Source: Emticicia sp. BO119 (lineage in GTDB: Bacteria > Bacteroidota > Bacteroidia > Cytophagales > Spirosomataceae). From it: DNA of 64,000 nt. Below the pieces are notes generated by a model. It was not told where the DNA came from. It saw only the letters and a list, made by a program, of their open reading frames with translations, and made no database searches. The position numbers were made by a program, and so were the translations under genes. Shown piece after piece: positions 1 through 64,000 of this stretch. The stretch's first letter is position 1. Every line of letters begins with the position of its first letter. The DNA lies in the NCBI RefSeq assembly GCF_013912375.1, contig NZ_JACETV010000002.1, positions 930,001 to 994,000 of the forward strand. The letters are read 5' to 3'.

Positions 1-490
1 GATAGCAAGTCTGGAAAAACTATATAAAGCGAATTTTGCGGGTAATCCTTACGAATACTTCTTTGTAGACGAAAACTTCAACAAGCAATACCTTACTGAG
101 CAACAATACAGCAGAATATTCACTACATCGTCTATCTGGGCTATTATCATTGCCTGTTTGGGCCTTTTCGGATTAGCTACCTTTACTACCGAAAGCCGTA
201 CAAAAGAAGTCGGAATCAGAAAAGTACTTGGGGCAGGGGTGTTGGGTATTACAGCATTGTTAAGTAAAGATTTTTTGAAACTGGTAATGATATCCATTCT
301 GATTGCAAGCCCTGTTGCGTATTATATGATGGATAAATGGCTGGAAAACTTTGAATACAAAGTAGATATATCATGGTGGATTTTTGCTTCCTCTGGCTTG
401 GGAGCGATAGGACTGGCCTTAATTACAGTAGGGTATCAGGCTATCAGAGCGGCTTTGATGAATCCGGTTAAATCATTAAAAACTGAATAG
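1..490 (+). CDS. FtsX-like ABC permease, C-terminal part (5' cut by window edge)
   Basis: The reading frame is open from base 2 and ends at 490, so the first ATG inside it (158) is not the real start. About 162 residues are visible: the end of the second periplasmic domain (FFVDENFNKQYLTEQQ), then the last three-helix FtsX block with CLGLFGLATF, the cytoplasmic signature TESRTKEVGIRKVLGAG, and the tail NPVKSLKTE. The same arrangement ends each downstream permease, so this is the first visible member of the array. Its N-terminal half and the array promoter lie outside the window. Confidence 0.93.
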   Translation, partial: IASLEKLYKANFAGNPYEYFFVDENFNKQYLTEQQYSRIFTTSSIWAIIIACLGLFGLATFTTESRTKEVGIRKVLGAGVLGITALLSKDFLKLVMISILIASPVAYYMMDKWLENFEYKVDISWWIFASSGLGAIGLALITVGYQAIRAALMNPVKSLKTE

Positions 491-551
491 CATAGGGCAA
501 GGGGCTTAGGGCAGAGTTTTTTCGTCCTATGCCCCATGCTCTCTGCCCTAA
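489..551. repeat. Array spacer 1: heptad-type inverted repeat
   Basis: The spacer starts at the stop codon. TTAGGGCAGAG (506-516) has a perfect complement at 541-551, and the block at 489-502 can pair with CCTATGCCCCATGCT (526-540). The two pairings interlock (order L1-L2-R1-R2), so they form either a pseudoknot or alternative hairpins. The right arm reads in 7-bp units ending in ATG or CTG. A T-run (517-522) lies in the loop. Confidence 0.75.
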
Positions 552-563
552 ACAAAAAAGATT

Positions 564-2954
564 ATGCTACGAAACTATCTGAAAATCACGCTGCGTAGCT
601 TGTTCAAAAACAAGACTTTTACGCTTATCAATGTTTCCGGACTTGCCATTAGTCTGGCGTGTTGCATTGTGCTTGGGCTATATGCCTATTCTGAAATATC
701 TTTTGATAGATTTCATCAGAAAAACAAACAGATTTTTCGTATCAACAAAGTTGTATCTGAGGTAAACAAAACCCCTGAAAAACATAGTATTACTTCGGGA
801 GCTTTGGCAACGGTATTGCCCAGAGAGATCCCTGAGATTGAGTACGCTGTGCGGTTTCGCCCCTGGTTTAATGAAATGGGAGTCAATTATGGGACTACCC
901 AGAATAAATTGAGCGATGTGGCTTATGCTGATGCTGATTTCTTTCAGATTTTCGACTTTAAATTGTTAAAAGGAGATAGACAAACAGTTTTATCTGAACC
1001 TAATACTGCGGTTATTACCGAAAAAACATCCAAGCGTTTTTTCGGTAACAATGATCCTATCGGTAAAACACTTATTACTTTGAATGAAACCCCTGTAACA
1101 ATTACGGGAGTAACAGAAGATGTTCCACTTGATTCGCATATCAAATTTGATATGCTTATTTCCTGGAAAACTACCACATCAGGACCAAACAAAGACTATT
1201 TTCCCTGGTTAAATAATTGGTTGACTCAAGTAGTTTATACCTATGTACTGGTGAAGGAAAATGCAGATAACCACTTAGTTGAGTCAAAAATCGCAACGCT
1301 TTTTAATAAAAATCTTCCTGAAAGAAAAGACCAGTACAAGCATTATCTGCAATCGATTAATGATATTTATTTAGGTTCGGCCGATGTTAAATTTTCTGAG
1401 AGTTTCAGGTCAAATAGCGATAAAATAGTTTACGCACTCATTGGTATTTCTATATTTATTCTGCTCATTGCCTGCTTCAATTTTATCAATCTCTCTACAG
1501 TTTTATCGCTCAAAAGAGTTAAAGAAGTAGGTATGCAAAAAGTATTGGGAGCGGTTCGTAAACAGTTGATTTTTAAGTCTTTCATTGAGTCGTCATTGGT
1601 TTGCTTAACAGCGTTTTTGCTGGCACTTCTACTCGTTTCAGGTTTATTGCCAGACTTTAACCAGTTAGCAAATGCTCATATAGATTTTTCTCAATTACTA
1701 CGGCCAGGTATTCTTTTTGCTCTTGTCGGTTTTATTATCATTGTGAGCCTCATGGCTGGTTTATATCCTGCGCTTTTTCAAACCCGTTTTCAGGCTGTTG
1801 ATGTCTTCAAAAGTACAACCAAGGTTGGTAAAGACTCCTGGCTACGCCAGTCGTTGGTCATAACACAATTTACTTTATCAACCCTTTTGATTATTGGTAT
1901 GATTGTCATTAATAATCAGATTGATTTTCTGGTAAAGAAAGATTTGGGCTTTGATAAAGACCAGCAAATTATTATACAATTGACTGATACAGGTATGGAG
2001 AGCAAAGCAAAGCTGTTTGTATCAAACATTCAGAGTTTTGATGGAGTCGAAAAGCTGAGCCTTAGCGCAAGAGTTCCAGGGCAAGGGTATATGGGTTTTG
2101 GAATTATTCCCGAAGGATACACCGAAAAAGATAACCTGATGGCAGGGGTGCAACAATCTGACGCCAATTATACGGCCACTTATAATATTCCTATGGTAAA
2201 AGGACGATTCTTCTCAAAGGATTTTCCAACTGATACGCTTAACTCAATTGTTATTAATGAGGCGATGGTTAAATACCTGAACTGGCAGAACCCTATTGGA
2301 AAAAGATTCAAGATTAGCGGAGGAATAGATGCCAGAGTAATAGGTGTCATGAAAGATTATAATGTGGTTTCGTTGCGCGAAACCATCCAACCGGCAGCTT
2401 TTATCTTAAAAGATAACCCTCTATATCTGACACTCAAAATAAAGACAGGCAAGATTAAAGAAACATTAGCTTTTGTAGGGAAAACATGGAAAGAGTTGGA
2501 AAGCAAGCATCCATTCAATTATTATTTTTTAGATGAAAGACTCAATCAATATTATGCATCAGATGTACGGTTGCTTCAAGTCATAAGTATTTTTGCTGGT
2601 TTGGCCATATTGGTAGCTTGTCTGGGGCTCTTTGGTTTAGCAAGTTTCGCAGCTGAAACTCGCACCAAAGAAATCGGCATCAGAAAAGTGTTAGGGGCTT
2701 CTATCCTGAGTGTCACAACATTGCTTTCGAAAGATTTCCTGAAACTTGTTTTCCTCAGTATTATCATTGCTTCTCCTATAGCTTATTATGGTATGAAACA
2801 GTGGTTGCAGGACTTTGCATACAGGATTGATATTGAGTGGTGGGTTTTTGTGTTAGCAGGGGTTTCAGCAACTGCAATTGCCTTACTGACTGTGAGTTAT
2901 CAGGCAATAAAGGCGGCTTTGATGAACCCGATTAAATCATTAAAAACGGAATAA
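564..2954 (+). CDS. MacB/FtsX-type ABC transporter permease (array copy 1)
   Basis: This is a 796-residue inner-membrane permease. It shows the layout shared by all array members. An N-terminal cytoplasmic helix (RNYLKITLRSLFKNK) and TM1 (about 19-42) precede a MacB_PCD-like periplasmic domain and a three-helix FtsX block (about 287-410). TM5 (about 430-450), a second periplasmic domain and a final FtsX block (about 671-796) follow. The chain therefore equals two MacB-type half-permeases fused in tandem, probably eight helices. In the family such proteins need a separate ATPase to drive export or extraction of a substrate; none is present here. The first cytoplasmic signature is VLSLKRVKEVGMQKVLGA, departing from the usual TARS at its start. 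The second is AETRTKEIGIRKVLGAS. The ATG at 564 follows an A-rich stretch. Substrate unknown. Confidence 0.92.
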   Translation: MLRNYLKITLRSLFKNKTFTLINVSGLAISLACCIVLGLYAYSEISFDRFHQKNKQIFRINKVVSEVNKTPEKHSITSGALATVLPREIPEIEYAVRFRPWFNEMGVNYGTTQNKLSDVAYADADFFQIFDFKLLKGDRQTVLSEPNTAVITEKTSKRFFGNNDPIGKTLITLNETPVTITGVTEDVPLDSHIKFDMLISWKTTTSGPNKDYFPWLNNWLTQVVYTYVLVKENADNHLVESKIATLFNKNLPERKDQYKHYLQSINDIYLGSADVKFSESFRSNSDKIVYALIGISIFILLIACFNFINLSTVLSLKRVKEVGMQKVLGAVRKQLIFKSFIESSLVCLTAFLLALLLVSGLLPDFNQLANAHIDFSQLLRPGILFALVGFIIIVSLMAGLYPALFQTRFQAVDVFKSTTKVGKDSWLRQSLVITQFTLSTLLIIGMIVINNQIDFLVKKDLGFDKDQQIIIQLTDTGMESKAKLFVSNIQSFDGVEKLSLSARVPGQGYMGFGIIPEGYTEKDNLMAGVQQSDANYTATYNIPMVKGRFFSKDFPTDTLNSIVINEAMVKYLNWQNPIGKRFKISGGIDARVIGVMKDYNVVSLRETIQPAAFILKDNPLYLTLKIKTGKIKETLAFVGKTWKELESKHPFNYYFLDERLNQYYASDVRLLQVISIFAGLAILVACLGLFGLASFAAETRTKEIGIRKVLGASILSVTTLLSKDFLKLVFLSIIIASPIAYYGMKQWLQDFAYRIDIEWWVFVLAGVSATAIALLTVSYQAIKAALMNPIKSLKTE

Positions 2955-2960
2955 CATGGC

Positions 2961-3020
2961 GCAAAGGGCATAGGGTAATGGTTTTTTCCTACCCTATGCT
3001 CCACACCCTATGCCCTAAGC
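2961..3020. repeat. Array spacer 2: heptad-type inverted repeat
   Basis: Arms 2961-2976 and 3005-3020 pair at 14 of 16 positions, with a perfect core GGGCATAGGGT against ACCCTATGCCC. A T-run (2982-2987) sits in the loop. The right arm repeats CTATGCY units at 7-bp and 14-bp intervals. Confidence 0.78.
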
Positions 3021-3028
3021 ACAAAACT

Positions 3029-5449
3029 ATGCTTTTAAGCTATTTCAAAATCGCATTCAGAAATCTTGTTAAGAACAAGGTTTATTCATTCATCAATATT
3101 GGTGGGCTGGCCGTAGGTATGTCTGTAGCCATATTGATAGGCCTTTGGATTTATGACGAATTATCATACGATAAATACCATAAAAATTACGAGTCTATTG
3201 CACAGATACGCAGCATAGGCACCGACCCTAATACAGGGATTACCAGAAGTGGTACAGCCTTACAATTCCCGATAGGTACAAGTCTTAAGAACAACTATAA
3301 ACACTATTTTAAAAATATATTGCTGGCATTCTGGGTAGGTGATTATACGCTTTCTTCAGTAAATGAGAAGTACCCTAAAAAGGGAGAGTTTATTGATGGA
3401 GAGGTGATTGATATGCTTTCGCTGAAAATGCTGAAAGGTTCGGCGGCATCTTTACAAGACCCACATTCAATTATTCTTTCAAAATCTACGGCAGATGCCA
3501 TTTTCGGGAGCGTTGATCCACTAAACAAAAACCTCAAAATCGACAACCGAATGGATGTAGTAGTAAGGGGTGTTTATGAAGATCTGCCAAAAAACAATCG
3601 TTTCAATGAGGTACAGTTTTTCTCTCCCTGGGCATTGTGGGTATCGTCAAATGATTGGGTAAAATCATGTGAAAACGAGTGGGAAAACAGTTCGTTTAAT
3701 GTATATGTACAAACGCAACCGAATATTTCGGTAGAGCAGGCGAATATAGCCTTGAAAGATTTTTATGATAAAAATGCGCCTAAGCAGATAGCTGAGGAGT
3801 GGAGAAAATATAATCCGGGTATATTCTTGTATCCGATGAAACAATGGCATTTATACTCAGAGTTTAAAGATGGTAAGGTAGCAGGAGGGCGCATCACCTT
3901 TGTATGGCTGTTTGGGATTGTAGGTATCTTTGTTTTGCTGTTGGCCTGTATCAATTTTATGAACCTCAGCACGGCACGCTCAGAAAAACGTGCTAAAGAA
4001 GTAGGTATCCGGAAGGCTATCGGTTCAATCAGAGTGCAATTGGTTCAACAGTTTCTAAGTGAATCTTTCCTGGTTGTTTTATTCGCCTTTGCTTTGGCTG
4101 TAGGCCTTGTTTTATTATCGTTACCGTGGTTTAATAATCTGGCTGATAAAGATATGTCGATACCGTTTACAAATCCGGTTTTCTGGGCAATCAGTATAGC
4201 ATTTATTTTATTTACAGCCGGGTTGGCTGGCGTATATCCTGCATTTTACCTCTCATCTTTCCAACCTGTCAAGGTATTGAAAGGGACTTTCAAATTAGGG
4301 CGTTTTGCTTCTCTTCCACGTAAGGTTCTGGTAGTTGTGCAATTTACAGTTTCGGTTGTGTTGATTGTAGGTACTATTGTGGTGTATCAGCAGATTAAAC
4401 ATGCCCGTAACAGACCAGTGGGTTACAATAGAGAAGGCTTGATTAAAGTATCGTTGAATGACCCTAATTATCAGGGCAAACAGGATGTGATAAAGACACA
4501 ATTAATTAATACGGGCATGGTAAAAAACATGGCCTTATCTTCAAGCCCTATGACCGAGATATGGAGCAATGCAGGTGGCTATAACTGGAAAGGCAAAGAC
4601 CCCGAATTAGCTTCTGATTTTGCAGTAATCAATGTAACACATGATTTTGGTAAACTGGTTGACTGGAAAATTATTGCCGGTCGTGATTTCTCAAGAGCCT
4701 ATGCAACAGATTCCAATGCCATAATCATTAATGAAACGGCTGCAAAATATATGGGCTTAAAGAACCCTATAGGTGAATTTATTACCAACCCTGATGAAGG
4801 TGCAGGAGAAACCTGGCAGATTATCGGGGTGGTTAAAGATTTGGTGATGCAGTCCCCTTATGACCCTGTGAAACGCTCTTTCTATTTCCTTGACCCTAAG
4901 TATGTTGATGTCAGCCAGATGATTATTAAGATTAAACCTACTGTCAGTGCAAGTGAAGCCTTGCCAAAAATAGAAGCGGTTTTCAAAGAAATAGTACCAT
5001 CTGCTTTATTTGATTATCGATTTGTTGATCAGGAATATGGCAATAAATTCAGTCAGGAAGAACGCATTGGTAAATTAGCCAGTTTCTTTGCTTTGCTTGC
5101 CATTCTTATCTCATGTTTAGGCCTGTTTGGTCTGGCTTCTTTCGTAGCAGAACAACGTACGAAAGAAATAGGCATCCGCAAAGTATTAGGCGCAAGTATA
5201 GGTAGCTTGTGGGGGATGTTATCTAAAGATTTTGTGGTATTGGTTGTTATATCATCTGTTGTAGCCGCTCCAATTGCCTATTATTTTATGAACCAGTGGT
5301 TGGAGAAATATAAATACCACACAGAAATCTCGTGGTGGATTTTTGTACTAACTGGCATGGGTGCTTTGGGTATTACCTTGTTGACCGTGAGCTATCAGGC
5401 AATTAAGGCGGCTCTGATGAATCCTATAAAGAGTTTGAAGACAGAATAG
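3029..5449 (+). CDS. MacB/FtsX-type ABC transporter permease (array copy 2)
   Basis: The protein has 806 residues from the ATG at 3029. A longer frame begins at 2978, but that would translate the inverted-repeat spacer. The 3029 start gives MLLSYFKIAFRNLVKNK, which matches the N-terminus of the other copies. First FtsX block from about 290, with CINFMNLSTARSEKRAKEVG and IRKAIGS; second from about 684, with AEQRTKEIGIRKVLGAS. The stretch WHLYSEFKDGK before TM2 and RNRPVGYN after TM5 group it with copies 5 and 11. C-terminus NPIKSLKTE. Substrate unknown. Confidence 0.92.
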   Translation: MLLSYFKIAFRNLVKNKVYSFINIGGLAVGMSVAILIGLWIYDELSYDKYHKNYESIAQIRSIGTDPNTGITRSGTALQFPIGTSLKNNYKHYFKNILLAFWVGDYTLSSVNEKYPKKGEFIDGEVIDMLSLKMLKGSAASLQDPHSIILSKSTADAIFGSVDPLNKNLKIDNRMDVVVRGVYEDLPKNNRFNEVQFFSPWALWVSSNDWVKSCENEWENSSFNVYVQTQPNISVEQANIALKDFYDKNAPKQIAEEWRKYNPGIFLYPMKQWHLYSEFKDGKVAGGRITFVWLFGIVGIFVLLLACINFMNLSTARSEKRAKEVGIRKAIGSIRVQLVQQFLSESFLVVLFAFALAVGLVLLSLPWFNNLADKDMSIPFTNPVFWAISIAFILFTAGLAGVYPAFYLSSFQPVKVLKGTFKLGRFASLPRKVLVVVQFTVSVVLIVGTIVVYQQIKHARNRPVGYNREGLIKVSLNDPNYQGKQDVIKTQLINTGMVKNMALSSSPMTEIWSNAGGYNWKGKDPELASDFAVINVTHDFGKLVDWKIIAGRDFSRAYATDSNAIIINETAAKYMGLKNPIGEFITNPDEGAGETWQIIGVVKDLVMQSPYDPVKRSFYFLDPKYVDVSQMIIKIKPTVSASEALPKIEAVFKEIVPSALFDYRFVDQEYGNKFSQEERIGKLASFFALLAILISCLGLFGLASFVAEQRTKEIGIRKVLGASIGSLWGMLSKDFVVLVVISSVVAAPIAYYFMNQWLEKYKYHTEISWWIFVLTGMGALGITLLTVSYQAIKAALMNPIKSLKTE

Positions 5450-5453
5450 CGTG

Positions 5454-5517
5454 GGGCTAAGGGCAGAGGGCATGGGGTTGAAATTTCCCTCTGCTTCATG
5501 CCCTCTGCTCTTAGCTC
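5454..5517. repeat. Array spacer 3: long heptad-type inverted repeat
   Basis: Arms 5454-5474 and 5497-5517 are complementary at 19 of 21 positions, the longest dyad of the array. The pyrimidine arm reads CTCTGCT, TCATGCC, CTCTGCT, CTTAGCT in perfect 7-bp register. Confidence 0.8.
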
Positions 5518-5532
5518 TAACCGTTACAAATT

Positions 5533-7902
5533 ATGATACGTAACTATTTAAAAATCGCCTGGAGGAATTTGTGGAAAAGCAAGAGCTTTTCCCTTATCAA
5601 CATTTTAGGTCTTTCGATGGGAATGGCCTGTAGCCTGATGATTTATCTCTGGATAGAAGATGAATATAAGAAGAATAAATTTCATGACAATAGTAAGGAT
5701 TTATATGCTATATATGAACGCCAGTATCATGATGGGAAAATAGATACTCATTTCAGTACCCCAGCTCTTATGGCTGATGAAATGAAGCGAGTGCTGCCAG
5801 AAGTAAAATATGCTTGCGGGGTTGAATGGGACTATCGCTATACTTTTCAGGTGAACGACAAAATTAATAAAGTAGTAGGGTGTTATGCAGGTGATGATTT
5901 TTTCAGGATGTTCAGTTACCCCATCTTACAAGGAACTGCTCAAACAGCTCTGACGAATCCTACAGGTATAGCTATCTCCCGTAATATGGCAGAAATGTTT
6001 TTTGGAAGTCCCCAAAAAGCAATTGGTAAGGCTATCAGATATGAGAATCGGGAAAACCTGGTAGTATCGGCTGTTTTTGAGAATGTTCCTGCTGCTGCCT
6101 CCGAGAAATTTGATTATGTGTTGAGTTGGGATACCTTCTTAAAAGAAAATGAATGGGCAAAAGATTGGGGAAACAATTCGCCTTTTACTTATGTTCAATT
6201 ACGCAATGATGCAAAACCAGCTCAATTTGAAGCTAAAATAGAACGCTTTTTAGATAACCTGAATAAAGACCAGAATAAAGCCTTTTATATCAGGCTTAGT
6301 ATGCAGAATTTCGGAGATACCTATCTTTATAATAACTTCAAAAATGGTCAACAGGCCGGAGGACGTGTCGACTACCTGCGCCTTTTTAGCATCGTCGCTA
6401 TCTTTATTTTGTTGATTGCCTGTATCAATTTTATGAACCTGGCAACTGCCCGCTCGGCCAAAAGAGCAAAAGAGGTGGGTGTCAGGAAAGTGATGGGAGC
6501 TGTAAGGTTTGCTCTGATAAGACAATTTATAGGAGAGGCTGTTTTGCTGACTTTCTTTTCGACCATTATTACCGTTTTTGCGGTATATTTCCTTTTACCT
6601 TATTTTAATACCCTGACAGGCAAGCAAATGAGTTTGCCAATAGACCAACCATTTTTTGCCTTGGGCATTATAGGTTTATTGCTATTCACAGGTGTTTTAG
6701 CAGGTAGTTACCCTGCATTTTTCTTATCCTCGTTAAGTCCGATTCGTGTCTTAAAAGGAAGTCTGAAATTCAGTGCAAATGCCTCATTTCTTCGGAAAGG
6801 ACTGGTTGTTTTTCAATTTGTACTGTCAATAGTTTTTATGATAGGAATGGTGGTTGTCTATCAGCAGGTAGAATATCTTCAGACAGAGAATATTGGGTAT
6901 AATCGTGAAAATCTGATTTCTATTCCATTAGAAGGAGATTTAGTGGTGAAATATGATTCATTTAAAGAAGAGGCTCTAAAAGCTAATGGTATCAAAAGTA
7001 TGTCTTCTATTTCTCAGAATCCAACGAGTATCCGAAATAGCACAGGAGGATTAAACTGGGTAGGCAAAGACCCGAATGTAAACATTCAGTTTACATTTGC
7101 TTTTATCAACTATGATTGGGTAAAAACAATGGATTTGAAAATGGCGTACGGCCGTGATTTCTCCAGAACTTTCTCTACCGATTCAGTTGGGCTTATTATC
7201 AATGAGGCTGCCTTGAAACGGATTAACTATAAAAATCCGATTGACCAGCCACTAACTATGTGGGGAAGAAAAGGAAAGATTGTAGGTGTATTGAAAGATT
7301 TTCATTTTACTTCTTTGCATGAGGACATTAAGCCATTAGTAATTCGTTTAGAACCCACCATAAACGATGGAAATATTCTGATCCGGACTGAAAAAGGAAA
7401 AACAAAAGAAGCAATAGATAATCTGGAGAGACTTTTTAAAGATTTTAACCCGAATTTTCCATTTACCTACAAATTTGTAGATGAAGAGTATGCAAAATTG
7501 TATAAAAGTGAGCAAATGGTGAGCAGATTATCAGGTTATTTTGCCCTGCTGGCTATTGTCATTTCCTGCCTTGGTTTATTTGGTCTGGCAGCTTTTACAG
7601 CTGAGCAACGCACGAAAGAGATTGGTATCCGCAAGGTATTGGGGGCAAGTGTAGGTAGTATTGTCGGAATGCTTTCGGGCGATTTTGTAAAATTGGTATT
7701 AATAGCGGCCGTGGTTGCTTTCCCGATTGCCGGTTGGGTAATGACTGACTGGTTGAAAAACTTTGCCTATCGCATTGATATCGGAATACCCATCTATATT
7801 ATAGCAGGAGTCGCTGCCGCACTTATTGCTTTATTAACAGTAAGTTATCAGGCCATTAAAGCCGCATTAATGAATCCTGTGAAGAGTTTGAAAACGGAAT
7901 AG
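5533..7902 (+). CDS. MacB/FtsX-type ABC transporter permease (array copy 3)
   Basis: The protein has 789 residues and begins MIRNYLKIAWRNLWKSK. First FtsX block from about 284 (CINFMNLATARSAKRAKEVG, VRKVMGA); second from about 666 (AEQRTKEIGIRKVLGAS). The segment before TM2 (YLYNNFKNGQQAGGRVDYLRLF) is a variant of the W-x-LYS-x-F-x-x-GK motif of copies 2, 5 and 11. After TM5 it has ENIGYNREN rather than the NRPxGYN form. C-terminus NPVKSLKTE. The ATG follows gttacaaatt. Confidence 0.92.
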   Translation: MIRNYLKIAWRNLWKSKSFSLINILGLSMGMACSLMIYLWIEDEYKKNKFHDNSKDLYAIYERQYHDGKIDTHFSTPALMADEMKRVLPEVKYACGVEWDYRYTFQVNDKINKVVGCYAGDDFFRMFSYPILQGTAQTALTNPTGIAISRNMAEMFFGSPQKAIGKAIRYENRENLVVSAVFENVPAAASEKFDYVLSWDTFLKENEWAKDWGNNSPFTYVQLRNDAKPAQFEAKIERFLDNLNKDQNKAFYIRLSMQNFGDTYLYNNFKNGQQAGGRVDYLRLFSIVAIFILLIACINFMNLATARSAKRAKEVGVRKVMGAVRFALIRQFIGEAVLLTFFSTIITVFAVYFLLPYFNTLTGKQMSLPIDQPFFALGIIGLLLFTGVLAGSYPAFFLSSLSPIRVLKGSLKFSANASFLRKGLVVFQFVLSIVFMIGMVVVYQQVEYLQTENIGYNRENLISIPLEGDLVVKYDSFKEEALKANGIKSMSSISQNPTSIRNSTGGLNWVGKDPNVNIQFTFAFINYDWVKTMDLKMAYGRDFSRTFSTDSVGLIINEAALKRINYKNPIDQPLTMWGRKGKIVGVLKDFHFTSLHEDIKPLVIRLEPTINDGNILIRTEKGKTKEAIDNLERLFKDFNPNFPFTYKFVDEEYAKLYKSEQMVSRLSGYFALLAIVISCLGLFGLAAFTAEQRTKEIGIRKVLGASVGSIVGMLSGDFVKLVLIAAVVAFPIAGWVMTDWLKNFAYRIDIGIPIYIIAGVAAALIALLTVSYQAIKAALMNPVKSLKTE

Positions 7903-7910
7903 CATGGGGG

Positions 7911-7965
7911 TAAGGGCAGAGGGCGTTGGGTAAAATTCCCCTCTGCCCCTTGCCTTCTGCCCTTT
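7911..7965. repeat. Array spacer 4: heptad-type inverted repeat
   Basis: The pyrimidine arm reads CTCTGCC, CCTTGCC, TTCTGCC, CTTTGCA from 7941, exactly 7 bp apart. The purine arm (taagggcagagggcg, 7911-7925) can pair with 7951-7965 (12 of 15) or, shifted, with 7938-7949, so several registers are possible. Confidence 0.78.
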
Positions 7966-7984
7966 GCACTAACCCATATAAATT

Positions 7985-10354
7985 ATGATACGCAATTACT
8001 TAAAACTTGGTTTACGTAATCTTCTCAAAAACAGATTATCGTCCATTATTAATATTTGTGGACTTGGATTGGCCGTAGGCTGCTGTCTGGTTGTAGCCGT
8101 TTTTTTAGATTGGTCTTTCTTTCAGGATACTTTCCATTCAAAACTTGACAAGCTCTATGTAGTAGAAAAGATAGCATTGAAAGATGGGAACGAAGAGTTC
8201 AGAGGTGATTCTCCTGCTCCAATTGCCGAAATGCTAAAAAATGAGTTTCCGCAAATAAAAAATTCGGCACGGATTGATTTTGAGGAGTCTATCATCAAAG
8301 AAGGAGATAATGTTTTCAGAGAAAGTATCAGTTTTGTTGATGATTCTTTTTACGATATGTTTGATTTTCCGGTAAAATGGGGTAATACTAAAACTTTTAC
8401 TGAACCTAATTCTATTGTTCTTACCGAAGAACTTTCAGAAAAGCTTTATGGAAAAGCAAATACAGTAGGTAAGAACCTGAATGTGAGATTTAATGTAAAC
8501 GGGAGAGAAATTGTTGAAAATTTCACAATAAAAGGTGTCTTTGAAAAAAGACCTTTTGAAACATCGTTTTATTTCTCTGCTTTGATTCCATTCCAGAAGA
8601 TGGCTTCGTTAGGTATTAATATAAATGATGACTGGAGCAGGAATGTTGATATGACTTTCATTGAAACAGAAAATGATGATTCGGGCCTACCGAATGAACT
8701 TCAAAGCAAAAAATACCTGAACCTTTATAATGCAGCCAATAAGGATAATAAAATTCTGAAATATCATTTTCAGGCTTTGAAAACGATGAATCTTCATTCT
8801 TATAAATTAGGCTCTACAAGATTCAACAATACACATATCATTGGTTTGGTGATGCTCATATCAATAGCTATCGCTATTTTACTTCTCGTTTGCTTCAATT
8901 TTATGAATATTGCTGTAGCTTCTGCCTCCAATCGTTTAAAAGAAATTGGGGTAAGAAAAGTGATGGGGAGTAATAGAAAACAAATCATTTTTCAGTTTAT
9001 TTTAGAAAACTTAATTCTCTGCACAGTTGGTGTTGGTTTCGGTTTATTATTAGCTAATATGCTCTTTTTACCTTGGTTTTCACGAATTGCAGGTTTTGAC
9101 CTGACTCAAAAATTCTTGAATAATAGCCATATCTGGATGACCCTTCTTGCCTTGATTATTCTTACCGTTTTAGGAGGGGCTGCTTACCCTTCATTTTATA
9201 TTTCTTCGCTTAAGCCTATCAGTATTGTAAAAGGAAGCATGGCTTTAGGAAGCAAAAATCGGTTCAGGAAAATGCTATTAGGATTTCAGTTTTTCCTTAC
9301 ATTCTTAGGTATTTCTATGGCTTTGGCATTTGTGCAAGAGAATAAAATTTCAAGAGCAAAATCGTGGGGTTATGACCCAACAAATAATGTAGTAGTGAAA
9401 CTTGATGTTGAGCATGGCTTTGATGTATTGAATTCTGAATTGAGGAATAATGTTAAGGTACAATCTTTATCAGGCACTACATTGCCTTTGGAATGGGCTA
9501 AAGAGATGGTGATAAAAGTTGAGGGACAAGACTATCAGATCAAGGGTTTAAAAGCATTGCCAAATTTTGCGAATACTATGGGTATCAGTATTATAAACGG
9601 GCGGGATTTGAGTGATGCCTATCAAACTGATAAAACGACTTCGGTTTTAGTGAATCAGACTTTTTTGAAACGATTAAACTGGAAAACAGGCATTGGAAAA
9701 ACAGTTGAATATGAAAACAAAAAATACCTAATTGTAGGTGAAATGAAGGATTTTCATTACGAAAATTTTGAACATACCATACAGCCTTTGATGTTGATGG
9801 GTTGCGGTAAGGAAGAGGTTAAGTATGCCTACGTGAAAACCGAAAAAGGTTTGTTAAATACAGCGCATTTAATTGCTGAGAGCGTTTGGAGAAAGGCTTT
9901 CCCAAATGTGCCATTCGATTATTATTATCAGGATACTGTGTTTGATAATTATTATTATGGTTTTACACAAGTAATTCAGATACTCTCTGCCGCTTCTTTT
10001 ATCATGATTATCGTTTCTATTACCGGTATTTTTGGTCTGGCATTGTTGATATTGAGTAAGAAAATGAAAGAAATATCTGTCAGGAAAGTACTTGGCGCTG
10101 GAATGGGAAACATTGGCTATCAGATTGTAAAAGAGTTTTTGTTTGCTATAGGCATTGCTTTCATAATCGGCGTACCAATTTCTTATTTATTGACCAAAGC
10201 TATTTTCGGGCAGGTTACTCCTGAATCGCAAGTTTCGTTTCTGCCACTTGTGGCAACACTTGCTGGCTTGGTACTAATGACAATTTTTAGTGTTTCCTGG
10301 CATTTGTATAAAGCTTTTGTGGCAAATCCCACAGAGTTTTTGAAGGATAACTAA
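7985..10354 (+). CDS. Divergent MacB/FtsX-type ABC permease (array copy 4)
   Basis: The protein has 789 residues and the same eight-helix tandem layout (FtsX blocks from about 285 and 664), but it is the most divergent copy. The first signature reads VASASNRLKEIGVRKVMGS. The second reads LSKKMKEISVRKVLGAG, in place of the AEQRTKEIGIRK form. The usual CLGLFGLA before it becomes ITGIFGLALL. It ends NPTEFLKDN instead of NPVKSLKTE. It is also the last gene before the deleted permease locus and is not followed by a heptad hairpin. It may serve a different substrate or partner. The frame is intact, so there is no sign of decay. Confidence 0.9.
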   Translation: MIRNYLKLGLRNLLKNRLSSIINICGLGLAVGCCLVVAVFLDWSFFQDTFHSKLDKLYVVEKIALKDGNEEFRGDSPAPIAEMLKNEFPQIKNSARIDFEESIIKEGDNVFRESISFVDDSFYDMFDFPVKWGNTKTFTEPNSIVLTEELSEKLYGKANTVGKNLNVRFNVNGREIVENFTIKGVFEKRPFETSFYFSALIPFQKMASLGININDDWSRNVDMTFIETENDDSGLPNELQSKKYLNLYNAANKDNKILKYHFQALKTMNLHSYKLGSTRFNNTHIIGLVMLISIAIAILLLVCFNFMNIAVASASNRLKEIGVRKVMGSNRKQIIFQFILENLILCTVGVGFGLLLANMLFLPWFSRIAGFDLTQKFLNNSHIWMTLLALIILTVLGGAAYPSFYISSLKPISIVKGSMALGSKNRFRKMLLGFQFFLTFLGISMALAFVQENKISRAKSWGYDPTNNVVVKLDVEHGFDVLNSELRNNVKVQSLSGTTLPLEWAKEMVIKVEGQDYQIKGLKALPNFANTMGISIINGRDLSDAYQTDKTTSVLVNQTFLKRLNWKTGIGKTVEYENKKYLIVGEMKDFHYENFEHTIQPLMLMGCGKEEVKYAYVKTEKGLLNTAHLIAESVWRKAFPNVPFDYYYQDTVFDNYYYGFTQVIQILSAASFIMIIVSITGIFGLALLILSKKMKEISVRKVLGAGMGNIGYQIVKEFLFAIGIAFIIGVPISYLLTKAIFGQVTPESQVSFLPLVATLAGLVLMTIFSVSWHLYKAFVANPTEFLKDN

Positions 10355-10504
10355 ACGCCCCCTGCCACTAAAGGAAAGTTACTTATGCCTGAGATTTTTT
10401 GTTGCGAATTGTTATAGTTGATTTTATAATCATAGTATAAGTTTGGCGCAAAATATCTATAAAAATCATAGATAAGAATCATGATAAAGTCTATCAGCAG
10501 TGCT

Positions 10505-10542
10505 TGTCCGTTACTGTACAAAATCCTGTCCATTTTCGGACA
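10505..10542 (+). promoter_or_regulatory. Tandem 16-bp dyads of a retained permease promoter
   Basis: Two dyads of the form TGTMCG-N4-CGKACA lie 22 bp apart: TGTCCGTTACTGTACA (10505-10520, imperfect) and TGTCCATTTTCGGACA (10527-10542). The same pair occurs 21 bp apart before the permease at 32879. TGTAATGT-N2-TGATAATAA follows 22 bp after the second dyad (23 bp at 32879). The second dyad is the core of a longer perfect stem, AAAATCCTGTCC (10520-10531) with GGACAGGATTTT (10538-10549), which could also end transcripts from the upstream permease. The 150 bases before it (10355-10504) hold no gene I can support. Confidence 0.6.
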
Positions 10543-10590
10543 GGATTTTATTGTCAATCGGATGTAATGTGCTGATAATAAAGATATTGT

Positions 10591-10751
10591 GATTTTGGCA
10601 TGGCTTTAGATGCTATAATAATAATGTAATCTCATTACCTGTATGTGTAATAGTAGGTGCAGGTCTTATCGGTTTAGCATTGCTTACGATTAGTTTTCAG
10701 GCTATCAAAGCAGCACTGACTAATCCTATAAAGAGTTTAAAAGCTGAATAA
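10591..10751 (+). pseudogene. Relic of an FtsX permease: leader fused to the last ~35 codons
   Basis: From 10653 to the stop at 10749-10751 the frame reads VGAGLIGLALLTISF, then QAIKAALTNPIKSLKAE. This matches the last helix and tail of every intact copy. No start codon or permease body precedes it: a stop occurs in frame at 10590-10592, and only about 60 bases separate the tail from promoter-like sequence resembling the leader of the gene at 32879. In another frame 10591-10611 reads DFGMALD, faintly like the DFAYRID found upstream of the last helix. The simplest reading is an internal deletion of about 2.3 kb that left promoter and 3' end. The gene cannot make a permease. Confidence 0.85.
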
Positions 10752-10833
10752 CTTGGAGAACGGAGTACCCCGCTCGAGAAAACTTTTCCTTATTCCATTC
10801 TCTAATTTTTATTTTCCATTACTCGTACAAATT

Positions 10834-13224
10834 ATGATACGCAATTACTTGAAAATCGCATGGAGGAATCTTGCTAAGAGCAAAGTTTACTCATTTATTA
10901 ATGTCTTTGGTCTTGCAGTAGGTATGGCCGTTGCAATGATGATTGGTCTTTGGATAAACGATGAAATGTCCGCCAATAAGCATCATGCCAATTATGCTAC
11001 ACTTTATCAGGTAAAAATGCACCAGACTTTTGATGGGCGCAGGGGTACACAAGATGCCTTACCTTATCCGATGGGAGAGGAGTTGAAAACTAAGTACCCT
11101 GATTTCAAAGCGGTAGCCATGTGTGACTGGGGAAGTACCCGTTCATTGGTGGTAGGTAATCAGAAATTCCTGAAATATGGTCATTATATTGGTGATGAGG
11201 CTATTGATATGTTTTCATTAAAGGTTAAAAATGGAGATAAGAATCCATTGAAAGAACCTTATTCAATTGTCTTGACAGAAGAAACTGCCGAGGCCCTTTT
11301 TGGTAAACAAGACCCTGTTGGCAAGGTGGTGAGAGTAGATAATACAATGAATCTGAAAGTAACAGCTGTAGTTGAAAAACAACCCAAGAATGCCACTCTT
11401 CAGTTCGATTATCTATTACCCTGGCATTTACAGGAAAAAGTTTATGATTGGATTGCTAAATTTCATAAAACTAACTGGGGTAATAATTCACACCAGACTT
11501 ACGTACAGTTGAAAGATGGGGTAACTCCTGAAAAAACGAATGCTAAAATCAAGAATGTAGTATTAGACCATTTTAAAGATAATGAGCTAATGCAAAAAAG
11601 CATTAAGCCGGAGGTTTTCATTCACTCAATGTCAGAGTGGCGTTTGTATTCGGATTTTACAGATGGAAAACCTTCAGGTGGATTCATCAAATACGTAAAA
11701 CTTTTTGGTATTTTCGGTATTTTCGTTTTGGTTATTGCCTGTATCAATTTCATGAATCTGAGTACGGCCCGTTCAGAAAAACGTGCCAAAGAAGTAGGTG
11801 TTCGCAAAGCTGTTGGTTCAGCCCGAAAACAATTAATCAGCCAGTTTTTGAGCGAATCTATCCTGATTGCAGTTATGGCTTTGTTAGTAGCCATTGTTTT
11901 GGTAGCAATTTCTTTGCCTTATTTTAATAAATTGACTGAAAAACTGATGACTATTCAGTTTGGTAATCCTGTTTTCTGGGCAATTATTTTAGGCTTTACC
12001 TTATTTACAGGCTTATTAGCCGGAAGCTATCCTGCGCTTTATCTATCCTCATTCAACCCTGTTAAAATTCTTAAGGGTGGAGTGCATGTAGGCAAGAGTG
12101 CCTCTTTGCCGCGCAAAATTCTGGTAGTAATACAGTTTACTTTTTCAATTGTATTGATGATTGGGACTGCGATTATCTATCAGCAGGTACAACATGCCAA
12201 GAACCGTCCGATTGGTTTTAATAGCCAGGGCCTTATTTCAGTAGAATGGTCTAAAGACCTGGGTGATAATTTTCAGTCAGTTCAAAACGAATTGCTTGCA
12301 TCTGGCGTGGTATCTTCTATATGCAAATCCAATTCACCTCCAACCGACATCTATAGCAATAATAGCGGTTGGGAGTGGAAAGGCTCAACACCAGAAGACA
12401 AATCAGCCATTTTTAATACTATTGCTACCAATTTTGATTATGTAAAGACAATAGGTGTTAAATTAAAAGAAGGTCGGGATTTTTCAAGAGAATTTTCGAC
12501 TGATTCTACCGGAGTAATTCTGAATGAGGCTGCTGTTAAACGCATGGGACTGAAACATCCCGTAGGAGAAATGGTGAAATGGAACGGTCAAAACCGCCAG
12601 ATAGTAGGGGTTGTATCTGATGTCATGATGGAGTCTCCTTACCGCGATATCAGACCTTTGACTATCGTATTTGAAAAAGACTGGGTAAACTTTATTAATA
12701 TAAGAATCAACCCGAATGTTTCGAGTGCTCAAGCCATTAAACGTATTCAACCTATTTTCGATAAATACAATCCGGGCTTCCCATTTTCATATAAGTTTGC
12801 CGACAGCGAATATTTGAAAAAATTCAACTACGAAGAACTGATAGGTAATCTGGCAGCCATTATTTCGATTCTGGCCATCTTTATTTCATGTCTGGGCTTG
12901 TTTGGTTTAGCTTCATTTATGGCCGAACAACGTAGAAAGGAGATCGGTGTAAGAAAAGTATTAGGTGCCAGCGTAGCCAATCTCTGGGGATTACTCTCAA
13001 AAGATTTCGTAACACTAATCATAATTTCTTGTGCCATTGCCTCACCTATCGCCTGGTATGGTATGACACAATGGTTAAACGACTACACATATAAAATAGA
13101 CATTGGTGTGGGTGTATTTTTATTAGTGCTGGTAGTGGCATTAATAGTTACGTTAATGACAGTAAGCTATCAGGCCATTAAGGCTGCATTGGCTAATCCG
13201 GTGAAGAGTTTGAAAACAGAATAG
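10834..13224 (+). CDS. MacB/FtsX-type ABC transporter permease (array copy 5)
   Basis: The protein has 796 residues from the ATG at 10834 (MIRNYLKIAWRNLAKSK, preceded by cgtacaaatt). A TTG at 10753 opens a longer frame, but that lies within the spacer and gives an unrelated leader. FtsX blocks from about 289 (TARSEKRAKEVGVRKAVGS) and 671 (AEQRRKEIGVRKVLGAS). It shares WRLYSDFTDGK and KNRPIGFN with copies 2 and 11. It is the first intact gene after the deletion scar, so the retained promoter at 10505 could now drive it. The spacer 10752-10833 has only a weak purine/pyrimidine pairing. Confidence 0.92.
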   Translation: MIRNYLKIAWRNLAKSKVYSFINVFGLAVGMAVAMMIGLWINDEMSANKHHANYATLYQVKMHQTFDGRRGTQDALPYPMGEELKTKYPDFKAVAMCDWGSTRSLVVGNQKFLKYGHYIGDEAIDMFSLKVKNGDKNPLKEPYSIVLTEETAEALFGKQDPVGKVVRVDNTMNLKVTAVVEKQPKNATLQFDYLLPWHLQEKVYDWIAKFHKTNWGNNSHQTYVQLKDGVTPEKTNAKIKNVVLDHFKDNELMQKSIKPEVFIHSMSEWRLYSDFTDGKPSGGFIKYVKLFGIFGIFVLVIACINFMNLSTARSEKRAKEVGVRKAVGSARKQLISQFLSESILIAVMALLVAIVLVAISLPYFNKLTEKLMTIQFGNPVFWAIILGFTLFTGLLAGSYPALYLSSFNPVKILKGGVHVGKSASLPRKILVVIQFTFSIVLMIGTAIIYQQVQHAKNRPIGFNSQGLISVEWSKDLGDNFQSVQNELLASGVVSSICKSNSPPTDIYSNNSGWEWKGSTPEDKSAIFNTIATNFDYVKTIGVKLKEGRDFSREFSTDSTGVILNEAAVKRMGLKHPVGEMVKWNGQNRQIVGVVSDVMMESPYRDIRPLTIVFEKDWVNFINIRINPNVSSAQAIKRIQPIFDKYNPGFPFSYKFADSEYLKKFNYEELIGNLAAIISILAIFISCLGLFGLASFMAEQRRKEIGVRKVLGASVANLWGLLSKDFVTLIIISCAIASPIAWYGMTQWLNDYTYKIDIGVGVFLLVLVVALIVTLMTVSYQAIKAALANPVKSLKTE

Positions 13225-13228
13225 GATG

Positions 13229-13276
13229 GAGCAAAGGGCAGAGGGCATGGTATAGAACTCCCTCTGCTCCCTGCTC
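13229..13276. repeat. Array spacer 6: heptad-type inverted repeat
   Basis: Arms 13229-13245 and 13260-13276 are complementary at 14 of 17 positions, with a perfect outer GCAGAGGG against CCCTCTGC. The loop is only about 14 bases. The right arm carries CTCTGCT and CCCTGCT units. Confidence 0.75.
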
Positions 13277-13297
13277 TGCTCTAACCCGTACAAATAT

Positions 13298-15730
13298 ATG
13301 ATAAGTAACTATTTGAAAATCGCCTTTCGGAATCTTATCAATCATAAGGCTTACACCTTGTTGAATGTTCTCGGTTTAACTATCGGTCTGACCTGCTTTG
13401 CCTTTATTGTTCTTTGGGTTAAAGATGAATGGAGTTATGACCGTTTTAATGAAAATGCCGATAGAATCTATCGGGTGGTAGGTACTGTAAGTTCTGACTC
13501 TGAAGTTTTTGAACAGGCTGTTACGGGTGCGGCTATGGGGCCGGCGTTAAAAAATGATTATCCCGAAGTTGAAAACTTTGTGCGTCTTGATGAAAACGAT
13601 GCCATAGCAAAAAAAGGAAATCAGCAGTTTGTTGAAGAAGAAATCTTACTGACCGACCATTCTTTCTTTGATGTATTTAGTTATAAACTCACAAAAGGTG
13701 ACCCCAAAACAGCTTTAAAAGAACCTTATAGCATTGTATTAACTGAAAGCAAGGCGCAAAAATACTTCCCGAATGAAGACCCTATTGGTAAAACGCTTGA
13801 TTTCGTTTTATATGACAGCACCGGAAAAGGTGTGCCATACAAAGTAACCGGAGTAATACCAGATGCGCCTAAGAACGCTCATTTTACGTTCAATTTTCTG
13901 GTTTCTTTTGAGACATTAATTGCTTTTGACCGCCGTAGCTACTACTCAGATGATGTTTGGGGGAACAATAGTTACTATACTTATGTGATGCTTACTAAAG
14001 GAAGTGATTCTAAGGCTTTTGAAGCCAAATTTCCTCAATTTAAAGCAAAACATCTTGACCCTTTATCGAGTAAATATGGTGGTAAATGGGGCGCAGATTA
14101 TTCTTTACAGGCATTACCAGACATTTATCTGAAATCGCATCGCAGGTATGAGATTAACCCTACTGGTAGCCTGACAAACTTGTATATTTTTGGCACGGTT
14201 GGTTTATTTATTTTATTGATCGCAGGTATTAATTACATGAATCTGGCTACGGCACGTTCGGTACAAAGAGCCAGGGAAGTAGGTGTGAAAAAAGTAATGG
14301 GAGCTTTAAAAAGCCAGTTAGTAGGACAGTATCTGCTTGAAGCTGTTTTATTGGCAGTAAGCTCTTTGGTATTTGCGCTGTGTTTATGTTATTTTCTTCA
14401 ACCTGTTTTTTATCAGATTACTAATAAGGATATCAGCCTCTTCAATTCTACTGAACTGATAGCATTTATGGCAGGTATTGCCTTGTTATTAGGTGTACTA
14501 TCCGGTATTTACCCTGCTTTTTTTATTTCATCATACCAACCTACGACAGTCTTAAAAGGTTCTTTTGCTACTTCTGGCAAGGGCGTATGGTTAAGAAAAT
14601 CTTTGGTTGTTATGCAGTTTACGGTTACAATAGTGCTTATTGTAGGTATATTGGTTATAAACTCTCAAATGTCTTTTATCAGGAATAAAGACTTAGGCTT
14701 TAACAAAGATGCTCTTCTGACAGTAACGGCATATCCGAATGAAGAAGTATTTAAGGGTATTGAAGGTTTCAGGAATGACATATTAAGAAACCCATATATA
14801 AAAAGCATGACTACATCAAATAGTATTCTGGTTGGAGGCATGGGCAATAATGGGACTCAAACAATTGATAATAAGGGAAAAGAGATACGGTCGAACACCT
14901 ATAGGCTGATGGTTGATTATGACTATATGAATACCATGGGTATCAAGCTGATAGCCGGAAGGAATTTCTCTCGTGAATTTCCTTCTGATTCCCGCACTGA
15001 CTCAACACAAAATTATATTCTGAATGAGGCAGCCGTGGCTGCATATGGTTGGGAAACCCCTGACAAAGGTATAGGTAAGCCTTTTGCTATGAGTGGCAGA
15101 AAAGGGAAAGTGGTTGGTATTGTAAAAGATTTTCATTTTAATTCACTCCAACACAAAGTAGAGCCAATGGCGATGTTGTTACGCGGAGAAACCTTTAGCC
15201 GTGTAATACTGAAAATTGATATGAACCAGGCACAAAAGGCTATTGCTGTGATTGAAAGTGAATGGAAAAAACATTTTCCTGATGCACTTTTTATGTATGA
15301 TTTTGTCGATAAAAGACTGGGTGAGCAATATGAAGCAGAAGCTCGCTTCTCTAAAATATTCCTGTATTTTTCAATTCTTTCAGTGTTGATTGCCTGTCTT
15401 GGGTTATATGGACTCACTTCTTTTGCTACCGAGCAACGCACAAAAGAAATCGGTATCCGTAAGGTATTAGGTGCTTCAATCTTTAGTGTTACTACGCTTA
15501 TTACAAAAGACTTTATCAGATTAGTAGTGATAGCTATTGTTGTAGCAAGCCCGATAGCCTGGTATTTTATGAATAAATGGCTACAGGATTTTAGCTACAA
15601 AATTGATATGGAATGGTGGTTTTTTGTAGTGGCAGGTATCGTGGCGGTTGCCATTGCGATACTCACGGTAAGTTATCAGGCCATCAAAGCAGCGTTGATG
15701 AATCCGGTGAAATCGTTGAAAGCGGAATAG
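13298..15730 (+). CDS. MacB/FtsX-type ABC transporter permease (array copy 6)
   Basis: The protein has 810 residues and begins MISNYLKIAFRNLINHK. FtsX blocks from about 294 (TARSVQRAREVGVKKVMGA) and 685 (TEQRTKEIGIRKVLGAS). Before TM2 it has the DIYLKSHRRYEINPTG form, placing it in the second sequence group with copies 7, 8, 9 and 12. The tail ends KSLKAE, as in the relic at 10751. It has a longer insertion in the first periplasmic domain (around GKTLDFVLYDSTGKGVPYK) than copies 2 to 5. Confidence 0.92.
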   Translation: MISNYLKIAFRNLINHKAYTLLNVLGLTIGLTCFAFIVLWVKDEWSYDRFNENADRIYRVVGTVSSDSEVFEQAVTGAAMGPALKNDYPEVENFVRLDENDAIAKKGNQQFVEEEILLTDHSFFDVFSYKLTKGDPKTALKEPYSIVLTESKAQKYFPNEDPIGKTLDFVLYDSTGKGVPYKVTGVIPDAPKNAHFTFNFLVSFETLIAFDRRSYYSDDVWGNNSYYTYVMLTKGSDSKAFEAKFPQFKAKHLDPLSSKYGGKWGADYSLQALPDIYLKSHRRYEINPTGSLTNLYIFGTVGLFILLIAGINYMNLATARSVQRAREVGVKKVMGALKSQLVGQYLLEAVLLAVSSLVFALCLCYFLQPVFYQITNKDISLFNSTELIAFMAGIALLLGVLSGIYPAFFISSYQPTTVLKGSFATSGKGVWLRKSLVVMQFTVTIVLIVGILVINSQMSFIRNKDLGFNKDALLTVTAYPNEEVFKGIEGFRNDILRNPYIKSMTTSNSILVGGMGNNGTQTIDNKGKEIRSNTYRLMVDYDYMNTMGIKLIAGRNFSREFPSDSRTDSTQNYILNEAAVAAYGWETPDKGIGKPFAMSGRKGKVVGIVKDFHFNSLQHKVEPMAMLLRGETFSRVILKIDMNQAQKAIAVIESEWKKHFPDALFMYDFVDKRLGEQYEAEARFSKIFLYFSILSVLIACLGLYGLTSFATEQRTKEIGIRKVLGASIFSVTTLITKDFIRLVVIAIVVASPIAWYFMNKWLQDFSYKIDMEWWFFVVAGIVAVAIAILTVSYQAIKAALMNPVKSLKAE

Positions 15731-15733
15731 GTG

Positions 15734-15902
15734 GAGAAAGGAAAATGGAGAATTAATCAAGAAAAAAGAATACGATTTTTTCTGCAACGATTAAGTCTTT
15801 TTGTACCGAGTATTTTGTAAGTATTAATAATCTTAACTTAAACTAATAAGGAAGAAACTAATATGGGATATGTGAAATTTCAACTTTCCATTCTCGTTTC
15901 TG
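15734..15902. repeat. Array spacer 7: purine/pyrimidine arms with a long unpaired middle
   Basis: GAGAAAGGAAAATGG (15734-15748) directly after the stop is roughly complementary (about 11 of 15) to the pyrimidine arm at 15888-15902. About 140 AT-rich bases lie between, with nothing recognisable in them. Confidence 0.5.
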
Positions 15903-15924
15903 CTTTTCATTGACCTGTAAAACT

Positions 15925-18372
15925 ATGATACGCAATTACCTGAAAATCGCCTTAAGAAACCTTTTGAAAAGGAAAGGCTTTACACTACTCAATATCTTCG
16001 GCCTGGCTATTGGTATGACCTGCTGTCTGCTTATTTTGCAATATGTGAATTATGAACGTAGTTTTGATCAATTTCATAAGGATGCCGACAGAGTTGCACG
16101 CTTACGTATAGATAGTTATAATGAGGGCAAATTGCTTTGGAAATCTGCCACGGTTTTTCCAGCTTTTGCGCCGACCATGAAGAAAGAGTTTCCGGAGATT
16201 GAAGAAGCCGGTAGGCTGATTGATGCCAATGTATTACTTACCAACGAGGCGCGTAATATCAAGTTCAATGAGCAAAAAGGGTATTTTGCCGACCCTTCCA
16301 TATTGAAAATATTCTCAATACCGATGGTAAAGGGGAATCCTGCCACATCATTAAATGCGCCTGAAAAGATAATGTTATCAGAAAGCTATGCGAAAAAGTA
16401 TTTTACTGATGAAAATCCTATAGGTAAAGTTTTAAAAGTGAATGGTTTGGGAAATGCACGTGCCTTTGAGGTGACAGGTGTTTTTAAAGATTATCCTAAA
16501 AATTCTCATCTTATAATTGATTATCTGGTCTCATATTCCACGCTTGGGAAATACCTTAAAGAGCAGGGTGATACAGAAAACGCTACTGAAACGGCTTGGG
16601 GTTGGTATGATTTCTATACCTATTTTAAGCTGCGTCCTGATGCGACTATAGCGCAGGTACAAGCAAAGCTTCCGGCTTTGTGTGACCGCTATATTAATTC
16701 AAAGAGAGATCCTAAGAGCAATCGTAAAACCGAAGCTTACCTGATGCCAATGACTGATATTCATTTATATGCCAACTTTAATCAGGAGGCAGAAGTGAAT
16801 GGCAATGGACAGGCTGTATCGTGGTTGTTTCTGATTGCTTTCTTTATTCTGGCTATTGCCTGGACAAACTATATTAATCTTGCCACTGCTCGTTCATTAG
16901 AACGTGCAAAAGAAGTAGGAGTGCGTAAAGTAATGGGTGCTTTAAGAGAACAGTTGGTTGGTCAGTTTATGATGGAAAGCCTGATTCTTAATCTTTCGGC
17001 ATTAGCACTGTCTTTTACCGTTGCTCACTTTGCCATGCCAACTTTCAGTAATTTTTTAGAGCAGCAGATTGCTTTCAATTTTAGCAATAATGTAGGTTTC
17101 TGGCTCATTATGTTACTTGTTTTTGTGGCAGGTACTTTCCTTTCAGGCATGTATCCCGCCTTTGTTATGTCAGGAGTAAAGCCAATAATCGTACTGAAAG
17201 GTATTATGCCAAGGTTGACTGGTGGGGTATCTATGCGGCGGATACTGATTGTTTCTCAGTTTTCGGCTTCTATTGCATTAATCATAGGAACTATCGTGGT
17301 GTATCAGCAAATCAATTATATGAGAAATCAGAAGTTGGGCGTTGACATTGCACAAACACTGGTACTGGAAGGAGCAAGCTCTGTTAGGGATTCAGTATTC
17401 CAATCTTCGTTCAAACCATTTAAAAATGATATACTAAAACTGAATGGCGCTGAAAATATCAGTATTTCTTCTACAGTGCCTGGCGATGAAGTGTATTGGA
17501 CAAATGGCGCAAGATGGATGCGCAAACCTAAGGAATTTAATACAACTATGTATATCATGTCGATGGACTATGATTTCGTTCCGGCTTACGATATGAAAAT
17601 GGTAGCAGGCAGAGCTTTCTCTGAAAAATTTGGAGAAGACCAGCATCGCAAAAATATATTGCTGAATGAATCAGCCGTAAAAGCTTTGGGTATAGAAAGT
17701 GCACAGAAAGCTATCAATGAAAACGTAGTAGTAGGTGGTGATACCGTAAAGGTAATTGGGGTAATGGCAGATTTTCATCAGGAAAGTTTGAAGAGAGCGG
17801 TTAACCCGATGGTAGCCCGAATAAACCTTCAAAATGGGGGTTTTCATTCTATTAAATTGAAAACAACAGATGTAAGCAAAACCTTGGCTGAAATTCAAGG
17901 CTTATGGAATCGCTATTTTCCGAATGACCCATTCAATTATTTCTTCCTGGACAGGCATTTTGACCGCCAGTATAAATCAGATATTCTGTTCGGAAAAGTA
18001 TTCGGTTTTTTTGCCATGCTGGCCATTTTTGTAGCGTGCTTAGGGCTTTTGGGTTTATCTTCTTACAATGTTCTGCAACGTACCAAAGAAATTGGGGTAC
18101 GAAAAGTATTAGGCGCCAGTATTTCAAGTATTGTGGTACTACTATCTAAAGATTTTCTGAAACTGGTAATCATTGCTTCCTTAATTGCTTTTCCGATTGC
18201 CTGGTTGGTTATGAATCAATGGCTTCAGGATTTTGCCAGTCGGATTAATATACAATGGTGGGTGTTCCTGACAGCAGGTATTTCAGCCCTCATAATAGCA
18301 CTTATCACCATCAGTTTTCAATCAATCAAAGCGGCCTTGATGAATCCGGTGAAATCTTTAAAAACAGAATAA
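15925..18372 (+). CDS. MacB/FtsX-type ABC transporter permease (array copy 7)
   Basis: The protein has 815 residues from the ATG at 15925 (MIRNYLKIALRNLLKRK); the TTG at 15910 only adds spacer-encoded residues. FtsX blocks from about 298 and 688. TM2 ends AWTNYINLATARSLERAKEVG, with W-T replacing the C-I of most copies. The last block has LGLLGLSSYNVLQRTKEIGVRK, so the usual A-E before QR is lost. The pre-TM2 motif DIHLYANFNQEAEVNG belongs to the second group. Longest copy of the array. Tail KSLKTE. Confidence 0.92.
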   Translation: MIRNYLKIALRNLLKRKGFTLLNIFGLAIGMTCCLLILQYVNYERSFDQFHKDADRVARLRIDSYNEGKLLWKSATVFPAFAPTMKKEFPEIEEAGRLIDANVLLTNEARNIKFNEQKGYFADPSILKIFSIPMVKGNPATSLNAPEKIMLSESYAKKYFTDENPIGKVLKVNGLGNARAFEVTGVFKDYPKNSHLIIDYLVSYSTLGKYLKEQGDTENATETAWGWYDFYTYFKLRPDATIAQVQAKLPALCDRYINSKRDPKSNRKTEAYLMPMTDIHLYANFNQEAEVNGNGQAVSWLFLIAFFILAIAWTNYINLATARSLERAKEVGVRKVMGALREQLVGQFMMESLILNLSALALSFTVAHFAMPTFSNFLEQQIAFNFSNNVGFWLIMLLVFVAGTFLSGMYPAFVMSGVKPIIVLKGIMPRLTGGVSMRRILIVSQFSASIALIIGTIVVYQQINYMRNQKLGVDIAQTLVLEGASSVRDSVFQSSFKPFKNDILKLNGAENISISSTVPGDEVYWTNGARWMRKPKEFNTTMYIMSMDYDFVPAYDMKMVAGRAFSEKFGEDQHRKNILLNESAVKALGIESAQKAINENVVVGGDTVKVIGVMADFHQESLKRAVNPMVARINLQNGGFHSIKLKTTDVSKTLAEIQGLWNRYFPNDPFNYFFLDRHFDRQYKSDILFGKVFGFFAMLAIFVACLGLLGLSSYNVLQRTKEIGVRKVLGASISSIVVLLSKDFLKLVIIASLIAFPIAWLVMNQWLQDFASRINIQWWVFLTAGISALIIALITISFQSIKAALMNPVKSLKTE

Positions 18373-18392
18373 AGGTATTGGTGATAGGGCTT

Positions 18393-18565
18393 GGAGATGG
18401 TGGAATGAAAAAGAAAGTGAAATGTATTGATTTACTGCAACTTAGTAGCCTTTTTTTGCATCTAAAGTATCGTAAAAGATATTATTAATAACATAAACCA
18501 ATAAAGGAAAATTGAGGAAAACTTCAGGGTTAGATTACCTTCATTTCTTTCATTTTCCATTCTCC
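18393..18565. repeat. Array spacer 8: purine/pyrimidine inverted repeat with indels
   Basis: The purine arm 18393-18421 matches the complement of the pyrimidine arm 18540-18565 along its length with a few single-base gaps. The right arm shows units CATTTCT, TTCATTT and CCATTCT near 7-bp spacing. About 120 bases lie between, with no gene seen. Confidence 0.6.
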
Positions 18566-18574
18566 TAAAAAATT

Positions 18575-21013
18575 ATGATACGCAATTACTTGAAAATCGC
18601 CTGGCGGAATTTGTTGAAAAACAAAACATTTTCGCTTATTAACATTTCAGGGCTGGCTATTGGTTTCAGCAGCTTTATATTGATTGGCTTATATGTGATT
18701 GATGAACTCAGCTACGATAAATTTAATGAAAAAGCTGACCGGATCTACCGCCTTGAAGCCGATATACGTTTCGGTGGAACTGATTTACGCCTCGCTGTAA
18801 GTGCTGACCCCGCCGGAGCTGTACTGAAAAAAGATTATCCTGAAGTAGAACAATATGTAAGATTCTATGCCAGCGAAGGCTCTAAGTTTGTAAAAAAGGG
18901 TAATGAGTATATTACAGAAAACGACGTTGTATATGCCGACTCTACACTCTTTGATGTATTTACTTTGCCTGTAATTGCTGGTAATCCTAAAACTGCCTTA
19001 GACAAGCCTAACACGGTTGTTATTAGTGAGAGTACTGCAAAAAAATATTTTGGTAATACCGATGTTTTAGGAAAGAGCCTTGAAGTGGGGATTCAGGAAA
19101 AGACACTCTATAATATTACGGCAGTAATGAAGGATATTCCGAAGAACTCACATTTTCATTTTGATATGATTTTCTCAATGGATAATGTGGATTATGGTTT
19201 CGGGAATTTCCTGAGCCATAATTTTCATACTTATATTGTTCTGCGAAAAGGAACTGACTATAAGGCCTTTGAAAAAAAATTAGAACAGGTAATTGTTAAA
19301 TATGTGGTTCCGCAAGCCAAAGAATTTATGCAGGTGAACAGCATTGAGGAATTTAGGAAGTCGGGCAATAAATTAGAATATAGCTTAATGCCTCTTACTG
19401 ATATTCATCTGAAATCTGATAGATTCCCTGAATTAGGTGTGAATGGAAATATACAATACGTTTATATTTTCTCGGCAGTTGCCTTGTTTGTGCTATTATT
19501 GGCCTGTATTAACTTTATGAATCTCTCAACTGCCCGTTCAGCCAATCGGGCTAAAGAAGTAGGCATCCGCAAGGTTTTAGGTACTGGCAAAGGTACTTTA
19601 ATGAGTCAGTTTATGGCGGAGTCGGCTTTGATGAGTTATCTTGCTTTTGTGGTAGCCTTATTGCTTACCTGGCTTATCTTACCTTACTTTAATGATCTGG
19701 CCGCTAAGTCGTTTACTTTTAGCACCTTGTTCTCATTAAAAACTTTACCTTTGCTTTTATTATTACCTGTGGCAGTGGGTATAATAGCAGGGTATTATCC
19801 TGCATTTTTTCTTTCTTCTTTCAGACCGATTGTTGTGCTAAAAGGTAAGATAAATGCCGGATTCCAGAAAAGTAATTTTCGTAATGCTTTAGTGACCTTC
19901 CAGTTTTTTACTTCAATATTTCTGGTTATAAGCACCATTATTGTTTATCGGCAGTTAAACTATATTCAGACCAAAAATGTAGGTTTCAACAAAGATCAGG
20001 TTTTAATTATTGATGGGACAAGTGCCTTAGGCCAGAAATCTGAATCTTTCAAAAATGAAGTTATGAAGCTGGCTGGTGTTCAGAACGGTACTAATGCAGG
20101 TTATCTACCGGTATCCAATTCTTCCCGTAATGATAACAGTTTTTCTAAAGAAGCTGTAATGGATATGAAAAATGGCTTCAATATGCAGGTATGGAGGGTA
20201 GACTATGATTATATTCCTACTTTGGGAATGAAAATTGTAAAAGGTAGAAACTTCTCCAGGCAATTTGGTGCTGATTCAAGCGGCATTATTATCAATGAAG
20301 CAGCCGCAAAGATATTAGGTTATGAAAATCCGATTGGAAAAAAATTGTACACTTCAGATGGGCCACCCAATTCTGGTCAGAATATAACCTATGAAATAGT
20401 TGGAGTAGTTGAAAATTTTCATTTTTCTTCTATGCATGAAACCATCGGGCCTTTAAGTATGCGTTTGGGCAGAAGCAACTGGTCAATGGCATTTAAAGTG
20501 CGTACTGACGACTTGAAAGCACTGGTCAATAAAATAGAACAGAAATACAGAGCTATGGCTCCTGAAATGCCATTCAGCTATAATTTTTTAGATGAAAGCT
20601 TTGACCAGATGTATCGTGCCGAGCAGAGAGTTGGTAAAATAGCCATCACTTTTGCTATTCTTACGGTGTTGATTGCTTGCCTTGGGTTATTTGGCCTTGT
20701 AACGTATATCTCTGAACAACGCACTAAAGAAGTAGGTATAAGAAAGGTATTGGGAGCATCGGTTTTTAGTATTACGACACTGCTAACCAAAGATTTTATC
20801 AAATTAGTGGTAGTAGCCTTGCTTGTTGCCAGTCCGATAGCTTATTGGCTAATGAACAAATGGCTCACAGATTTTACTTATCGTATTGATATTGAATGGT
20901 GGGTCTTTGCCTTAGCAGGTGTAATCGCTATTTTGATTGCTATATTGACAGTAAGTTATCAGGCTATTAAATCAGCCCTGATGAATCCGGTTAAATCGTT
21001 GAAGACAGAATAG
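18575..21013 (+). CDS. MacB/FtsX-type ABC transporter permease (array copy 8)
   Basis: The protein has 812 residues and begins MIRNYLKIAWRNLLKNK. FtsX blocks from about 293 (TARSANRAKEVGIRKVLGT) and 687 (SEQRTKEVGIRKVLGAS). Pre-TM2 motif DIHLKSDRFPELGVNG; after TM5 NYIQTKNVGFNKDQ, as in copy 12 (NYIQNKELGYSKD). The loop HSFHFDMIFSMDN-like region of the first periplasmic domain carries the KNSHFHF signature also seen in copies 6 and 12. Tail KSLKTE. ATG preceded by taaaaaatt. Confidence 0.92.
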   Translation: MIRNYLKIAWRNLLKNKTFSLINISGLAIGFSSFILIGLYVIDELSYDKFNEKADRIYRLEADIRFGGTDLRLAVSADPAGAVLKKDYPEVEQYVRFYASEGSKFVKKGNEYITENDVVYADSTLFDVFTLPVIAGNPKTALDKPNTVVISESTAKKYFGNTDVLGKSLEVGIQEKTLYNITAVMKDIPKNSHFHFDMIFSMDNVDYGFGNFLSHNFHTYIVLRKGTDYKAFEKKLEQVIVKYVVPQAKEFMQVNSIEEFRKSGNKLEYSLMPLTDIHLKSDRFPELGVNGNIQYVYIFSAVALFVLLLACINFMNLSTARSANRAKEVGIRKVLGTGKGTLMSQFMAESALMSYLAFVVALLLTWLILPYFNDLAAKSFTFSTLFSLKTLPLLLLLPVAVGIIAGYYPAFFLSSFRPIVVLKGKINAGFQKSNFRNALVTFQFFTSIFLVISTIIVYRQLNYIQTKNVGFNKDQVLIIDGTSALGQKSESFKNEVMKLAGVQNGTNAGYLPVSNSSRNDNSFSKEAVMDMKNGFNMQVWRVDYDYIPTLGMKIVKGRNFSRQFGADSSGIIINEAAAKILGYENPIGKKLYTSDGPPNSGQNITYEIVGVVENFHFSSMHETIGPLSMRLGRSNWSMAFKVRTDDLKALVNKIEQKYRAMAPEMPFSYNFLDESFDQMYRAEQRVGKIAITFAILTVLIACLGLFGLVTYISEQRTKEVGIRKVLGASVFSITTLLTKDFIKLVVVALLVASPIAYWLMNKWLTDFTYRIDIEWWVFALAGVIAILIAILTVSYQAIKSALMNPVKSLKTE

Positions 21014-21029
21014 TGGAGAAAGGAGACGG

Positions 21030-21123
21030 AAAACGGAGAAAGGATTTTTTAAATATTAGAGTTTTTAAATTAGAATAGATTAGGAAAAGGGATTTTTTCA
21101 ATCCTTTTTCCTTTCTCCGTTTT
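21030..21123. repeat. Array spacer 9: 14-bp perfect inverted repeat
   Basis: AAAACGGAGAAAGG (21030-21043) has a perfect complement at 21110-21123. The pyrimidine arm runs CCTTTTT, CCTTTCT, CCGTTTT, TCGTTAA in 7-bp register. The 66-base loop is AT-rich. Confidence 0.78.
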
Positions 21124-21142
21124 TCGTTAACCTGACAAAATT

Positions 21143-23578
21143 ATGCTAAAAAACTATTTCAAAATCGCCTGGAGGAATTTGATGAGACACAAGGTGTTTT
21201 CTTTCATCAATATCTTTGGCTTAACGGTTGGCTTAACCAGCTTTCTTTTAATTGCCTTATACATTTTTGATGAACTGACATTCGACAGTTTTCATACCCA
21301 TGCCGATAATATTTATCGGTTAGTGAATAAAAAAGTCTCTGCTGAAGGCAAAGAGGCTAAAGTGGCCAGTGTAGCCTATCAGATTTCAGAGGCCGGGAAA
21401 ACTACTTTTCCGGAAATCATAAAAGCAGCCAGATTTACTACCTCGGGTAGAACCAATGTAGGGACACAGGAAAATACGAACGTTTTTTATGAAAATTATT
21501 CAATTGCCAATAGCGATTTTTTAGAGGTGCTAGACTTCGATTTATTGTCAGGCAACCGAAAGACGGCTTTAACTGCTCCAAATTCAGTAGTTCTCACTGA
21601 AGAATCTGCGATGAAATACTTTAATTCTACCAATGTAATCGGTAAAGCGATTAAAGTAGACGGCGATTCTCTTCCTTATACAGTTACAGCCGTTCTGAAA
21701 GATATTCCTGTCAATTCGCATATTTCATTCAATATAGTTTTTTCGGAGTCAAGTATTACGGGTAAGCGTTTCCGTGATTTCATCAGTTCAGACTGGAGTT
21801 CTGATAACTTTACGACCTATCTTTTGCTCGACGCAAAAGCTGAACCGAAAAGTCTGGAGTCAAAGCTCAACCAGTTAATAAAATCTAAACGCTCATCTGA
21901 CGAAAAAGATAAGTACACCTATTCGCTTCAGCCGATAAAAGACATTCATTTTTACTCAAACGATTTTGAGGGAGCATCGGGAGGTAACCTTGCCTATATC
22001 TATATTTTTGCTGTACTGGCAGTCTTTGTATTGGTGATTGCTTGCATCAATTACATGAATCTTACAACAGCCAGGTTTGCTAACCGTGCCAGAGAAATAG
22101 GCGTACGTAAAACAGCAGGCGCTACTCGCGAAAACCTGATTAAACAGTTTATAGCCGAGGCATTTATGATGACAGCCATTGCGTTATTCTTAGCCTTATT
22201 GGTTGTGCAGGCATTGTTACCCTACTTCAATAATTTTACCCATAAAGAACTCACACTTAATTTTAATACAGATTATCGTATCTGGGTTGGTGTAGGTATT
22301 GTTGTAGTAGTAGCCAGTCTGATGTCAGGGATGTATCCTGCTTTGTTTCAATCCAGTATCAGGCCGATTTTATTGCTGAAAAATAAAATCAACGTAGGTA
22401 AAGGTAGTCTTTCAATCCGCCGCCTGCTTGTTATCTTCCAGTTTTCTCTGTCTATTATTATGATAGTGGCTACTGCCATAGTGTATCTTCAAATGAGATA
22501 TATAGACACAAAAGATATGGGTTTTAAGAAAGATCAGTTAGTAATAGTAGATATAAATAGTGGTAAAGTAAGACGTGGTGCCGAAACCATCAAAAGAGAA
22601 TTTGCTAAACTATCTCAGGTAAAAAATGTATCAGTTAGCTCTCGTGTGCCCGGTGAATGGAAAAATCTGGTGAAAGTACGGGCGAAAAATGAGAATATTA
22701 CCTCCTTAGAAGGTAAGGATATGTATTTTTTAGGCATAGATGACCAATTCGTGAAAACCTATGATATTCAGTTAGTAAAGGGTAGAAACTTTACTAATAC
22801 AGGTACAACTGACTCTACTGCTGTTATTATTAATGAAAGTGCTGCTAAACAATTGGGTATTACACAGGCATCAAACCAGATAATTGAGATTCCGAGTGTT
22901 GATTATGGTGGTAGTATCGAAAAACTCGATGCTTCGTTTAATGTAAGGGTGGTAGGTATAGTTAAAGACTTCAATTTCCAGTCATTACATCAGTCCGTTT
23001 CCCCCATGATATTAGGGTTTCGAAATAATCCTTTTCAAAGTATTGATTATTTCAGCAGCAGAGTTAACTCAGATAATATCAGCCAGACCCTCAAGCAGAT
23101 GGATAATATTCTACACAGCATAGATGCCGATCATTTGTTTGAATACCATTTTTTGGATAAGCAATGGGATTTATTCTATCAACAAGACCAGATACAGCAA
23201 ACCATCTTCTTGATTGTAGCAATACTCACAATTCTGATTGCTTGCTTAGGGTTGTTTGGTCTGGCAACTTATGCAGCCGAGCAACGTATAAAGGAAATAG
23301 GTGTCCGCAAGGTTTTAGGAGCAAGTATCGGTAGCATCATTGTGATTCTGACAAAAGACTTTGTAAAACTGGTATTGATAGCAGCTCTCATTGCCTTTCC
23401 GATAGCCTGGTGGGCCATGCACAACTGGCTGCAAGACTTTGCTTATCATATTGACATAAAATGGTGGGTATTTGCGCTGGCAGGTATGATAGCCATAACA
23501 ATAGCCTTGCTTACAATCAGTTACCAGACTATCAGGGCTGCACTAATGAATCCGGTAAAATCTTTGAAATCAGAATAG
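21143..23578 (+). CDS. MacB/FtsX-type ABC transporter permease (array copy 9)
   Basis: The protein has 811 residues and begins MLKNYFKIAWRNLMRHK. FtsX blocks from about 286 (CINYMNLTTARFANRAREIG, VRKTAGA) and 690 (AEQRIKEIGVRKVLGAS). Pre-TM2 motif DIHFYSNDFEGASGG, second group. It has QTIRAALMNPVKSLKSE instead of QAIKAAL at the end. Its second periplasmic domain carries an insertion around IPSVDYGGSIEKLDASF before the conserved VVGIVKDFNF strand. Confidence 0.92.
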   Translation: MLKNYFKIAWRNLMRHKVFSFINIFGLTVGLTSFLLIALYIFDELTFDSFHTHADNIYRLVNKKVSAEGKEAKVASVAYQISEAGKTTFPEIIKAARFTTSGRTNVGTQENTNVFYENYSIANSDFLEVLDFDLLSGNRKTALTAPNSVVLTEESAMKYFNSTNVIGKAIKVDGDSLPYTVTAVLKDIPVNSHISFNIVFSESSITGKRFRDFISSDWSSDNFTTYLLLDAKAEPKSLESKLNQLIKSKRSSDEKDKYTYSLQPIKDIHFYSNDFEGASGGNLAYIYIFAVLAVFVLVIACINYMNLTTARFANRAREIGVRKTAGATRENLIKQFIAEAFMMTAIALFLALLVVQALLPYFNNFTHKELTLNFNTDYRIWVGVGIVVVVASLMSGMYPALFQSSIRPILLLKNKINVGKGSLSIRRLLVIFQFSLSIIMIVATAIVYLQMRYIDTKDMGFKKDQLVIVDINSGKVRRGAETIKREFAKLSQVKNVSVSSRVPGEWKNLVKVRAKNENITSLEGKDMYFLGIDDQFVKTYDIQLVKGRNFTNTGTTDSTAVIINESAAKQLGITQASNQIIEIPSVDYGGSIEKLDASFNVRVVGIVKDFNFQSLHQSVSPMILGFRNNPFQSIDYFSSRVNSDNISQTLKQMDNILHSIDADHLFEYHFLDKQWDLFYQQDQIQQTIFLIVAILTILIACLGLFGLATYAAEQRIKEIGVRKVLGASIGSIIVILTKDFVKLVLIAALIAFPIAWWAMHNWLQDFAYHIDIKWWVFALAGMIAITIALLTISYQTIRAALMNPVKSLKSE

Positions 23579-23587
23579 CAATGAGTC

Positions 23588-23631
23588 GGGAGTATAGAGT
23601 TCAGGGAGATAGCCTTGCCCTATGCTCCCTG
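23588..23631. repeat. Array spacer 10: short inverted repeats
   Basis: GGGAGTATAG (23588-23597) pairs with CTATGCTCCC (23620-23629) at 9 of 10 positions, the tenth being a G-T pair. CAGGGAG (23602-23608) pairs perfectly with 23625-23631. The two pairings overlap on the right arm, so they are alternatives. Confidence 0.68.
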
Positions 23632-23654
23632 CTCTTTGTCCAAAGCAAAAAACT

Positions 23655-26048
23655 ATGCTCAAAAACTACGTCAAAATCGCCTTCAGAAATTTACTGAAAA
23701 ACAAGGTTTTCAGTATTATCAACATAGTAGGGCTGGCCATAGGGATGGCTGTTTGTATGTTGATTCTGCTGTATGTTTCACACGAGTTAAGTTATGATAA
23801 ATTTCACAGGAATGGGAAGAATATCTTTCAAACTCTGGTGAAGATGAAGTTTGGTGCTAATGAAGTACAGTTTAATCTGGTATCAAAAAACTTTGGTAAT
23901 GCCGTAAAACAGACGAATCCTGAGGTGCTTGATTATGTACGTATCGGTACTCCTTTTGGAGATGATGTGGTGATTAAGTCTGACGAAAATCACAAGTTTT
24001 TTGAGCGTAAATTCGTTTTCTCAGAACCCTCTTTGTTTAATCTTTTTTCGATAAATCTTCTGCAGGGTAACCCGAAAACTGTGCTGGCCGAACCAAATAC
24101 AGTGGTGATTAATGAAGAAATGGCGCAGAAATATTTTGGGAAAACAGACCCTGTAGGCAAGGCCATTACTTATAATAAAAAAGATGTTCTGACTATTACA
24201 GGTATATTCAGGAAATTGCCTACCAATTCTACGCTTGATTTTGATTTCATAGGTTCATTTTTAACTTATGATGCCATTATGAAACGGGAAAGGGTGCAAA
24301 TGTATGAGTCGGATGAGATGGTAGGAACAGGAAGCTATGAAACCTATTTTTTATTGAATAAGCCTGAATCAGTTGCTAAGGTAGAAAAGGTCATCCCGAA
24401 AGTGTTAACCAAAGACGAAAATAATGGCCTTATTTCGCATTCTACTTTTGTATTAACACCATTTCTTGACTCTCATTTAGGCAATAACTGGGGCGATTTT
24501 TCTAATACCAAATATGTTTCTATATTCCTGATTATTGCTGGAATTGTATTGCTTCTGGCTTTAATTAACTATATGAGCCTTACAACAGCGCGGTCTACGG
24601 TTAGGGTAAAAGAGGTCGGAGTACGCAAGGTTTTAGGAGCTAATCGTCAACATTTGGCCACGCAATTTTATGGAGAGTCTATTATAGTAAGCCTGATTTC
24701 ATTTGTACTGGCATTGATTTTATTTCAGCTTTTAAAACAGCCTTTTTATAATTTATTGAGCCTTAATATTGATGATTCTTTCATTACAAGCCCACTGTTT
24801 TTGAGTATCCTATTGGCTTTACTGGTTTTCACATCTTTAGTAGCAGGTAGTTATCCGGCTTTGCTTTTGTCTAAATTTTCGCCTATTCAGGTACTGAAAG
24901 GTAAGTTTGCCTCTGGTAATCAAGGCACTAATTTACGTCGTGTCTTTATTGTGTTTCAGTTCATGGCATCAGTGGTGATGATTATTTGTAGTATGGTGGT
25001 GCAGAAACAATTAAGGTATCTCCAAACCAGGAAAATAGGTTTGAACAAAGAACAGGTATTGGTGTTACCTCTCCCGAATGAAGCCCGCAAGCACCCAATT
25101 GCATTAAGACACGACTTAAAGCAAGAGGCGGGTATTCAACAGATAGGTGCTTCTTCCTTATCGATGTTTTCGGGTGGCTGGAATATGTATTTTACCAAAA
25201 CCCCGACTACCAACGAAGATGTGAGTATCAATAATATGGAAGTAGACGAAGATTTTCTGAAAATTCTGCAATTGGACTGGAAAGTGAAACCTGCCAGTAT
25301 AGAACAGTTAGCTTTTGGTGACGATAAGATTGTGATTAATGAAACGGCTGTCGAAAAGCTTAAAATAGTAGAGAAGCCTATCGGGCAGCATTTGAATTTA
25401 GCCGGACACAACCGGGAAATTGTGGGGGTAGTTAAAGACTTTAACTTTACTTCTTTACAGCAGAAAATAGATGGTATGTTGCTAATGGTGGTAAAAGATA
25501 CTACTCAACTACGGACGCTATATCTGAAAATAGACCCGAAAGTAGACCTGCAAAAAAGATTAGCTTCTATTGAAAAAGTCTATAAAAAATACGAAGTCGA
25601 TGTGCCTTTCGATTATTATTTCTTAGACGATGCCTTTAACAAACAATATCGCTCAGAGCAACGTATGGGAAGCCTTTTTGCCGGCTTTACAACTGTGGCT
25701 ATTCTTATTGCCTGCATGGGTCTGTTTGGGCTGATTACTTTTACAGCCGAGCAAAAAATAAAAGAAATTGGTATCAGAAAAGTATTAGGTGCAACTATTG
25801 GGAATATTGTGGGTCTATTATCCAGAGACTTCATTCGCCTCGTATTAATCGCCAATGGTATTGCTTTTCCGATAGCTTATTATTTCATGAATGACTGGCT
25901 GCAAGGCTTTGCCTACAAAACCGATATAGGTGCGGGCATTTTTGTAACAGCAGGTATTTTAGCTATCAGCATTGCCTTGCTCACAGTTCTTTATCAGGCC
26001 ATCAGGGCGGCATTAATGAATCCGGTGAAGTCATTGAAGTCGGAGTAA
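23655..26048 (+). CDS. MacB/FtsX-type ABC transporter permease (array copy 10)
   Basis: The protein has 797 residues from the ATG at 23655 (MLKNYVKIAFRNLLKNK); an upstream in-frame start at 23622 would only translate the spacer. FtsX blocks from about 285 (LINYMSLTTARSTVRVKEVG, VRKVLGA) and 672 (AEQKIKEIGIRKVLGAT). It lacks the DIHL motif and has FLDSHLGNNWGDFSNTKYVSIF-type sequence before TM2, so it stands apart from both main groups. The final helices carry VLYQAIRAALMNPVKSLKSE-like residues. Confidence 0.91.
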   Translation: MLKNYVKIAFRNLLKNKVFSIINIVGLAIGMAVCMLILLYVSHELSYDKFHRNGKNIFQTLVKMKFGANEVQFNLVSKNFGNAVKQTNPEVLDYVRIGTPFGDDVVIKSDENHKFFERKFVFSEPSLFNLFSINLLQGNPKTVLAEPNTVVINEEMAQKYFGKTDPVGKAITYNKKDVLTITGIFRKLPTNSTLDFDFIGSFLTYDAIMKRERVQMYESDEMVGTGSYETYFLLNKPESVAKVEKVIPKVLTKDENNGLISHSTFVLTPFLDSHLGNNWGDFSNTKYVSIFLIIAGIVLLLALINYMSLTTARSTVRVKEVGVRKVLGANRQHLATQFYGESIIVSLISFVLALILFQLLKQPFYNLLSLNIDDSFITSPLFLSILLALLVFTSLVAGSYPALLLSKFSPIQVLKGKFASGNQGTNLRRVFIVFQFMASVVMIICSMVVQKQLRYLQTRKIGLNKEQVLVLPLPNEARKHPIALRHDLKQEAGIQQIGASSLSMFSGGWNMYFTKTPTTNEDVSINNMEVDEDFLKILQLDWKVKPASIEQLAFGDDKIVINETAVEKLKIVEKPIGQHLNLAGHNREIVGVVKDFNFTSLQQKIDGMLLMVVKDTTQLRTLYLKIDPKVDLQKRLASIEKVYKKYEVDVPFDYYFLDDAFNKQYRSEQRMGSLFAGFTTVAILIACMGLFGLITFTAEQKIKEIGIRKVLGATIGNIVGLLSRDFIRLVLIANGIAFPIAYYFMNDWLQGFAYKTDIGAGIFVTAGILAISIALLTVLYQAIRAALMNPVKSLKSE

Positions 26049-26124
26049 AACGGAAAGAAGAATCTGAAGAGTATTATCCTTTTAATTATTCTTTAGATGG
26101 AGGCATCTTCTTCCTTTCTCTGTT
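26049..26124. repeat. Array spacer 11: purine/pyrimidine inverted repeat
   Basis: The A/G-rich arm from 26049 (aacggaaagaagaa) is imperfectly complementary to the C/T-rich arm 26105-26124 (ending ctctgtt). It is the same arrangement as the other spacers, with little exact sequence in common with spacers 1 to 4. Confidence 0.55.
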
Positions 26125-26151
26125 AACCTTTTTCCTTTTACCTACAAAATT

Positions 26152-28512
26152 ATGCTTAAAAACTACTTCAAAATCGCCTTCAGAAGCCTGTTTAAAAACA
26201 AGGTTTATTCTTTTATCAACATTATTGGGCTTGCGGTAGGTCTGGCAGGTACTATGTTGCTTTTACTCTGGATTGAAAATGAGTTGAGTTTTGACCAGTT
26301 TTATGAAAAAAAAGACCAGATTTATCAGGCTTACAACCGTAATACTTTCGATGGGCAGCTATATTGCTGGGGAACAACGCCTGCCCCTTTAGGGCCTGCT
26401 TTAAAAGCGGAATATCCTGATATAGCCGAAACAGCCAGATTTGTAAGTTGGGGAGGTGAGCGCCTGGTGAGCTACAAAGAAAAAGGCGTTTTTATTTCAG
26501 GTAATATCTGTGACCCCGGTTTACTAACTATTTTCGGATTTCCTTTTAAAGAGGGTAATGCTAAAAATGCCCTGGATGGTGTTTATAGCATTGTGATTAC
26601 CGAGAAAATGGCTAAGAAAGTCTTTGGTGATGAACCTGCCATGAACAAAATTCTGAAAATTGATAATAAGGATAATTTTAAAGTAACAGGCATATTAAAA
26701 GACTTACCGAATAATACCCGCTTTAATTTTGATTATTTGCTCCCCTGGAAATACTTAGTAAAAGAAGGGAATGAAAACTCGTATTGGGGCAATAACTCTT
26801 ATCAGACCTACGTAGAGCTAAAACCTAATGTATCAGTAGATCTGGTGAACAAAAAGATTAAAGATATTACCATTAATCACTCTAATAAAGAGGAAGATAC
26901 TGAGGTATTTTTGCACCCGGCCAAATTCTGGCATTTATATTCAGAGTTTAAAGAAGGTAAAATAGTAGGTGGAGGCATCACTTATGTTAGATTGTCGGCA
27001 ATTATAGCGGCATTTGTATTGCTGATAGCCTGCATTAATTTCATGAATCTGAGTACGGCGCGCTCTGAAAAAAGAGCCAAGGAAGTGGGTGTCAGAAAAG
27101 TGGTAGGGGCCGAGCGCAAAGGGCTTATCTGGCAGTTTTTAGGTGAGTCAATACTGATGGCGACCATTTCTTTTGGTATAGCTCTATTATTGGTTTATAC
27201 TACTTTACCAAGCTTCAATACGCTTACAAACAAGCAATTAACACTTGATCTCCTGAATCCTTATTACTGGATTGCAGCTGTAACAATTATATTGCTGACA
27301 GGGTTACTGGCAGGGTCTTATCCTGCCTTTTATCTGTCTTCTTTCAGACCTATCAAAGTTTTAAAAGGATTTTTCAAGGCAGGTAAGCAGGCGGTTACTC
27401 CGCGAAAGGTATTGGTGGTGATTCAGTTTTCGTTTTCTATAATGCTAATTATCAGTACTATTATTGTTTACAGACAAATCAGGCATGGCCAGGACCGTCC
27501 GTCCGGATATAACCGTGAAAATCTGATATTTATGTATATGACCGGAGATATGGGGAAAAATTATGAGTTGATCAGGTCTGAATTACTGAATAATGGCACA
27601 GCCGAAAGTATCTGTAAAACAAATTCACCCGTCTCACAGGGGTGGAGTGATACCTGGGGTGTGCAATGGAAGGGTAGTCCTGAGAATCATAAAATTGATT
27701 TTGACGTTATAGCATCATCTGCTGATTTTGCCAAAACGATGGGTATGACCCTCGTGGAAGGCAGGGATATAGACATATATACCTATAAAACAGATTCTCT
27801 ATCTATGCTTATCAATGAATCGGCTGCAAAAGTCATGGGTTTGAAAAATCCAATAGGAGAGTGGGTGAAGAATGATGGCAAAACCTTTACAATTGTTGGT
27901 GTGCTGAAAGATTTCATATTGCGGTCGCCATATGGAGAAATGAAACAACTTATCGTAAAGCCTGCCAACTGGGACAACGTCATCACGGTTCGTTTTAATA
28001 AGGGCCGCTCTACTCAAAAGAATCTGGCGGTATTAGAGGCTGTAATCAAAAAGTATAACCCTGCCTATCCGTTCAAATATCAGTTTGTTGATGACGATTA
28101 CGGCAAAAAATTTGGTAATCAACAACGCTTTGGTACTTTTGCAGGAGTGTTCTCTACTTTAGCCATTATTATTTCCTGCCTGGGTTTGTTTGGTTTAGCA
28201 ACATTTACTGCCGAAAACCGCATCAAGGAAATTGGTATCCGTAAAGTATTGGGAGCAAGTACTTTTAATCTGACAACCCTGCTTTCAAAAGACTTCTTGC
28301 GGTTGGTAATTATTGCTTTTGCGGTAGCTTCTCCAATTGCATGGTGGGCCATGACCCAATGGCTTTCTGATTATACCTACCGGATAACTATAGGCTGGTG
28401 GACTTTCGCCTTGGCCGGATTAATGGCAGTAGCAATTGCCTTATTAACGATTAGTTATCAGGCGGTCAAAGCTGCATTAATGAATCCGGTAAGGTCATTG
28501 AAATCAGAATAG
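26152..28512 (+). CDS. MacB/FtsX-type ABC transporter permease (array copy 11, last of array)
   Basis: The protein has 786 residues, the shortest copy, and begins MLKNYFKIAFRSLFKNK. FtsX blocks from about 276 (TARSEKRAKEVGVRKVVGA) and 660 (AENRIKEIGIRKVLGAS). WHLYSEFKEGK and QDRPSGYN place it with copies 2 and 5. The tail is NPVRSLKSE. It is followed by a conventional hairpin with a T-run, not by a heptad spacer, which marks the 3' end of the array transcript. Confidence 0.92.
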   Translation: MLKNYFKIAFRSLFKNKVYSFINIIGLAVGLAGTMLLLLWIENELSFDQFYEKKDQIYQAYNRNTFDGQLYCWGTTPAPLGPALKAEYPDIAETARFVSWGGERLVSYKEKGVFISGNICDPGLLTIFGFPFKEGNAKNALDGVYSIVITEKMAKKVFGDEPAMNKILKIDNKDNFKVTGILKDLPNNTRFNFDYLLPWKYLVKEGNENSYWGNNSYQTYVELKPNVSVDLVNKKIKDITINHSNKEEDTEVFLHPAKFWHLYSEFKEGKIVGGGITYVRLSAIIAAFVLLIACINFMNLSTARSEKRAKEVGVRKVVGAERKGLIWQFLGESILMATISFGIALLLVYTTLPSFNTLTNKQLTLDLLNPYYWIAAVTIILLTGLLAGSYPAFYLSSFRPIKVLKGFFKAGKQAVTPRKVLVVIQFSFSIMLIISTIIVYRQIRHGQDRPSGYNRENLIFMYMTGDMGKNYELIRSELLNNGTAESICKTNSPVSQGWSDTWGVQWKGSPENHKIDFDVIASSADFAKTMGMTLVEGRDIDIYTYKTDSLSMLINESAAKVMGLKNPIGEWVKNDGKTFTIVGVLKDFILRSPYGEMKQLIVKPANWDNVITVRFNKGRSTQKNLAVLEAVIKKYNPAYPFKYQFVDDDYGKKFGNQQRFGTFAGVFSTLAIIISCLGLFGLATFTAENRIKEIGIRKVLGASTFNLTTLLSKDFLRLVIIAFAVASPIAWWAMTQWLSDYTYRITIGWWTFALAGLMAVAIALLTISYQAVKAALMNPVRSLKSE

Positions 28513-28518
28513 GGAGAG

Positions 28519-28566
28519 AGTAACACGAAGAAAGGAAAATGTATTTTCTGCGTGTTACTTTTTCTT
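28519..28566 (+). terminator. Terminator ending the permease array
   Basis: AGTAACACG (28519-28527) pairs perfectly with CGTGTTACT (28551-28559), with an inner GAAAAT and ATTTTC pairing, then TTTTCTTT. It lies between convergent genes and may also stop the minus-strand response-regulator transcript. Confidence 0.8.
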
Positions 28567-28598
28567 TCATTACAATTGCCCTTGATAGATTAGAGGCA

Positions 28599-29288
28599 TT
28601 ATTTATTTCCTTTCAGAAACTCCTCAACCTTTGCTTTATAGCTTCTGCCAATAGGAATAGCGGCCTGATTCCAGAGGATTTTCTGCTGGTTGATGTTTTT
28701 TATTTTGTTTTTGGCTATCATATATGATTTATGCACCCGCATAAAGTATTGAGTAGGTAGGCTCTCTTCATAACTTTTGAGTGAACCCAACACTACATAT
28801 TTTTTATCAGGCAGGTAGAGAATCGTATAATCTTTTAGACCTTTGGCGTATTCGATTTCCCGATAATCCAATAAAATTGTCTGTGTACCAGTCCTGATTT
28901 CAATTTCGTAATTTTTATCAGTTTTTTTAGATTCTACTAAATCAATAGCTCTTTGAATAGCGACTTCAAAACGCTTGAAACTAATGGGTTTGAGCAGGTA
29001 ATCTGCCACGCCCAGATCGAAGCCGTCAAGGGCATATTTACGATAAGCAGTTGAAAAGATAGTAACTGGTCTATTGTTAAGACCTTTCAAAAACTCAAGC
29101 CCTGTTATTTCAGGCATCTGAATATCAAGTAGCATAATGTCTACTACATTTTCAGCTAAAAATGCCTTCGCATCAATGGCGTTGAAAAAACTGATAGGTG
29201 TTTTCAATGATTTGACTTGCGCTATATGATTTTTTAAAACCTGATGCGACAGTGGTTCATCATCAACGATTATGCAAGTGTAGCTCAT
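28599..29288 (-). CDS. LytTR-family response regulator
   Basis: This 229-residue DNA-binding response regulator has an N-terminal receiver domain with acidic pair D9/D10, phospho-acceptor D55 (LLDIQMP), switch T80 and K100 (LLKP). A C-terminal LytTR domain runs from about 125 to 229 (FMRVHKSYMIAKNKI and IPIGRSYK are typical). LytTR domains bind DNA through a beta-fold and usually act with LytS-type kinases. The gene starts inside the stop of the upstream kinase gene (ATGA overlap at 29285-29288), so the two are translationally coupled. It converges on the permease array. Control of the array is inference; I found no clear LytTR box. Confidence 0.95.
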   Translation of the reverse strand: MSYTCIIVDDEPLSHQVLKNHIAQVKSLKTPISFFNAIDAKAFLAENVVDIMLLDIQMPEITGLEFLKGLNNRPVTIFSTAYRKYALDGFDLGVADYLLKPISFKRFEVAIQRAIDLVESKKTDKNYEIEIRTGTQTILLDYREIEYAKGLKDYTILYLPDKKYVVLGSLKSYEESLPTQYFMRVHKSYMIAKNKIKNINQQKILWNQAAIPIGRSYKAKVEEFLKGNK

Positions 29289-30301
29289 GATAAATCCAGC
29301 GTTAAAAGGGCTTTGTAAAGATTTGTATCTTTCTGAATCAATAGTTTATGGGTGTCTTTATAAAACAAAGCCAACTGTTTATTAAGATTTATCAAACCAA
29401 TACCGTGGCTTTTATGTGTTTCATTGGTTTTATAATTGTTTTCTACTGACAGTTCCAGATTTTCCTTATTAATAGTTAATATAATACTGATATAAGCACC
29501 ATAAATTAATTGATTTACCCCATGTTTGAAAGCATTTTCAATAAGCGGTAATAGGATTAGCGGCACTATTTTTTGATCGCTTATATCACCTTTTAATAAA
29601 AAATTGATTTTAGCCTGGTTTCCTTGCCTGATTCGTTCAAGACCAATATAATTTTCAATATTTTCAATCTCTTTTTTCAGGCTCACTTTCGATTCAGAAG
29701 TTTCATACAACATATAATCCATCATTTTTGATAACATCAGAATCGTTTCAGGGGCTTTGTCTGATTTTTCAAGCGAAAGCGCATAAAGATTGTTGAGAGT
29801 GTTAAACAAAAAATGAGGATTGATCTGTGCTTTCAGATAGTTCATTTCAGTATTCAGTTTTTCTACCTGCATTTCACTGATTTGCTTTTTCTGTCTGAAT
29901 CTCTCCTGTAATCCATATAATAAAAAAGAAATGACAAGATATTGGGCTGTATTGAAAAAATAGAAAGGAATTTCAATTAGCGTGTTTCTTTCTTCATTGA
30001 ACCCCATTTTGTTATAGACGAATTCATTCAGAAAATGAACAGAAATGACGTGCAGAATAGTCAGCCCTGCCAGAATCGTAAAAAAAGGTTTATATCTTTT
30101 ATGCTCGTATAATCTCGGAATCAGATAAAGCAGGTTAATATAAATCAAGAGTAATAAAAGCCCGTTTTGCAATAGTAAATTCAACAGATACAACCACAAA
30201 CTATTTTTTACAATATACATACTTCCTATGCCCCTGGGAACTATCAGCAAGAGCCATATCCAAAGATGATATATCCTGTCATTCTGTAAGAGTTTCTTCA
30301 T
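29285..30301 (-). CDS. LytS-like sensor histidine kinase (His_kinase family)
   Basis: This 338-residue membrane kinase begins MKKLLQNDRIYHLW. Four hydrophobic segments fill about residues 12-140, with no large extracytoplasmic domain. A short coiled linker then leads to the His_kinase motif AQINPHFLFNTLNNLY with the phospho-acceptor His, followed by a HATPase with LIENAFKHGV and a GIGL-containing lid. The start at 30301 is chosen because a -7-like TAATTTTG lies at 30327-30320; the longer frame beginning at 30331 would start upstream of that promoter. It forms a two-gene operon with the LytTR regulator. With so little extracytoplasmic sequence it may sense the membrane or a transporter. Confidence 0.93.
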   Translation of the reverse strand: MKKLLQNDRIYHLWIWLLLIVPRGIGSMYIVKNSLWLYLLNLLLQNGLLLLLIYINLLYLIPRLYEHKRYKPFFTILAGLTILHVISVHFLNEFVYNKMGFNEERNTLIEIPFYFFNTAQYLVISFLLYGLQERFRQKKQISEMQVEKLNTEMNYLKAQINPHFLFNTLNNLYALSLEKSDKAPETILMLSKMMDYMLYETSESKVSLKKEIENIENYIGLERIRQGNQAKINFLLKGDISDQKIVPLILLPLIENAFKHGVNQLIYGAYISIILTINKENLELSVENNYKTNETHKSHGIGLINLNKQLALFYKDTHKLLIQKDTNLYKALLTLDLS

Positions 30302-30319
30302 TGTTTTCTGTTTATGATG

Positions 30320-30327
30320 CAAAATTA
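30320..30327 (-). promoter_or_regulatory. -7 promoter element of the kinase/regulator operon
   Basis: The minus strand reads TAATTTTG, an exact match to the Bacteroidota TAnnTTTG box, 19 bases before the kinase ATG. No clear -33 TTG was found. Confidence 0.5.
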
Positions 30328-30431
30328 CCAATTAAAATCGCTGCTTGTTACGAGCTCTCCTGCTATTGGTCTATTATTTAGGTCGTTGGTATAGTATATT
30401 AATATTATACAAAAAACTTAGTGATTTTTGA

Positions 30432-30449
30432 TATGAGATTTTTCTCATA
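30432..30449. promoter_or_regulatory. 7-bp inverted repeat before the TauE-like gene
   Basis: TATGAGA (30432-30438) and TCTCATA (30443-30449) flank TTTT, ending 7 bases before the ATG at 30457. It could be an operator or a 5'-leader hairpin that covers the start region. Confidence 0.45.
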
Positions 30450-30456
30450 CAAAATT

Positions 30457-31266
30457 ATGAACGTAACAGAATTACTGGGTTTTATGTCTTCCGTCCTTAT
30501 CGGTATCAGCCTTGGTCTGGTCGGTGGGGGCGGGAGTCTCCTGACACTTCCAGTGTTGGTGTATTTATTGGGTATCAATCCATTACTGTCAACTACTTAC
30601 TCGCTTTTTGTAGTAGGTGCTACTTCTTTGGTTGGCTCGCTGACCTACATGAGAAAGAAGCAGGTTAATTATACGATTGCCTTCGTTTTTGTTATTCCGT
30701 CGTTTATGGGGGTTTACTTTACCCGCCAATACTTATTGAGCGTTATTAACAAACCGTTTTTTCTTATAGCTGATTATGAGATTCCAAAAAATGTCGCTAT
30801 CATGGTTTTCTTCGGGATATTGATGGTAGCCGCTTCTTATTCTATGATTAAGAACAAGGTTCAATCAGTTGAAAAAAGTCATTCGGACGCACCTCATTTC
30901 CTGTTGATTACCATTAGTGGTTTTATTATAGGTATCATTACCGGGCTTGTCGGTGCTGGCGGTGGATTTCTCATTATTCCAACTTTGGTTTTAATAGCCC
31001 GATTGCCTATGAAAATGGCTGTGGGTACTTCATTACTGATTATTGCTGTTAAATCGTTGATAGGATTTACAAGCGATTTATCAGGTCTCTCAATTGACTG
31101 GACTTTCCTTTCAGCTTTTACTATTCTGTCTGTCACTGGCATATTCGTCGGGTCTTATCTGTCTCAATTTGTAGAAAACCAGAAACTGAAACAAACTTTC
31201 GGGTGGCTTGTACTGGTGATGGGGGTGTATATTATTTCCAAAGAATTGATAAGTTCTTTTGTATAA
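30457..31266 (+). CDS. TauE/SafE-family sulfite/organosulfur exporter-like membrane protein
   Basis: This 269-residue polytopic protein has the two family repeats, GISLGLVGGGGSLLTLPVLV near the N-terminus and GIITGLVGAGGGFLIIPTLV in the second half, each leading into a helix hairpin (about 8 helices). Members export sulfite, sulfoacetate or related anions; the substrate here is not shown by sequence. The start at ATG 30457 (MNVTELLGF, preceded by acaaaatt) is preferred over a GTG at 30421, which would add residues across the inverted repeat. The secreted rhodanese gene follows 44 bases downstream, supporting a sulfur role. Confidence 0.88.
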   Translation: MNVTELLGFMSSVLIGISLGLVGGGGSLLTLPVLVYLLGINPLLSTTYSLFVVGATSLVGSLTYMRKKQVNYTIAFVFVIPSFMGVYFTRQYLLSVINKPFFLIADYEIPKNVAIMVFFGILMVAASYSMIKNKVQSVEKSHSDAPHFLLITISGFIIGIITGLVGAGGGFLIIPTLVLIARLPMKMAVGTSLLIIAVKSLIGFTSDLSGLSIDWTFLSAFTILSVTGIFVGSYLSQFVENQKLKQTFGWLVLVMGVYIISKELISSFV

Positions 31267-31310
31267 ATCAGATTCTATCTAAAACCGATTCAAAACTAAA
31301 GCAAACAAAT

Positions 31311-32534
31311 ATGAAAAATTTATTCTTTACCTTCATCATCGGGCTGTTTACAGTCTCTAAGGCATCAGCCCAATATAAATTTGATAATACGGCGTACAAG
31401 ACAGTCTACATTAATGATTTGTGTAATGAACTAAGAAAGTCATCGAACGCTCTTTTGTTAGATGTCAGGTCGGCAGGGGAATACAGCGATACTTCGGTTT
31501 ATACCGGACTGAATATAGGACATCTGAAAGGTGCGGTTAATATCAACGTCAGAGAATTAGGTAAGCGTTTAGGAGAGTTAAAAGACTATAAAAATCAGCC
31601 TGTTTATGTCTATTGCTCACATAGCCAACGGAGCAGGGTATCTTCTAAAATGTTGGCCGATAGTGGTTTTACGAACGTCGTAAATGTAAATGGGGGTATG
31701 ACAGAAATGAACTTGTTAAGAAATTCAGCAGACCCTTGCTTACAGGATTTGTATGCTACGAATAATCACTTCAAAATACTTTCGACCGGAGATGTAGTAC
31801 ACTTACTATCTAATAGAAGAGACATTTCAATAATAGACGTTCGTGCTGATTCTGCTTATAAAAGTATATCGAAAATAGCCAAACTGAATGCTTTCGGGCA
31901 TATTAGAGGCTCTATCAATATTCCTTCCTCAAAAATCAGCGAATCTCTTTCAAAAATACCTCAGAACAAGCCGGTTCTATTGGTTGATAATTACGGCGAT
32001 GAGAGCATTAAAATAGCAAAGCTGCTAAGCGAACAGGGTTATACTGATGTAAGTGTGCTATTTAATGGCCTGGATAACTGGGTTAGTGAAAAAACAATGC
32101 CTGAAAAAGAAAAATTGTGGATTCACTCAAAAGATTATGGATTTATCACGGCCGAAGAGTTCGACTATTCGATGGCTCATAATCCTCCTGCCTTACTATT
32201 AGATGTGCGAACCAGAGATGAATTTACTAATCGGGAAAAGACTAAAACTTACCTGAATAGGGGGCATATTCAGAATGCGGTGAATACACCTTTGGGAGAA
32301 TTAAATGCAAAGTTAACGGAGATGGCAGCTTATAAGGATAAAAGCATTGTGGTCTATGCTTTTTCTAATAATCCTGAGGCATTTGAAGCCGCAAAATTTC
32401 TGGCTGATAACGGTTTTGAAAAAGTAAAAGTACTGACTGGCGGTTTATGGAATGTCAGATGGAAAGCGGCTAATATTAAAGGTTTGGCACACCTGATGAA
32501 ATGGGTAGTAGATGTGCCATCAGATAATTTATAA
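31311..32534 (+). CDS. Secreted triple-rhodanese protein (one active, two degenerate domains)
   Basis: The 407-residue protein starts at ATG 31311 with a signal peptide (MKNLFFTFIIGLFTVSKASA). Three rhodanese domains follow. Domain 1 (about 33-135) keeps the persulfide-forming Cys, C102, in the loop CSHSQRS. Domain 2 (about 160-260) has Asp226 (VDNYGDES) and domain 3 (about 280-390) has Ala350 (YAFSNNPEA) at the equivalent position. Both keep the LLLDVR or IIDVR strand and the GHIxxAVN or GHIRGSIN motif. Only domain 1 should carry sulfur; the others may be structural or bind partners. The frame reading from 31203 overlaps the upstream gene and lacks a signal peptide. Likely co-transcribed with the TauE-like gene, so it may deliver or detoxify sulfur in the periplasm. 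Confidence 0.93.
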   Translation: MKNLFFTFIIGLFTVSKASAQYKFDNTAYKTVYINDLCNELRKSSNALLLDVRSAGEYSDTSVYTGLNIGHLKGAVNINVRELGKRLGELKDYKNQPVYVYCSHSQRSRVSSKMLADSGFTNVVNVNGGMTEMNLLRNSADPCLQDLYATNNHFKILSTGDVVHLLSNRRDISIIDVRADSAYKSISKIAKLNAFGHIRGSINIPSSKISESLSKIPQNKPVLLVDNYGDESIKIAKLLSEQGYTDVSVLFNGLDNWVSEKTMPEKEKLWIHSKDYGFITAEEFDYSMAHNPPALLLDVRTRDEFTNREKTKTYLNRGHIQNAVNTPLGELNAKLTEMAAYKDKSIVVYAFSNNPEAFEAAKFLADNGFEKVKVLTGGLWNVRWKAANIKGLAHLMKWVVDVPSDNL

Positions 32535-32584
32535 GATACTTTTTATAGAAGTATATATTTCCTTATACAGTTTGTTGAGTTATC

Positions 32585-32623
32585 AGATTCTGTTATTATT
32601 CTTTTAATGACAGAATCTTTTTT
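32585..32623 (+). terminator. Terminator after the TauE/rhodanese operon
   Basis: AGATTCTGT (32585-32593) pairs perfectly with ACAGAATCT (32610-32618), followed by a T-run to 32623. Confidence 0.8.
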
Positions 32624-32637
32624 CTTTAAAATTGCAC

Positions 32638-32744
32638 TGTACGCTGGCGTACAAAGAATGTCCGCTTCTGGACGAATATTAGTCGTGAGTTTTGTTGTAA
32701 TGTATTGATAATAAGTGATTTAGTTCTTTAGGTATGTTTTTTGA
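32638..32744 (+). promoter_or_regulatory. Permease promoter region: tandem 16-bp dyads and a GG-N10-GA box
   Basis: TGTACGCTGGCGTACA (32638-32653) and TGTCCGCTTCTGGACG (32659-32674) share the form TGTMCG-N4-CGKACA and start 21 bp apart. TGTAATGT-N2-TGATAATAA begins at 32696. AGGTATGTTTTTTGAG at about 32730 contains GG-N10-GA, 72 bp after the second dyad starts; the relic promoter has GG-N10-GA 70 bp after its second dyad. The layout resembles activator sites upstream of a sigma-54 promoter, but the -12 bases (GA, not GC) are off consensus. The rest of the gap 32535-32878 holds no gene. Confidence 0.6.
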
Positions 32745-32878
32745 GGGGTATGAAAATAAAGCTATTACTGAATACATGACTCACGCTTTTATGCTAAGAT
32801 TTGTAAACCCGATTTAGTGTAAAATTAAGATAAAATGATAACTTCTCAACTCTTAAATACCCTTTGGACTAAAGTACT

Positions 32879-35311
32879 ATGATAAGAAATTACTTGAAAA
32901 TTGCCTGGCGGAACTTGTTGAAGAACAAACTGCAAACCCTGATTAATATTACAGGGCTTTCGATTGGTATGTCATCATGCATTCTGATTCTGATGTTTGT
33001 ATTTGATGAAATGAGTTATGATAAATCCTGGGAGAATGGTGATAGGATATATCGTATGGCACTCGAACGTATTTATCCGGGCAGGGCTACAAAATATGCC
33101 ATTATTCCACCCTCGTATGCCCAATCGGTAAGGAAAGAATTACCGGAAGTAGAAGAAAGCGTCAGAATCTTTGATAATGGAGGCGGGACCCTCGTCAGAC
33201 ATAATAATCAGGTATATGAGAAGAATCATGTATTATTTGCCGACTCTAATTTCTTCAAGGTATTTAAGTTGCCATTACTCTTTGGCAATCCTGATAAAGC
33301 ATTATTAGCACCAAACACCATAGTATTGACCGAAAGCACAGCCAAGCGTTTTTTTGGAACTACTAATGCGATGGGCAAATACCTCGAACTGGTGCAGGGA
33401 CCCAAGTTGCAGGTAACTGGCATTTGTGCTGATGTTCCTAAAAACAGCCATTTCCAATTCGATTTTTTAGGTTCGGTAAAAGGAAATCGTTTTGCCGAAG
33501 CTACCAATCATATCAGCTTTGCGGCCTCAACCTATCTATTGCTAAAACCTCATACTTCTCCTGAGCAGGTACAGGCAAAATTCCCGTCCATTGTAGAAAA
33601 ATATGCCGCAGGTGAAGTACAGCGGAATTTCGGGGTATCATTTAAAGATTACCTGAAAGCTGGTAACGGGTACTTTTATTTCTTACAACCTTTGCAGAAT
33701 ATTCATCTGGAATCGCATTTAGAAGCCGAATTAGGGGCAAACGGGAGTAAAAATTTAGTGTATATTTTCATGGTGATCGCGGTTTTTGTATTATTGATTG
33801 CCTGTATCAATTTCATGAATTTAGCCACTGCGCGTTCAACCGAAAGAGCAAAAGAAGTGGGTATCCGTAAGACACTGGGCTCAACAAAATCGCAGTTATC
33901 CATTCAGTTTCTGACAGAATCAGTTTTACTGAGTGTAGCAAGTCTGTTTGTAGCTATTCTGATAGTGGTATTAGTATTGCCATTTTTTAATAATTTAGCC
34001 AATAAAACCCTGATATTAGATAATTTCTTTACCTTGAAAACCATCCCTTTAATGCTGATTTTATCAATAGCAGTGGGCTTAATGGCAGGCGTGTATCCGG
34101 CAGGTGTTTTGTCTTCGTTCCAACCAATACAGGTTTTGAAGGGTAAGTTTACTTCTAAAAAACAGGGTCATGCTTTACGAAACGGATTAGTGGTTTTTCA
34201 ATTTTCTATTTCTATTATTCTGATTATCAGTACGCTTATAGTTTACAGACAATTAAATTATATTCAGAATAAAGAACTGGGGTATTCAAAAGATTTTGTG
34301 ATTCACCTAAGAGGTGCAGGTTTTTTAGGCGATCGTACACAAGTCTTTAAAGACGAGATACAGAAAATTGCAGGCGTTGAAAAAGTAGGTGGAACAAGTG
34401 CTGAACCGGGTCAGGAAAACTTTTTTGGTATTAGTTTTCGTAAGGGAGGAGAGAAAGAAACAGTAACGGGTAAGGCTATGATTGCCGATGAGGGTTATCT
34501 GCAAACGCTGAATATGGAAACGGCAGAAGGAAGATTTTTTAACAAAGAATTTAATGATTCATTATCTATTATTCTGAATCAGGAAGCCGTGAAGGCTTTA
34601 GGACTAAAGAATCCGATCGGACAGAAAATATTCAGCCCTGATAATTTTGTGCAAGGCGATGGCCCCGAGGTGTCTTATACAATAGTAGGGGTAGTTAAGG
34701 ATTTCCATTTCTCATCTTTGCATCAAAAAATTACGCCTTTATTTATTGTCAATAATCGCTTTTTTGCCAGAACAAGTAACCTGATAGGTGTAAGAATCAA
34801 TACGCCCGACTTCGAGTCGGTGGTAAGCCAATTGCAAAAGACATGGAAGAAATTTCTGCCTGAGCAACCATTTAATTACGCATTTCTGGATGCCGATCTG
34901 GCCGAACTATACAGAAATGAAAAGGTTTCTCAGCAGGTGTTCTGGATATTTTCATGTTTAGGAATTCTTATAGCATGTATGGGCCTGTTAGGTTTGGTGA
35001 GTTATATTGTTCAGCAACGCACCAAAGAGATAGGTATCCGAAAGGTTTTAGGGGCTACTGTGCCGAGCATTATACTATTACTTTCGAAAGATCTTTTAAA
35101 ACTGGTGTTGATTGCCCTGCTGGTAGCATCGCCTATTGCCTATTATTTTATGAATAGCTGGTTACAGGACTTTGCCTACAAAACGGAAATAAACTGGTGG
35201 GTATTTGTTCTGGCAGGAGTAATGGCCATTATCATTGCCTTTGTTACTATCAGCTTTCAATCTATTAAAGCGGCTTTAATGAATCCGGTAAAATCCTTGA
35301 AAACGGAGTGA
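32879..35311 (+). CDS. Stand-alone MacB/FtsX-type ABC permease (copy 12)
   Basis: The protein has 810 residues and begins MIRNYLKIAWRNLLKNK. FtsX blocks from about 292 (TARSTERAKEVGIRKTLGS) and 686 (VQQRTKEIGIRKVLGAT). Pre-TM2 motif NIHLESHLEAELGANG; tail NPVKSLKTE. It is closest in motif content to copies 8 and 6. Unlike the array copies it has its own promoter region and an ordinary terminator, and it lies 4.4 kb beyond the array end. It may be a dispersed duplicate, or an ancestral single-gene unit of the kind whose promoter survives at 10505. Confidence 0.93.
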   Translation: MIRNYLKIAWRNLLKNKLQTLINITGLSIGMSSCILILMFVFDEMSYDKSWENGDRIYRMALERIYPGRATKYAIIPPSYAQSVRKELPEVEESVRIFDNGGGTLVRHNNQVYEKNHVLFADSNFFKVFKLPLLFGNPDKALLAPNTIVLTESTAKRFFGTTNAMGKYLELVQGPKLQVTGICADVPKNSHFQFDFLGSVKGNRFAEATNHISFAASTYLLLKPHTSPEQVQAKFPSIVEKYAAGEVQRNFGVSFKDYLKAGNGYFYFLQPLQNIHLESHLEAELGANGSKNLVYIFMVIAVFVLLIACINFMNLATARSTERAKEVGIRKTLGSTKSQLSIQFLTESVLLSVASLFVAILIVVLVLPFFNNLANKTLILDNFFTLKTIPLMLILSIAVGLMAGVYPAGVLSSFQPIQVLKGKFTSKKQGHALRNGLVVFQFSISIILIISTLIVYRQLNYIQNKELGYSKDFVIHLRGAGFLGDRTQVFKDEIQKIAGVEKVGGTSAEPGQENFFGISFRKGGEKETVTGKAMIADEGYLQTLNMETAEGRFFNKEFNDSLSIILNQEAVKALGLKNPIGQKIFSPDNFVQGDGPEVSYTIVGVVKDFHFSSLHQKITPLFIVNNRFFARTSNLIGVRINTPDFESVVSQLQKTWKKFLPEQPFNYAFLDADLAELYRNEKVSQQVFWIFSCLGILIACMGLLGLVSYIVQQRTKEIGIRKVLGATVPSIILLLSKDLLKLVLIALLVASPIAYYFMNSWLQDFAYKTEINWWVFVLAGVMAIIIAFVTISFQSIKAALMNPVKSLKTE

Positions 35312-35400
35312 TCAGAGAAGAAGTTGAAGCCAGTAGCAAAGATAAAAACAAGGAATATTTCTGTAATAATTAGTCTGAACACATAGTGATATAAATTATC

Positions 35401-35450
35401 AATAATCCATCCCTTTCTCAACAATGGGAAAAGGGATGGATTATTTTTCA
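35401..35450. terminator. Bidirectional terminator between convergent genes
   Basis: Arms AATAATCCATCCCTTTC (35401-35417) and the near-perfect complement ending at 35445 enclose a ~12-base loop, with A- and T-rich flanks on both sides. It serves the permease (plus) and overlaps the last codons of the DUF1801 gene (minus). Confidence 0.85.
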
Positions 35451-35812
35451 GAATCTCTCAAACCCAACATTGCCACCAAAAGCCTCTCAATCCTTTCAAC
35501 CTGAATATCTGAATTGGGGTCAATAAGCAGGATTTTCATCCTGGCTCGTTCTTCTTTAATTAAATCGGGCTCATCTATCAGATTTCCGTCAATAATGCCA
35601 ATATAGGGTAGCGACATACCATTGACCTTATATTTTTTATGAGTCCAGAGGTAGCACAGCATTTTACCTTTGTAGCAATAAACCGGCATTTTGTATTTCC
35701 AGGTTTCTGTAATTGCTGGGTTATAATTCAGCAAATGAGACCTCAGAAATAGCAGACAACTTTTTGCCGGCTCTTCTTGCTGTTCAAAATAATTATCAAC
35801 AGGGCTTAGCAT
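35441..35812 (-). CDS. DUF1801 domain protein
   Basis: This 123-residue soluble protein belongs to the DUF1801 (YdhG-like) fold family. The family pattern is visible: an N-terminal helix (SPVDNYFEQQEEP), ITETWKYKMPVYCYKGKMLCYL, a lysine-rich strand (HKKYKVNGMSLPY) and a C-terminal helix pair. No signal peptide. Its biochemical function is not established in the family; relatives occur beside stress and metal genes. It is monocistronic, with no neighbour on its strand. Confidence 0.8.
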   Translation of the reverse strand: MLSPVDNYFEQQEEPAKSCLLFLRSHLLNYNPAITETWKYKMPVYCYKGKMLCYLWTHKKYKVNGMSLPYIGIIDGNLIDEPDLIKEERARMKILLIDPNSDIQVERIERLLVAMLGLRDSEK

Positions 35813-36160
35813 ATATTATAGAATGAAGGGGCATAACTTTTAGAGATTATTAAGGTTTGGTACTTAAAACGAAGTTTCACATAAGTACTTAGGTATAAGC
35901 TATCAATACTACTCTTACAGGCTATCAAAACTAATCAAAAATTCATCAGAAAGTAATACTTAGTTGCTATCTCATTCATTGTAATATGATTCACCGTAAG
36001 TTCCTGTTATTTCAAAGAAAATACTGCCAAGTAAATCAATAGGCTATTGTTTATTGCGTACTTCTGCTTTTTTATCTCATAATTATTCTGAATTATCTTA
36101 AAATAGGATAGTTTTAGCAGGAAATAGTTATATTTGAATCTCTCTATTTAACCATATACA
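35813..36160. other. 348-bp divergent gap; one -7-like element
   Basis: No gene or RNA is recognised. TATATTTG at 36129-36136 matches the TAnnTTTG -7 box and lies 25 bases before the ATG of the ThuA fusion gene. The rest is AT-rich without a clear repeat, and presumably holds the DUF1801 promoter on the other strand. Confidence 0.45.
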
Positions 36161-39100
36161 ATGAAACAACCTGCTAAAAGATTTTTTTTCAGCTTATCTG
36201 TTATTTGTGCCTTATTCTTAACGACTCTCGTCTATCATGGCGCATCGGCTCAGCAAAAAAGAGTTTTAGTATTTTCTAAAACAAGAGGCTGGCGACACTC
36301 AAGTATTCCGTTTGGTAAAGAAGCTATTAAAAAGCTTGGACAGGAGAATAATTTCGGGGTTGATATATCAGAAAATTCTGATGATTTCAACGACGAAAAT
36401 CTCAAAAGATATAGTGCCGTTATATTCAATTCAACTACCGGAAACATTCTTAATAATGACCAGCAAGCTGCCTTTGAAAGATATATACAGGCAGGGGGTG
36501 GATTTGTGGGCATTCACTCGGCTGCTGATACGGAATATGAATGGCCCTGGTATGGACAGTTGGTTGGAGCTTATTTTGAAAGCCACCCTAATAACTCGAA
36601 TGTCAGAAAGGCAACTGTGTTGGTAACAGATAAAACACATATTTCAACAAGTCATTTGCCGGATTCCTGGGAACGTACTGACGAATGGTATAACTACAAG
36701 TCTATCTACCGAAACATAAAACCTTTGGCTTATTTAGATGAAAGTACCTATGATGGAGGGACTAACGGGGGGAATCACCCGATTGCCTGGTATCATGAGT
36801 TTGACGGTGGCAGGTCTTTCTTCACAGGAGGTGGGCACGCTGACGAAAGCTTTTCAGAGCCTTTGTTTTTGAAACATCTCTTAGGGGGTATCAACTATGC
36901 AATGGGTAACGGCAAACCTCTGGATTACTCAAAAGCTTATTCGATAACCATGCCGGAAGAAAACAGATTTGAAAAAACGGTTCTGGTAAATGACCTGAAT
37001 AATCCGATGGAATTGGCGGTGTCGAATGCTGGCAAAGTATATATGACCGAACTTGCAGGAAACTTATCAGTTTTTGATACAAAAACAAATAAGTTCAGAT
37101 TGATTCATCGCTTTCCGGTGGTGATGAAAGGCGGTACAGGTGTAATAGGTATTACCCTTGACCCTGATTTTGATACCAATCGTTGGATATACCTGTATTA
37201 TTCGCCACCAATTGAGGGTGAACCTATTTACTTTAATTTGTCGAGATTTACGCTTTCAGCCAAAGACGAAATTGATTTGGGTTCAGAAAAAATTTTACTG
37301 AAAGTGCCTGTGCAAATCAACAGTGGTTCTCATCATGGAGGGTCTCTGGCTTTTGATAAAGACAGAAACTTGGTTTTATCAACCGGAGACGGCACTACAC
37401 CTTTTCCTTCGAATGGCTATGCACCACTTGATGAACGTAAAGACCCACAATATTATCCGATGGATGCGCAACGTTCGGCCGCAAATACGAATGACTTTAA
37501 AGGTAAAATTCTTCGTATTCATCCTCAACCGGATGGAACTTATACTATTCCGAAAGGAAATCTGTTTGAGATAGGGCAGGAGAATACCAAGCCTGAAATT
37601 TATGCAATGGGTTGTCGGAATCCTTATAGAATTGCCATCAATCCGCAGACAGGCACTATTTATTGGGGAGAAATCGGGCCTGATGCCGGGGAAGACAGCC
37701 CAAGGGGGCCAAGAGGGTATGATGAATTTAATCAGGCGAAAAAGCCGGGTAACTTTGGCTGGCCTTATTTTGTGGGGAACAACTATGCTTATGCTGAATG
37801 GGACTTTGAAACAGGAAAACCCGGCCCTAACTATGACCCTGAAAAGCCTCTTAATAACTCGCCTAATAATACAGGTCTGAAAGAACTACCTCCGGCTACA
37901 CCACCTATGATATGGTATCCTTATGCTTTATCCCCTGATTTTCCTGAATTAGGTACAGGTGGCCGTAGTGCTATGGCAGGAGAGTTTTATACTTTTAACG
38001 AAGCATCTGCCACTAAAAACAAGATACCGAAATATTATGATGGAGCCTTGTTTGTTTTTGACTGGATGCGTAACTGGATGTTGGCAACCAGATTTGATAA
38101 AAATGAAAACTACTTAAAGACGGAGGCTTTTATGCCAACAAAAGGGGATTTCAGACGCCCAATTGATTTGGCATTCAGTAAGGAAGGCATTATGTATGTG
38201 TTAGAATATGGATCGGTTTATGGTGCCGATAATACAGATGCCCGTCTGGTGAAAATAGAATATAACTATGATAACAGAGCTCCACAAGCCATAGCAAGTA
38301 TTGTAGATACCGTAATGGCAGTAAAGAAAAATAAAGAATCTTTTATCACTTCCGAAATCAGAGATGTGCCGCAATATAAGGAATGGGCAGGCAAAGCTCC
38401 ATTAAAATTACGTTTTTCGGGTAGAGGAGTAGATTTAGACTTTGATGACAAACTCAGTTATGAATGGTATATCAACGGAACAAAACTATCTGCCGATAAA
38501 CCAATGTACACGCATACTTTTACTAAAAATGGAAATTATAAAGTAGTGTTTTTAGCCAAAGATGCGGCAGGAAAAACAGGTACTGATACACTGAGTGTAA
38601 GGGTAGGTAATGCTGTTCCGGTTGTGTCTATCAATGCCAAGAAGAATAAATCGTTTTATTGGGATAATCAGCCCTTTGAATATCATGTGTCTGTAAGTGA
38701 TGTGGAAGATAAAGCTATTAATGCCAAAAAGCGAAAGATAGAATATAATTATTATCCAAATCCCTACCAACCTGTTACAGGAGCAAAATCAGACTCTAAA
38801 GTAGAGCTTGGGTCGTTAGGTAAAACATTGGTTGATGCCAGTGATTGCAAGGCTTGTCATACAGTTGATAAGACTTCAGTCGGACCGTCGTTCCTGGCTA
38901 TTTCAAAGAAGTATGGCAGTGGTGATAATAAAACTATCAGAACTCTGTCGAAGAAGATTATAGAAGGTGGTGGTGGCAGCTGGGGTAGTGTCCATGTAAT
39001 GAGTGCGCATCCTCAGATCTCGTCGCAAGATGCCGATGAAATGGTGAAGTATATCTTGGCTATTAACGACCCTAATAAGAACTTTAAACCTATCAGTATA

Positions 39101-39604
39101 AGTGGGACTATTCCTTTAAAAGAGCATCTGGAAAACAAAACTACCGGATACTATACTGTTAAGGCTACTTATACAGATAATGGCGTAGCCGGTGCTAAAC
39201 CTGAGAAAGCAGAAGATATTATACGCCTACGCTATCACCAACTGAGAGCAATGGATTCTGACAGACACCCTGGTTTTGTGTTTGACTGGGGGGAGCTTCG
39301 CCAGGGGCCATCCAAGGCATATCTCGTATTTAAGAATATAGACCTGACCAACATCAAAACCATTGCCGTTGAATACGCTTCGCAGGATAAATCAGGCGTC
39401 ATAGAGGTAAGAGAAAACTCAGTAGCCGGGCCTGTTATTGCCAGAACAACCTTTAGCCCTACAGAGGGTTGGGGAAAAATGAAATGGGTAGAAAGTAAAC
39501 TGGATAAACCGATTGAAGGTTTCCGAGATTTGTATATTATGGGTGTGAAAACTGATAAACCAAGTGATAATTTAATTAAATTCAAAACAATTAAATTTGA
39601 TTGA
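36161..39604 (+). CDS. Secreted ThuA / sugar-dehydrogenase / PKD / cytochrome c / CBM fusion protein
   Basis: The 1147-residue exported protein has a signal peptide ending near GASA (about 1-30). A ThuA-like glutamine-amidotransferase-fold domain follows (about 33-255; GGGFVGIHSAAD, GGGHADESF). Next is a PQQ-type soluble glucose dehydrogenase (GSDH) propeller (about 270-710; GGTGVIGITLDPDF, SGSHHGGSLAFD, MGCRNPYRIAINP), then a PKD domain (about 745-825). A mono-haem cytochrome c carries C896-K-A-C899-H900 and a candidate distal Met947. A CBM6-like beta-sandwich (about 985-1147) ends the chain. The layout suggests oxidation of a polysaccharide-derived sugar with electrons passed to the attached cytochrome; the substrate is unknown. 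A Dabb protein follows 48 bases downstream. Confidence 0.92.
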   Translation: MKQPAKRFFFSLSVICALFLTTLVYHGASAQQKRVLVFSKTRGWRHSSIPFGKEAIKKLGQENNFGVDISENSDDFNDENLKRYSAVIFNSTTGNILNNDQQAAFERYIQAGGGFVGIHSAADTEYEWPWYGQLVGAYFESHPNNSNVRKATVLVTDKTHISTSHLPDSWERTDEWYNYKSIYRNIKPLAYLDESTYDGGTNGGNHPIAWYHEFDGGRSFFTGGGHADESFSEPLFLKHLLGGINYAMGNGKPLDYSKAYSITMPEENRFEKTVLVNDLNNPMELAVSNAGKVYMTELAGNLSVFDTKTNKFRLIHRFPVVMKGGTGVIGITLDPDFDTNRWIYLYYSPPIEGEPIYFNLSRFTLSAKDEIDLGSEKILLKVPVQINSGSHHGGSLAFDKDRNLVLSTGDGTTPFPSNGYAPLDERKDPQYYPMDAQRSAANTNDFKGKILRIHPQPDGTYTIPKGNLFEIGQENTKPEIYAMGCRNPYRIAINPQTGTIYWGEIGPDAGEDSPRGPRGYDEFNQAKKPGNFGWPYFVGNNYAYAEWDFETGKPGPNYDPEKPLNNSPNNTGLKELPPATPPMIWYPYALSPDFPELGTGGRSAMAGEFYTFNEASATKNKIPKYYDGALFVFDWMRNWMLATRFDKNENYLKTEAFMPTKGDFRRPIDLAFSKEGIMYVLEYGSVYGADNTDARLVKIEYNYDNRAPQAIASIVDTVMAVKKNKESFITSEIRDVPQYKEWAGKAPLKLRFSGRGVDLDFDDKLSYEWYINGTKLSADKPMYTHTFTKNGNYKVVFLAKDAAGKTGTDTLSVRVGNAVPVVSINAKKNKSFYWDNQPFEYHVSVSDVEDKAINAKKRKIEYNYYPNPYQPVTGAKSDSKVELGSLGKTLVDASDCKACHTVDKTSVGPSFLAISKKYGSGDNKTIRTLSKKIIEGGGGSWGSVHVMSAHPQISSQDADEMVKYILAINDPNKNFKPISISGTIPLKEHLENKTTGYYTVKATYTDNGVAGAKPEKAEDIIRLRYHQLRAMDSDRHPGFVFDWGELRQGPSKAYLVFKNIDLTNIKTIAVEYASQDKSGVIEVRENSVAGPVIARTTFSPTEGWGKMKWVESKLDKPIEGFRDLYIMGVKTDKPSDNLIKFKTIKFD

Positions 39605-39652
39605 GTAAAATCAATGGATAGTCAGTAGATTAATCACTCAATAAATAGTTAC

Positions 39653-39946
39653 ATGATAAGACATTCTGTTGTTTTTAAATTAAAACACCCAGTAGGATCG
39701 CAGGCAGAACACTTATTCTTTGAAGCCGTCAATAAACTGGCAACAATAGAAGGGGTAGAGAATTTTATTTGTTACCGCCAGACAAGTGTTCATAGCTCAT
39801 TTGATTATGGCTTGTTTATGGATTTTGCCAATAAAGAGGTCTATCAAAAGTATAATTCGCACCCTGAGCATGTAGCATTTGTTGAGCAATACTGGTTGGC
39901 AAATGTGGAAGGTTTTCTGGAATTAGATTATGAACCTTTCTCATAG
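39653..39946 (+). CDS. Dabb (stress-responsive A/B barrel) family protein
   Basis: This 97-residue single-domain ferredoxin-like alpha/beta-barrel protein begins MIRHSVVFKLKH, the typical Dabb N-terminus, with a conserved YQKYNSHPEHVAFVEQYW segment near the C-terminus. The family forms dimers; some members act in stress or polyketide cyclisation, many are uncharacterised. It probably shares a transcript with the upstream oxidoreductase gene (48-base gap) and is closed by a terminator at 39955. Confidence 0.85.
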   Translation: MIRHSVVFKLKHPVGSQAEHLFFEAVNKLATIEGVENFICYRQTSVHSSFDYGLFMDFANKEVYQKYNSHPEHVAFVEQYWLANVEGFLELDYEPFS

Positions 39947-39954
39947 TGCAAAAA

Positions 39955-39986
39955 AAAGCCCAGACCGTAAAAGTTTGGGCTTTCTA
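39955..39986. terminator. Bidirectional terminator
   Basis: AAAGCCCAGAC (39955-39965) and GTTTGGGCTTT (39973-39983) pair with one mismatch around a 7-base loop, with an A-run before and T's after. It lies between convergent genes. Confidence 0.85.
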
Positions 39987-40000
39987 ATTTCTTGCTGAAA

Positions 40001-40306
40001 TTACAATACAACAACCGAGTTGTCTGAAGTAAATTCATTAGCCACATATTTGTCAGCAGCTTCATCATTAATCCAGTTAGTTCCATCCAATAAATATCGG
40101 AATTGAAATTCTGAACCGATAGGAAGTTCTACCGAAGCTTTATATTGACCATCTTTTTGTTTCTTCAACAAAGTAGCAGTTGAGTTCCAATCGTTGAACT
40201 CACCTACAAGAGCTACTTTCTTAGCTTCATTAACCACTTCTGAAGGTAGCGTGAACGTAACTTTACAAACTGATTTGGTTTTAGAAAATTGTTTTACAAG
40301 TGCCAT
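40001..40306 (-). CDS. Stand-alone CBM48 / isoamylase N-terminal (E-set) domain protein
   Basis: This 101-residue protein begins MALVKQFSKTKSVCKVTFTL, the typical start of this Bacteroidota family, so 40306 is preferred over 40330 (which adds MKIKLMHK). Glycogen-binding signatures are VALVGEFNDWNS, then GSEFQFRYLLDGTNWINDEAADKYV. It has no catalytic domain or signal peptide. Domains of this kind bind alpha-glucans in branching enzymes and AMPK; the free-standing form may bind glycogen in the cytoplasm, which is inference. Confidence 0.88.
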   Translation of the reverse strand: MALVKQFSKTKSVCKVTFTLPSEVVNEAKKVALVGEFNDWNSTATLLKKQKDGQYKASVELPIGSEFQFRYLLDGTNWINDEAADKYVANEFTSDNSVVVL

Positions 40307-40644
40307 TTTGTGCATAAGTTTGATTTTCACTACAAAATTATATTATAAAAATCATAATTAAATGATTATCAGTTATTTATATAGTAAAATTCTTTAAAAA
40401 ATTATATATTATTTTTAAATGGTAATATTTCTGTATTAAATGGATACTCCTTTTTACAGGTTTAGAGACAGTTTAATATAAACAATATACAGCAGAAAAT
40501 AGCTTCTTTAGTTTTTCGTTTTGTTATTAAGCGGGTATGTTTTTTTTTAGAAATGCCTCGATTTTGGGCATAGTTTTTGTAAAAACATAGTTGTTATGAT
40601 AGTATCCCAAATTAATCATTAGCTACCACGAGAAAAAGATTTGT
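40307..40644. other. Gap of about 340 bp; nothing recognised beyond short dyads
   Basis: Very AT-rich. GTTTTTGTAAAAAC (near 40574-40587) is a small dyad and ATGCC/GGCAT arms precede it; both lie 60-90 bases before the next gene. No ORF, tRNA or clear promoter could be supported. Confidence 0.35.
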
Positions 40645-41904
40645 ATGAATATAATTGGATTGATAAAAGACAAACTGACAGACTCGGTAATTGAAAAAGT
40701 AAGCAATTTTCTGGGAGAGCACCCTGAGAATATCAGCCTTGCTTTAGATAAAGCCGTTCCTACAGTACTGGGGGGTATTATTCAGAATACTACTACTGAA
40801 GAGAATGCAGGTAAGGTAATGGACGTGTTGAAAGATGGGGGGCACACAGGAGAAATTCTTGACGATTTGCCTAATCTTTTAGATAACTTCGACAAAACGC
40901 AATTATTGATTACGATTGGAACAAATATTTTCAACCATTTTTTAGGCAATAAAAGCAATAGTCTGGTTGAGTCAATCTCATCTTTGAGTAATATACGTAA
41001 AACTTCCGCTTCGTCTCTGGTTGGGCTGGCAACTCCTTTGGTTTTGGGGGCTTTGGGTAAAGTAATAGCAAGAGAAGGCATGGGAGTCTCAGGCCTGATG
41101 AAGTTATTGAATGAGCAACGGGATGCTGTATTGGCAGCCTTACCTCCGGTTTTAATTAATAAACTGGTTACGAAAGAAGAGACTATTGATAAAAAAACAA
41201 CGAAAGAGCAGAACAGAGAAAAGAAAAAGGAAAAAGATAAAAGTTCTAATCTGAATCCTAATACGTCTGGTGGAGGTCCCGCTGTCTGGATTCCTTGGGT
41301 TTTATTGGCTTTAGTATTAATTGCGATTCTGTTTTATATATTCAAATACAAGAAACAACAGGAAAATCAGGCACAGGTATTACCAGGGGTTGATTCAACA
41401 GCAAGTGTAATGCCGGATACCTCATCTTTCAATATAGTACCAAAAGATACCTTGACTATCACTACTCCCGTAGAAAAGGTCGAACCTAAGCCTGTTGATA
41501 CGAAAGTGGAGGATAAAAAAGCAGATTTGCCTAAAGTAGAGACCAAGCCTGCAAATTCGACAGGCAATAGTACTCAGTCAACCTATGCAGGATCATTAAG
41601 TAAAGAGTTAGCAAACAGTAATTCCTGGGTTGCTTTACCAAATCTGAATTTCAGAAAAGGCAGTGCAGAGATTAGTAGCAGGGGTAATGTAAACGATTTG
41701 GTAAGGTTTTTGAAGAATAATTCAAAAGCTAAAATAACCATTGCGGGTGGTGCACAAAGCAGTGGTGGAACATTAGGTGAAGATCGTGCCTATGCTTTAC
41801 GAGAAGTTTTATTAGAAAGAGGGGTAAGAGAAAGCCAGATTGAAGTACAGTCTAAATCAGTAGGCGACGTTGATGCGAAAATAACCATAAAAGTAAAAAA
41901 ATAG
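40645..41904 (+). CDS. DUF937 - transmembrane - OmpA-like protein
   Basis: The 419-residue protein has an N-terminal cytoplasmic DUF937 region (about 1-175; helical, with ALDKAVPTVLGGIIQN and LVGLATPLVLGALGKV). A charged linker (KEQNREKKKEKDK) leads to one membrane helix (WIPWVLLALVLIAILFYIF, about 217-235). A Pro/Lys/Asp-rich periplasmic linker follows, then an OmpA-like C-terminal domain (about 330-419; LNFRKGSAEISSRG, RAYALREVLLERGV). OmpA domains bind peptidoglycan, so the protein likely ties an inner-membrane/cytoplasmic module to the cell wall. DUF937 has no established function. A terminator follows; no operon partner. Confidence 0.87.
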   Translation: MNIIGLIKDKLTDSVIEKVSNFLGEHPENISLALDKAVPTVLGGIIQNTTTEENAGKVMDVLKDGGHTGEILDDLPNLLDNFDKTQLLITIGTNIFNHFLGNKSNSLVESISSLSNIRKTSASSLVGLATPLVLGALGKVIAREGMGVSGLMKLLNEQRDAVLAALPPVLINKLVTKEETIDKKTTKEQNREKKKEKDKSSNLNPNTSGGGPAVWIPWVLLALVLIAILFYIFKYKKQQENQAQVLPGVDSTASVMPDTSSFNIVPKDTLTITTPVEKVEPKPVDTKVEDKKADLPKVETKPANSTGNSTQSTYAGSLSKELANSNSWVALPNLNFRKGSAEISSRGNVNDLVRFLKNNSKAKITIAGGAQSSGGTLGEDRAYALREVLLERGVRESQIEVQSKSVGDVDAKITIKVKK

Positions 41905-41939
41905 AGAATCAGTATCTGCTGGTGATTGCTATTGTTATG

Positions 41940-41967
41940 AGCCCACGATTTACTCGTGGGCATTTTT
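41940..41967. terminator. Terminator between convergent genes
   Basis: GCCCACGA (41941-41948) pairs perfectly with TCGTGGGC (41954-41961) around TTTAC, followed by ATTTTTT. Confidence 0.9.
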
Positions 41968-43229
41968 TATGCAGCTAATTCTTTTAATGCTTTCACGAAA
42001 GTATCTAACTCGGTGGTTGTCGTATAGATATTAGGGGTAATTCTGCAACCTTTTACGGTGGGCGAATCAATAGCGACTGTCCAGATTTTATATTTTTCTA
42101 ATAGGGTCCTGGCAAGATCGGCGGGTTTAATTTTACTGATACCTACGTTGGCTATTCCACAGGCTCTATGGCTTTCGGCTGGAGTGTTTAAAACTATATC
42201 TGGTAGGTTTCTTACTTGTTTTGTCCAGTACTCCTGTAGATAACGCAAGCGTGCCTCCTTACGATCTCTGCCTATTGTTTCATAGAAATTAATAGCATCG
42301 GCAATGGTTAAATCTGTATGGACAGGGTTAGTTCCGGTATGATTCAGTTTCCTGATATCATCATCTTTATAACCCATATCACCAAACATTTGCCAGAGTT
42401 TAGCAATCTTATCTTTCTTTACATACAAAATGCCAGTGCCTAATGGTACGCTTAGCCATTTATGCAAACTGCTTCCGTAATAATCACAACCTAAATCACT
42501 TATTTTATAATTGATGTGGGCAAAAGCATGAGCTCCGTCAACCATTACCTCCACACCTCTACTATGGGCCATATCACATATTTTTCTAATAGGCAGAATA
42601 TGACCAGTGATATTAATCATGTGGCAAACCATTAATAGGCGGGTTTTAGGCGTGATAGCTTTTTCATAAACAGAAACTATTTCTTCGTCAGATACCGGAT
42701 GGTTGGGTACTGAAACAATTTTGTTTATGATGCCATATCGGCGTGCCTGTAATTTAAACATATCAAGCATGGCACCATAATCTTGTTCGGCCATTACTGC
42801 TTCATCGCCGGCTTTCCAGTCTATTCCGGCAATAACAGTATCTAAGGATTCGGTTGTATTTCGGGTAACAATCAATTCTTCGTGCGAACAACCTGCTAAT
42901 GCTGCTAACTTTTTTCTTATTTCAGCTTTATCGTCAAACTGCCTGGTGCGCATATAATAAGAGCCTTGGAAATTAATCTCCTGCACGTGTCCGATAAAAT
43001 TCTGCAAGGTTTCTTGCGGAGTAAAGCAATAGTAGCCGTTCTCAAGATTCACATAATCAGGTTTAATTTTATACCCACGCCTGACTTCCGCCCAGAATTC
43101 CTCATTCCTGGCAGTGTCCTCAGGTGTTTGTAGTTGAATCTTTGCTAAGGCTTTATCGAAACCCTTCCCAAAGGCAGGAACAACCAGCCCGGTAGCTGCT
43201 AATGTTTTAATAAACTGACGTTTGTTCAT
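41967..43229 (-). CDS. Exported class V aminotransferase (isopenicillin-N-epimerase-like)
   Basis: This 420-residue PLP-dependent fold-type I enzyme has an N-terminal export signal with a Tat-like K-R-x-F-I-K motif (MNKRQFIKTLAATGLVVPAFG). The cofactor-binding Asp is in VDGAHAFAH and the Schiff-base lysine is K257 in SSLHKWL. RNTTESL contributes the phosphate-binding turn. The family includes cysteine desulfurase-like and isopenicillin N epimerase-like enzymes; members with a signal peptide are common in Bacteroidota and their substrates are mostly unknown. Folded PLP export would fit the Tat route. The AlkD-like gene lies 51 bases upstream on the same strand. Confidence 0.88.
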   Translation of the reverse strand: MNKRQFIKTLAATGLVVPAFGKGFDKALAKIQLQTPEDTARNEEFWAEVRRGYKIKPDYVNLENGYYCFTPQETLQNFIGHVQEINFQGSYYMRTRQFDDKAEIRKKLAALAGCSHEELIVTRNTTESLDTVIAGIDWKAGDEAVMAEQDYGAMLDMFKLQARRYGIINKIVSVPNHPVSDEEIVSVYEKAITPKTRLLMVCHMINITGHILPIRKICDMAHSRGVEVMVDGAHAFAHINYKISDLGCDYYGSSLHKWLSVPLGTGILYVKKDKIAKLWQMFGDMGYKDDDIRKLNHTGTNPVHTDLTIADAINFYETIGRDRKEARLRYLQEYWTKQVRNLPDIVLNTPAESHRACGIANVGISKIKPADLARTLLEKYKIWTVAIDSPTVKGCRITPNIYTTTTELDTFVKALKELAA

Positions 43230-43280
43230 TGATGGAATAGTGTATAAATTATTTAAATCAATTGACAGAAATACATCTAT

Positions 43281-44003
43281 TTAGAGATTGGGGCGGTATT
43301 TCATAAAATAGGTCTTCCGTGCGACTGTCATTTTTTCTATACTGTATCTTAATGCAGTTCGTGGAATCAGGTTGATATTTCTCTCTAAAAACTTTTCTAC
43401 CTGTTTCGTCTCAATTCCTCCAACTTCTTCTTTTTTCCATATCTCCCTAAGCATCCAGCCTACTGCTTTATGAATCAGATCGTGTTTATGGGATAACAGG
43501 ATTTCTGCAATACGGAAAGTGTCCTCATACTGATTTTTGTTGATAAAATACCAGCTCGCAATAATAGCTATGCGTTGTGTCCAGAGATGGTCGGTGCGAG
43601 CCATATCATATAATATCTGCCGGTCTTTGTCAAATAAATAGTATCCGGCAATATCACGAGCCGAAGCATCTACCAAATCCCAGTTATTGATTTGTTTTGT
43701 GTTCTTTAAATAGAAGTCATAAATACTTTTCTGCGCATCTGCTTTGGCTTTTTTCATCTGACCCACCAGAATCATCAATGCAGCCATGCGGTATTCGTGG
43801 ATAGGGTTGTTGAGTAAAACCTGTAATTCGTCTAATGTCAATGAGAAGTATTTTTTGCAAATCGCGCGCAGGTTCGGGGTAGATATACCTATAAAGACAT
43901 CACCTTCTCCATACTGACCTTTTCCTGTTTTGAAAAACCATGCCGATGCTTTAGCTCGTTCAGGTGTAGCAATCGCCTGTAATTCTGAAATGAGTTCGTT
44001 CAT
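43281..44003 (-). CDS. DNA alkylation repair protein (AlkD/HEAT-like)
   Basis: This 240-residue all-helical HEAT-like repeat protein belongs to the DNA alkylation repair family (AlkC/AlkD glycosylases for 3- and 7-alkylpurines). Family features are GISTPNLRAICKKY near the N-terminus, NNPIHEYRMAALMILV, NNWDLVDASARDI (with the conserved W-D-x-V-D), WTQRIAIIASWYFI, and KHDLIHKAVGWMLREIWK with the C-terminal helix RTALRYSIEKM. No signal peptide. Probably first gene of a two-gene unit with the downstream aminotransferase, although function gives no clear link. Confidence 0.92.
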   Translation of the reverse strand: MNELISELQAIATPERAKASAWFFKTGKGQYGEGDVFIGISTPNLRAICKKYFSLTLDELQVLLNNPIHEYRMAALMILVGQMKKAKADAQKSIYDFYLKNTKQINNWDLVDASARDIAGYYLFDKDRQILYDMARTDHLWTQRIAIIASWYFINKNQYEDTFRIAEILLSHKHDLIHKAVGWMLREIWKKEEVGGIETKQVEKFLERNINLIPRTALRYSIEKMTVARKTYFMKYRPNL

Positions 44004-44106
44004 TGAAACGATTTGAGGTTTTTTTTGTTAAAGATAGTAATAAGATAGGATACAAGTTGAGGCAAAATAGTAATTCTTCAATTTGTTTTTAATAATTTTT
44101 CCGAAA

Positions 44107-44631
44107 ATGATAGGAGTAATCATTGGCACTAACCGTAAGAATTCACTTTCCCGAAAAGTTGGTATATATTATCAGAAATTGTTAGAATCATTAGGTGCTG
44201 AAAGCCAGATTATAGACCTGGCTGATTTGCCGGAAGACTTTGCTTTTTCGGCATTGTATCATAAATCAGGTACAAACGATGCCTTTAATCAGTTTCAGAC
44301 AATTGTTGATACCACTGAGAAATTTGTCTTTATTGTACCTGAATACAATGGGTCGTTTCCGGGGGTACTGAAAACTTTTCTGGACGGTTTACGCTATCCC
44401 GATAGCTTTAATTATAAAAAAGCCGCGTTGGTAGGAATCTCATCAGGTGTACAGGGTAATGCAGTAGGGTTAGGGCATCTGAATGATATACTGAGTTATA
44501 TGGGTACAGATGTGCTGGGGTTGCGCATAAAATTGGGCAGTATCAGAAGCCATTTTAATGGAGAAGATTTTACATTTGAAGTGTATCGTAATTTTTTAGA
44601 GCGACAAGCGAAGCAATTGATCGAGTTCTGA
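44107..44631 (+). CDS. NADPH-dependent FMN reductase family protein
   Basis: This 174-residue flavodoxin-fold protein starts at ATG 44107 (MIGVIIGTNRKNSLSRK), which places the FMN-phosphate loop GTNRKNSLS at the N-terminus as in the family; a TTG at 44083 is less likely. VPEYNGSFPGVLKTFLDGL is the second flavin-binding stretch. Family members reduce quinones, azo dyes or chromate with NAD(P)H, or supply reduced flavin. It is cytosolic, alone on its strand, with no visible terminator. Confidence 0.9.
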   Translation: MIGVIIGTNRKNSLSRKVGIYYQKLLESLGAESQIIDLADLPEDFAFSALYHKSGTNDAFNQFQTIVDTTEKFVFIVPEYNGSFPGVLKTFLDGLRYPDSFNYKKAALVGISSGVQGNAVGLGHLNDILSYMGTDVLGLRIKLGSIRSHFNGEDFTFEVYRNFLERQAKQLIEF

Positions 44632-44754
44632 CACCAGCATTGTGCATGATACCTTCAACTCGCTCACCCACCTGTAACAGAATGATTTTATAAGAAGGAT
44701 TCAATAAACCGGGTTAATAGAGTGGAGGAACTGAGAAATGAACTGAAAATGTTT

Positions 44755-45654
44755 TTATTTAAATTCCTTCATCATTTTCCATTCTCTGCCCGGATTGATA
44801 GTACGGAAAGTCTCCAGACATTTACGGTCTTGTAGGGTTACATAACAGGTTTTCCCGTCTTTTCCACCAAAACATATATTAGAGGTAAGTTTGCCTTTCA
44901 TTTTTACGGTCTGAATAACCTTGCCCTCGGGTGACACAATATCTATTGTACCTAATCCATGGCGGGTTATGTACAAATTGCCTTTGTCGTCACAACGCAT
45001 ACCGTCCATACCACCATCTTCAAATTTTATCAGCAGACGTTTATTGGCCAATGTGCCTTGTGGGGTAATATCAAAAGCCCATACGTTTTTCTGAACTGAT
45101 TCATTTACATACAAGGTTTTCTCGTCAGGACTAACCTCAATTCCATTGGTTGTGCCCATATCTTTAGCTAATAAACCTGCTTTACCATCGTGGGTTACTT
45201 TCCATATCTGTCCTGTACTTTCTTTCCAGTTAGGATCGCTACAAAAAATAGTTCCATTACTCATAATGGCAAGGTCGTTTGGTTGATTCATGCCCGGCAC
45301 GTGCGCCAATATACCTACCTGCTTGGTTTTCAGGTCAATTTTCAGTACATTGTGTTGCATGAAATCGGCCACGAAAAAGGTATTCTTTGCTCCAAAACGA
45401 ATCCCATTGCCTACACTGCCATCAGGTAAGGTCAGGAAAACCGTGGTTTTTCCATCAGGTGTAATTTTAGCAATAGTACCATCCTGATTGATATTTACAG
45501 CATAGATATTACCGTCTTTATCTACCGATGGCCCTTCACAGTTATTGGTAAATTCACCTTCTCTGGTTAGGTCAGTAGCAATAAAGATATTTTTTTGCGC
45601 AAAAATACAAGTAGTGTTAAGTAATAGAGCTGCAAGTAAGACTATCTTTTTCAT
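44755..45654 (-). CDS. Secreted SMP-30/gluconolactonase-like beta-propeller
   Basis: The 299-residue protein has a signal peptide (MKKIVLLAALLLNTTCIFAQ) and an SMP-30/LRE-type six-bladed propeller. Recognisable metal-site strands are NNCEGPSVDKDGNIYAVN (Glu ligand), NQPNDLAI (Asn ligand), TTNGIEVSPDEKTLYVNES (Asn) and GGMDGMRCDDKGNLYIT (Asp). Members hydrolyse sugar lactones such as gluconolactone in the periplasm. That would suit the GSDH-type oxidoreductase at 36161, but the genes are not adjacent. An NTF2-like gene lies 40 bases upstream on the same strand and may share the transcript. Confidence 0.9.
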   Translation of the reverse strand: MKKIVLLAALLLNTTCIFAQKNIFIATDLTREGEFTNNCEGPSVDKDGNIYAVNINQDGTIAKITPDGKTTVFLTLPDGSVGNGIRFGAKNTFFVADFMQHNVLKIDLKTKQVGILAHVPGMNQPNDLAIMSNGTIFCSDPNWKESTGQIWKVTHDGKAGLLAKDMGTTNGIEVSPDEKTLYVNESVQKNVWAFDITPQGTLANKRLLIKFEDGGMDGMRCDDKGNLYITRHGLGTIDIVSPEGKVIQTVKMKGKLTSNICFGGKDGKTCYVTLQDRKCLETFRTINPGREWKMMKEFK

Positions 45655-45694
45655 GGCATATTTTTATATCTATAATAGAGAACGTTTCACAAGG

Positions 45695-46153
45695 TTATTT
45701 CTTACAATTATCCTTGCGCCGTGTATCAACAATTCCTACAATTTTCCAGCCTTTGTCGGTTTTCATCATAGTAAATACATCTACGCCACAATGATTGAAT
45801 TTGTCGTTGACATAAAATTCATAGGGGGTCCAGGCCATAGCCATTTCGCCATCAATTTTTATATCATAGGCTGTTAGTCTTTCATCAAGTACCACACCGT
45901 CACGTTTAGTACCTACAGATTTCAACCAGTCAATTATCTGGTCTTCCTGCAGTTTTACTTCACCGTTTTTATTTTTTCCGATTGATTTCAGAAAACAGGA
46001 AGGGTATAATGCCTGACGGATAAGCGTCGTATCGTTTTTACGCATACCATCAAAAACCTGATTGATGCTTGCCTTGATCTGGTCTTCGTCGGTTTGTGCA
46101 AAAGAAGAAATCGTAATTGATAAAAATAAAATGGTAAATAAGTTTTTCATCAT
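45695..46153 (-). CDS. Secreted NTF2-like (SnoaL/DUF4440-type) protein
   Basis: This 152-residue protein has a signal peptide (MMKNLFTILFLSITISSFAQ) and one NTF2-like cone-fold domain: helix DEDQIKASINQVFDGMRKND, then strands ending MAMAWTPYEFYVNDKFNHCGVDVFTMMKT and GWKIVGIVDTRRK. Such domains serve as small-molecule binding or lyase scaffolds; no catalytic residues can be assigned. It precedes the lactonase-like gene by 40 bases. Two TACGCTA-type repeats lie 42-73 bases upstream of its start and could control it as well as the opposite strand. Confidence 0.82.
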   Translation of the reverse strand: MMKNLFTILFLSITISSFAQTDEDQIKASINQVFDGMRKNDTTLIRQALYPSCFLKSIGKNKNGEVKLQEDQIIDWLKSVGTKRDGVVLDERLTAYDIKIDGEMAMAWTPYEFYVNDKFNHCGVDVFTMMKTDKGWKIVGIVDTRRKDNCKK

Positions 46154-46194
46154 TTTTTTAGTTTAATTGAATGAAATATAAGGAAAATAAGTAT

Positions 46195-46255
46195 TTCTAC
46201 GCTACGATTAGGGACTTTTTACGCTAAAATATAATATCTTCTCCGCTTAACTTTG
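46195..46255 (+). promoter_or_regulatory. TACGCTA tandem element and -7 box (promoter A)
   Basis: TTCTACGCTA (46195-46204) and TTTTTACGCTA (46216-46226) are direct repeats 22 bp apart. Exactly 21 bases after the second comes TAACTTTG (46248-46255), an exact TAnnTTTG -7 match. An identical 11-bp element with identical spacing occurs at 49434-49473. Confidence 0.6.
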
Positions 46256-46257
46256 TG

Positions 46258-46374
46258 CCATAAATTTTTTGTTAGAAAAAATTTATGGCCATGAAAAAAT
46301 CCAGAAAATGGATGCAATTACTTACAAAAATCAGCCCCAAAATCATTTATGAGATTGGGGCATTAATTTTATGA
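46258..46374 (+). ncRNA. Candidate small transcript with a 13-bp 5' hairpin and a tiny ORF
   Basis: Transcription from promoter A would begin near 46261. CCATAAATTTTTT (46258-46270) has a perfect complement at 46276-46288. A 29-codon ORF (46285-46374) begins MAMKKSRKWMQLLTK, with its first ATG inside the right arm. GCCCCAA (46334-46340) and TTGGGGC (46355-46361) could end the RNA or stop the minus-strand gene at 46441. It is either a small RNA, a hairpin-controlled micropeptide, or two unrelated hairpins. I cannot decide from sequence. Confidence 0.35.
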
Positions 46375-46440
46375 ATCATTAATGAGAATGTTTCATTAGG
46401 TTAAACGGAAAGAAATTATGATAATTTTATATCTTGTAAA

Positions 46441-47184
46441 TCAATCTTGCTTTTCGAATTTTGGAACCTTACTGTCATATTTGAGGTAATTTCCGGCTAC
46501 GGTTGCTGCATTGCCAAATCCACATTCAAAGGCTTCCTCCTGATAAACGATAGTAGCACCACCTTCAAAAAAAATAAGTTTCAGTTTGCATTTACCAAAT
46601 TCAGTATTTTCATAAATCGCCTGATTACCATTGAGTTTGAGTGTCGTTTTTTCAATAATAGCCTGATTATAGCTGGGTGCCCCTCTGATAGCCTGCATCT
46701 CAACTATGATTTTGTCTTTGCTGATCTGGTTTACATATAAACTTCCCGTTCCAGCTTCTTTGCCGTAGCTGTAAGCATATGCACCTGTTGTATTAATAGG
46801 TTCAGATTCAATTTTAATTTCTGAAGCTTTTTTCAGGCTAAAACTCATTTCTTTTTCACTGTTTGGTTTAGACCAGAATCCTGTAATATCATCTCCTTTT
46901 CTTGTTCCATAATAGATTCCTGTAACTTCAGTTTTAGGGTCAAACTCATGCAATAGAACATTGCCATTTTCTAAAGAGCCTACTACTTTTATGGCTTGCC
47001 CTACTCTTTTATAAACCAAGGTTCCGTAAATCAGGTTGTCATCGAAAGTAAGGGTCATTAAGATAGGAATTCTGTTATTGATTAAACCATCAAAAGTTTC
47101 TTTCGACAATGAATTCTGAGCAAAAGAAAAAGAACTGAAAAGAGAAAATGACAAAAGAAAAATGCTGAATATTCGCTTAATCAT
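46441..47184 (-). CDS. Secreted hypothetical protein
   Basis: The 247-residue protein starts at 47184 (MIKRIFSIFLLSFSLFSSFSFAQ, a clear signal peptide); the open frame extends upstream to 47388, but that part overlaps the divergent gene. The mature part is beta-rich with repeated strands (IPILMTLTFDDNLIYGTLVYKR, EFDPKTEVTGIYYGTRKGDDITGFW, TLKLNGNQAIYENTEFGKCKLKLIF). Two cysteines, one near KC and one in AFECGFGN, could form a disulfide. I do not recognise the family. It is divergent from the DUF1080 gene across a 76-base region with an inverted repeat. Confidence 0.75.
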   Translation of the reverse strand: MIKRIFSIFLLSFSLFSSFSFAQNSLSKETFDGLINNRIPILMTLTFDDNLIYGTLVYKRVGQAIKVVGSLENGNVLLHEFDPKTEVTGIYYGTRKGDDITGFWSKPNSEKEMSFSLKKASEIKIESEPINTTGAYAYSYGKEAGTGSLYVNQISKDKIIVEMQAIRGAPSYNQAIIEKTTLKLNGNQAIYENTEFGKCKLKLIFFEGGATIVYQEEAFECGFGNAATVAGNYLKYDSKVPKFEKQD

Positions 47185-47209
47185 AGAAATAGTTTTTGCT
47201 TGGTGATGC

Positions 47210-47228
47210 AAGATAAGAAATTTATCTT
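47210..47228. promoter_or_regulatory. Inverted repeat in a divergent promoter region
   Basis: AAGATAA (47210-47216) and TTATCTT (47222-47228) flank GAAAT, about midway between the starts at 47184 (minus) and 47261 (plus). It is a possible shared operator. Confidence 0.4.
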
Positions 47229-47260
47229 TTCTTTGTAACAGTAAATAAACTCTATTCAAA

Positions 47261-47869
47261 ATGAAAACAAAACTTAGTTTCCTAACTATTACTTTTTTAT
47301 TGATTTCTACTTTAAGCTTTGCACAAAAAAGCAAAAAACAAAAACTTTTTAATGGTAAAGACCTGACCGGGTGGGTGGTGTATGGCACAGAAAAATGGTA
47401 TGTTGAAGATGGTATTCTTGTATGTGAGAGTGGTCCTGATAAACAATACGGTTACTTGGGTACTGAAAAGAAATTCAAGAATTTTGAATTGACACTTGAT
47501 TTTAAACAAGAAGCAAATGGTAATAGCGGGGTGTTTTTTCATTCATCAATTGCTGGCACTACAATCACAGGCTGGCAGGCAGAAGTAGCCCCTCCAGGCC
47601 ACAATACAGGTGGTATTTACGAGTCGCATGGGCGTGGCTGGATAATTAAACCAGAACCTGAAAAAGACAAAGCTCTGAAAATGGGAGAGTGGAATACAAT
47701 GACTGTAAGAGTGGTAGACAATGTGGTTACTACTATTCTGAACGGTACGGAAATGATTAAATTAGATGACCCTAAAATTGGAGAAAGAGATGGTATTCTG
47801 GCATTGCAGATTCATAGCGGTGGTGGAATTAAAGTAAGGTGGAAAAACATTGTTGTGAGAGAACTCTGA
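47261..47869 (+). CDS. Secreted DUF1080 (3-keto-disaccharide hydrolase-like) protein
   Basis: This 202-residue protein has a signal peptide (MKTKLSFLTITFLLISTLSFAQ) and one DUF1080 concanavalin-like sandwich domain. Family motifs are KLFNGKDLTGW near the mature N-terminus, FELTLDFKQEANGNSGVFFHS, GWQAEV, and a C-terminal GILALQIHSGGGIKVRWKNIVVREL. DUF1080 members hydrolyse 3-keto-glycosides in Bacteroidota, usually beside GMC or Gfo/Idh/MocA oxidoreductases; none is adjacent here. An MFS sugar-porter-like gene follows after a terminator and could import the product. Confidence 0.92.
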   Translation: MKTKLSFLTITFLLISTLSFAQKSKKQKLFNGKDLTGWVVYGTEKWYVEDGILVCESGPDKQYGYLGTEKKFKNFELTLDFKQEANGNSGVFFHSSIAGTTITGWQAEVAPPGHNTGGIYESHGRGWIIKPEPEKDKALKMGEWNTMTVRVVDNVVTTILNGTEMIKLDDPKIGERDGILALQIHSGGGIKVRWKNIVVREL

Positions 47870-47879
47870 TATAGATTGG

Positions 47880-47919
47880 ATAAAAACAGGTCGGATAGCC
47901 TTATCCGACCTGTTTTTAT
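47880..47919 (+). terminator. Strong terminator between the DUF1080 and MFS genes
   Basis: ATAAAAACAGGTCGGATA (47880-47897) has a perfect 18-bp complement at 47902-47919 around a 4-base loop, ending in a T-run. It separates two co-directional genes, so the MFS gene may have its own promoter or depend on read-through. Confidence 0.9.
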
Positions 47920-47961
47920 GAAACCTGGCCAAACTAAAAGAACTACAAATACCTAAACACT

Positions 47962-49221
47962 ATGAAGCAAGAAAAATCTACATTACAATATCTTTTTAGC
48001 CTTCCCGTAATTGTTGCTGCCCTTGGTTATTTTGTTGATATTTATGACCTGCAATTATTTGGTATTGTACGTGTGCAAAGCCTTGAAAGCCTTGGGCTTT
48101 CTACCAAAGAAGAAATCTCGTCGGTGGGTACAACTATCATTAATTTTCAGATGATAGGGCTTTTACTCGGAGGGATTTTATGGGGCGTGTTAGGCGACAA
48201 AAAAGGTCGGCTCTCTGTACTTTTTGGGTCAATCATTACTTATTCTCTGGCTAATATTGCCTGTGGTCTTATTCCCCATATCAGTTTTATGGATAAGGTA
48301 GAGGCTTATAAATGGCTTCGTTTTATTGCGGGAGTAGGGTTGGCAGGAGAGTTAGGAGCAGGCATTACTTTGGTGTCAGAAGTTTTGCCGAAACACCTCC
48401 GTGCCATTGGTACTTCATTAGTAGCAGGTATTGGCCTGTGTGGTGCAGTAGTGGCTACTTTTACAGTAAAGCTTTCAGGAGACTGGACGATTGCTTATCT
48501 GATTGGTGGTGGCTTGGGTGTTGCTCTTTTGTTGCTTAGGGTAGGGGTTATTGAGTCAGGCATTTATAAAGATGTAGTCGGGAAAAAGCATGTACAAAGG
48601 GGTAATTTCTTTTCTTTTTTTACCAACGGAGAGCGTTTCATTAAATACATGAAATGTATAGGTATCGGGCTTCCTACCTGGTTTTGTATTGGTATTCTCA
48701 CCTATTTCAGTAATGAGTTTGGGGAAGCGATGGGGATAACAGAGAAAGTTGATCCCGGTCTGGCTATTATGTGGGCATACATAGGTATCTCGGTTGGAGA
48801 TTTTCTGAGCGGATTCATCAGCCATTTATTTCATTCACGGAAACGAGCTATTGCCGCCATGATGGCTTTTGCTTTTATAGGGGTAATATTTTTCTTGTTT
48901 TCGGGTGCTATCAAAAGCCCGAATATGCTCTACGGCGTATGTTGCTGGTTAGGTTTAGGAACAGGATACTGGGCAATGTTTGTAACAGTAGGTGCCGAAC
49001 AATTTGGTACAAACCTGAGAGCTACCGCGGCTACAACAGTCCCTAATATGGTGCGAGGAACAGTTGTTTTCATGACTATCTTATACAAATTCTTTAAACC
49101 TGACCAGGGAGTGATTTTAGCCGGCGCATTGGTTGGGGCTATCTGCTTTGCGATAGGTTTTTACTCAACGCTTACTATACCAGAAACACACGGAAAAGAT
49201 TTGGATTTTTTAGAAGAATAG
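47962..49221 (+). CDS. MFS transporter (sugar/metabolite porter type)
   Basis: This 419-residue inner-membrane carrier has 12 predicted helices. The loop 2-3 motif is GVLGDKKGRLSVL, followed by GVGLAGELGAGITLVSEVLP with the R-A-I-G-T-S stretch. It ends TIPETHGKDLDFLEE, the PETxG close of sugar-porter-like members. The N-terminus DIYDLQLFGIVR keeps the acidic residues typical of proton-coupled carriers. The substrate cannot be named. It follows the DUF1080 gene and is closed by its own terminator. Confidence 0.9.
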   Translation: MKQEKSTLQYLFSLPVIVAALGYFVDIYDLQLFGIVRVQSLESLGLSTKEEISSVGTTIINFQMIGLLLGGILWGVLGDKKGRLSVLFGSIITYSLANIACGLIPHISFMDKVEAYKWLRFIAGVGLAGELGAGITLVSEVLPKHLRAIGTSLVAGIGLCGAVVATFTVKLSGDWTIAYLIGGGLGVALLLLRVGVIESGIYKDVVGKKHVQRGNFFSFFTNGERFIKYMKCIGIGLPTWFCIGILTYFSNEFGEAMGITEKVDPGLAIMWAYIGISVGDFLSGFISHLFHSRKRAIAAMMAFAFIGVIFFLFSGAIKSPNMLYGVCCWLGLGTGYWAMFVTVGAEQFGTNLRATAATTVPNMVRGTVVFMTILYKFFKPDQGVILAGALVGAICFAIGFYSTLTIPETHGKDLDFLEE

Positions 49222-49241
49222 TTCCAGGTTAAAAATTCCAG

Positions 49242-49276
49242 AAAGTCCCGATAAAGCCATTTGTCGGGACTTTTTT
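49242..49276 (+). terminator. Terminator of the MFS gene
   Basis: AAAGTCCCGA (49242-49251) pairs perfectly with 49264-49273, followed by TTTTTT. Confidence 0.9.
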
Positions 49277-49433
49277 GTTTTGTGTATTGTGTACATTAAT
49301 TCTGATTAAAGGGTTTTACAGAAGGTAAATCAGTATCTGATTTTAAGCAATTAATACTTATACATCTTACTGGAATATGTCTTTATTAATTTATAAGATG
49401 CACAATGCGTAAAAACCCCTGATGAATTGCGTA

Positions 49434-49473
49434 TTTTTACGCTATGAGTGTAAAGCAATAGCTTGTATATTTG
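49434..49473 (+). promoter_or_regulatory. TACGCTA element and -7 box (promoter B)
   Basis: TTTTTACGCTA (49434-49444) is followed after exactly 21 bases by TATATTTG (49466-49473), as in promoter A at 46216-46255. GCGTAAAAA at 49407-49415 is the inverse of TTTTTACGC, and GCGTA-TTTT-TACGC (49429-49442) is itself a dyad. No gene start follows on the plus strand. The gap 49222-49565 otherwise contains only the MFS terminator and the candidate RNA below. Confidence 0.55.
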
Positions 49474-49481
49474 TGGTAGTC

Positions 49482-49573
49482 AATTATAGTCATGAAATAA
49501 AAAGAGCTGACAACTTATAAAAGAAGTCAGCCGCCCTTTGAACTCAAAACACTTTACGCTTTTGACTATAATT
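49482..49573 (+). ncRNA. Candidate structured small RNA downstream of promoter B
   Basis: AATTATAGTCA (49482-49492) has a perfect complement TGACTATAATT at 49563-49573, enclosing GCTGAC (49506-49511) paired with GTCAGC (49526-49531). This closed, branched fold begins about 9 bases after the -7 box. The right arm overlaps the 3' end of the thioredoxin gene on the other strand, so the RNA could be antisense to that mRNA tail. There is no ORF of note. Confidence 0.35.
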
Positions 49574-50120
49574 TTGTACCTTTAAAAGTTTCTTTGTAAG
49601 TACCTTCCTTGTATTGGTCGAACGATTCTTTTTTATAGTTGTCGCCGCCAATAAAAGTAATTACCTGATGAAACGCTTTTGCATCGAGATACCCCGGTAA
49701 AGGCTGAATCATATTATATTGAGCATCTAAGAATACCGTTGTTGGATAGCTCAATTTACCTTGTAACAAAGCAATTGCTGCCTGATTAGTGTTATTTTTC
49801 TCGTCAAACATGTACTTCACGCCGCCCACTACTATTTCCTGACGCGTCTCTGCGTCCAACTTTACCATATAATAGTTCTTATTCAGATAGTCGATCACAT
49901 CAGGGTTGGTGTAAGTTTGTTTGTCCATTACCTTACACCAGCCACACCATGCCGTATAAACATCAACTATTGTTTTTCGTGGCTCTTTCTGGGTGCGGGC
50001 ATAGGCTTCCTGCAGGCTTATCCATTGTATTTCTTTCGTTTGCGCAGAGGAATTGGCCTGCTGAGCGAAAGTGGTAAAAGTGCCTGTTAATAAGGCTATT
50101 AGTAAGAAGATTTTCTTCAT
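49566..50120 (-). CDS. Exported thioredoxin-fold protein (CGWC)
   Basis: This 184-residue protein has a signal peptide (MKKIFLLIALLTGTFTTFAQ) and a thioredoxin domain of the DsbD-gamma/DUF255-like type. The active site is C59-G-W-C62 in TAWCGWCKVMD, with the cis-proline in YPTTVFLD. The stretch NPDVIDYLNKNYYMVKLDAE is typical of this group. It likely reduces or isomerises disulfides in the periplasm. It lies 49 bases after the anti-sigma gene on the same strand, so it is probably the last gene of the sigma operon and may be part of its stress response. Confidence 0.9.
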   Translation of the reverse strand: MKKIFLLIALLTGTFTTFAQQANSSAQTKEIQWISLQEAYARTQKEPRKTIVDVYTAWCGWCKVMDKQTYTNPDVIDYLNKNYYMVKLDAETRQEIVVGGVKYMFDEKNNTNQAAIALLQGKLSYPTTVFLDAQYNMIQPLPGYLDAKAFHQVITFIGGDNYKKESFDQYKEGTYKETFKGTKL

Positions 50121-50169
50121 GAGTATGAGTTTTTAATCAAAAATAGCAATTTGTGTACCAATATACACA

Positions 50170-51807
50170 TTAGAACGGATATTTTACTGAGAAAAACACA
50201 CCTGCAGTCGCTAACCGAACCTTCCCATAACCCACTTTACCCAATGGAGCCTTATAAAATGGCTCTGCCTGAAATGTCAAACGTCTCAAAAACTGACGTT
50301 CATATCCCATTGAAAGGTTTAAAACACTGAAAGGATAGCCTCCGGTTTTACCTTCCCAACTCGTACGCTTGATATTCGGGTCTGCCGGGTTTTCATAATT
50401 ATAACGATATTCTTCTTTTAACATTATATAACTGGTAAATCCGCCACCAACAAACCATCGGCTATTTGTTTTCTGGGATAAATCATATCTTACATTCAAT
50501 GGAATATCCAACATTTTACACTTGGCATCAATATCTTTCAAAGGCGACGGCATAGCCCAGTACACATTCCATTCATATTGGCTTGGCAAAGCGCCATAGT
50601 ACTTCATCGAACGAATTACACCTGTTTGAATACTAAAACGATTATTGAAGCGATATTCCAGAATAGCCGCCCAGTTACTACCTACTTTAAATATTTTATT
50701 TGAGGGGATAAAGCTCAAATCCGGAGATAAGGCTAATCTTATATTTAAGCCTTTTCTGAATGCTGTATTAGCCCTTGGTATTGTTACAGGTGCAAGCATA
50801 GGCGATTCAAAACGGATATTTGGCAGTTTTAAATCAATAACAAATGGATGTTTGTTTGGTGATAAAACATCAATAGATATCCACTGCATTTTTTCAATAT
50901 TATAGACCGAATCTCCTGATGAATCTTGACTTTGAGGGGTGGTTTTTGCATCTGGATTAACTACATTATTAGCACTTATATCATCAGTTTTATCCGATGT
51001 ATGGCTATCTCTTAAAGCATCCCGTTGTGTTTTGTTTTTAGTTAAGCCATTAGCATTGTCTTGTTTATTCTCAGGTAATATAGGTAGTTTAGATTTGGCT
51101 TTTGTGTTAACTTTAGTAATTATGGTGTTTGTCTTATTTTTAGTAATTGCTAAATCAGGCGATTCCTGACTTATTTGAGCAGCATCGTTTTTGTTATAAT
51201 CGGTAGTGCTTTTGTCAGTAAGAGCGAATTTTGCGTTTTTCACCTTTCCTGCAAAAGGCTTTTTACTCTGATTGGTCGATTGTGTTTCAATAGCTGAATT
51301 TTCTGTAGTTGCCCTTTTATTCGGCTTGATTATAGGTGATTCAGCTTCAGCAGGTAGTTTCAACGCTTTAGTAGTCGTTTTGGCATCTTTTTGAATTACT
51401 GCCTCTGGTTGAACTTTATCACTTGAAATGGCAGATTCTTTGGCATTTTCCTGATTCTCTGTATCTACCTTATCTGTTGCTACATCTTTTTCTCCGACTT
51501 TATCTGTTTGCTTTACCGAATTTTCTTTAATATTTCCTTTCTTTTCTGTTACTGCTCCCGATGGTTTTCTTACCAGAAAATAAGTGCCCGTAATCAACAG
51601 TAACAACACAATCATGGCAGGTAAAATCCATTTTTTCAGTGGATTACCTCCTTTACCCGGGCTTAACGGAGGCGTATTCGCCGCATCAAGCTTTTGACTC
51701 ATTTTGTTCCATGCTTCAGGGTCAAAGCCGATGCCCGACTTTTCAGCAGATTCTCTGAAAAGGTCATCAAACTCTTCATCTGATAAATCATGTAAGTTTT
51801 TGCTCAT
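50170..51807 (-). CDS. Anti-sigma-like protein with inner-membrane helix and outer-membrane beta-barrel domain
   Basis: The 545-residue protein has a cytoplasmic N-terminus (1-58; LSDEEFDDLFRESAEKSG and DPEAWNKMSQKLD, helical and acidic, typical of Bacteroidota anti-sigma regions). One membrane helix (about 59-80, WILPAMIVLLLLITGTYFLV) follows, then about 230 residues of Lys/Thr/Asn/Asp-rich low-complexity linker. A C-terminal PorT-like beta-barrel (about 350-545) has alternating strands ending VRLATAGVFFSVKYPF, with the terminal aromatic. The chain could cross the whole envelope, as in the dual-membrane anti-sigma factors (Dma) described in Bacteroides thetaiotaomicron. It sits 33 bases after an ECF sigma gene, which supports that role. 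Confidence 0.85.
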   Translation of the reverse strand: MSKNLHDLSDEEFDDLFRESAEKSGIGFDPEAWNKMSQKLDAANTPPLSPGKGGNPLKKWILPAMIVLLLLITGTYFLVRKPSGAVTEKKGNIKENSVKQTDKVGEKDVATDKVDTENQENAKESAISSDKVQPEAVIQKDAKTTTKALKLPAEAESPIIKPNKRATTENSAIETQSTNQSKKPFAGKVKNAKFALTDKSTTDYNKNDAAQISQESPDLAITKNKTNTIITKVNTKAKSKLPILPENKQDNANGLTKNKTQRDALRDSHTSDKTDDISANNVVNPDAKTTPQSQDSSGDSVYNIEKMQWISIDVLSPNKHPFVIDLKLPNIRFESPMLAPVTIPRANTAFRKGLNIRLALSPDLSFIPSNKIFKVGSNWAAILEYRFNNRFSIQTGVIRSMKYYGALPSQYEWNVYWAMPSPLKDIDAKCKMLDIPLNVRYDLSQKTNSRWFVGGGFTSYIMLKEEYRYNYENPADPNIKRTSWEGKTGGYPFSVLNLSMGYERQFLRRLTFQAEPFYKAPLGKVGYGKVRLATAGVFFSVKYPF

Positions 51808-51840
51808 CTTATATAAACGGCTTCTGATACAGAGAGCCTG

Positions 51841-52425
51841 TTAATTTTTGTTATCAGTCAATGCACCCTCAATTTTCATAATCATTTTTCGGAGTGCTTC
51901 TCGTGCGCGTGATAAATTTGATTTTGATGTTCCTATCGAAATCTGTAGTTGCTGCGCAATCTCTTCATGCGAAAATCCATCAATTACAAATAAATTGAAT
52001 ACCATTCTATAGCCAGAAGGGAGTCGCTGTACGAGTTCTAATAGTTCGTCATGATTCAGTTGGCTTAAAGCATTACCGTCAGTAGATGAAACATCGTATG
52101 CTTCGTCAAGGTTTTCGTGGAAATAGTGTTTTTGTTGACTCCTGTAATAATCTAATGCTGTATTGACGATGATTCTTCTAAACCATGCTTTAAAAGGATA
52201 TGATGAATGTCTTCCGCTGGCGTCATATTGTTCACCTTTTGTGAACACCTTCATAAAGCTATCGTTCACAATTTCTAATGCTTCTTCACGATTCTGATTA
52301 TAACGTAAACAAACCCCCATTGCAAAGCCATAGAATAGCCTATAAAGCCTTTCCTGGCTTTTTCGGTCACCCCTCAAACTTGCAATAAGTAATTCTTCCG
52401 GACTATCAGGCAAATGATTTACCAT
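51841..52425 (-). CDS. ECF-type RNA polymerase sigma factor
   Basis: This 194-residue protein starts at 52425 (MVNHLPDSPEELLIASLRGD); the longer frame to 52524 adds an unlikely hydrophobic leader. Sigma2 spans about 20-95 (ERLYRLFYGFAMGVCLRYNQNREEALEIVNDSFMKVF; FKAWFRRIIVNTALDYYR). Sigma4 spans about 130-185 (LPSGYRMVFNLFVIDGFSHEEIAQQL, then GTSKSNLSRAREALRKM, the helix-turn-helix). No sigma3, as expected. The gene leads an operon with the trans-envelope anti-sigma protein and a periplasmic thioredoxin. Its target promoter cannot be read here; autoregulation is usual in the class. Confidence 0.95.
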   Translation of the reverse strand: MVNHLPDSPEELLIASLRGDRKSQERLYRLFYGFAMGVCLRYNQNREEALEIVNDSFMKVFTKGEQYDASGRHSSYPFKAWFRRIIVNTALDYYRSQQKHYFHENLDEAYDVSSTDGNALSQLNHDELLELVQRLPSGYRMVFNLFVIDGFSHEEIAQQLQISIGTSKSNLSRAREALRKMIMKIEGALTDNKN

Positions 52426-52584
52426 AACTGGTTTGAATACGAAAAAAAAAACTCTGCGGTTGCGTTCTGCAATTAAATAATACTCAACATTAGTAAAAAA
52501 AGCGACAAAAAGCAATAAAAACAAGACGAAGAAAGAGCTTTATTGCCTTTAGTATTATTTTTTTCAGACTCGCAAAAGTTTCAC

Positions 52585-52592
52585 TACTTTTG
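52585..52592 (+). promoter_or_regulatory. -7 box of the DUF421 gene
   Basis: TACTTTTG matches TAnnTTTG and would start transcription near 52598. It overlaps the TTG that opens the longer frame at 52590, so translation must start at the ATG at 52620. Confidence 0.5.
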
Positions 52593-52619
52593 AATTTAAA
52601 CTATATAGTTTATCGGATT

Positions 52620-53135
52620 ATGGACTATTATTTAAGCGTAATGCTAAGAGCAGTAACAGTTTATCTGTTCATGATTCTTGCCATCAGACTCTTTGGCAAA
52701 AGAGAATTAGCTCAACTTTCGGTTATTGATCTGGTTTTTATACTGCTTATCAGCAATGCTGTTCAAAATGCGATGGTAGGGCCTGATAACTCTTTATTAG
52801 GAGGTCTGACAGCGGCCGCAGGACTATTTATAGCAAATTTTATTCTGAAAAAACTGATAGGTCGATACGATTCTATCGGTAGGTTCATACAAGGGCAACC
52901 CATTATGCTTATTTACAAAGGTGCTGTACAGGAAAAAAACCTGTTGATAGCGGGCTTTACCCATGCCGAATTGGAAGCAGCTATCAGAGAACATGGTGTT
53001 GAAAAAATAGAGAATGTTGATCTGGCAATGTTAGAAGTAGATGGTAATATAAGTGTGTTAATCGATGATTTTAAAACAAAATCACATCGGAAACGAATCC
53101 ATAAAACCTTGCGAAACCCGAATGCTACTACATAA
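52620..53135 (+). CDS. DUF421 (YetF/YcaP-like) membrane protein
   Basis: This 171-residue protein has three N-terminal helices (YLSVMLRAVTVYLFMILAIRLF; LSVIDLVFILLISNAVQNAMV; LLGGLTAAAGLFIANFIL). A cytoplasmic YetF domain follows (PIMLIYKGAVQEKNLLIAGFTHAELEAAIREHGVEKIENVDLAMLEVDGNISVL). GKRELAQLSVIDLVFILLISNAVQ is the family signature. In Bacillus, YetF-type proteins are linked to spore membrane and germinant physiology; elsewhere the role is unknown. The start follows from the promoter position. The 3' end overlaps the convergent gene by 8 bases. Confidence 0.9.
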   Translation: MDYYLSVMLRAVTVYLFMILAIRLFGKRELAQLSVIDLVFILLISNAVQNAMVGPDNSLLGGLTAAAGLFIANFILKKLIGRYDSIGRFIQGQPIMLIYKGAVQEKNLLIAGFTHAELEAAIREHGVEKIENVDLAMLEVDGNISVLIDDFKTKSHRKRIHKTLRNPNATT

Positions 53136-53652
53136 ACATTGTCTGAATTTCTTCTTTGAGATATTTCAGGGCATCAGTAGTTGGTTGTTTGTTTTCGGTG
53201 ATTACCCGTTCAAAAACTCTTTTTGATAAATCAATCGCGGGAGCATCGGTAGCTAAATCCGCTGCTGATGTGTTCAGCAATGTTACTACTTCGTTCATTG
53301 CCAGACGGATTTTTTCCCAGGCTTCGTGCGAAAGATAAACTTGTTGGGAAAGATTATGATTAAACTCCTCTCTGATTTCTTTTAATAGTAATTGCTGGAA
53401 ATCAAGCACGTGCATAGCACTATTGCCTAATCTTACCAATAGGTTATTTGGAGTAATCCGTTCTAAGAAAAGGGTCATGCGTTCGTAAGCCTGCAAACGT
53501 AGTGGCGTAACCAGCTCTGCATTTTTTTGTTTGACTTCCAGTTGTTTTTGTTCAAACTGCTTTTGTAGGAAAGTCTGAACGGTAAGGTACATACCGTATA
53601 ATACCGCCGCAGCAGGAATCAGAATTTTCAGTAATTCGGTCAATAAAGCCAT
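53128..53652 (-). CDS. Conserved membrane-anchored hypothetical protein (DUF7935-like)
   Basis: This 174-residue protein has an N-terminal membrane helix (LLKILIPAAAVLYGMYLTVQTFL, about 7-29). A charged coiled region (KQFEQKQLEVKQKNAEL) leads to a helical cytoplasmic domain starting LVTPLRLQAYERMTLFLERITP. That stretch is conserved in a Bacteroidota family of unknown function; the family name is from memory. No catalytic motif. It ends 8 bases inside the convergent DUF421 gene, so each mRNA end is antisense to the other. Confidence 0.7.
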   Translation of the reverse strand: MALLTELLKILIPAAAVLYGMYLTVQTFLQKQFEQKQLEVKQKNAELVTPLRLQAYERMTLFLERITPNNLLVRLGNSAMHVLDFQQLLLKEIREEFNHNLSQQVYLSHEAWEKIRLAMNEVVTLLNTSAADLATDAPAIDLSKRVFERVITENKQPTTDALKYLKEEIQTMFM

Positions 53653-53765
53653 TCTATTTCTTTTTTCAGAATTTTGTGGTGCAAAATTATAAATTACTCT
53701 ATTAGCTAATGTAATGAATGTGTGATTATTTTTGTTGATGCTTGATGAATAACGAGTCTGATCTA

Positions 53766-54044
53766 ATGATAGTATTTACCGAAATAGCAAAAGAAGAAAT
53801 AAGTAAAACCCTGAATTCTCCACAAATACCTGCCGGATACGCACTTAGGGTAGGTTTGAAAGGTGGGGCATGTTCGGTAAATTATCTTTTAGGATTAGAT
53901 AAAGCTACCGAGCATGATGAAATATACGACATAGAAGGAGTAAAGGTAGTGATAGACCGCAAACACCTGATGTACCTGATTGGAGTAAAGATAGACTACA
54001 CACAAACCGAGGCTGGAATGGGCTTTGTAATTCTGAAAGATTGA
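53766..54044 (+). CDS. IscA/HesB-like iron-sulfur carrier-fold protein lacking the C-terminal CGC
   Basis: This 92-residue HesB/IscA fold protein begins MIVFTEIAKEEISKTL, the usual N-terminus. An upstream ATG at 53745 would be only about 5 bases from the predicted transcription start (TATTTTTG at 53727-53734), so 53766 is preferred. Of the three cysteines that bind the cluster or iron in A-type carriers only the first remains (C36 in KGGACSVNYLLG). The C-terminal C-G-C is missing: the chain ends EAGMGFVILKD. It therefore may not carry a cluster on its own. Members of this short form recur in Bacteroidota. Confidence 0.87.
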   Translation: MIVFTEIAKEEISKTLNSPQIPAGYALRVGLKGGACSVNYLLGLDKATEHDEIYDIEGVKVVIDRKHLMYLIGVKIDYTQTEAGMGFVILKD

Positions 54045-54097
54045 TTGCTTTTGGCATGGTTTTCGATTATTTTTTTACCGAGAATAAATAGGTGAAC

Positions 54098-57000
54098 ATG
54101 GATTTGAAGTTATTAAAGAAACATCTCTTCCTTATTCTCTCCATAGCTGTTACTATAGCTGCTGCCCTGAATTTCTTTATTTTTGAGAAAGATGCCCCAA
54201 GGGCATCGCAGGAACACTATGTAAATGCTATCAGAGAAAGAATAAGGACTGAAGTCGTACGGTCTAAAGATGAACTTTTCAGCATAGGTACAAAGTATCA
54301 GAAAGCCCCTGAAAGCACTTTCCTGAACTTTGAGGCTGTAACGGTTTATCCTTATTATATTTTTCGGAATGGACAATTAGTATATTGGTCTGACCATCGT
54401 TTTGTGCCCGCTTATCAGCAATTAGCAGGCAATACAGAAACTAAACTATTAAGTACAGAAAATAGTAAATACATTGTTAATACAATTAAATTTGGTAATA
54501 AAGGCGGAACAATAGAGGTTTTTTCATTAATAAACCTCTATCGTAAATTTCATAATGAAAACGATTACCTGCATAACGGGTATAATCATAAGCTATTTTC
54601 AACCGAACCTCAGAGTGTATCAGACCAGGCAAGCAAAGAGGCATTCCTGAATATTACTGACGATAAAGGCCATTTCCTTTTTTCGGTAATACCGCCACAG
54701 GTTGAGAAACTGACTAATTCCAATATCCCGAGCAATACGCTTTTCTTGTTAGCTATCAGTATTCTTCTATTGGGTGTATATATTGCGCAATGGATCTCTA
54801 ATCTGATAAAGATACATCAGTTTGGGCGTGCCTTTGCTTTATTAGCTGCCTATCTGATTTTTATTCGGCTCATGATGCTATCAAACAGCATTCCATTTAT
54901 TGTTTATGAATCGAATCTTTTCAATCCCAAATTTTTAACTATAAGTGCACTGGCTCCCTCGTTAGGAGATATGCTGCTCAATGCCTTTGTTGTTTTTATA
55001 CTGGTGGGTTATCTCGCTACGTTTTTCTATCGGTCAAACACCTACTATAAGCTTTCCAAGACTTCTCCAATATTTCAGGGTATTGTTTCAGTAATATTGG
55101 TTGCAACTTCAATGGGTGTTACAACCCTGTTTTTCAGAAACCTTTGTAGCATTTACGAGAAATCTCAGTTTACTTTAGATTTGTCTCTGAGTATATCTTT
55201 CTCTTCGTTGAAAATAGCCACTCTGTTATTCTATATTATTCTGTCTATTATATTCTTTCTGATTAATCATCTGCTTTGCAGCCTTTTTTTGAGATTGAAT
55301 AAGAACTTTAAAATGGCAGTTCTTAAGTGGCTCATAGGTGTATTGATTGGTCTGTTAATAACAGGTATCATCGATCAGTTTAGATGGGTTTATCTGATAG
55401 CAGGGCTTTATTTCTTGTTGGTATATGCTAACAAATTTCCACGATTCTTCTATAATTTTAAATATAAAACAACCATATACTTTTTTACGGGAGCTTTTGT
55501 TTTTGCATTTATTGCTATGTTTGTCATTTTTCATGAAGAACAGAAAAAGGATTTTTACGATAAACTGAAGTTCGGGCAGAAGTATCTTGCAGAAAACGAT
55601 GTGTTAGGAGAAGGACTATTGGCAAGAGTAGTACAAACTGTGCAGCAGGATACGGCTATAAGTGCGGCTTTAGGCCGGGCAACTTTAGCCCGTGAACAAG
55701 CCCAGCAGATTATTAAAAGCAAACATCTTGATTTGTACTTTGACAGATACGATACTGATGTGCTGGCATTTGATAAAACAGGTAAATCGTTAGACCTATC
55801 AGAAGGCGCTAATAATCTGAGTTATTACGAAGAGAGTTTTCGTAAACCTGAATACAAAACCAATAACCCGAATATCTCTTTTATTGATGACATCGGAAAT
55901 AATTTCATTAAGCAATATGTAGCATTTATACCTGTCAGTAAAAATAATAGCCTGATAGGTCACGTAGTACTTGAATTGAAATTAAGAGATGAGTTTGCCG
56001 AAAGTGTTTATCCTGAATTGCTTATGGATAAAAAATTTGCGCAAACACCCGAAACCCGAAATTATAGTTATGCTATTTATGATGAGAAAAACCAGTTAAT
56101 CTTCAATTCGGGTAACTATAATTATATGCGTAAGCTGCCGGTGTCGATGTTAAGTAACAAAGATCTTTATGAAAAAGGGGTAGAACTGAATGATTATAAT
56201 CATATAGGTAAAATCGGGCAGAATGGGCGTAAAATTGTTATTTCATCAAAATACCAGATATGGCAAAGTGTTTTTCCTAATTTCTCATTCCTGTTTTTAC
56301 TTTCGGTACTTTGCATTGTATTTGTAATGCTGATGTACACTTTGAAGTATAGCTTCAGAAATATGAATGTGAATTTTTCTACCAAAATTCAGTTATATCT
56401 CAATGCTGCATTTTTAGTGCCTTTGATTTTGGTGGTGATTATCACTTTAAGCGTTATTAACTCAACCTTTGTAAGTAATCAGGAAAAAGCCTATCTCGAT
56501 AATACCAAGAATATTACTTCTACTGTACAGCTGCAATTAGAAAATTTTACGCAGAAACGCATGAGCAGGGCTTTTTTAGAGCAGGAAATAAACGATTTGG
56601 CACACGATACCAAATTAGATATAAATCTCTATAATTTGGATGGCAAGCTGAGTCTGACTACTCGTCCATTAGTCTATGAATATGGCTTGATTTCTCATTT
56701 CATTAATCCGATAGCTTACCGGCGTATTATTGAAGAAAAAGAAAATGAGGCCTTACTGACTGAGACTTTGGGTAGCCTTACTTATAAGACTGCCTATATG
56801 ATTATTAAAGGACAGGATAGCAAGCCTTTGGGGGTAATCGGAATTCCTTTTTTTGATGCCAAGCCTGTTTTAGACCGTCAGGTAACAGAGGTAGTGGCGT
56901 CTATATTGAACATCTTTACTTGGCTTTTCCTGATTTTATTAATCATTTCTTATTTTGCCTCTAATGTCCTGACGAATCCGTTGAGAATTGTAGCCCAGAA

Positions 57001-57817
57001 ACTGAAAAAAACTAATCTTGATAAATTGCATGAGCGATTAGACTGGAATTCGGATGATGAAATAGGGCTTTTAATGCGCGAATATAACAAGATGTTAAAA
57101 AAATTGGAAGAGAGTAAAGTGGCACTTTCGTTGAGCGAAAAGCAAACAGCCTGGCGTGAAATGGCTAAACAGGTTGCGCATGAAATCAAGAATCCGCTTA
57201 CACCCATGAAGTTATCTATTCAACAATTGCAACGAACCTTGACTGTTGATAACCCCAAAGCCAAAGAGCGGATAGAAAGAGCTTTGAATTCATTGACCGA
57301 GCAGATTGATAATATCAGCGAGATTGCAAATTCATTTTCGGAGTTTGCTAAAATGCCAGTACCTCGCAACGAAACCTTTGATTTAGTACCGCTGATTCAG
57401 AAATCGGCCGATTTATATGCTGAAGATGAAAAGATTGCACTCAACGCTTATATTAAAGAGAGGGAGGCATGGGTTGTAGGAGACAGACAGTTTATGAGTC
57501 GTGTGGTTACAAATCTTATCATCAATGGTATTCAGTCTGTTCCTGCCGGGAAAAGACCAATTATTAATCTGCGGCTCTATAAAAGCGAAGATGATAAAGT
57601 CATTATTGAGATCCAGGATAACGGGTCGGGGATACAGGAAAATCATCGTCAGAAAGTATTCTTGCCGAACTTCACAACAAAAATCGGAGGATCAGGTTTG
57701 GGATTAGCTATGGCTCGCCGTGGGGTGGAGCATGCCGGAGGTAATATCTGGTTTGAAACCGAAGACGGGCGCGGAACAACATTTTTTATTGATTTACCTT
57801 TAGCTATAGCCAAATAA
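54098..57817 (+). CDS. NtrY-like multi-pass sensor histidine kinase
   Basis: This 1239-residue kinase has TM1 (about 9-29), an extracytoplasmic domain of about 185 residues, a cluster of seven or eight helices (about 215-485), and a second periplasmic domain (about 490-730). Two further helices, a third sensor region and a last helix (about 935-955) lead to HAMP. HisKA contains the phospho-acceptor in KQVAHEIKNPLTPMKLSIQQL, followed by HATPase with NLIINGIQSVP, DNGSGI and GGSGLGLAMARR. The KNPLTP motif is typical of NtrY. Length is about 1.6 times usual NtrY because of the additional sensor regions. The NtrC-type partner is not in the window. GTG at 54092 is an alternative start. Confidence 0.92.
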   Translation: MDLKLLKKHLFLILSIAVTIAAALNFFIFEKDAPRASQEHYVNAIRERIRTEVVRSKDELFSIGTKYQKAPESTFLNFEAVTVYPYYIFRNGQLVYWSDHRFVPAYQQLAGNTETKLLSTENSKYIVNTIKFGNKGGTIEVFSLINLYRKFHNENDYLHNGYNHKLFSTEPQSVSDQASKEAFLNITDDKGHFLFSVIPPQVEKLTNSNIPSNTLFLLAISILLLGVYIAQWISNLIKIHQFGRAFALLAAYLIFIRLMMLSNSIPFIVYESNLFNPKFLTISALAPSLGDMLLNAFVVFILVGYLATFFYRSNTYYKLSKTSPIFQGIVSVILVATSMGVTTLFFRNLCSIYEKSQFTLDLSLSISFSSLKIATLLFYIILSIIFFLINHLLCSLFLRLNKNFKMAVLKWLIGVLIGLLITGIIDQFRWVYLIAGLYFLLVYANKFPRFFYNFKYKTTIYFFTGAFVFAFIAMFVIFHEEQKKDFYDKLKFGQKYLAENDVLGEGLLARVVQTVQQDTAISAALGRATLAREQAQQIIKSKHLDLYFDRYDTDVLAFDKTGKSLDLSEGANNLSYYEESFRKPEYKTNNPNISFIDDIGNNFIKQYVAFIPVSKNNSLIGHVVLELKLRDEFAESVYPELLMDKKFAQTPETRNYSYAIYDEKNQLIFNSGNYNYMRKLPVSMLSNKDLYEKGVELNDYNHIGKIGQNGRKIVISSKYQIWQSVFPNFSFLFLLSVLCIVFVMLMYTLKYSFRNMNVNFSTKIQLYLNAAFLVPLILVVIITLSVINSTFVSNQEKAYLDNTKNITSTVQLQLENFTQKRMSRAFLEQEINDLAHDTKLDINLYNLDGKLSLTTRPLVYEYGLISHFINPIAYRRIIEEKENEALLTETLGSLTYKTAYMIIKGQDSKPLGVIGIPFFDAKPVLDRQVTEVVASILNIFTWLFLILLIISYFASNVLTNPLRIVAQKLKKTNLDKLHERLDWNSDDEIGLLMREYNKMLKKLEESKVALSLSEKQTAWREMAKQVAHEIKNPLTPMKLSIQQLQRTLTVDNPKAKERIERALNSLTEQIDNISEIANSFSEFAKMPVPRNETFDLVPLIQKSADLYAEDEKIALNAYIKEREAWVVGDRQFMSRVVTNLIINGIQSVPAGKRPIINLRLYKSEDDKVIIEIQDNGSGIQENHRQKVFLPNFTTKIGGSGLGLAMARRGVEHAGGNIWFETEDGRGTTFFIDLPLAIAK

Positions 57818-57820
57818 GAT

Positions 57821-57934
57821 TTATTTAAGCCAGTTTCTCAACCAGTATGCAAGGCCAATAACTTTTACCAGCCAACCCGATTTCTTGATTCCTTTTTTGT
57901 TTTTTGGAGCAGCTATTACATAATTGGTCTTCAT
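57821..57934 (-). CDS. Small basic amphipathic protein, 37 residues
   Basis: The reading frame ATG 57934 to TAA 57821 encodes MKTNYVIAAPKNKKGIKK followed by a Trp/Leu/Val-rich C-terminal half ending RNWLK. The N-terminal half is Lys-rich (net charge about +8); the second half would form an amphipathic helix with three Trp. An exact -7 box (TAATTTTG, minus strand, 57976-57969) lies about 35 bases upstream. It ends 3 bases from the convergent kinase gene. I do not recognise the family. It may be a membrane-active peptide, a small regulator of an envelope protein, or a chance ORF. Confidence 0.5.
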   Translation of the reverse strand: MKTNYVIAAPKNKKGIKKSGWLVKVIGLAYWLRNWLK

Positions 57935-57968
57935 TTCTGTAACTATAAAAATCTGCGTTCTTTATGTG

Positions 57969-57976
57969 CAAAATTA
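57969..57976 (-). promoter_or_regulatory. -7 box upstream of the 37-residue ORF
   Basis: The minus strand reads TAATTTTG, fitting TAnnTTTG. No convincing -33 TTG. The rest of the gap 57935-58125 shows nothing else. Confidence 0.4.
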
Positions 57977-58125
57977 GTAAGTGATTCAGTAACATAAAAT
58001 AAGACTATAGGAACGGCCGTGCGCAGTTTATTTTCGGCAAGAATAATTGTTAATTGGCAGTCAGACTGCTCGTATTGCTTTTAGACACAATTACAAGTAG
58101 GAATATAAGCCATCTAAATACTGTT

Positions 58126-58527
58126 TTATGAATAAGCACTTAGATAGCTTTTAAAGATATTATGAATTTTATTAGATAATCCTATCTGAATCCCATTTAC
58201 TTCACAGAAAAGCGTTTTGCCTTTTTCATGTATATTCTTTATATCGCTCCAGGGAATCAGTAAAAAAGGGTGTCCGAATCGGAACAAAGGACTTACTGAT
58301 AAAAACAAACCAGCCTCTGAAAGAGAGACATTCAGAATCCGGTTATAATAAAACTTCCCTACCTTGCCAGAGACACCAAAATAGTTTATTTCGTTATGTG
58401 TATAAGTGGTTTCATAGGTATTCTTCAGGTTATCCCACCCACTTAAATGAGCTATCATTTTGAGGAGTGCCACCCAAAACACAACTACAATAAAGGCTCC
58501 CGTTGGTATCAAGAAAAATAAATTCAT
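58126..58527 (-). CDS. Membrane-anchored hypothetical protein, PH-like
   Basis: This 133-residue protein has an N-terminal membrane helix (NLFFLIPTGAFIVVVFWVALLKMI, about 2-25). A beta-rich cytoplasmic part follows: YNRILNVSLSEAGLFLSVSPLFRFGHPFLLIPWSDI, then KTLFCEVNGIQIGLSNKI. The alternation of strands and the IPWSDI turn resemble bacterial PH-like domains, but this is not firm. No signal peptidase site is evident. It is alone on its strand, with no visible operon. The following gap (58528-58782) is AT-rich and shows no gene. Confidence 0.65.
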   Translation of the reverse strand: MNLFFLIPTGAFIVVVFWVALLKMIAHLSGWDNLKNTYETTYTHNEINYFGVSGKVGKFYYNRILNVSLSEAGLFLSVSPLFRFGHPFLLIPWSDIKNIHEKGKTLFCEVNGIQIGLSNKIHNIFKSYLSAYS

Positions 58528-58782
58528 GGCTTTTAATTATGCTGTATTCCTAACTGTCTTGCAGACTAATATAAGTCTATTTTTTTTTAGTAAAGGCGCA
58601 GTTTTTTTTCTGGCAGGTTTGAATTCATAGATGGCAGAGGTTAGTTGATATTTGGCAGAAAATCAATACGCATTTTAAAGAAGCCAGGATTTGCCGTTTG
58701 ATTGATAAAAAACTTTTTATTTATATTGAATAAAATTTACGAGACAAATGGTGTTTAGACCTGTTTTTAACCTGATAAAAGC

Positions 58783-61700
58783 TTGAAAATCAATCACCCA
58801 TACATCAAACTTTCCTTTACGAAAATCTTTTCAGTTTTCTTATTTTGTTTGTTCAGGTTATCACTATGTGCACAAGAAATCGGGAGCGGTATAATAGAGC
58901 ATTTTGATAATACCAATGGGCTGACGCAGAATACGGTAGTAGCTATTATGGAAGACTCAAGGGGTTTTTTGTGGTTTGGGTCACACGATGGCTTACTAAG
59001 GTACGATGGGTATCAGTTTAAGGTTTTTCGTCCTGATCCGGATAAACCCAAAAATTCATTGCCCCATGCCCGTATATATAATATCTACCAGGCCGAAAAC
59101 AAATTGTGGATTACTACAGGAAGCGGTATATCCGAAATGAATCTGAACGACGAGTCTTTTCACAATTATATGACGGGTATTCGGGTAAGAGCAATCTATC
59201 CAAATGGCAAAGATATTTTCTGGCTCGCTACCAATCAGGGTATTTATGAGTTTAATATTCTGACGAAAGTTCATAAAAAACTGATTTCGGGCAATTCGTT
59301 TGACCTGGTCTTGAATAGCAATTTCAGTAAGATTTTTTATTCAACCAGTGAGGGCTTTTTTGAATACGATCTTGCTTCTGCGAAAGCAACTAAACGGATT
59401 TTCAGGAATTTTAATGAGAGCGTATCTTTCAATATGTTAAAGTCCGGAAAAATAACCTGGGTAAATGTAGATAACTTAGGCATGATTGGCCTGGATGATA
59501 ATTGGAATGAAGTGAAAATAATTGATTTCAAGAAGTTTTTTCCGGATTTGAAAGAATTCAGTGTCAATGGAATCAATAATGATCGACATGGAAATATCTG
59601 GGCAAGTACGCTCACAGGGCTTTTTAAGTATAATCCTGTTGATGGTTCTCTGCTTATGTTGCCTTCCGACGACAATAAACCGAATCTTGTGCACGGCTCA
59701 CCTCTCTTTACCTCATATGAGGATCACACCGGAGTTATATGGGTAGGTAGTAATAATTCAGGTATAAGTAAGATAAATCTCAATAATATCAAGTTCAGAA
59801 CCATTAATATGGAAAATGGCCTGAACAATAAATTTATTCTTACTTTTTGTGAGGCCGGAGACTACATAATGGTAGGAACAGATGGAGGAGGATTGAATTT
59901 ATGGAATCGGAAAACCAACACATTTGAATACATATTAAGTGCAAATATTCAGCAAAATCGTATTTTTTCTATTATTGAGATCAAGCCCGGCATTTACTGG
60001 TTTGGCACTTCTGATAACCTGGTAGAGTTTGATCTGGCTACCAAGCGTATATCTGCACTCACACCAGAACACGCTAAGCTCACAAAAAGATTTACTAACC
60101 AGTTTATTAAGAAAATTATCAAGGCCTCAGATGGCACAATCTGGTTAGGCACGCAGAATGGCGTAGTAAAATATAACCCCAAAACTTATCAGATTGATAC
60201 ATTTACCGCTACTGAAAATGAACTGGAATTGGTAAATACTTTACATGAAGACCGGAAAGGGAATGTCTGGATCGGGGGAAGGATTAATCTTTTAAAATAC
60301 GACTATCAAACAAAAAAAATCAGCGTTATTCAAACGCAGTGCATAAACCGGAATATTCTGTTAGATGACATTGGGTCGATTTTTCAGGATGACGATAATC
60401 ACCTCTGGATTACGAGTTATACACAAGGGCTTGCCTATTTCGATATAGGTACAAATAAATTTGTTTCTTATAATGTAAGCGATGGCTTGCCTAACAATAT
60501 TGCCTATTTTGCTCTCCCGAAAGGAGATGATATATGGATCAGCACTAATTTCGGGTTATCTAAGTTCAATAAAAAGAGAAAAACCTTTACTAATTATGAT
60601 GTAAGTGATGGTTTGCAGAATAATGAGTTCAATGGTGGCGCGGCTATTAAATTATCGACAGGCGAACTGGCATTTGGTGGTGTAAATGGGTTTAATATTT
60701 TTCATCCTGATAAAATACCTACCAATACCTACAAACCGCAGGTAGCTGTTACAGAAGTAAAAGTAATGAATCAACCATTTGCTTATAACCATACCAGACC
60801 CATAGAGATCAGCTATCTGAATAACTTTATTTCATTTGATTTTGCGGCTTTAGATTTCATTTCCCCTAAAAAAAATCAGTATGCTTATCAGTTATCAGGC
60901 ATTGACAACGACTGGGTGCAGAGTGGTAACAGGCATTTTGTGAGTTATTCGCAATTACCCATTGGTGATTATGTATTCAAGGTTAAAGCTGCTAATTCAG
61001 ATGGCGTCTGGAACGATAAACCATTAGAAGTAAAGGTTCGGGTAACTGCCCCATTCTGGAAACACGGCTGGTTTGGCTATACTTTATTAGGGCTTGCTAT
61101 TGGTGGGATTATCCTGTTTTTTACTTTCAGGTTGAATCAGGTGAAACGGGAAGAAACAGAAAAAACTCAGTTAAACAGAAAGATTGCCGAATTAGAAATG
61201 CGTGCGTTACGGGCGCAGATGAACCCTCACTTTTTGTTTAATTGCCTCAACTCAATTAATAGTTTTATTCTGTATAACGAAAATCAGGAGGCATCGAGAT
61301 ATTTATCCAAGTTCGCAAAGTTGATCCGACAGATATTAGATAATACAGATAAACCGTATGTGCCGATTGAGAAAAATGTGAGTTTCCTGAAATTATATGT
61401 TGAATTAGAACAGTTACGCTTTGGAGACAGGAGATTCGATTTTGAAATTAAGGTTGGTGACAATATCAATATTCATGAAGTATTGTTTCCGACTATGATT
61501 GTGCAACCCCACATTGAAAATGGAATATGGCATGGTCTGATGCAGAAAACAGATGGTGTAGGTAAAATAATCGTGAAATATGCACTAAATGAAGATGAAA
61601 ATACTGTCTCATGTTCGATTGAAGACAATGGAGTAGGACGTGCCAAATCAAGGGAACTAAACCAGTTGAGTGCTAACCGTAGGGATTCTAAAGGCACTAA

Positions 61701-61848
61701 AAACGTTTTGGAAACCATAGAGACACTTAATAAACAATATAATACTAACCTGGGCAAGGTGATCACAGAAGATTTGTATGATGAAGAAAAAAGACCTGTG
61801 GGTACTAAAATAACGATCACAATTCCTATCTTGGAAGAAAAAGAATAA
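58783..61848 (+). CDS. Two-component sensor: ligand-binding beta-propeller, Y_Y_Y, LytS-type kinase (TTG start)
   Basis: The 1021-residue kinase has a signal peptide (KIFSVFLFCLFRLSLCAQ) followed by Reg_prop propeller blades (about 35-660; repeats such as DSRGFLWFGSHDGLLRYDG and DGTIWLGTQNGVVKYNP). A Y_Y_Y domain (about 670-760; SYSQLPIGDYVFKVKAANSDGVW), one membrane helix (about 770-790) and a His_kinase (LRAQMNPHFLFNCLNSIN) with HATPase come next. No receiver or AraC domain is fused, and no LytTR gene follows. The only possible start in frame after the upstream stop (58768) is TTG 58783; the next Met is inside the propeller. Such proteins usually sense oligosaccharides or envelope cues. PnuC follows after 3 bases. 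Confidence 0.92.
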   Translation: MKINHPYIKLSFTKIFSVFLFCLFRLSLCAQEIGSGIIEHFDNTNGLTQNTVVAIMEDSRGFLWFGSHDGLLRYDGYQFKVFRPDPDKPKNSLPHARIYNIYQAENKLWITTGSGISEMNLNDESFHNYMTGIRVRAIYPNGKDIFWLATNQGIYEFNILTKVHKKLISGNSFDLVLNSNFSKIFYSTSEGFFEYDLASAKATKRIFRNFNESVSFNMLKSGKITWVNVDNLGMIGLDDNWNEVKIIDFKKFFPDLKEFSVNGINNDRHGNIWASTLTGLFKYNPVDGSLLMLPSDDNKPNLVHGSPLFTSYEDHTGVIWVGSNNSGISKINLNNIKFRTINMENGLNNKFILTFCEAGDYIMVGTDGGGLNLWNRKTNTFEYILSANIQQNRIFSIIEIKPGIYWFGTSDNLVEFDLATKRISALTPEHAKLTKRFTNQFIKKIIKASDGTIWLGTQNGVVKYNPKTYQIDTFTATENELELVNTLHEDRKGNVWIGGRINLLKYDYQTKKISVIQTQCINRNILLDDIGSIFQDDDNHLWITSYTQGLAYFDIGTNKFVSYNVSDGLPNNIAYFALPKGDDIWISTNFGLSKFNKKRKTFTNYDVSDGLQNNEFNGGAAIKLSTGELAFGGVNGFNIFHPDKIPTNTYKPQVAVTEVKVMNQPFAYNHTRPIEISYLNNFISFDFAALDFISPKKNQYAYQLSGIDNDWVQSGNRHFVSYSQLPIGDYVFKVKAANSDGVWNDKPLEVKVRVTAPFWKHGWFGYTLLGLAIGGIILFFTFRLNQVKREETEKTQLNRKIAELEMRALRAQMNPHFLFNCLNSINSFILYNENQEASRYLSKFAKLIRQILDNTDKPYVPIEKNVSFLKLYVELEQLRFGDRRFDFEIKVGDNINIHEVLFPTMIVQPHIENGIWHGLMQKTDGVGKIIVKYALNEDENTVSCSIEDNGVGRAKSRELNQLSANRRDSKGTKNVLETIETLNKQYNTNLGKVITEDLYDEEKRPVGTKITITIPILEEKE

Positions 61849-61851
61849 GGC

Positions 61852-62505
61852 ATGGATTTTTTCGATATCAATAATATATTTTTTGAGCTTTGGGGAGTAA
61901 AAATGAGCCATTTAGAGTTTTATGCTACGCTTACTGGCTTAGTAGCAGTGATTCTTTCGGCTCAGGAAAATGTATGGAGTTGGATTGTGGGGCTTGCCAA
62001 TGTAGTACTGGCCTTCATTATGTTTTATCAGATTCAGTTATATCCTGATATGTTCTTGCAGGTGTTCTTTTTTATCACCAACCTGATTGGTTTCTGGCAA
62101 TGGAAATACCCGAAAGAGCAGGAAGCTAATAAGAAAAATGAATTAAAAATAAGTCAATTATCTTTGCAGCAATTCGGGTTACTTACGCTTATCGGATTAA
62201 TGGGTACTGCCTTATTAGGTACATTTGCCAAAAATCTTCATGAATGGTTGCCTATGGTTTTTAGCCTGCCAAGTGCTTTCCCTTATATGGATTCTTTTAC
62301 GACTGTAATGAGTATTTTTGCTACATTCCTGCTCATTCGCAAAAAAGTGGAGGCATGGTGGGTTTGGTTAGGTGTAGATATTATCAGTACATATATGTAT
62401 TATATAAAGGAGGTAAAACTCTACTCACTGCTCTATGCAGTATTTTGTATAATAGCCTTATTTGGTGCAGTAAATTGGACGAAAGAGTATAAGAGAGCAT
62501 TATGA
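61852..62505 (+). CDS. pnuC: PnuC-type nicotinamide riboside / vitamin transporter
   Basis: This 217-residue membrane protein has about seven helices and the PnuC fold signatures: SAQENVWSWIVGLANVVLAF in the first part, NLIGFWQWKYP, and a C-terminal WWVWLGVDIISTYMYYIKEVKLYSLLYAVF. Family members import nicotinamide riboside by facilitated diffusion, or related B-vitamins. No NadR kinase gene is seen in the window, so the substrate is not settled. The start ATG is 3 bases after the kinase stop, indicating co-transcription and probably translational coupling. Confidence 0.92.
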   Translation: MDFFDINNIFFELWGVKMSHLEFYATLTGLVAVILSAQENVWSWIVGLANVVLAFIMFYQIQLYPDMFLQVFFFITNLIGFWQWKYPKEQEANKKNELKISQLSLQQFGLLTLIGLMGTALLGTFAKNLHEWLPMVFSLPSAFPYMDSFTTVMSIFATFLLIRKKVEAWWVWLGVDIISTYMYYIKEVKLYSLLYAVFCIIALFGAVNWTKEYKRAL

Positions 62506-62510
62506 AAGTG

Positions 62511-62537
62511 AGAGCCGTATAGGTTATACGGCTCTTC
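62511..62537. terminator. Bidirectional terminator
   Basis: AGAGCCGTATA (62511-62521) has a perfect complement at 62525-62535 around a 3-base loop. It lies between the convergent PnuC and S9 peptidase genes; the T-run is short. Confidence 0.75.
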
Positions 62538-62544
62538 CTGAATA

Positions 62545-64000
62545 TTACTTCAACCTTTCCTCAAACAGCTTCAGAATCCGTTTATATTCATCCATCCATG
62601 AGGTGGGTTCTACAAAGCCGTGGTCTTCCATCGGGTAACTCGCCATTTCCCAGTTCTCTTTTTTAAGTTCTATCAGGCGTTGTACCAATCGGTAAGAATC
62701 CTGGATATGCACGTTTACATCGACCATACCGTGGCAAATCAACAAATGCCCTTTCAAACCTGCGGCATGATAGATAGGAGAACTTTTACGGTAAGCTAAA
62801 CTATCTGTCTGAGGTTCGTTCAGAATATTAGCCGTGTAGCCATGATTATATGCTGCCCAGTCTGTTACAGGCCTTAGGGCTGCACCTGCGGCAAAAACAT
62901 CGGGTGTGGTAAACATGGCCATAAGAGTAATAAAACCACCATAAGAGCCTCCATAAATACCTATTTTTTTAGGGTCGATACCGTATTTGTCGACCAGAAG
63001 CTTAGCTCCATCTACATTATCAGTCAGGTCTTTGCCACCCATAAAACGATAAATACCTGTCCGGACGTCACGACCGTAGCCTGAACTGGCCCGATAATCA
63101 ATGTCTAAAACCGTATAACCTTTATCAACCAATAAATTATGAAACATATACTCACGGAAATACTGGCTCCACCATTTATGTACATTTTGCAGATACCCTG
63201 CACCATGCACAAAAACAACAGCCTTTTTATTCTTTAGTTTTTTGGCTGGCTCATAAATGCGGGCATAAATATCTGCCCCATCACGGGCTTTAAAAGTAAT
63301 AATTTGTGGCTCTTTCCAGGCATACGCCTTAAATTCATCTGTTAATGAATTAGTGAGTTGCTCGGCTGGTGCTGCAGGTTTATTATCTTGAATAAACAAT
63401 TCCCAAGGTTTATTCATATAAGAGTAACGAATAGCAATTTGAGATTCGTCAGGAGAAAGCGTGGCATCATTGCCTCCTACCATACCTGTAATCCTGGTTC
63501 TTTCTCCACCTTTCACTGCCATTTTATAAAAATGGGTTTCACCTGGGTGCACCTCATTGGTGGTCATGTAAAACCATTGCTTATCTTTTGATAATTGTGC
63601 CTGTTGTACTTCAAATTTACCGGAGGTCAATTGTTGCTTTTCACCGGTTAGCACATTAATTGTATAAAGATGTGAATAGCCTTCAGCTTCAGACTGGAAA
63701 TAAAGCGTTTGCTCATCTACCCAGCCAATATTACCCATACTGAGTGTAAAGCCCATGCCAGGGCCACCTATCCATGCCTCATCATGTTGGCGGTCCAATA
63801 GTTTCAATTTCCCTGTGGCTGGGTCTAAAAGCATAATCCAGCGGTCTTTATTGTCAAAAGAACGCACCACTACCACAGCATTTGATCCATTCTCTGACCA
63901 GTTAGGGGCTGTAATAATGAGTTTACGGCCGGCAGGCTTCTTTTTGGTAGTATCGTTTTGTTTCTGATAATCTTTCAGAAATTCAGGTTGCTGAGTAAGA
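62545..64000 (-). CDS. S9 family prolyl oligopeptidase, C-terminal part (5' cut by window edge)
   Basis: The frame is open to the window edge: upstream of the GTG at 63876 it continues with KKPAGRKLIITAPNWSENGS, so the gene starts outside. About 485 residues are visible. The end of a WD40-like propeller (DPATGKLKLLDRQHD; WVDEQTLYFQSEAEGYSHLY) precedes an alpha/beta-hydrolase domain. The nucleophile Ser is in IYGGSYGGFITLM, the Asp in VDVNVHIQDS and the His in MEDHGFVEP, so the catalytic triad is complete. Bacteroidota homologues are exported dipeptidyl-peptidase IV-like enzymes; the signal peptide would lie beyond the window. Confidence 0.95.
   Translation of the reverse strand, partial: LTQQPEFLKDYQKQNDTTKKKPAGRKLIITAPNWSENGSNAVVVVRSFDNKDRWIMLLDPATGKLKLLDRQHDEAWIGGPGMGFTLSMGNIGWVDEQTLYFQSEAEGYSHLYTINVLTGEKQQLTSGKFEVQQAQLSKDKQWFYMTTNEVHPGETHFYKMAVKGGERTRITGMVGGNDATLSPDESQIAIRYSYMNKPWELFIQDNKPAAPAEQLTNSLTDEFKAYAWKEPQIITFKARDGADIYARIYEPAKKLKNKKAVVFVHGAGYLQNVHKWWSQYFREYMFHNLLVDKGYTVLDIDYRASSGYGRDVRTGIYRFMGGKDLTDNVDGAKLLVDKYGIDPKKIGIYGGSYGGFITLMAMFTTPDVFAAGAALRPVTDWAAYNHGYTANILNEPQTDSLAYRKSSPIYHAAGLKGHLLICHGMVDVNVHIQDSYRLVQRLIELKKENWEMASYPMEDHGFVEPTSWMDEYKRILKLFEERLK

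What the first reader, a model, noticed from the sequence alone, without database searches (positions are those of the whole stretch)
489..26124. Array spacers are hairpins built from degenerate 7-bp units, unlike in sequence but alike in design
After almost every permease stop codon comes a G/A-rich arm and before the next start a C/T-rich arm that pairs with it (for example 2961-3020, 5454-5517, 7911-7965, 13229-13276, 21030-21123). The arms read in 7-bp register (CTCTGCT, TTCTGCC, CTATGCY). Different spacers use different sequence yet keep complementarity, suggesting compensatory change or a palindrome-generating mechanism. The units recall the heptanucleotide STRR repeats of cyanobacteria. 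Possible roles are mRNA segment protection, translational insulation between cistrons, triplex-forming DNA, or repeated recombination points that expand the array.
Basis: seen in the sequence. Interest (0 to 1): 0.75.

Follow-up and report, generated by a model that had tools for sequence, protein, structure and literature searches.

The report
Swappable seven-base hairpins between permease genes
The gaps between a long row of related transporter genes hold hairpin-shaped DNA made of variable seven-letter units, and related species often have a different kind of repeat in the same gap while the genes on either side stay put, so the gaps look like exchangeable repeat cassettes rather than slowly co-evolving RNA structures.

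Summary
The hairpins are real. All five places named fold far better than shuffled sequence (z -4.25 to -8.14); 8 of 11 inter-permease gaps do, two do not, one was not scored. The 7-nt register is real: lag-7 excess in 33 gaps of this genome, none in 40 control gaps (p 1.4e-7).

Compensatory change is not supported as the main cause. Pairing comes mostly from a shared heptad core (GGGC/GCCC), and one junction kept in three species has 1 compensatory pair of 21. At orthologous junctions the gap is often another repeat family (16 of 34 pairs; 14 of 31 without one mosaic or weak junction), with coding sequence intact to the stop and start codons. Stems show no G-U excess (91 G-U, 112 A-C), unlike terminator-like hairpins (63, 28).

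Best reading: resident heptad inverted-repeat cassettes, exchanged as units. Closest known: the Nostoc tRNA-Leu intron P6b hairpin and the G-rich heptamers of Xanthomonas, whose inverted pairs are also convergent. Here G-arm-first beats C-arm-first 85:0 matches in 8 family genomes and 681:5 in 10 genomes picked for G-first hits.

The parts
489..563 (+). type-1 (NNRGGGC / GCCCYNN) heptad hairpin after a permease stop codon
   Evidence: z -4.89; sequence
2955..3028 (+). type-1 heptad hairpin; by the conserved N-terminus the next gene starts at 3029, so the ORF start at 2978 is probably wrong
   Evidence: z -4.35 for 2961-3020; spacer; best period 7; type label set by hand
5450..5532 (+). type-1 heptad hairpin, the most nearly perfect stem
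   Evidence: z -8.14 for 5454-5517; best period 7
7903..7984 (+). type-1 heptad hairpin
   Evidence: z -5.01 for 7911-7965; best period 7
10629..10751 (+). decayed permease C-terminus (..LIGLALLTISFQAIKAALTNPIKSLKAE*) inside the long gap 10355-10833
   Evidence: translation; likeness to the intact C-termini judged by eye
10752..10833 (+). weak type-2-like hairpin after the relic's stop codon
   Evidence: MFE -13.0 for 10751-10833, not tested against shuffles
13225..13297 (+). type-1 heptad hairpin
   Evidence: z -4.30 for 13229-13276; best period 12, with 7 second
15731..15924 (+). type-2 (GGARAAN / NTTYTCC) heptad remnants at both ends; no significant folding
   Evidence: z 0.42 for its first 140 nt; whole gap z -0.37; best period 7
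18373..18574 (+). type-2-like gap, weak; the orthologous gap is type 4 in G008 and begins as type 4 in G001
   Evidence: z -0.65; orthologues
21014..21142 (+). type-2 heptad hairpin, kept at the orthologous junction of one relative
   Evidence: z -4.25 for 21030-21123; orthologue G001 L179:13939
23579..23654 (+). degenerate type-1 hairpin; type 4 at the orthologous junction of G008
   Evidence: z -3.99
26049..26151 (+). type-2-like hairpin (label set by hand)
   Evidence: z -2.13
564..28512 (+). tandem array of 11 permeases of about 800 aa (MacB_PCD and FtsX domains) whose gaps hold the hairpins
   Evidence: ORFs; Pfam on two of the 11 (each domain found twice); paralogy by BLASTP

Best explanation
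The gaps are occupied by resident inverted-repeat cassettes of several unrelated families. Types 1 and 2 are arrays of a degenerate 7-nt unit facing their own inverted copy; type 4 is a palindromic repeat (CCCCTAAAGGGG...CCCCTTTAGGGG) in gaps mostly 80-150 nt long. SHOWN: the cassette between stop and start codons often belongs to another family in a related species while the genes stay orthologous; most gaps resemble gaps at other junctions more than their own orthologue; arms pair mainly because every unit shares a core, so pairing survives loss, gain or shuffling of units. INFERRED: units expand, contract and mutate by slippage or template switching, and cassettes move between junctions by short recombination or insertion and deletion. 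The permease gaps accumulate them because paralogous gene ends are alike and tolerant. In the mRNA they fold into intercistronic stem-loops that are not intrinsic terminators; any effect on mRNA or translation is secondary.
For: Replacement: 16 of 34 orthologous junction pairs differ in family, 9 of 16 with both flanks at least 85% identical in protein, 4 of 7 at least 90%. Two of those four involve the weak window gap 18373, one of them against a mosaic gap; without these two gaps the counts are 14 of 31, 7 of 13 and 2 of 4. Flanking DNA matches up to stop and start codons, e.g. L025:10121 (type 1) against G001 L182:10606 and G008 L189:14987 (type 4). The best-matching gap is at a non-orthologous junction for 33 of 41 junctions. 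Core-driven pairing. Little covariation. No RNA-strand signature: 91 G-U, 112 A-C in 62 stems of types 1, 2, 3 and 5 against 63 and 28 in 116 terminator-like hairpins, Fisher p 1.4e-4. No terminator tail: TTTT within 8 nt of the stem in 0 of 16 type-1 gaps (an early, stricter labelling). In three relatives with few or no typed gaps (G003, G025, G030) 11 of 22 scored gaps have z < -2 (2 of 5, 4 of 9, 5 of 8), about as in controls (17 of 40). Type-1 units in this genome sit mostly at permeases: of 20 sites, 16 abut a permease gene and one of the other four lies inside a coding sequence.
Against: Most junctions in the hairpin-rich species keep some hairpin although its family changes, which a selected structure would also give. 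The permutation test shows slight real matching of variable positions (p 0.007). For type 1 the best between-gap match scores are low (17 to 32.5), so sharing between junctions is best shown for type 4. The G-U test assumes both arms mutate alike, and the terminator control may be biased by its T-rich end. No donor junction or breakpoint was identified; at this divergence neutral gaps would be hard to align anyway. In Xanthomonas, heptamer repeats mostly stay in the same gene context and keep their type between two species (PMC4692102, passages), unlike here. Family labels come from a regex classifier plus 11 hand corrections.
Confidence: 0.55

Rival explanations
1. Selected intercistronic RNA hairpins: any strong stem-loop will do, so sequence is free while structure is kept. 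It would protect mRNA segments or separate termination on one cistron from initiation on the next.
For: Type-1 stems start a median 3 nt after the stop and end a median 10.5 nt before the next start (16 gaps), leaving the A/T-rich start region free. Hairpin families are replaced by other hairpin families. Type-1 and type-2 gaps fold strongly (28 of 31 and 20 of 24 with z < -2). Some gaps of species without types 1 to 5 hold other strong hairpins (e.g. G003 L197:11195 z -8.33, G025 L199:14354 z -6.96).
Against: No G-U over A-C excess on the mRNA strand. Half of the scored gaps of G003, G025 and G030 (11 of 22) do not reach z < -2. 2 of 11 window gaps are unstructured. In G025 the two ends of some gaps carry, by eye, two unrelated, non-complementary heptad families (L202:9452, L202:12031), with z -0.40 and 1.39.
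Confidence: 0.25
2. REP-like mobile palindromes moved by a RAYT (Y1 transposase), with arms that have since decayed.
For: The genome has a Y1 transposase gene at C22:516465; type 4 is a repeated palindromic element also found near non-permease genes.
Against: That transposase gene is flanked by other palindromes (CCCCAGCTTTAGCTGGGG, GGCTTTAGCC), not by heptads or type 4 (by eye). Type-1 and type-2 copies share only a 7-nt unit, not a conserved element sequence; no GTAG or CGTC tag was noticed, but none was searched for.
Confidence: 0.08
3. A palindrome-making process: a 3' end carrying G-rich heptads folds back and copies itself, or two such ends are joined head to head, leaving a G-arm-first inverted heptad array.
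For: G-arm-first exceeds C-arm-first 85 to 0 in 8 family genomes and 681 to 5 in 10 genomes reached through named records; inverted pairs of GGGAATC in Xanthomonas are also reported as convergent, 70 and 75 cases in two species (PMC4692102, passages); the 7-nt palindromic design occurs in unrelated phyla; weak residual matching between arms is what decayed copying would leave; long arrays exist (L031:5861-6039).
Against: No enzyme or intermediate identified. Type 4 is C-first (by eye). The 10 genomes were chosen because they hold G-first hits, and overlapping matches are counted more than once. 81 of the 85 family matches are in one genome. No young, perfect heptad palindrome at an otherwise empty site was found or specifically searched for.
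Confidence: 0.1
4. Ordinary intrinsic terminators or chance low-complexity sequence.
For: 17 of 40 control gaps also fold with z < -2.
Against: None of the 21 terminator-like sites of a consensus scan over 400-20000 lies in a permease gap (gaps after 20000 not scanned); lag-7 signal absent from controls.
Confidence: 0.02

Closest known systems
P6b stem-loop of the Nostoc tRNA-Leu(UAA) group I intron (Kaasalainen et al. 2015, PMC4476775; abstract and passages read)
   Same: A hairpin built from one of two different 7-nt repeat motifs (class I TDNGATT, class II NNTGAGT); sequence very different, structure alike; class II repeatedly replaced by class I; length varies by whole 7-nt units.
   Different: There it lies inside a self-splicing intron; here between protein genes, with other units, more families and many copies per genome.
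Intergenic G-rich heptamer repeats GGGAATC / GGGGA(C/T)T of Xanthomonas and Nostoc (PMC4692102; passages read)
   Same: Degenerate G-rich 7-nt units in intergenic DNA near the 5' neighbouring gene. In Xanthomonas 70 and 75 cases are close inverted pairs in convergent orientation, as here, with a stem-loop or cruciform suggested. 17 of 35 type-1 gaps here also have four runs of three or more G.
   Different: One unit family per genome; 83% of repeats stay in the same gene context between two Xanthomonas species and usually keep their type, whereas here families are often exchanged. Type 2 here has no such G runs (0 of 25), so a quadruplex cannot be the common feature.
TAACTGA heptamer direct repeats of Beggiatoaceae, some cyanobacteria and five Bacteroidetes (PMC4679880; abstract and passages read)
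   Same: 7-nt intergenic repeats near start codons, found in some Bacteroidetes.
   Different: One fixed unit, nearly all direct repeats, not predicted to fold by themselves; here degenerate units in inverted arms.
REP / RAYT palindromes (PMC3733652; abstract and passages read)
   Same: Intergenic palindromes proposed to act in mRNA stability or termination.
   Different: Most REPs carry a GTAG or CGTC tag and, from general knowledge, a conserved sequence; heptad cassettes lack a conserved sequence and no tag was noticed.

Membership tests
Degenerate heptanucleotide hairpins (Nostoc P6b design) | both stem arms made of a degenerate 7-nt unit | tested here: met
   lag-7 and lag-14 peaks within arms of type 1 (32 gaps) and type 2 (25 gaps), not of types 3, 4 and 5
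Degenerate heptanucleotide hairpins (Nostoc P6b design) | lies in a group I intron of tRNA-Leu | tested here: not met
   no Rfam family reaches its gathering score in window 1-36000; the hairpins lie between permease genes
Xanthomonas-type G-rich heptamer inverted pairs | convergent (G-arm-first) orientation of the two arrays | tested here: met
   85 to 0 matches in 8 family genomes, for type 1 only
Xanthomonas-type G-rich heptamer inverted pairs | unit GGGAATC or GGGANTN | tested here: not met
   unit columns are NNRGGGC with a fixed C after the G run
Cyanobacterial STRR repeats | tandem direct 7-nt units | tested here: met
   the STRR unit sequences themselves are recalled and were not compared
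REP elements | conserved palindrome flanking a RAYT gene | tested here: not met
   the strong Y1 transposase locus L009 carries other palindromes, no heptads (by eye); the weaker second hit (L010) was not inspected
Intrinsic terminators | stem followed by a T run | tested here: not met
   TTTT within 8 nt in 0 of 16 type-1 and 3 of 10 type-2 gaps (early labelling); no consensus site in the gaps of 400-20000
TAACTGA repeats | unit TAACTGA | tested here: not met
   type-1 unit columns are NNRGGGC; spacers printed
Structured RNA under pair selection | compensatory changes, G-U tolerated over A-C | tested here: not met
   1 of 21 pairs compensatory in 3 orthologues; 91 G-U against 112 A-C

The most novel reading that the evidence does not exclude
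A sequence-independent process found in several phyla builds G-arm-first palindromes from degenerate 7-nt units, by fold-back copying or head-to-head joining of G-rich 3' ends. Gene arrays then trade the products as whole intercistronic cassettes. The 7-nt period and the one-way polarity would be signatures of the copying enzyme.
Probability: 0.13. Interest if true: 0.85.

Novelty: new variant of a known kind. Interest (0 to 1): 0.5.

Why it matters
It gives a dense natural dataset, dozens of paralogous junctions per genome, for asking how bacterial intergenic repeats turn over: the genes are fixed markers and the cassette between them changes family. The G-first polarity, reported as convergent pairs in Xanthomonas and seen here in a Bacteroidota family, a purple sulfur bacterium and a Chloroflexi bin, is a simple rule that any model of how heptad palindromes arise must explain. 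It also warns that strong hairpins between cistrons, alike in design and unlike in sequence, need not mean compensatory RNA evolution.

Tried and rejected
Compensatory evolution: rejected as the main cause. RNA-strand selection: tested with G-U against A-C; all families together gave 184 G-U and 222 A-C (p 0.07), and type 2 alone leaned the other way (29 to 50, p 0.02). RAYT mobility: transposase found but with its own palindromes. Gene conversion with long tracts: not supported, because the stop-side flanks keep orthologue-level identity beyond the last 15 nt; short tracts in the paralogue-like ends (76% identical between positions 3 and 33 from the end, 22 junctions) remain possible. G-quadruplex as common cause: fails for type 2 (0 of 25 gaps). 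Start-codon context as cause of the polarity: unlikely, since it also holds in Thiohalocapsa, where by a crude ORF search several of the copies looked at are not next to a start. A strict ungapped inverted-repeat scan found two of the window's hairpins (5456-5515, 21026-21127) and missed the more degenerate ones. The phylum sample (11 of 395 genomes with a hit, the window's own included) told little: the other ten hits look like G+C-rich sequence and were not inspected further. Two early regex classifiers were too strict and were replaced; labels of 11 junctions were then corrected by hand (8, 3). Before correction the classifier labelled 28 of 34 gaps of this genome and 4 of 40 controls. Passages seen showed that convergent heptamer pairs were already reported in Xanthomonas, so the polarity is no longer called unexpected and interest was lowered from 0.58 to 0.5.

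Rows dropped: junctions with gaps outside 10-348 nt (so 10355-10833 in the window, and 489, whose upstream gene is cut by the window edge, are not among the 156); 18 of 156 gaps outside 50-250 nt for the z-scores; 14 of 39 hairpins that could not be parsed into heptads; gaps under 45 nt or over 230 nt, and stems scoring under 9; single 2-mismatch hits.
Full report
SETTING. The window lies in an unnamed 6.57-Mb genome (G000, contig C12). It opens with a tandem array of about 800-aa permeases; two of the 11 were checked against Pfam and carry two MacB_PCD and two FtsX stretches each. The genome has 124 MacB_PCD matches, several in long tandem arrays (the same in relatives). That the phylum is Bacteroidota is my inference from the genes and from the named records holding the same kind of junction (Spirosoma, Fibrisoma, Siphonobacter).

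OBSERVATION. All five named hairpins fold far better than dinucleotide shuffles, and 8 of 11 gaps do. In one search, 138 of 156 gaps from 10 genomes were scored; in this genome the median z is -3.21 over 33 gaps against -1.36 over 40 control same-strand gaps. Controls are not unstructured (17 of 40 below -2), so folding is not the distinctive part. The 7-nt register is: lag-7 excess 0.121 against -0.006 (p 1.4e-7). Within arms, type 1 (32 gaps) and type 2 (25 gaps) peak at lags 7 and 14, type 3 (6 gaps) at 4 and 8, types 4 and 5 at none. The type-1 unit is NNRGGGC, third position A or G in 79 of 86 units of the 5' arm.

HOW THE ARMS PAIR. Because every unit has the GGGC core and the other arm its complement, any unit pairs with any other. 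Permuting the variable triplets among the units of each arm raises the energy only slightly (mean z -0.64, Wilcoxon p 0.007; with triplets drawn from the pooled hairpins, z -0.74, p 0.0009; 25 of 39 hairpins parsed). The orthologous type-1 junction kept in G000, G001 and G008 gives 21 consensus pairs, 1 with a compensatory change, covariation term +0.78. So different sequence with kept complementarity needs no compensatory history, although the slight matching is real.

REPLACEMENT. Best hits on both flanks between five species of the genus gave 34 orthologous junction pairs (best hit taken in one direction, among the junctions fetched). Types differ in 16 (9 type 2/type 4, 7 type 1/type 4); 17 keep the type (12 type 4, 3 type 1, 2 type 2) and 1 is unclassified on both sides. 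With both flanks at least 85% identical 9 of 16 differ, at least 90% 4 of 7. One G001 gap (L179:16515) begins as type 4 and ends with type-2-like sequence, a mosaic, and the window gap 18373 is only weakly type 2; without these two gaps the counts are 14 of 31, 7 of 13 and 2 of 4. The pairs are not independent: they touch 13 junctions of this genome. The coding flanks stay matched to the last codon and from the first in the seven sets printed. Stop-side identity at 15-60 nt is the same for switched and unswitched pairs (with its cruder types; on the start side two switched pairs had a wrong start and read 0). 33 of 41 junctions have their best gap match at a non-orthologous junction, in the same or another genome; for type 1 these matches are weak.

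RNA OR DNA. A stem kept as RNA tolerates G-U better than A-C on its own strand. With a scoring that treats both alike, stems of types 1, 2, 3 and 5 (62 gaps) carry 91 G-U and 112 A-C; 116 terminator-like hairpins from the same genomes carry 63 and 28; Fisher p 1.4e-4. Type-1 stems have no T tail (0 of 16) and no terminator-like site of the scan over 400-20000 falls in a gap. In G003, G025 and G030, which have few or no typed gaps, 11 of 22 gaps fold below -2, about as in controls, but some of those hairpins are strong. In G025 some gaps carry, by eye, one heptad family after the stop and another, non-complementary one before the start (L202:9452, L202:12031).

DISTRIBUTION. A pattern of three type-1 units with up to 2 mismatches gives 86 matches in this genome against 9 for the reversed pattern. 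Grouped into 20 sites (single 2-mismatch hits dropped), 16 abut a permease gene; of the other four, one (C12:957107) lies inside a coding sequence. Among 58 genomes, the window's own included, the exact pattern has a match in 14 and is rich in G028, G008 and G034. Those include type-1 hairpins between permeases in Siphonobacter aquaeclarae, Fibrisoma limi and Spirosoma arboris, and upstream of a permease in Spirosoma profusum and in a Gemmatimonadetes bin. Palindromes of the same design occur in Thiohalocapsa, Roseiflexaceae, Saprospiraceae and Nostoc (one search printed 29 of the 116); many other hits are probably chance in G+C-rich genomes.

POLARITY. Two GGGC units followed by two GCCC units within 8-38 nt: 85 matches in 8 family genomes (81 of them in G028; 4 genomes with none), 0 with the arms the other way round. 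In 10 genomes picked because they held a hit: 681 against 5, of which Thiohalocapsa 487 against 3. Overlapping matches are counted more than once. In Xanthomonas the inverted pairs of GGGAATC arrays are also described as convergent, 70 and 75 cases in two species (PMC4692102, passages), so the rule is not wholly new. Duplex stability is the same for both orders (established knowledge), so the bias points to how the palindromes arise or are kept. Type 4 is C-first (by eye) and breaks the rule.

LITERATURE. The P6b hairpin of Nostoc (PMC4476775, abstract and passages) has the same design, including repeated replacement of one 7-nt motif class by another. Heptamer repeats are also known in Xanthomonas and Nostoc (PMC4692102, passages) and as TAACTGA in Beggiatoaceae and a few Bacteroidetes (PMC4679880, abstract and passages). 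Searches on heptamers with Bacteroidetes, Cytophagales, Spirosoma, FtsX, Thiohalocapsa and RAYT (listings seen) showed no paper on these hairpins in permease arrays; the library lacks most subscription journals.

VERDICT. Real, not chance; a new variant of a known kind, heptad hairpins. The interpretation shifts from co-evolving RNA stems to exchanged repeat cassettes. What makes the 7-nt unit and the polarity is open.

Noticed in passing
window 10629-10751: Relic of a permease C-terminus between two intact permeases: the array seems to have lost a gene but kept its tail and a following gap.
   Followed up: partly
L009 (G000:C22:514965-518306): A Y1 transposase (RAYT-like) gene flanked by palindromes CCCCAGCTTTAGCTGGGG and GGCTTTAGCC, apparently its own REP family.
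   Followed up: partly
L031:5861-6039 and L032:12733-12813 (G008): Long tandem arrays of about 25 and about 12 type-1 units lie at the very ends of contigs, so arrays may be longer and break assemblies.
   Followed up: no
L076 and other Thiohalocapsa sp. ML1 loci: 487 G-first heptad palindrome matches (overlaps counted) in one 6.3-Mb genome, with units such as GGGCCAA and GGGCCGA.
   Followed up: partly
L152:5727-5777 (Gemmatimonadetes bin): A type-1-like heptad palindrome just upstream of a permease homologue in another phylum.
   Followed up: no
L059:4617-4709, L058:9978-10142, L033:5562-5659 (G034): Heptad arms stand beside or enclose a second, conserved palindromic element (about CTCCCTTTCTCCGCGGGAGAAAGGGCGGGGGGATAGAGGC): nested repeats.
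   Followed up: no
L202:9452-9582 and L202:12031-12144 (G025): Gaps with heptads TGNANAA after the stop and CTAAYNN before the start, not complementary to each other; unexplained.
   Followed up: no
G000:C2:43386, C4:26761, C5:11689, C6:28545, C22:549003: Type-4 palindrome copies near non-permease genes, so type 4 is a general intergenic repeat.
   Followed up: partly
L040:18447-18563: Type-5 hairpin (TCTGAACTTTGATTTACCTGATT...) with no permease beside it, the longest inverted repeat that the ungapped scan found in the eight random stretches.
   Followed up: no
window 28599-30331: A sensor histidine kinase (PF06580) and a 229-aa gene beside it sit directly downstream of the permease array, on the other strand.
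   Followed up: partly
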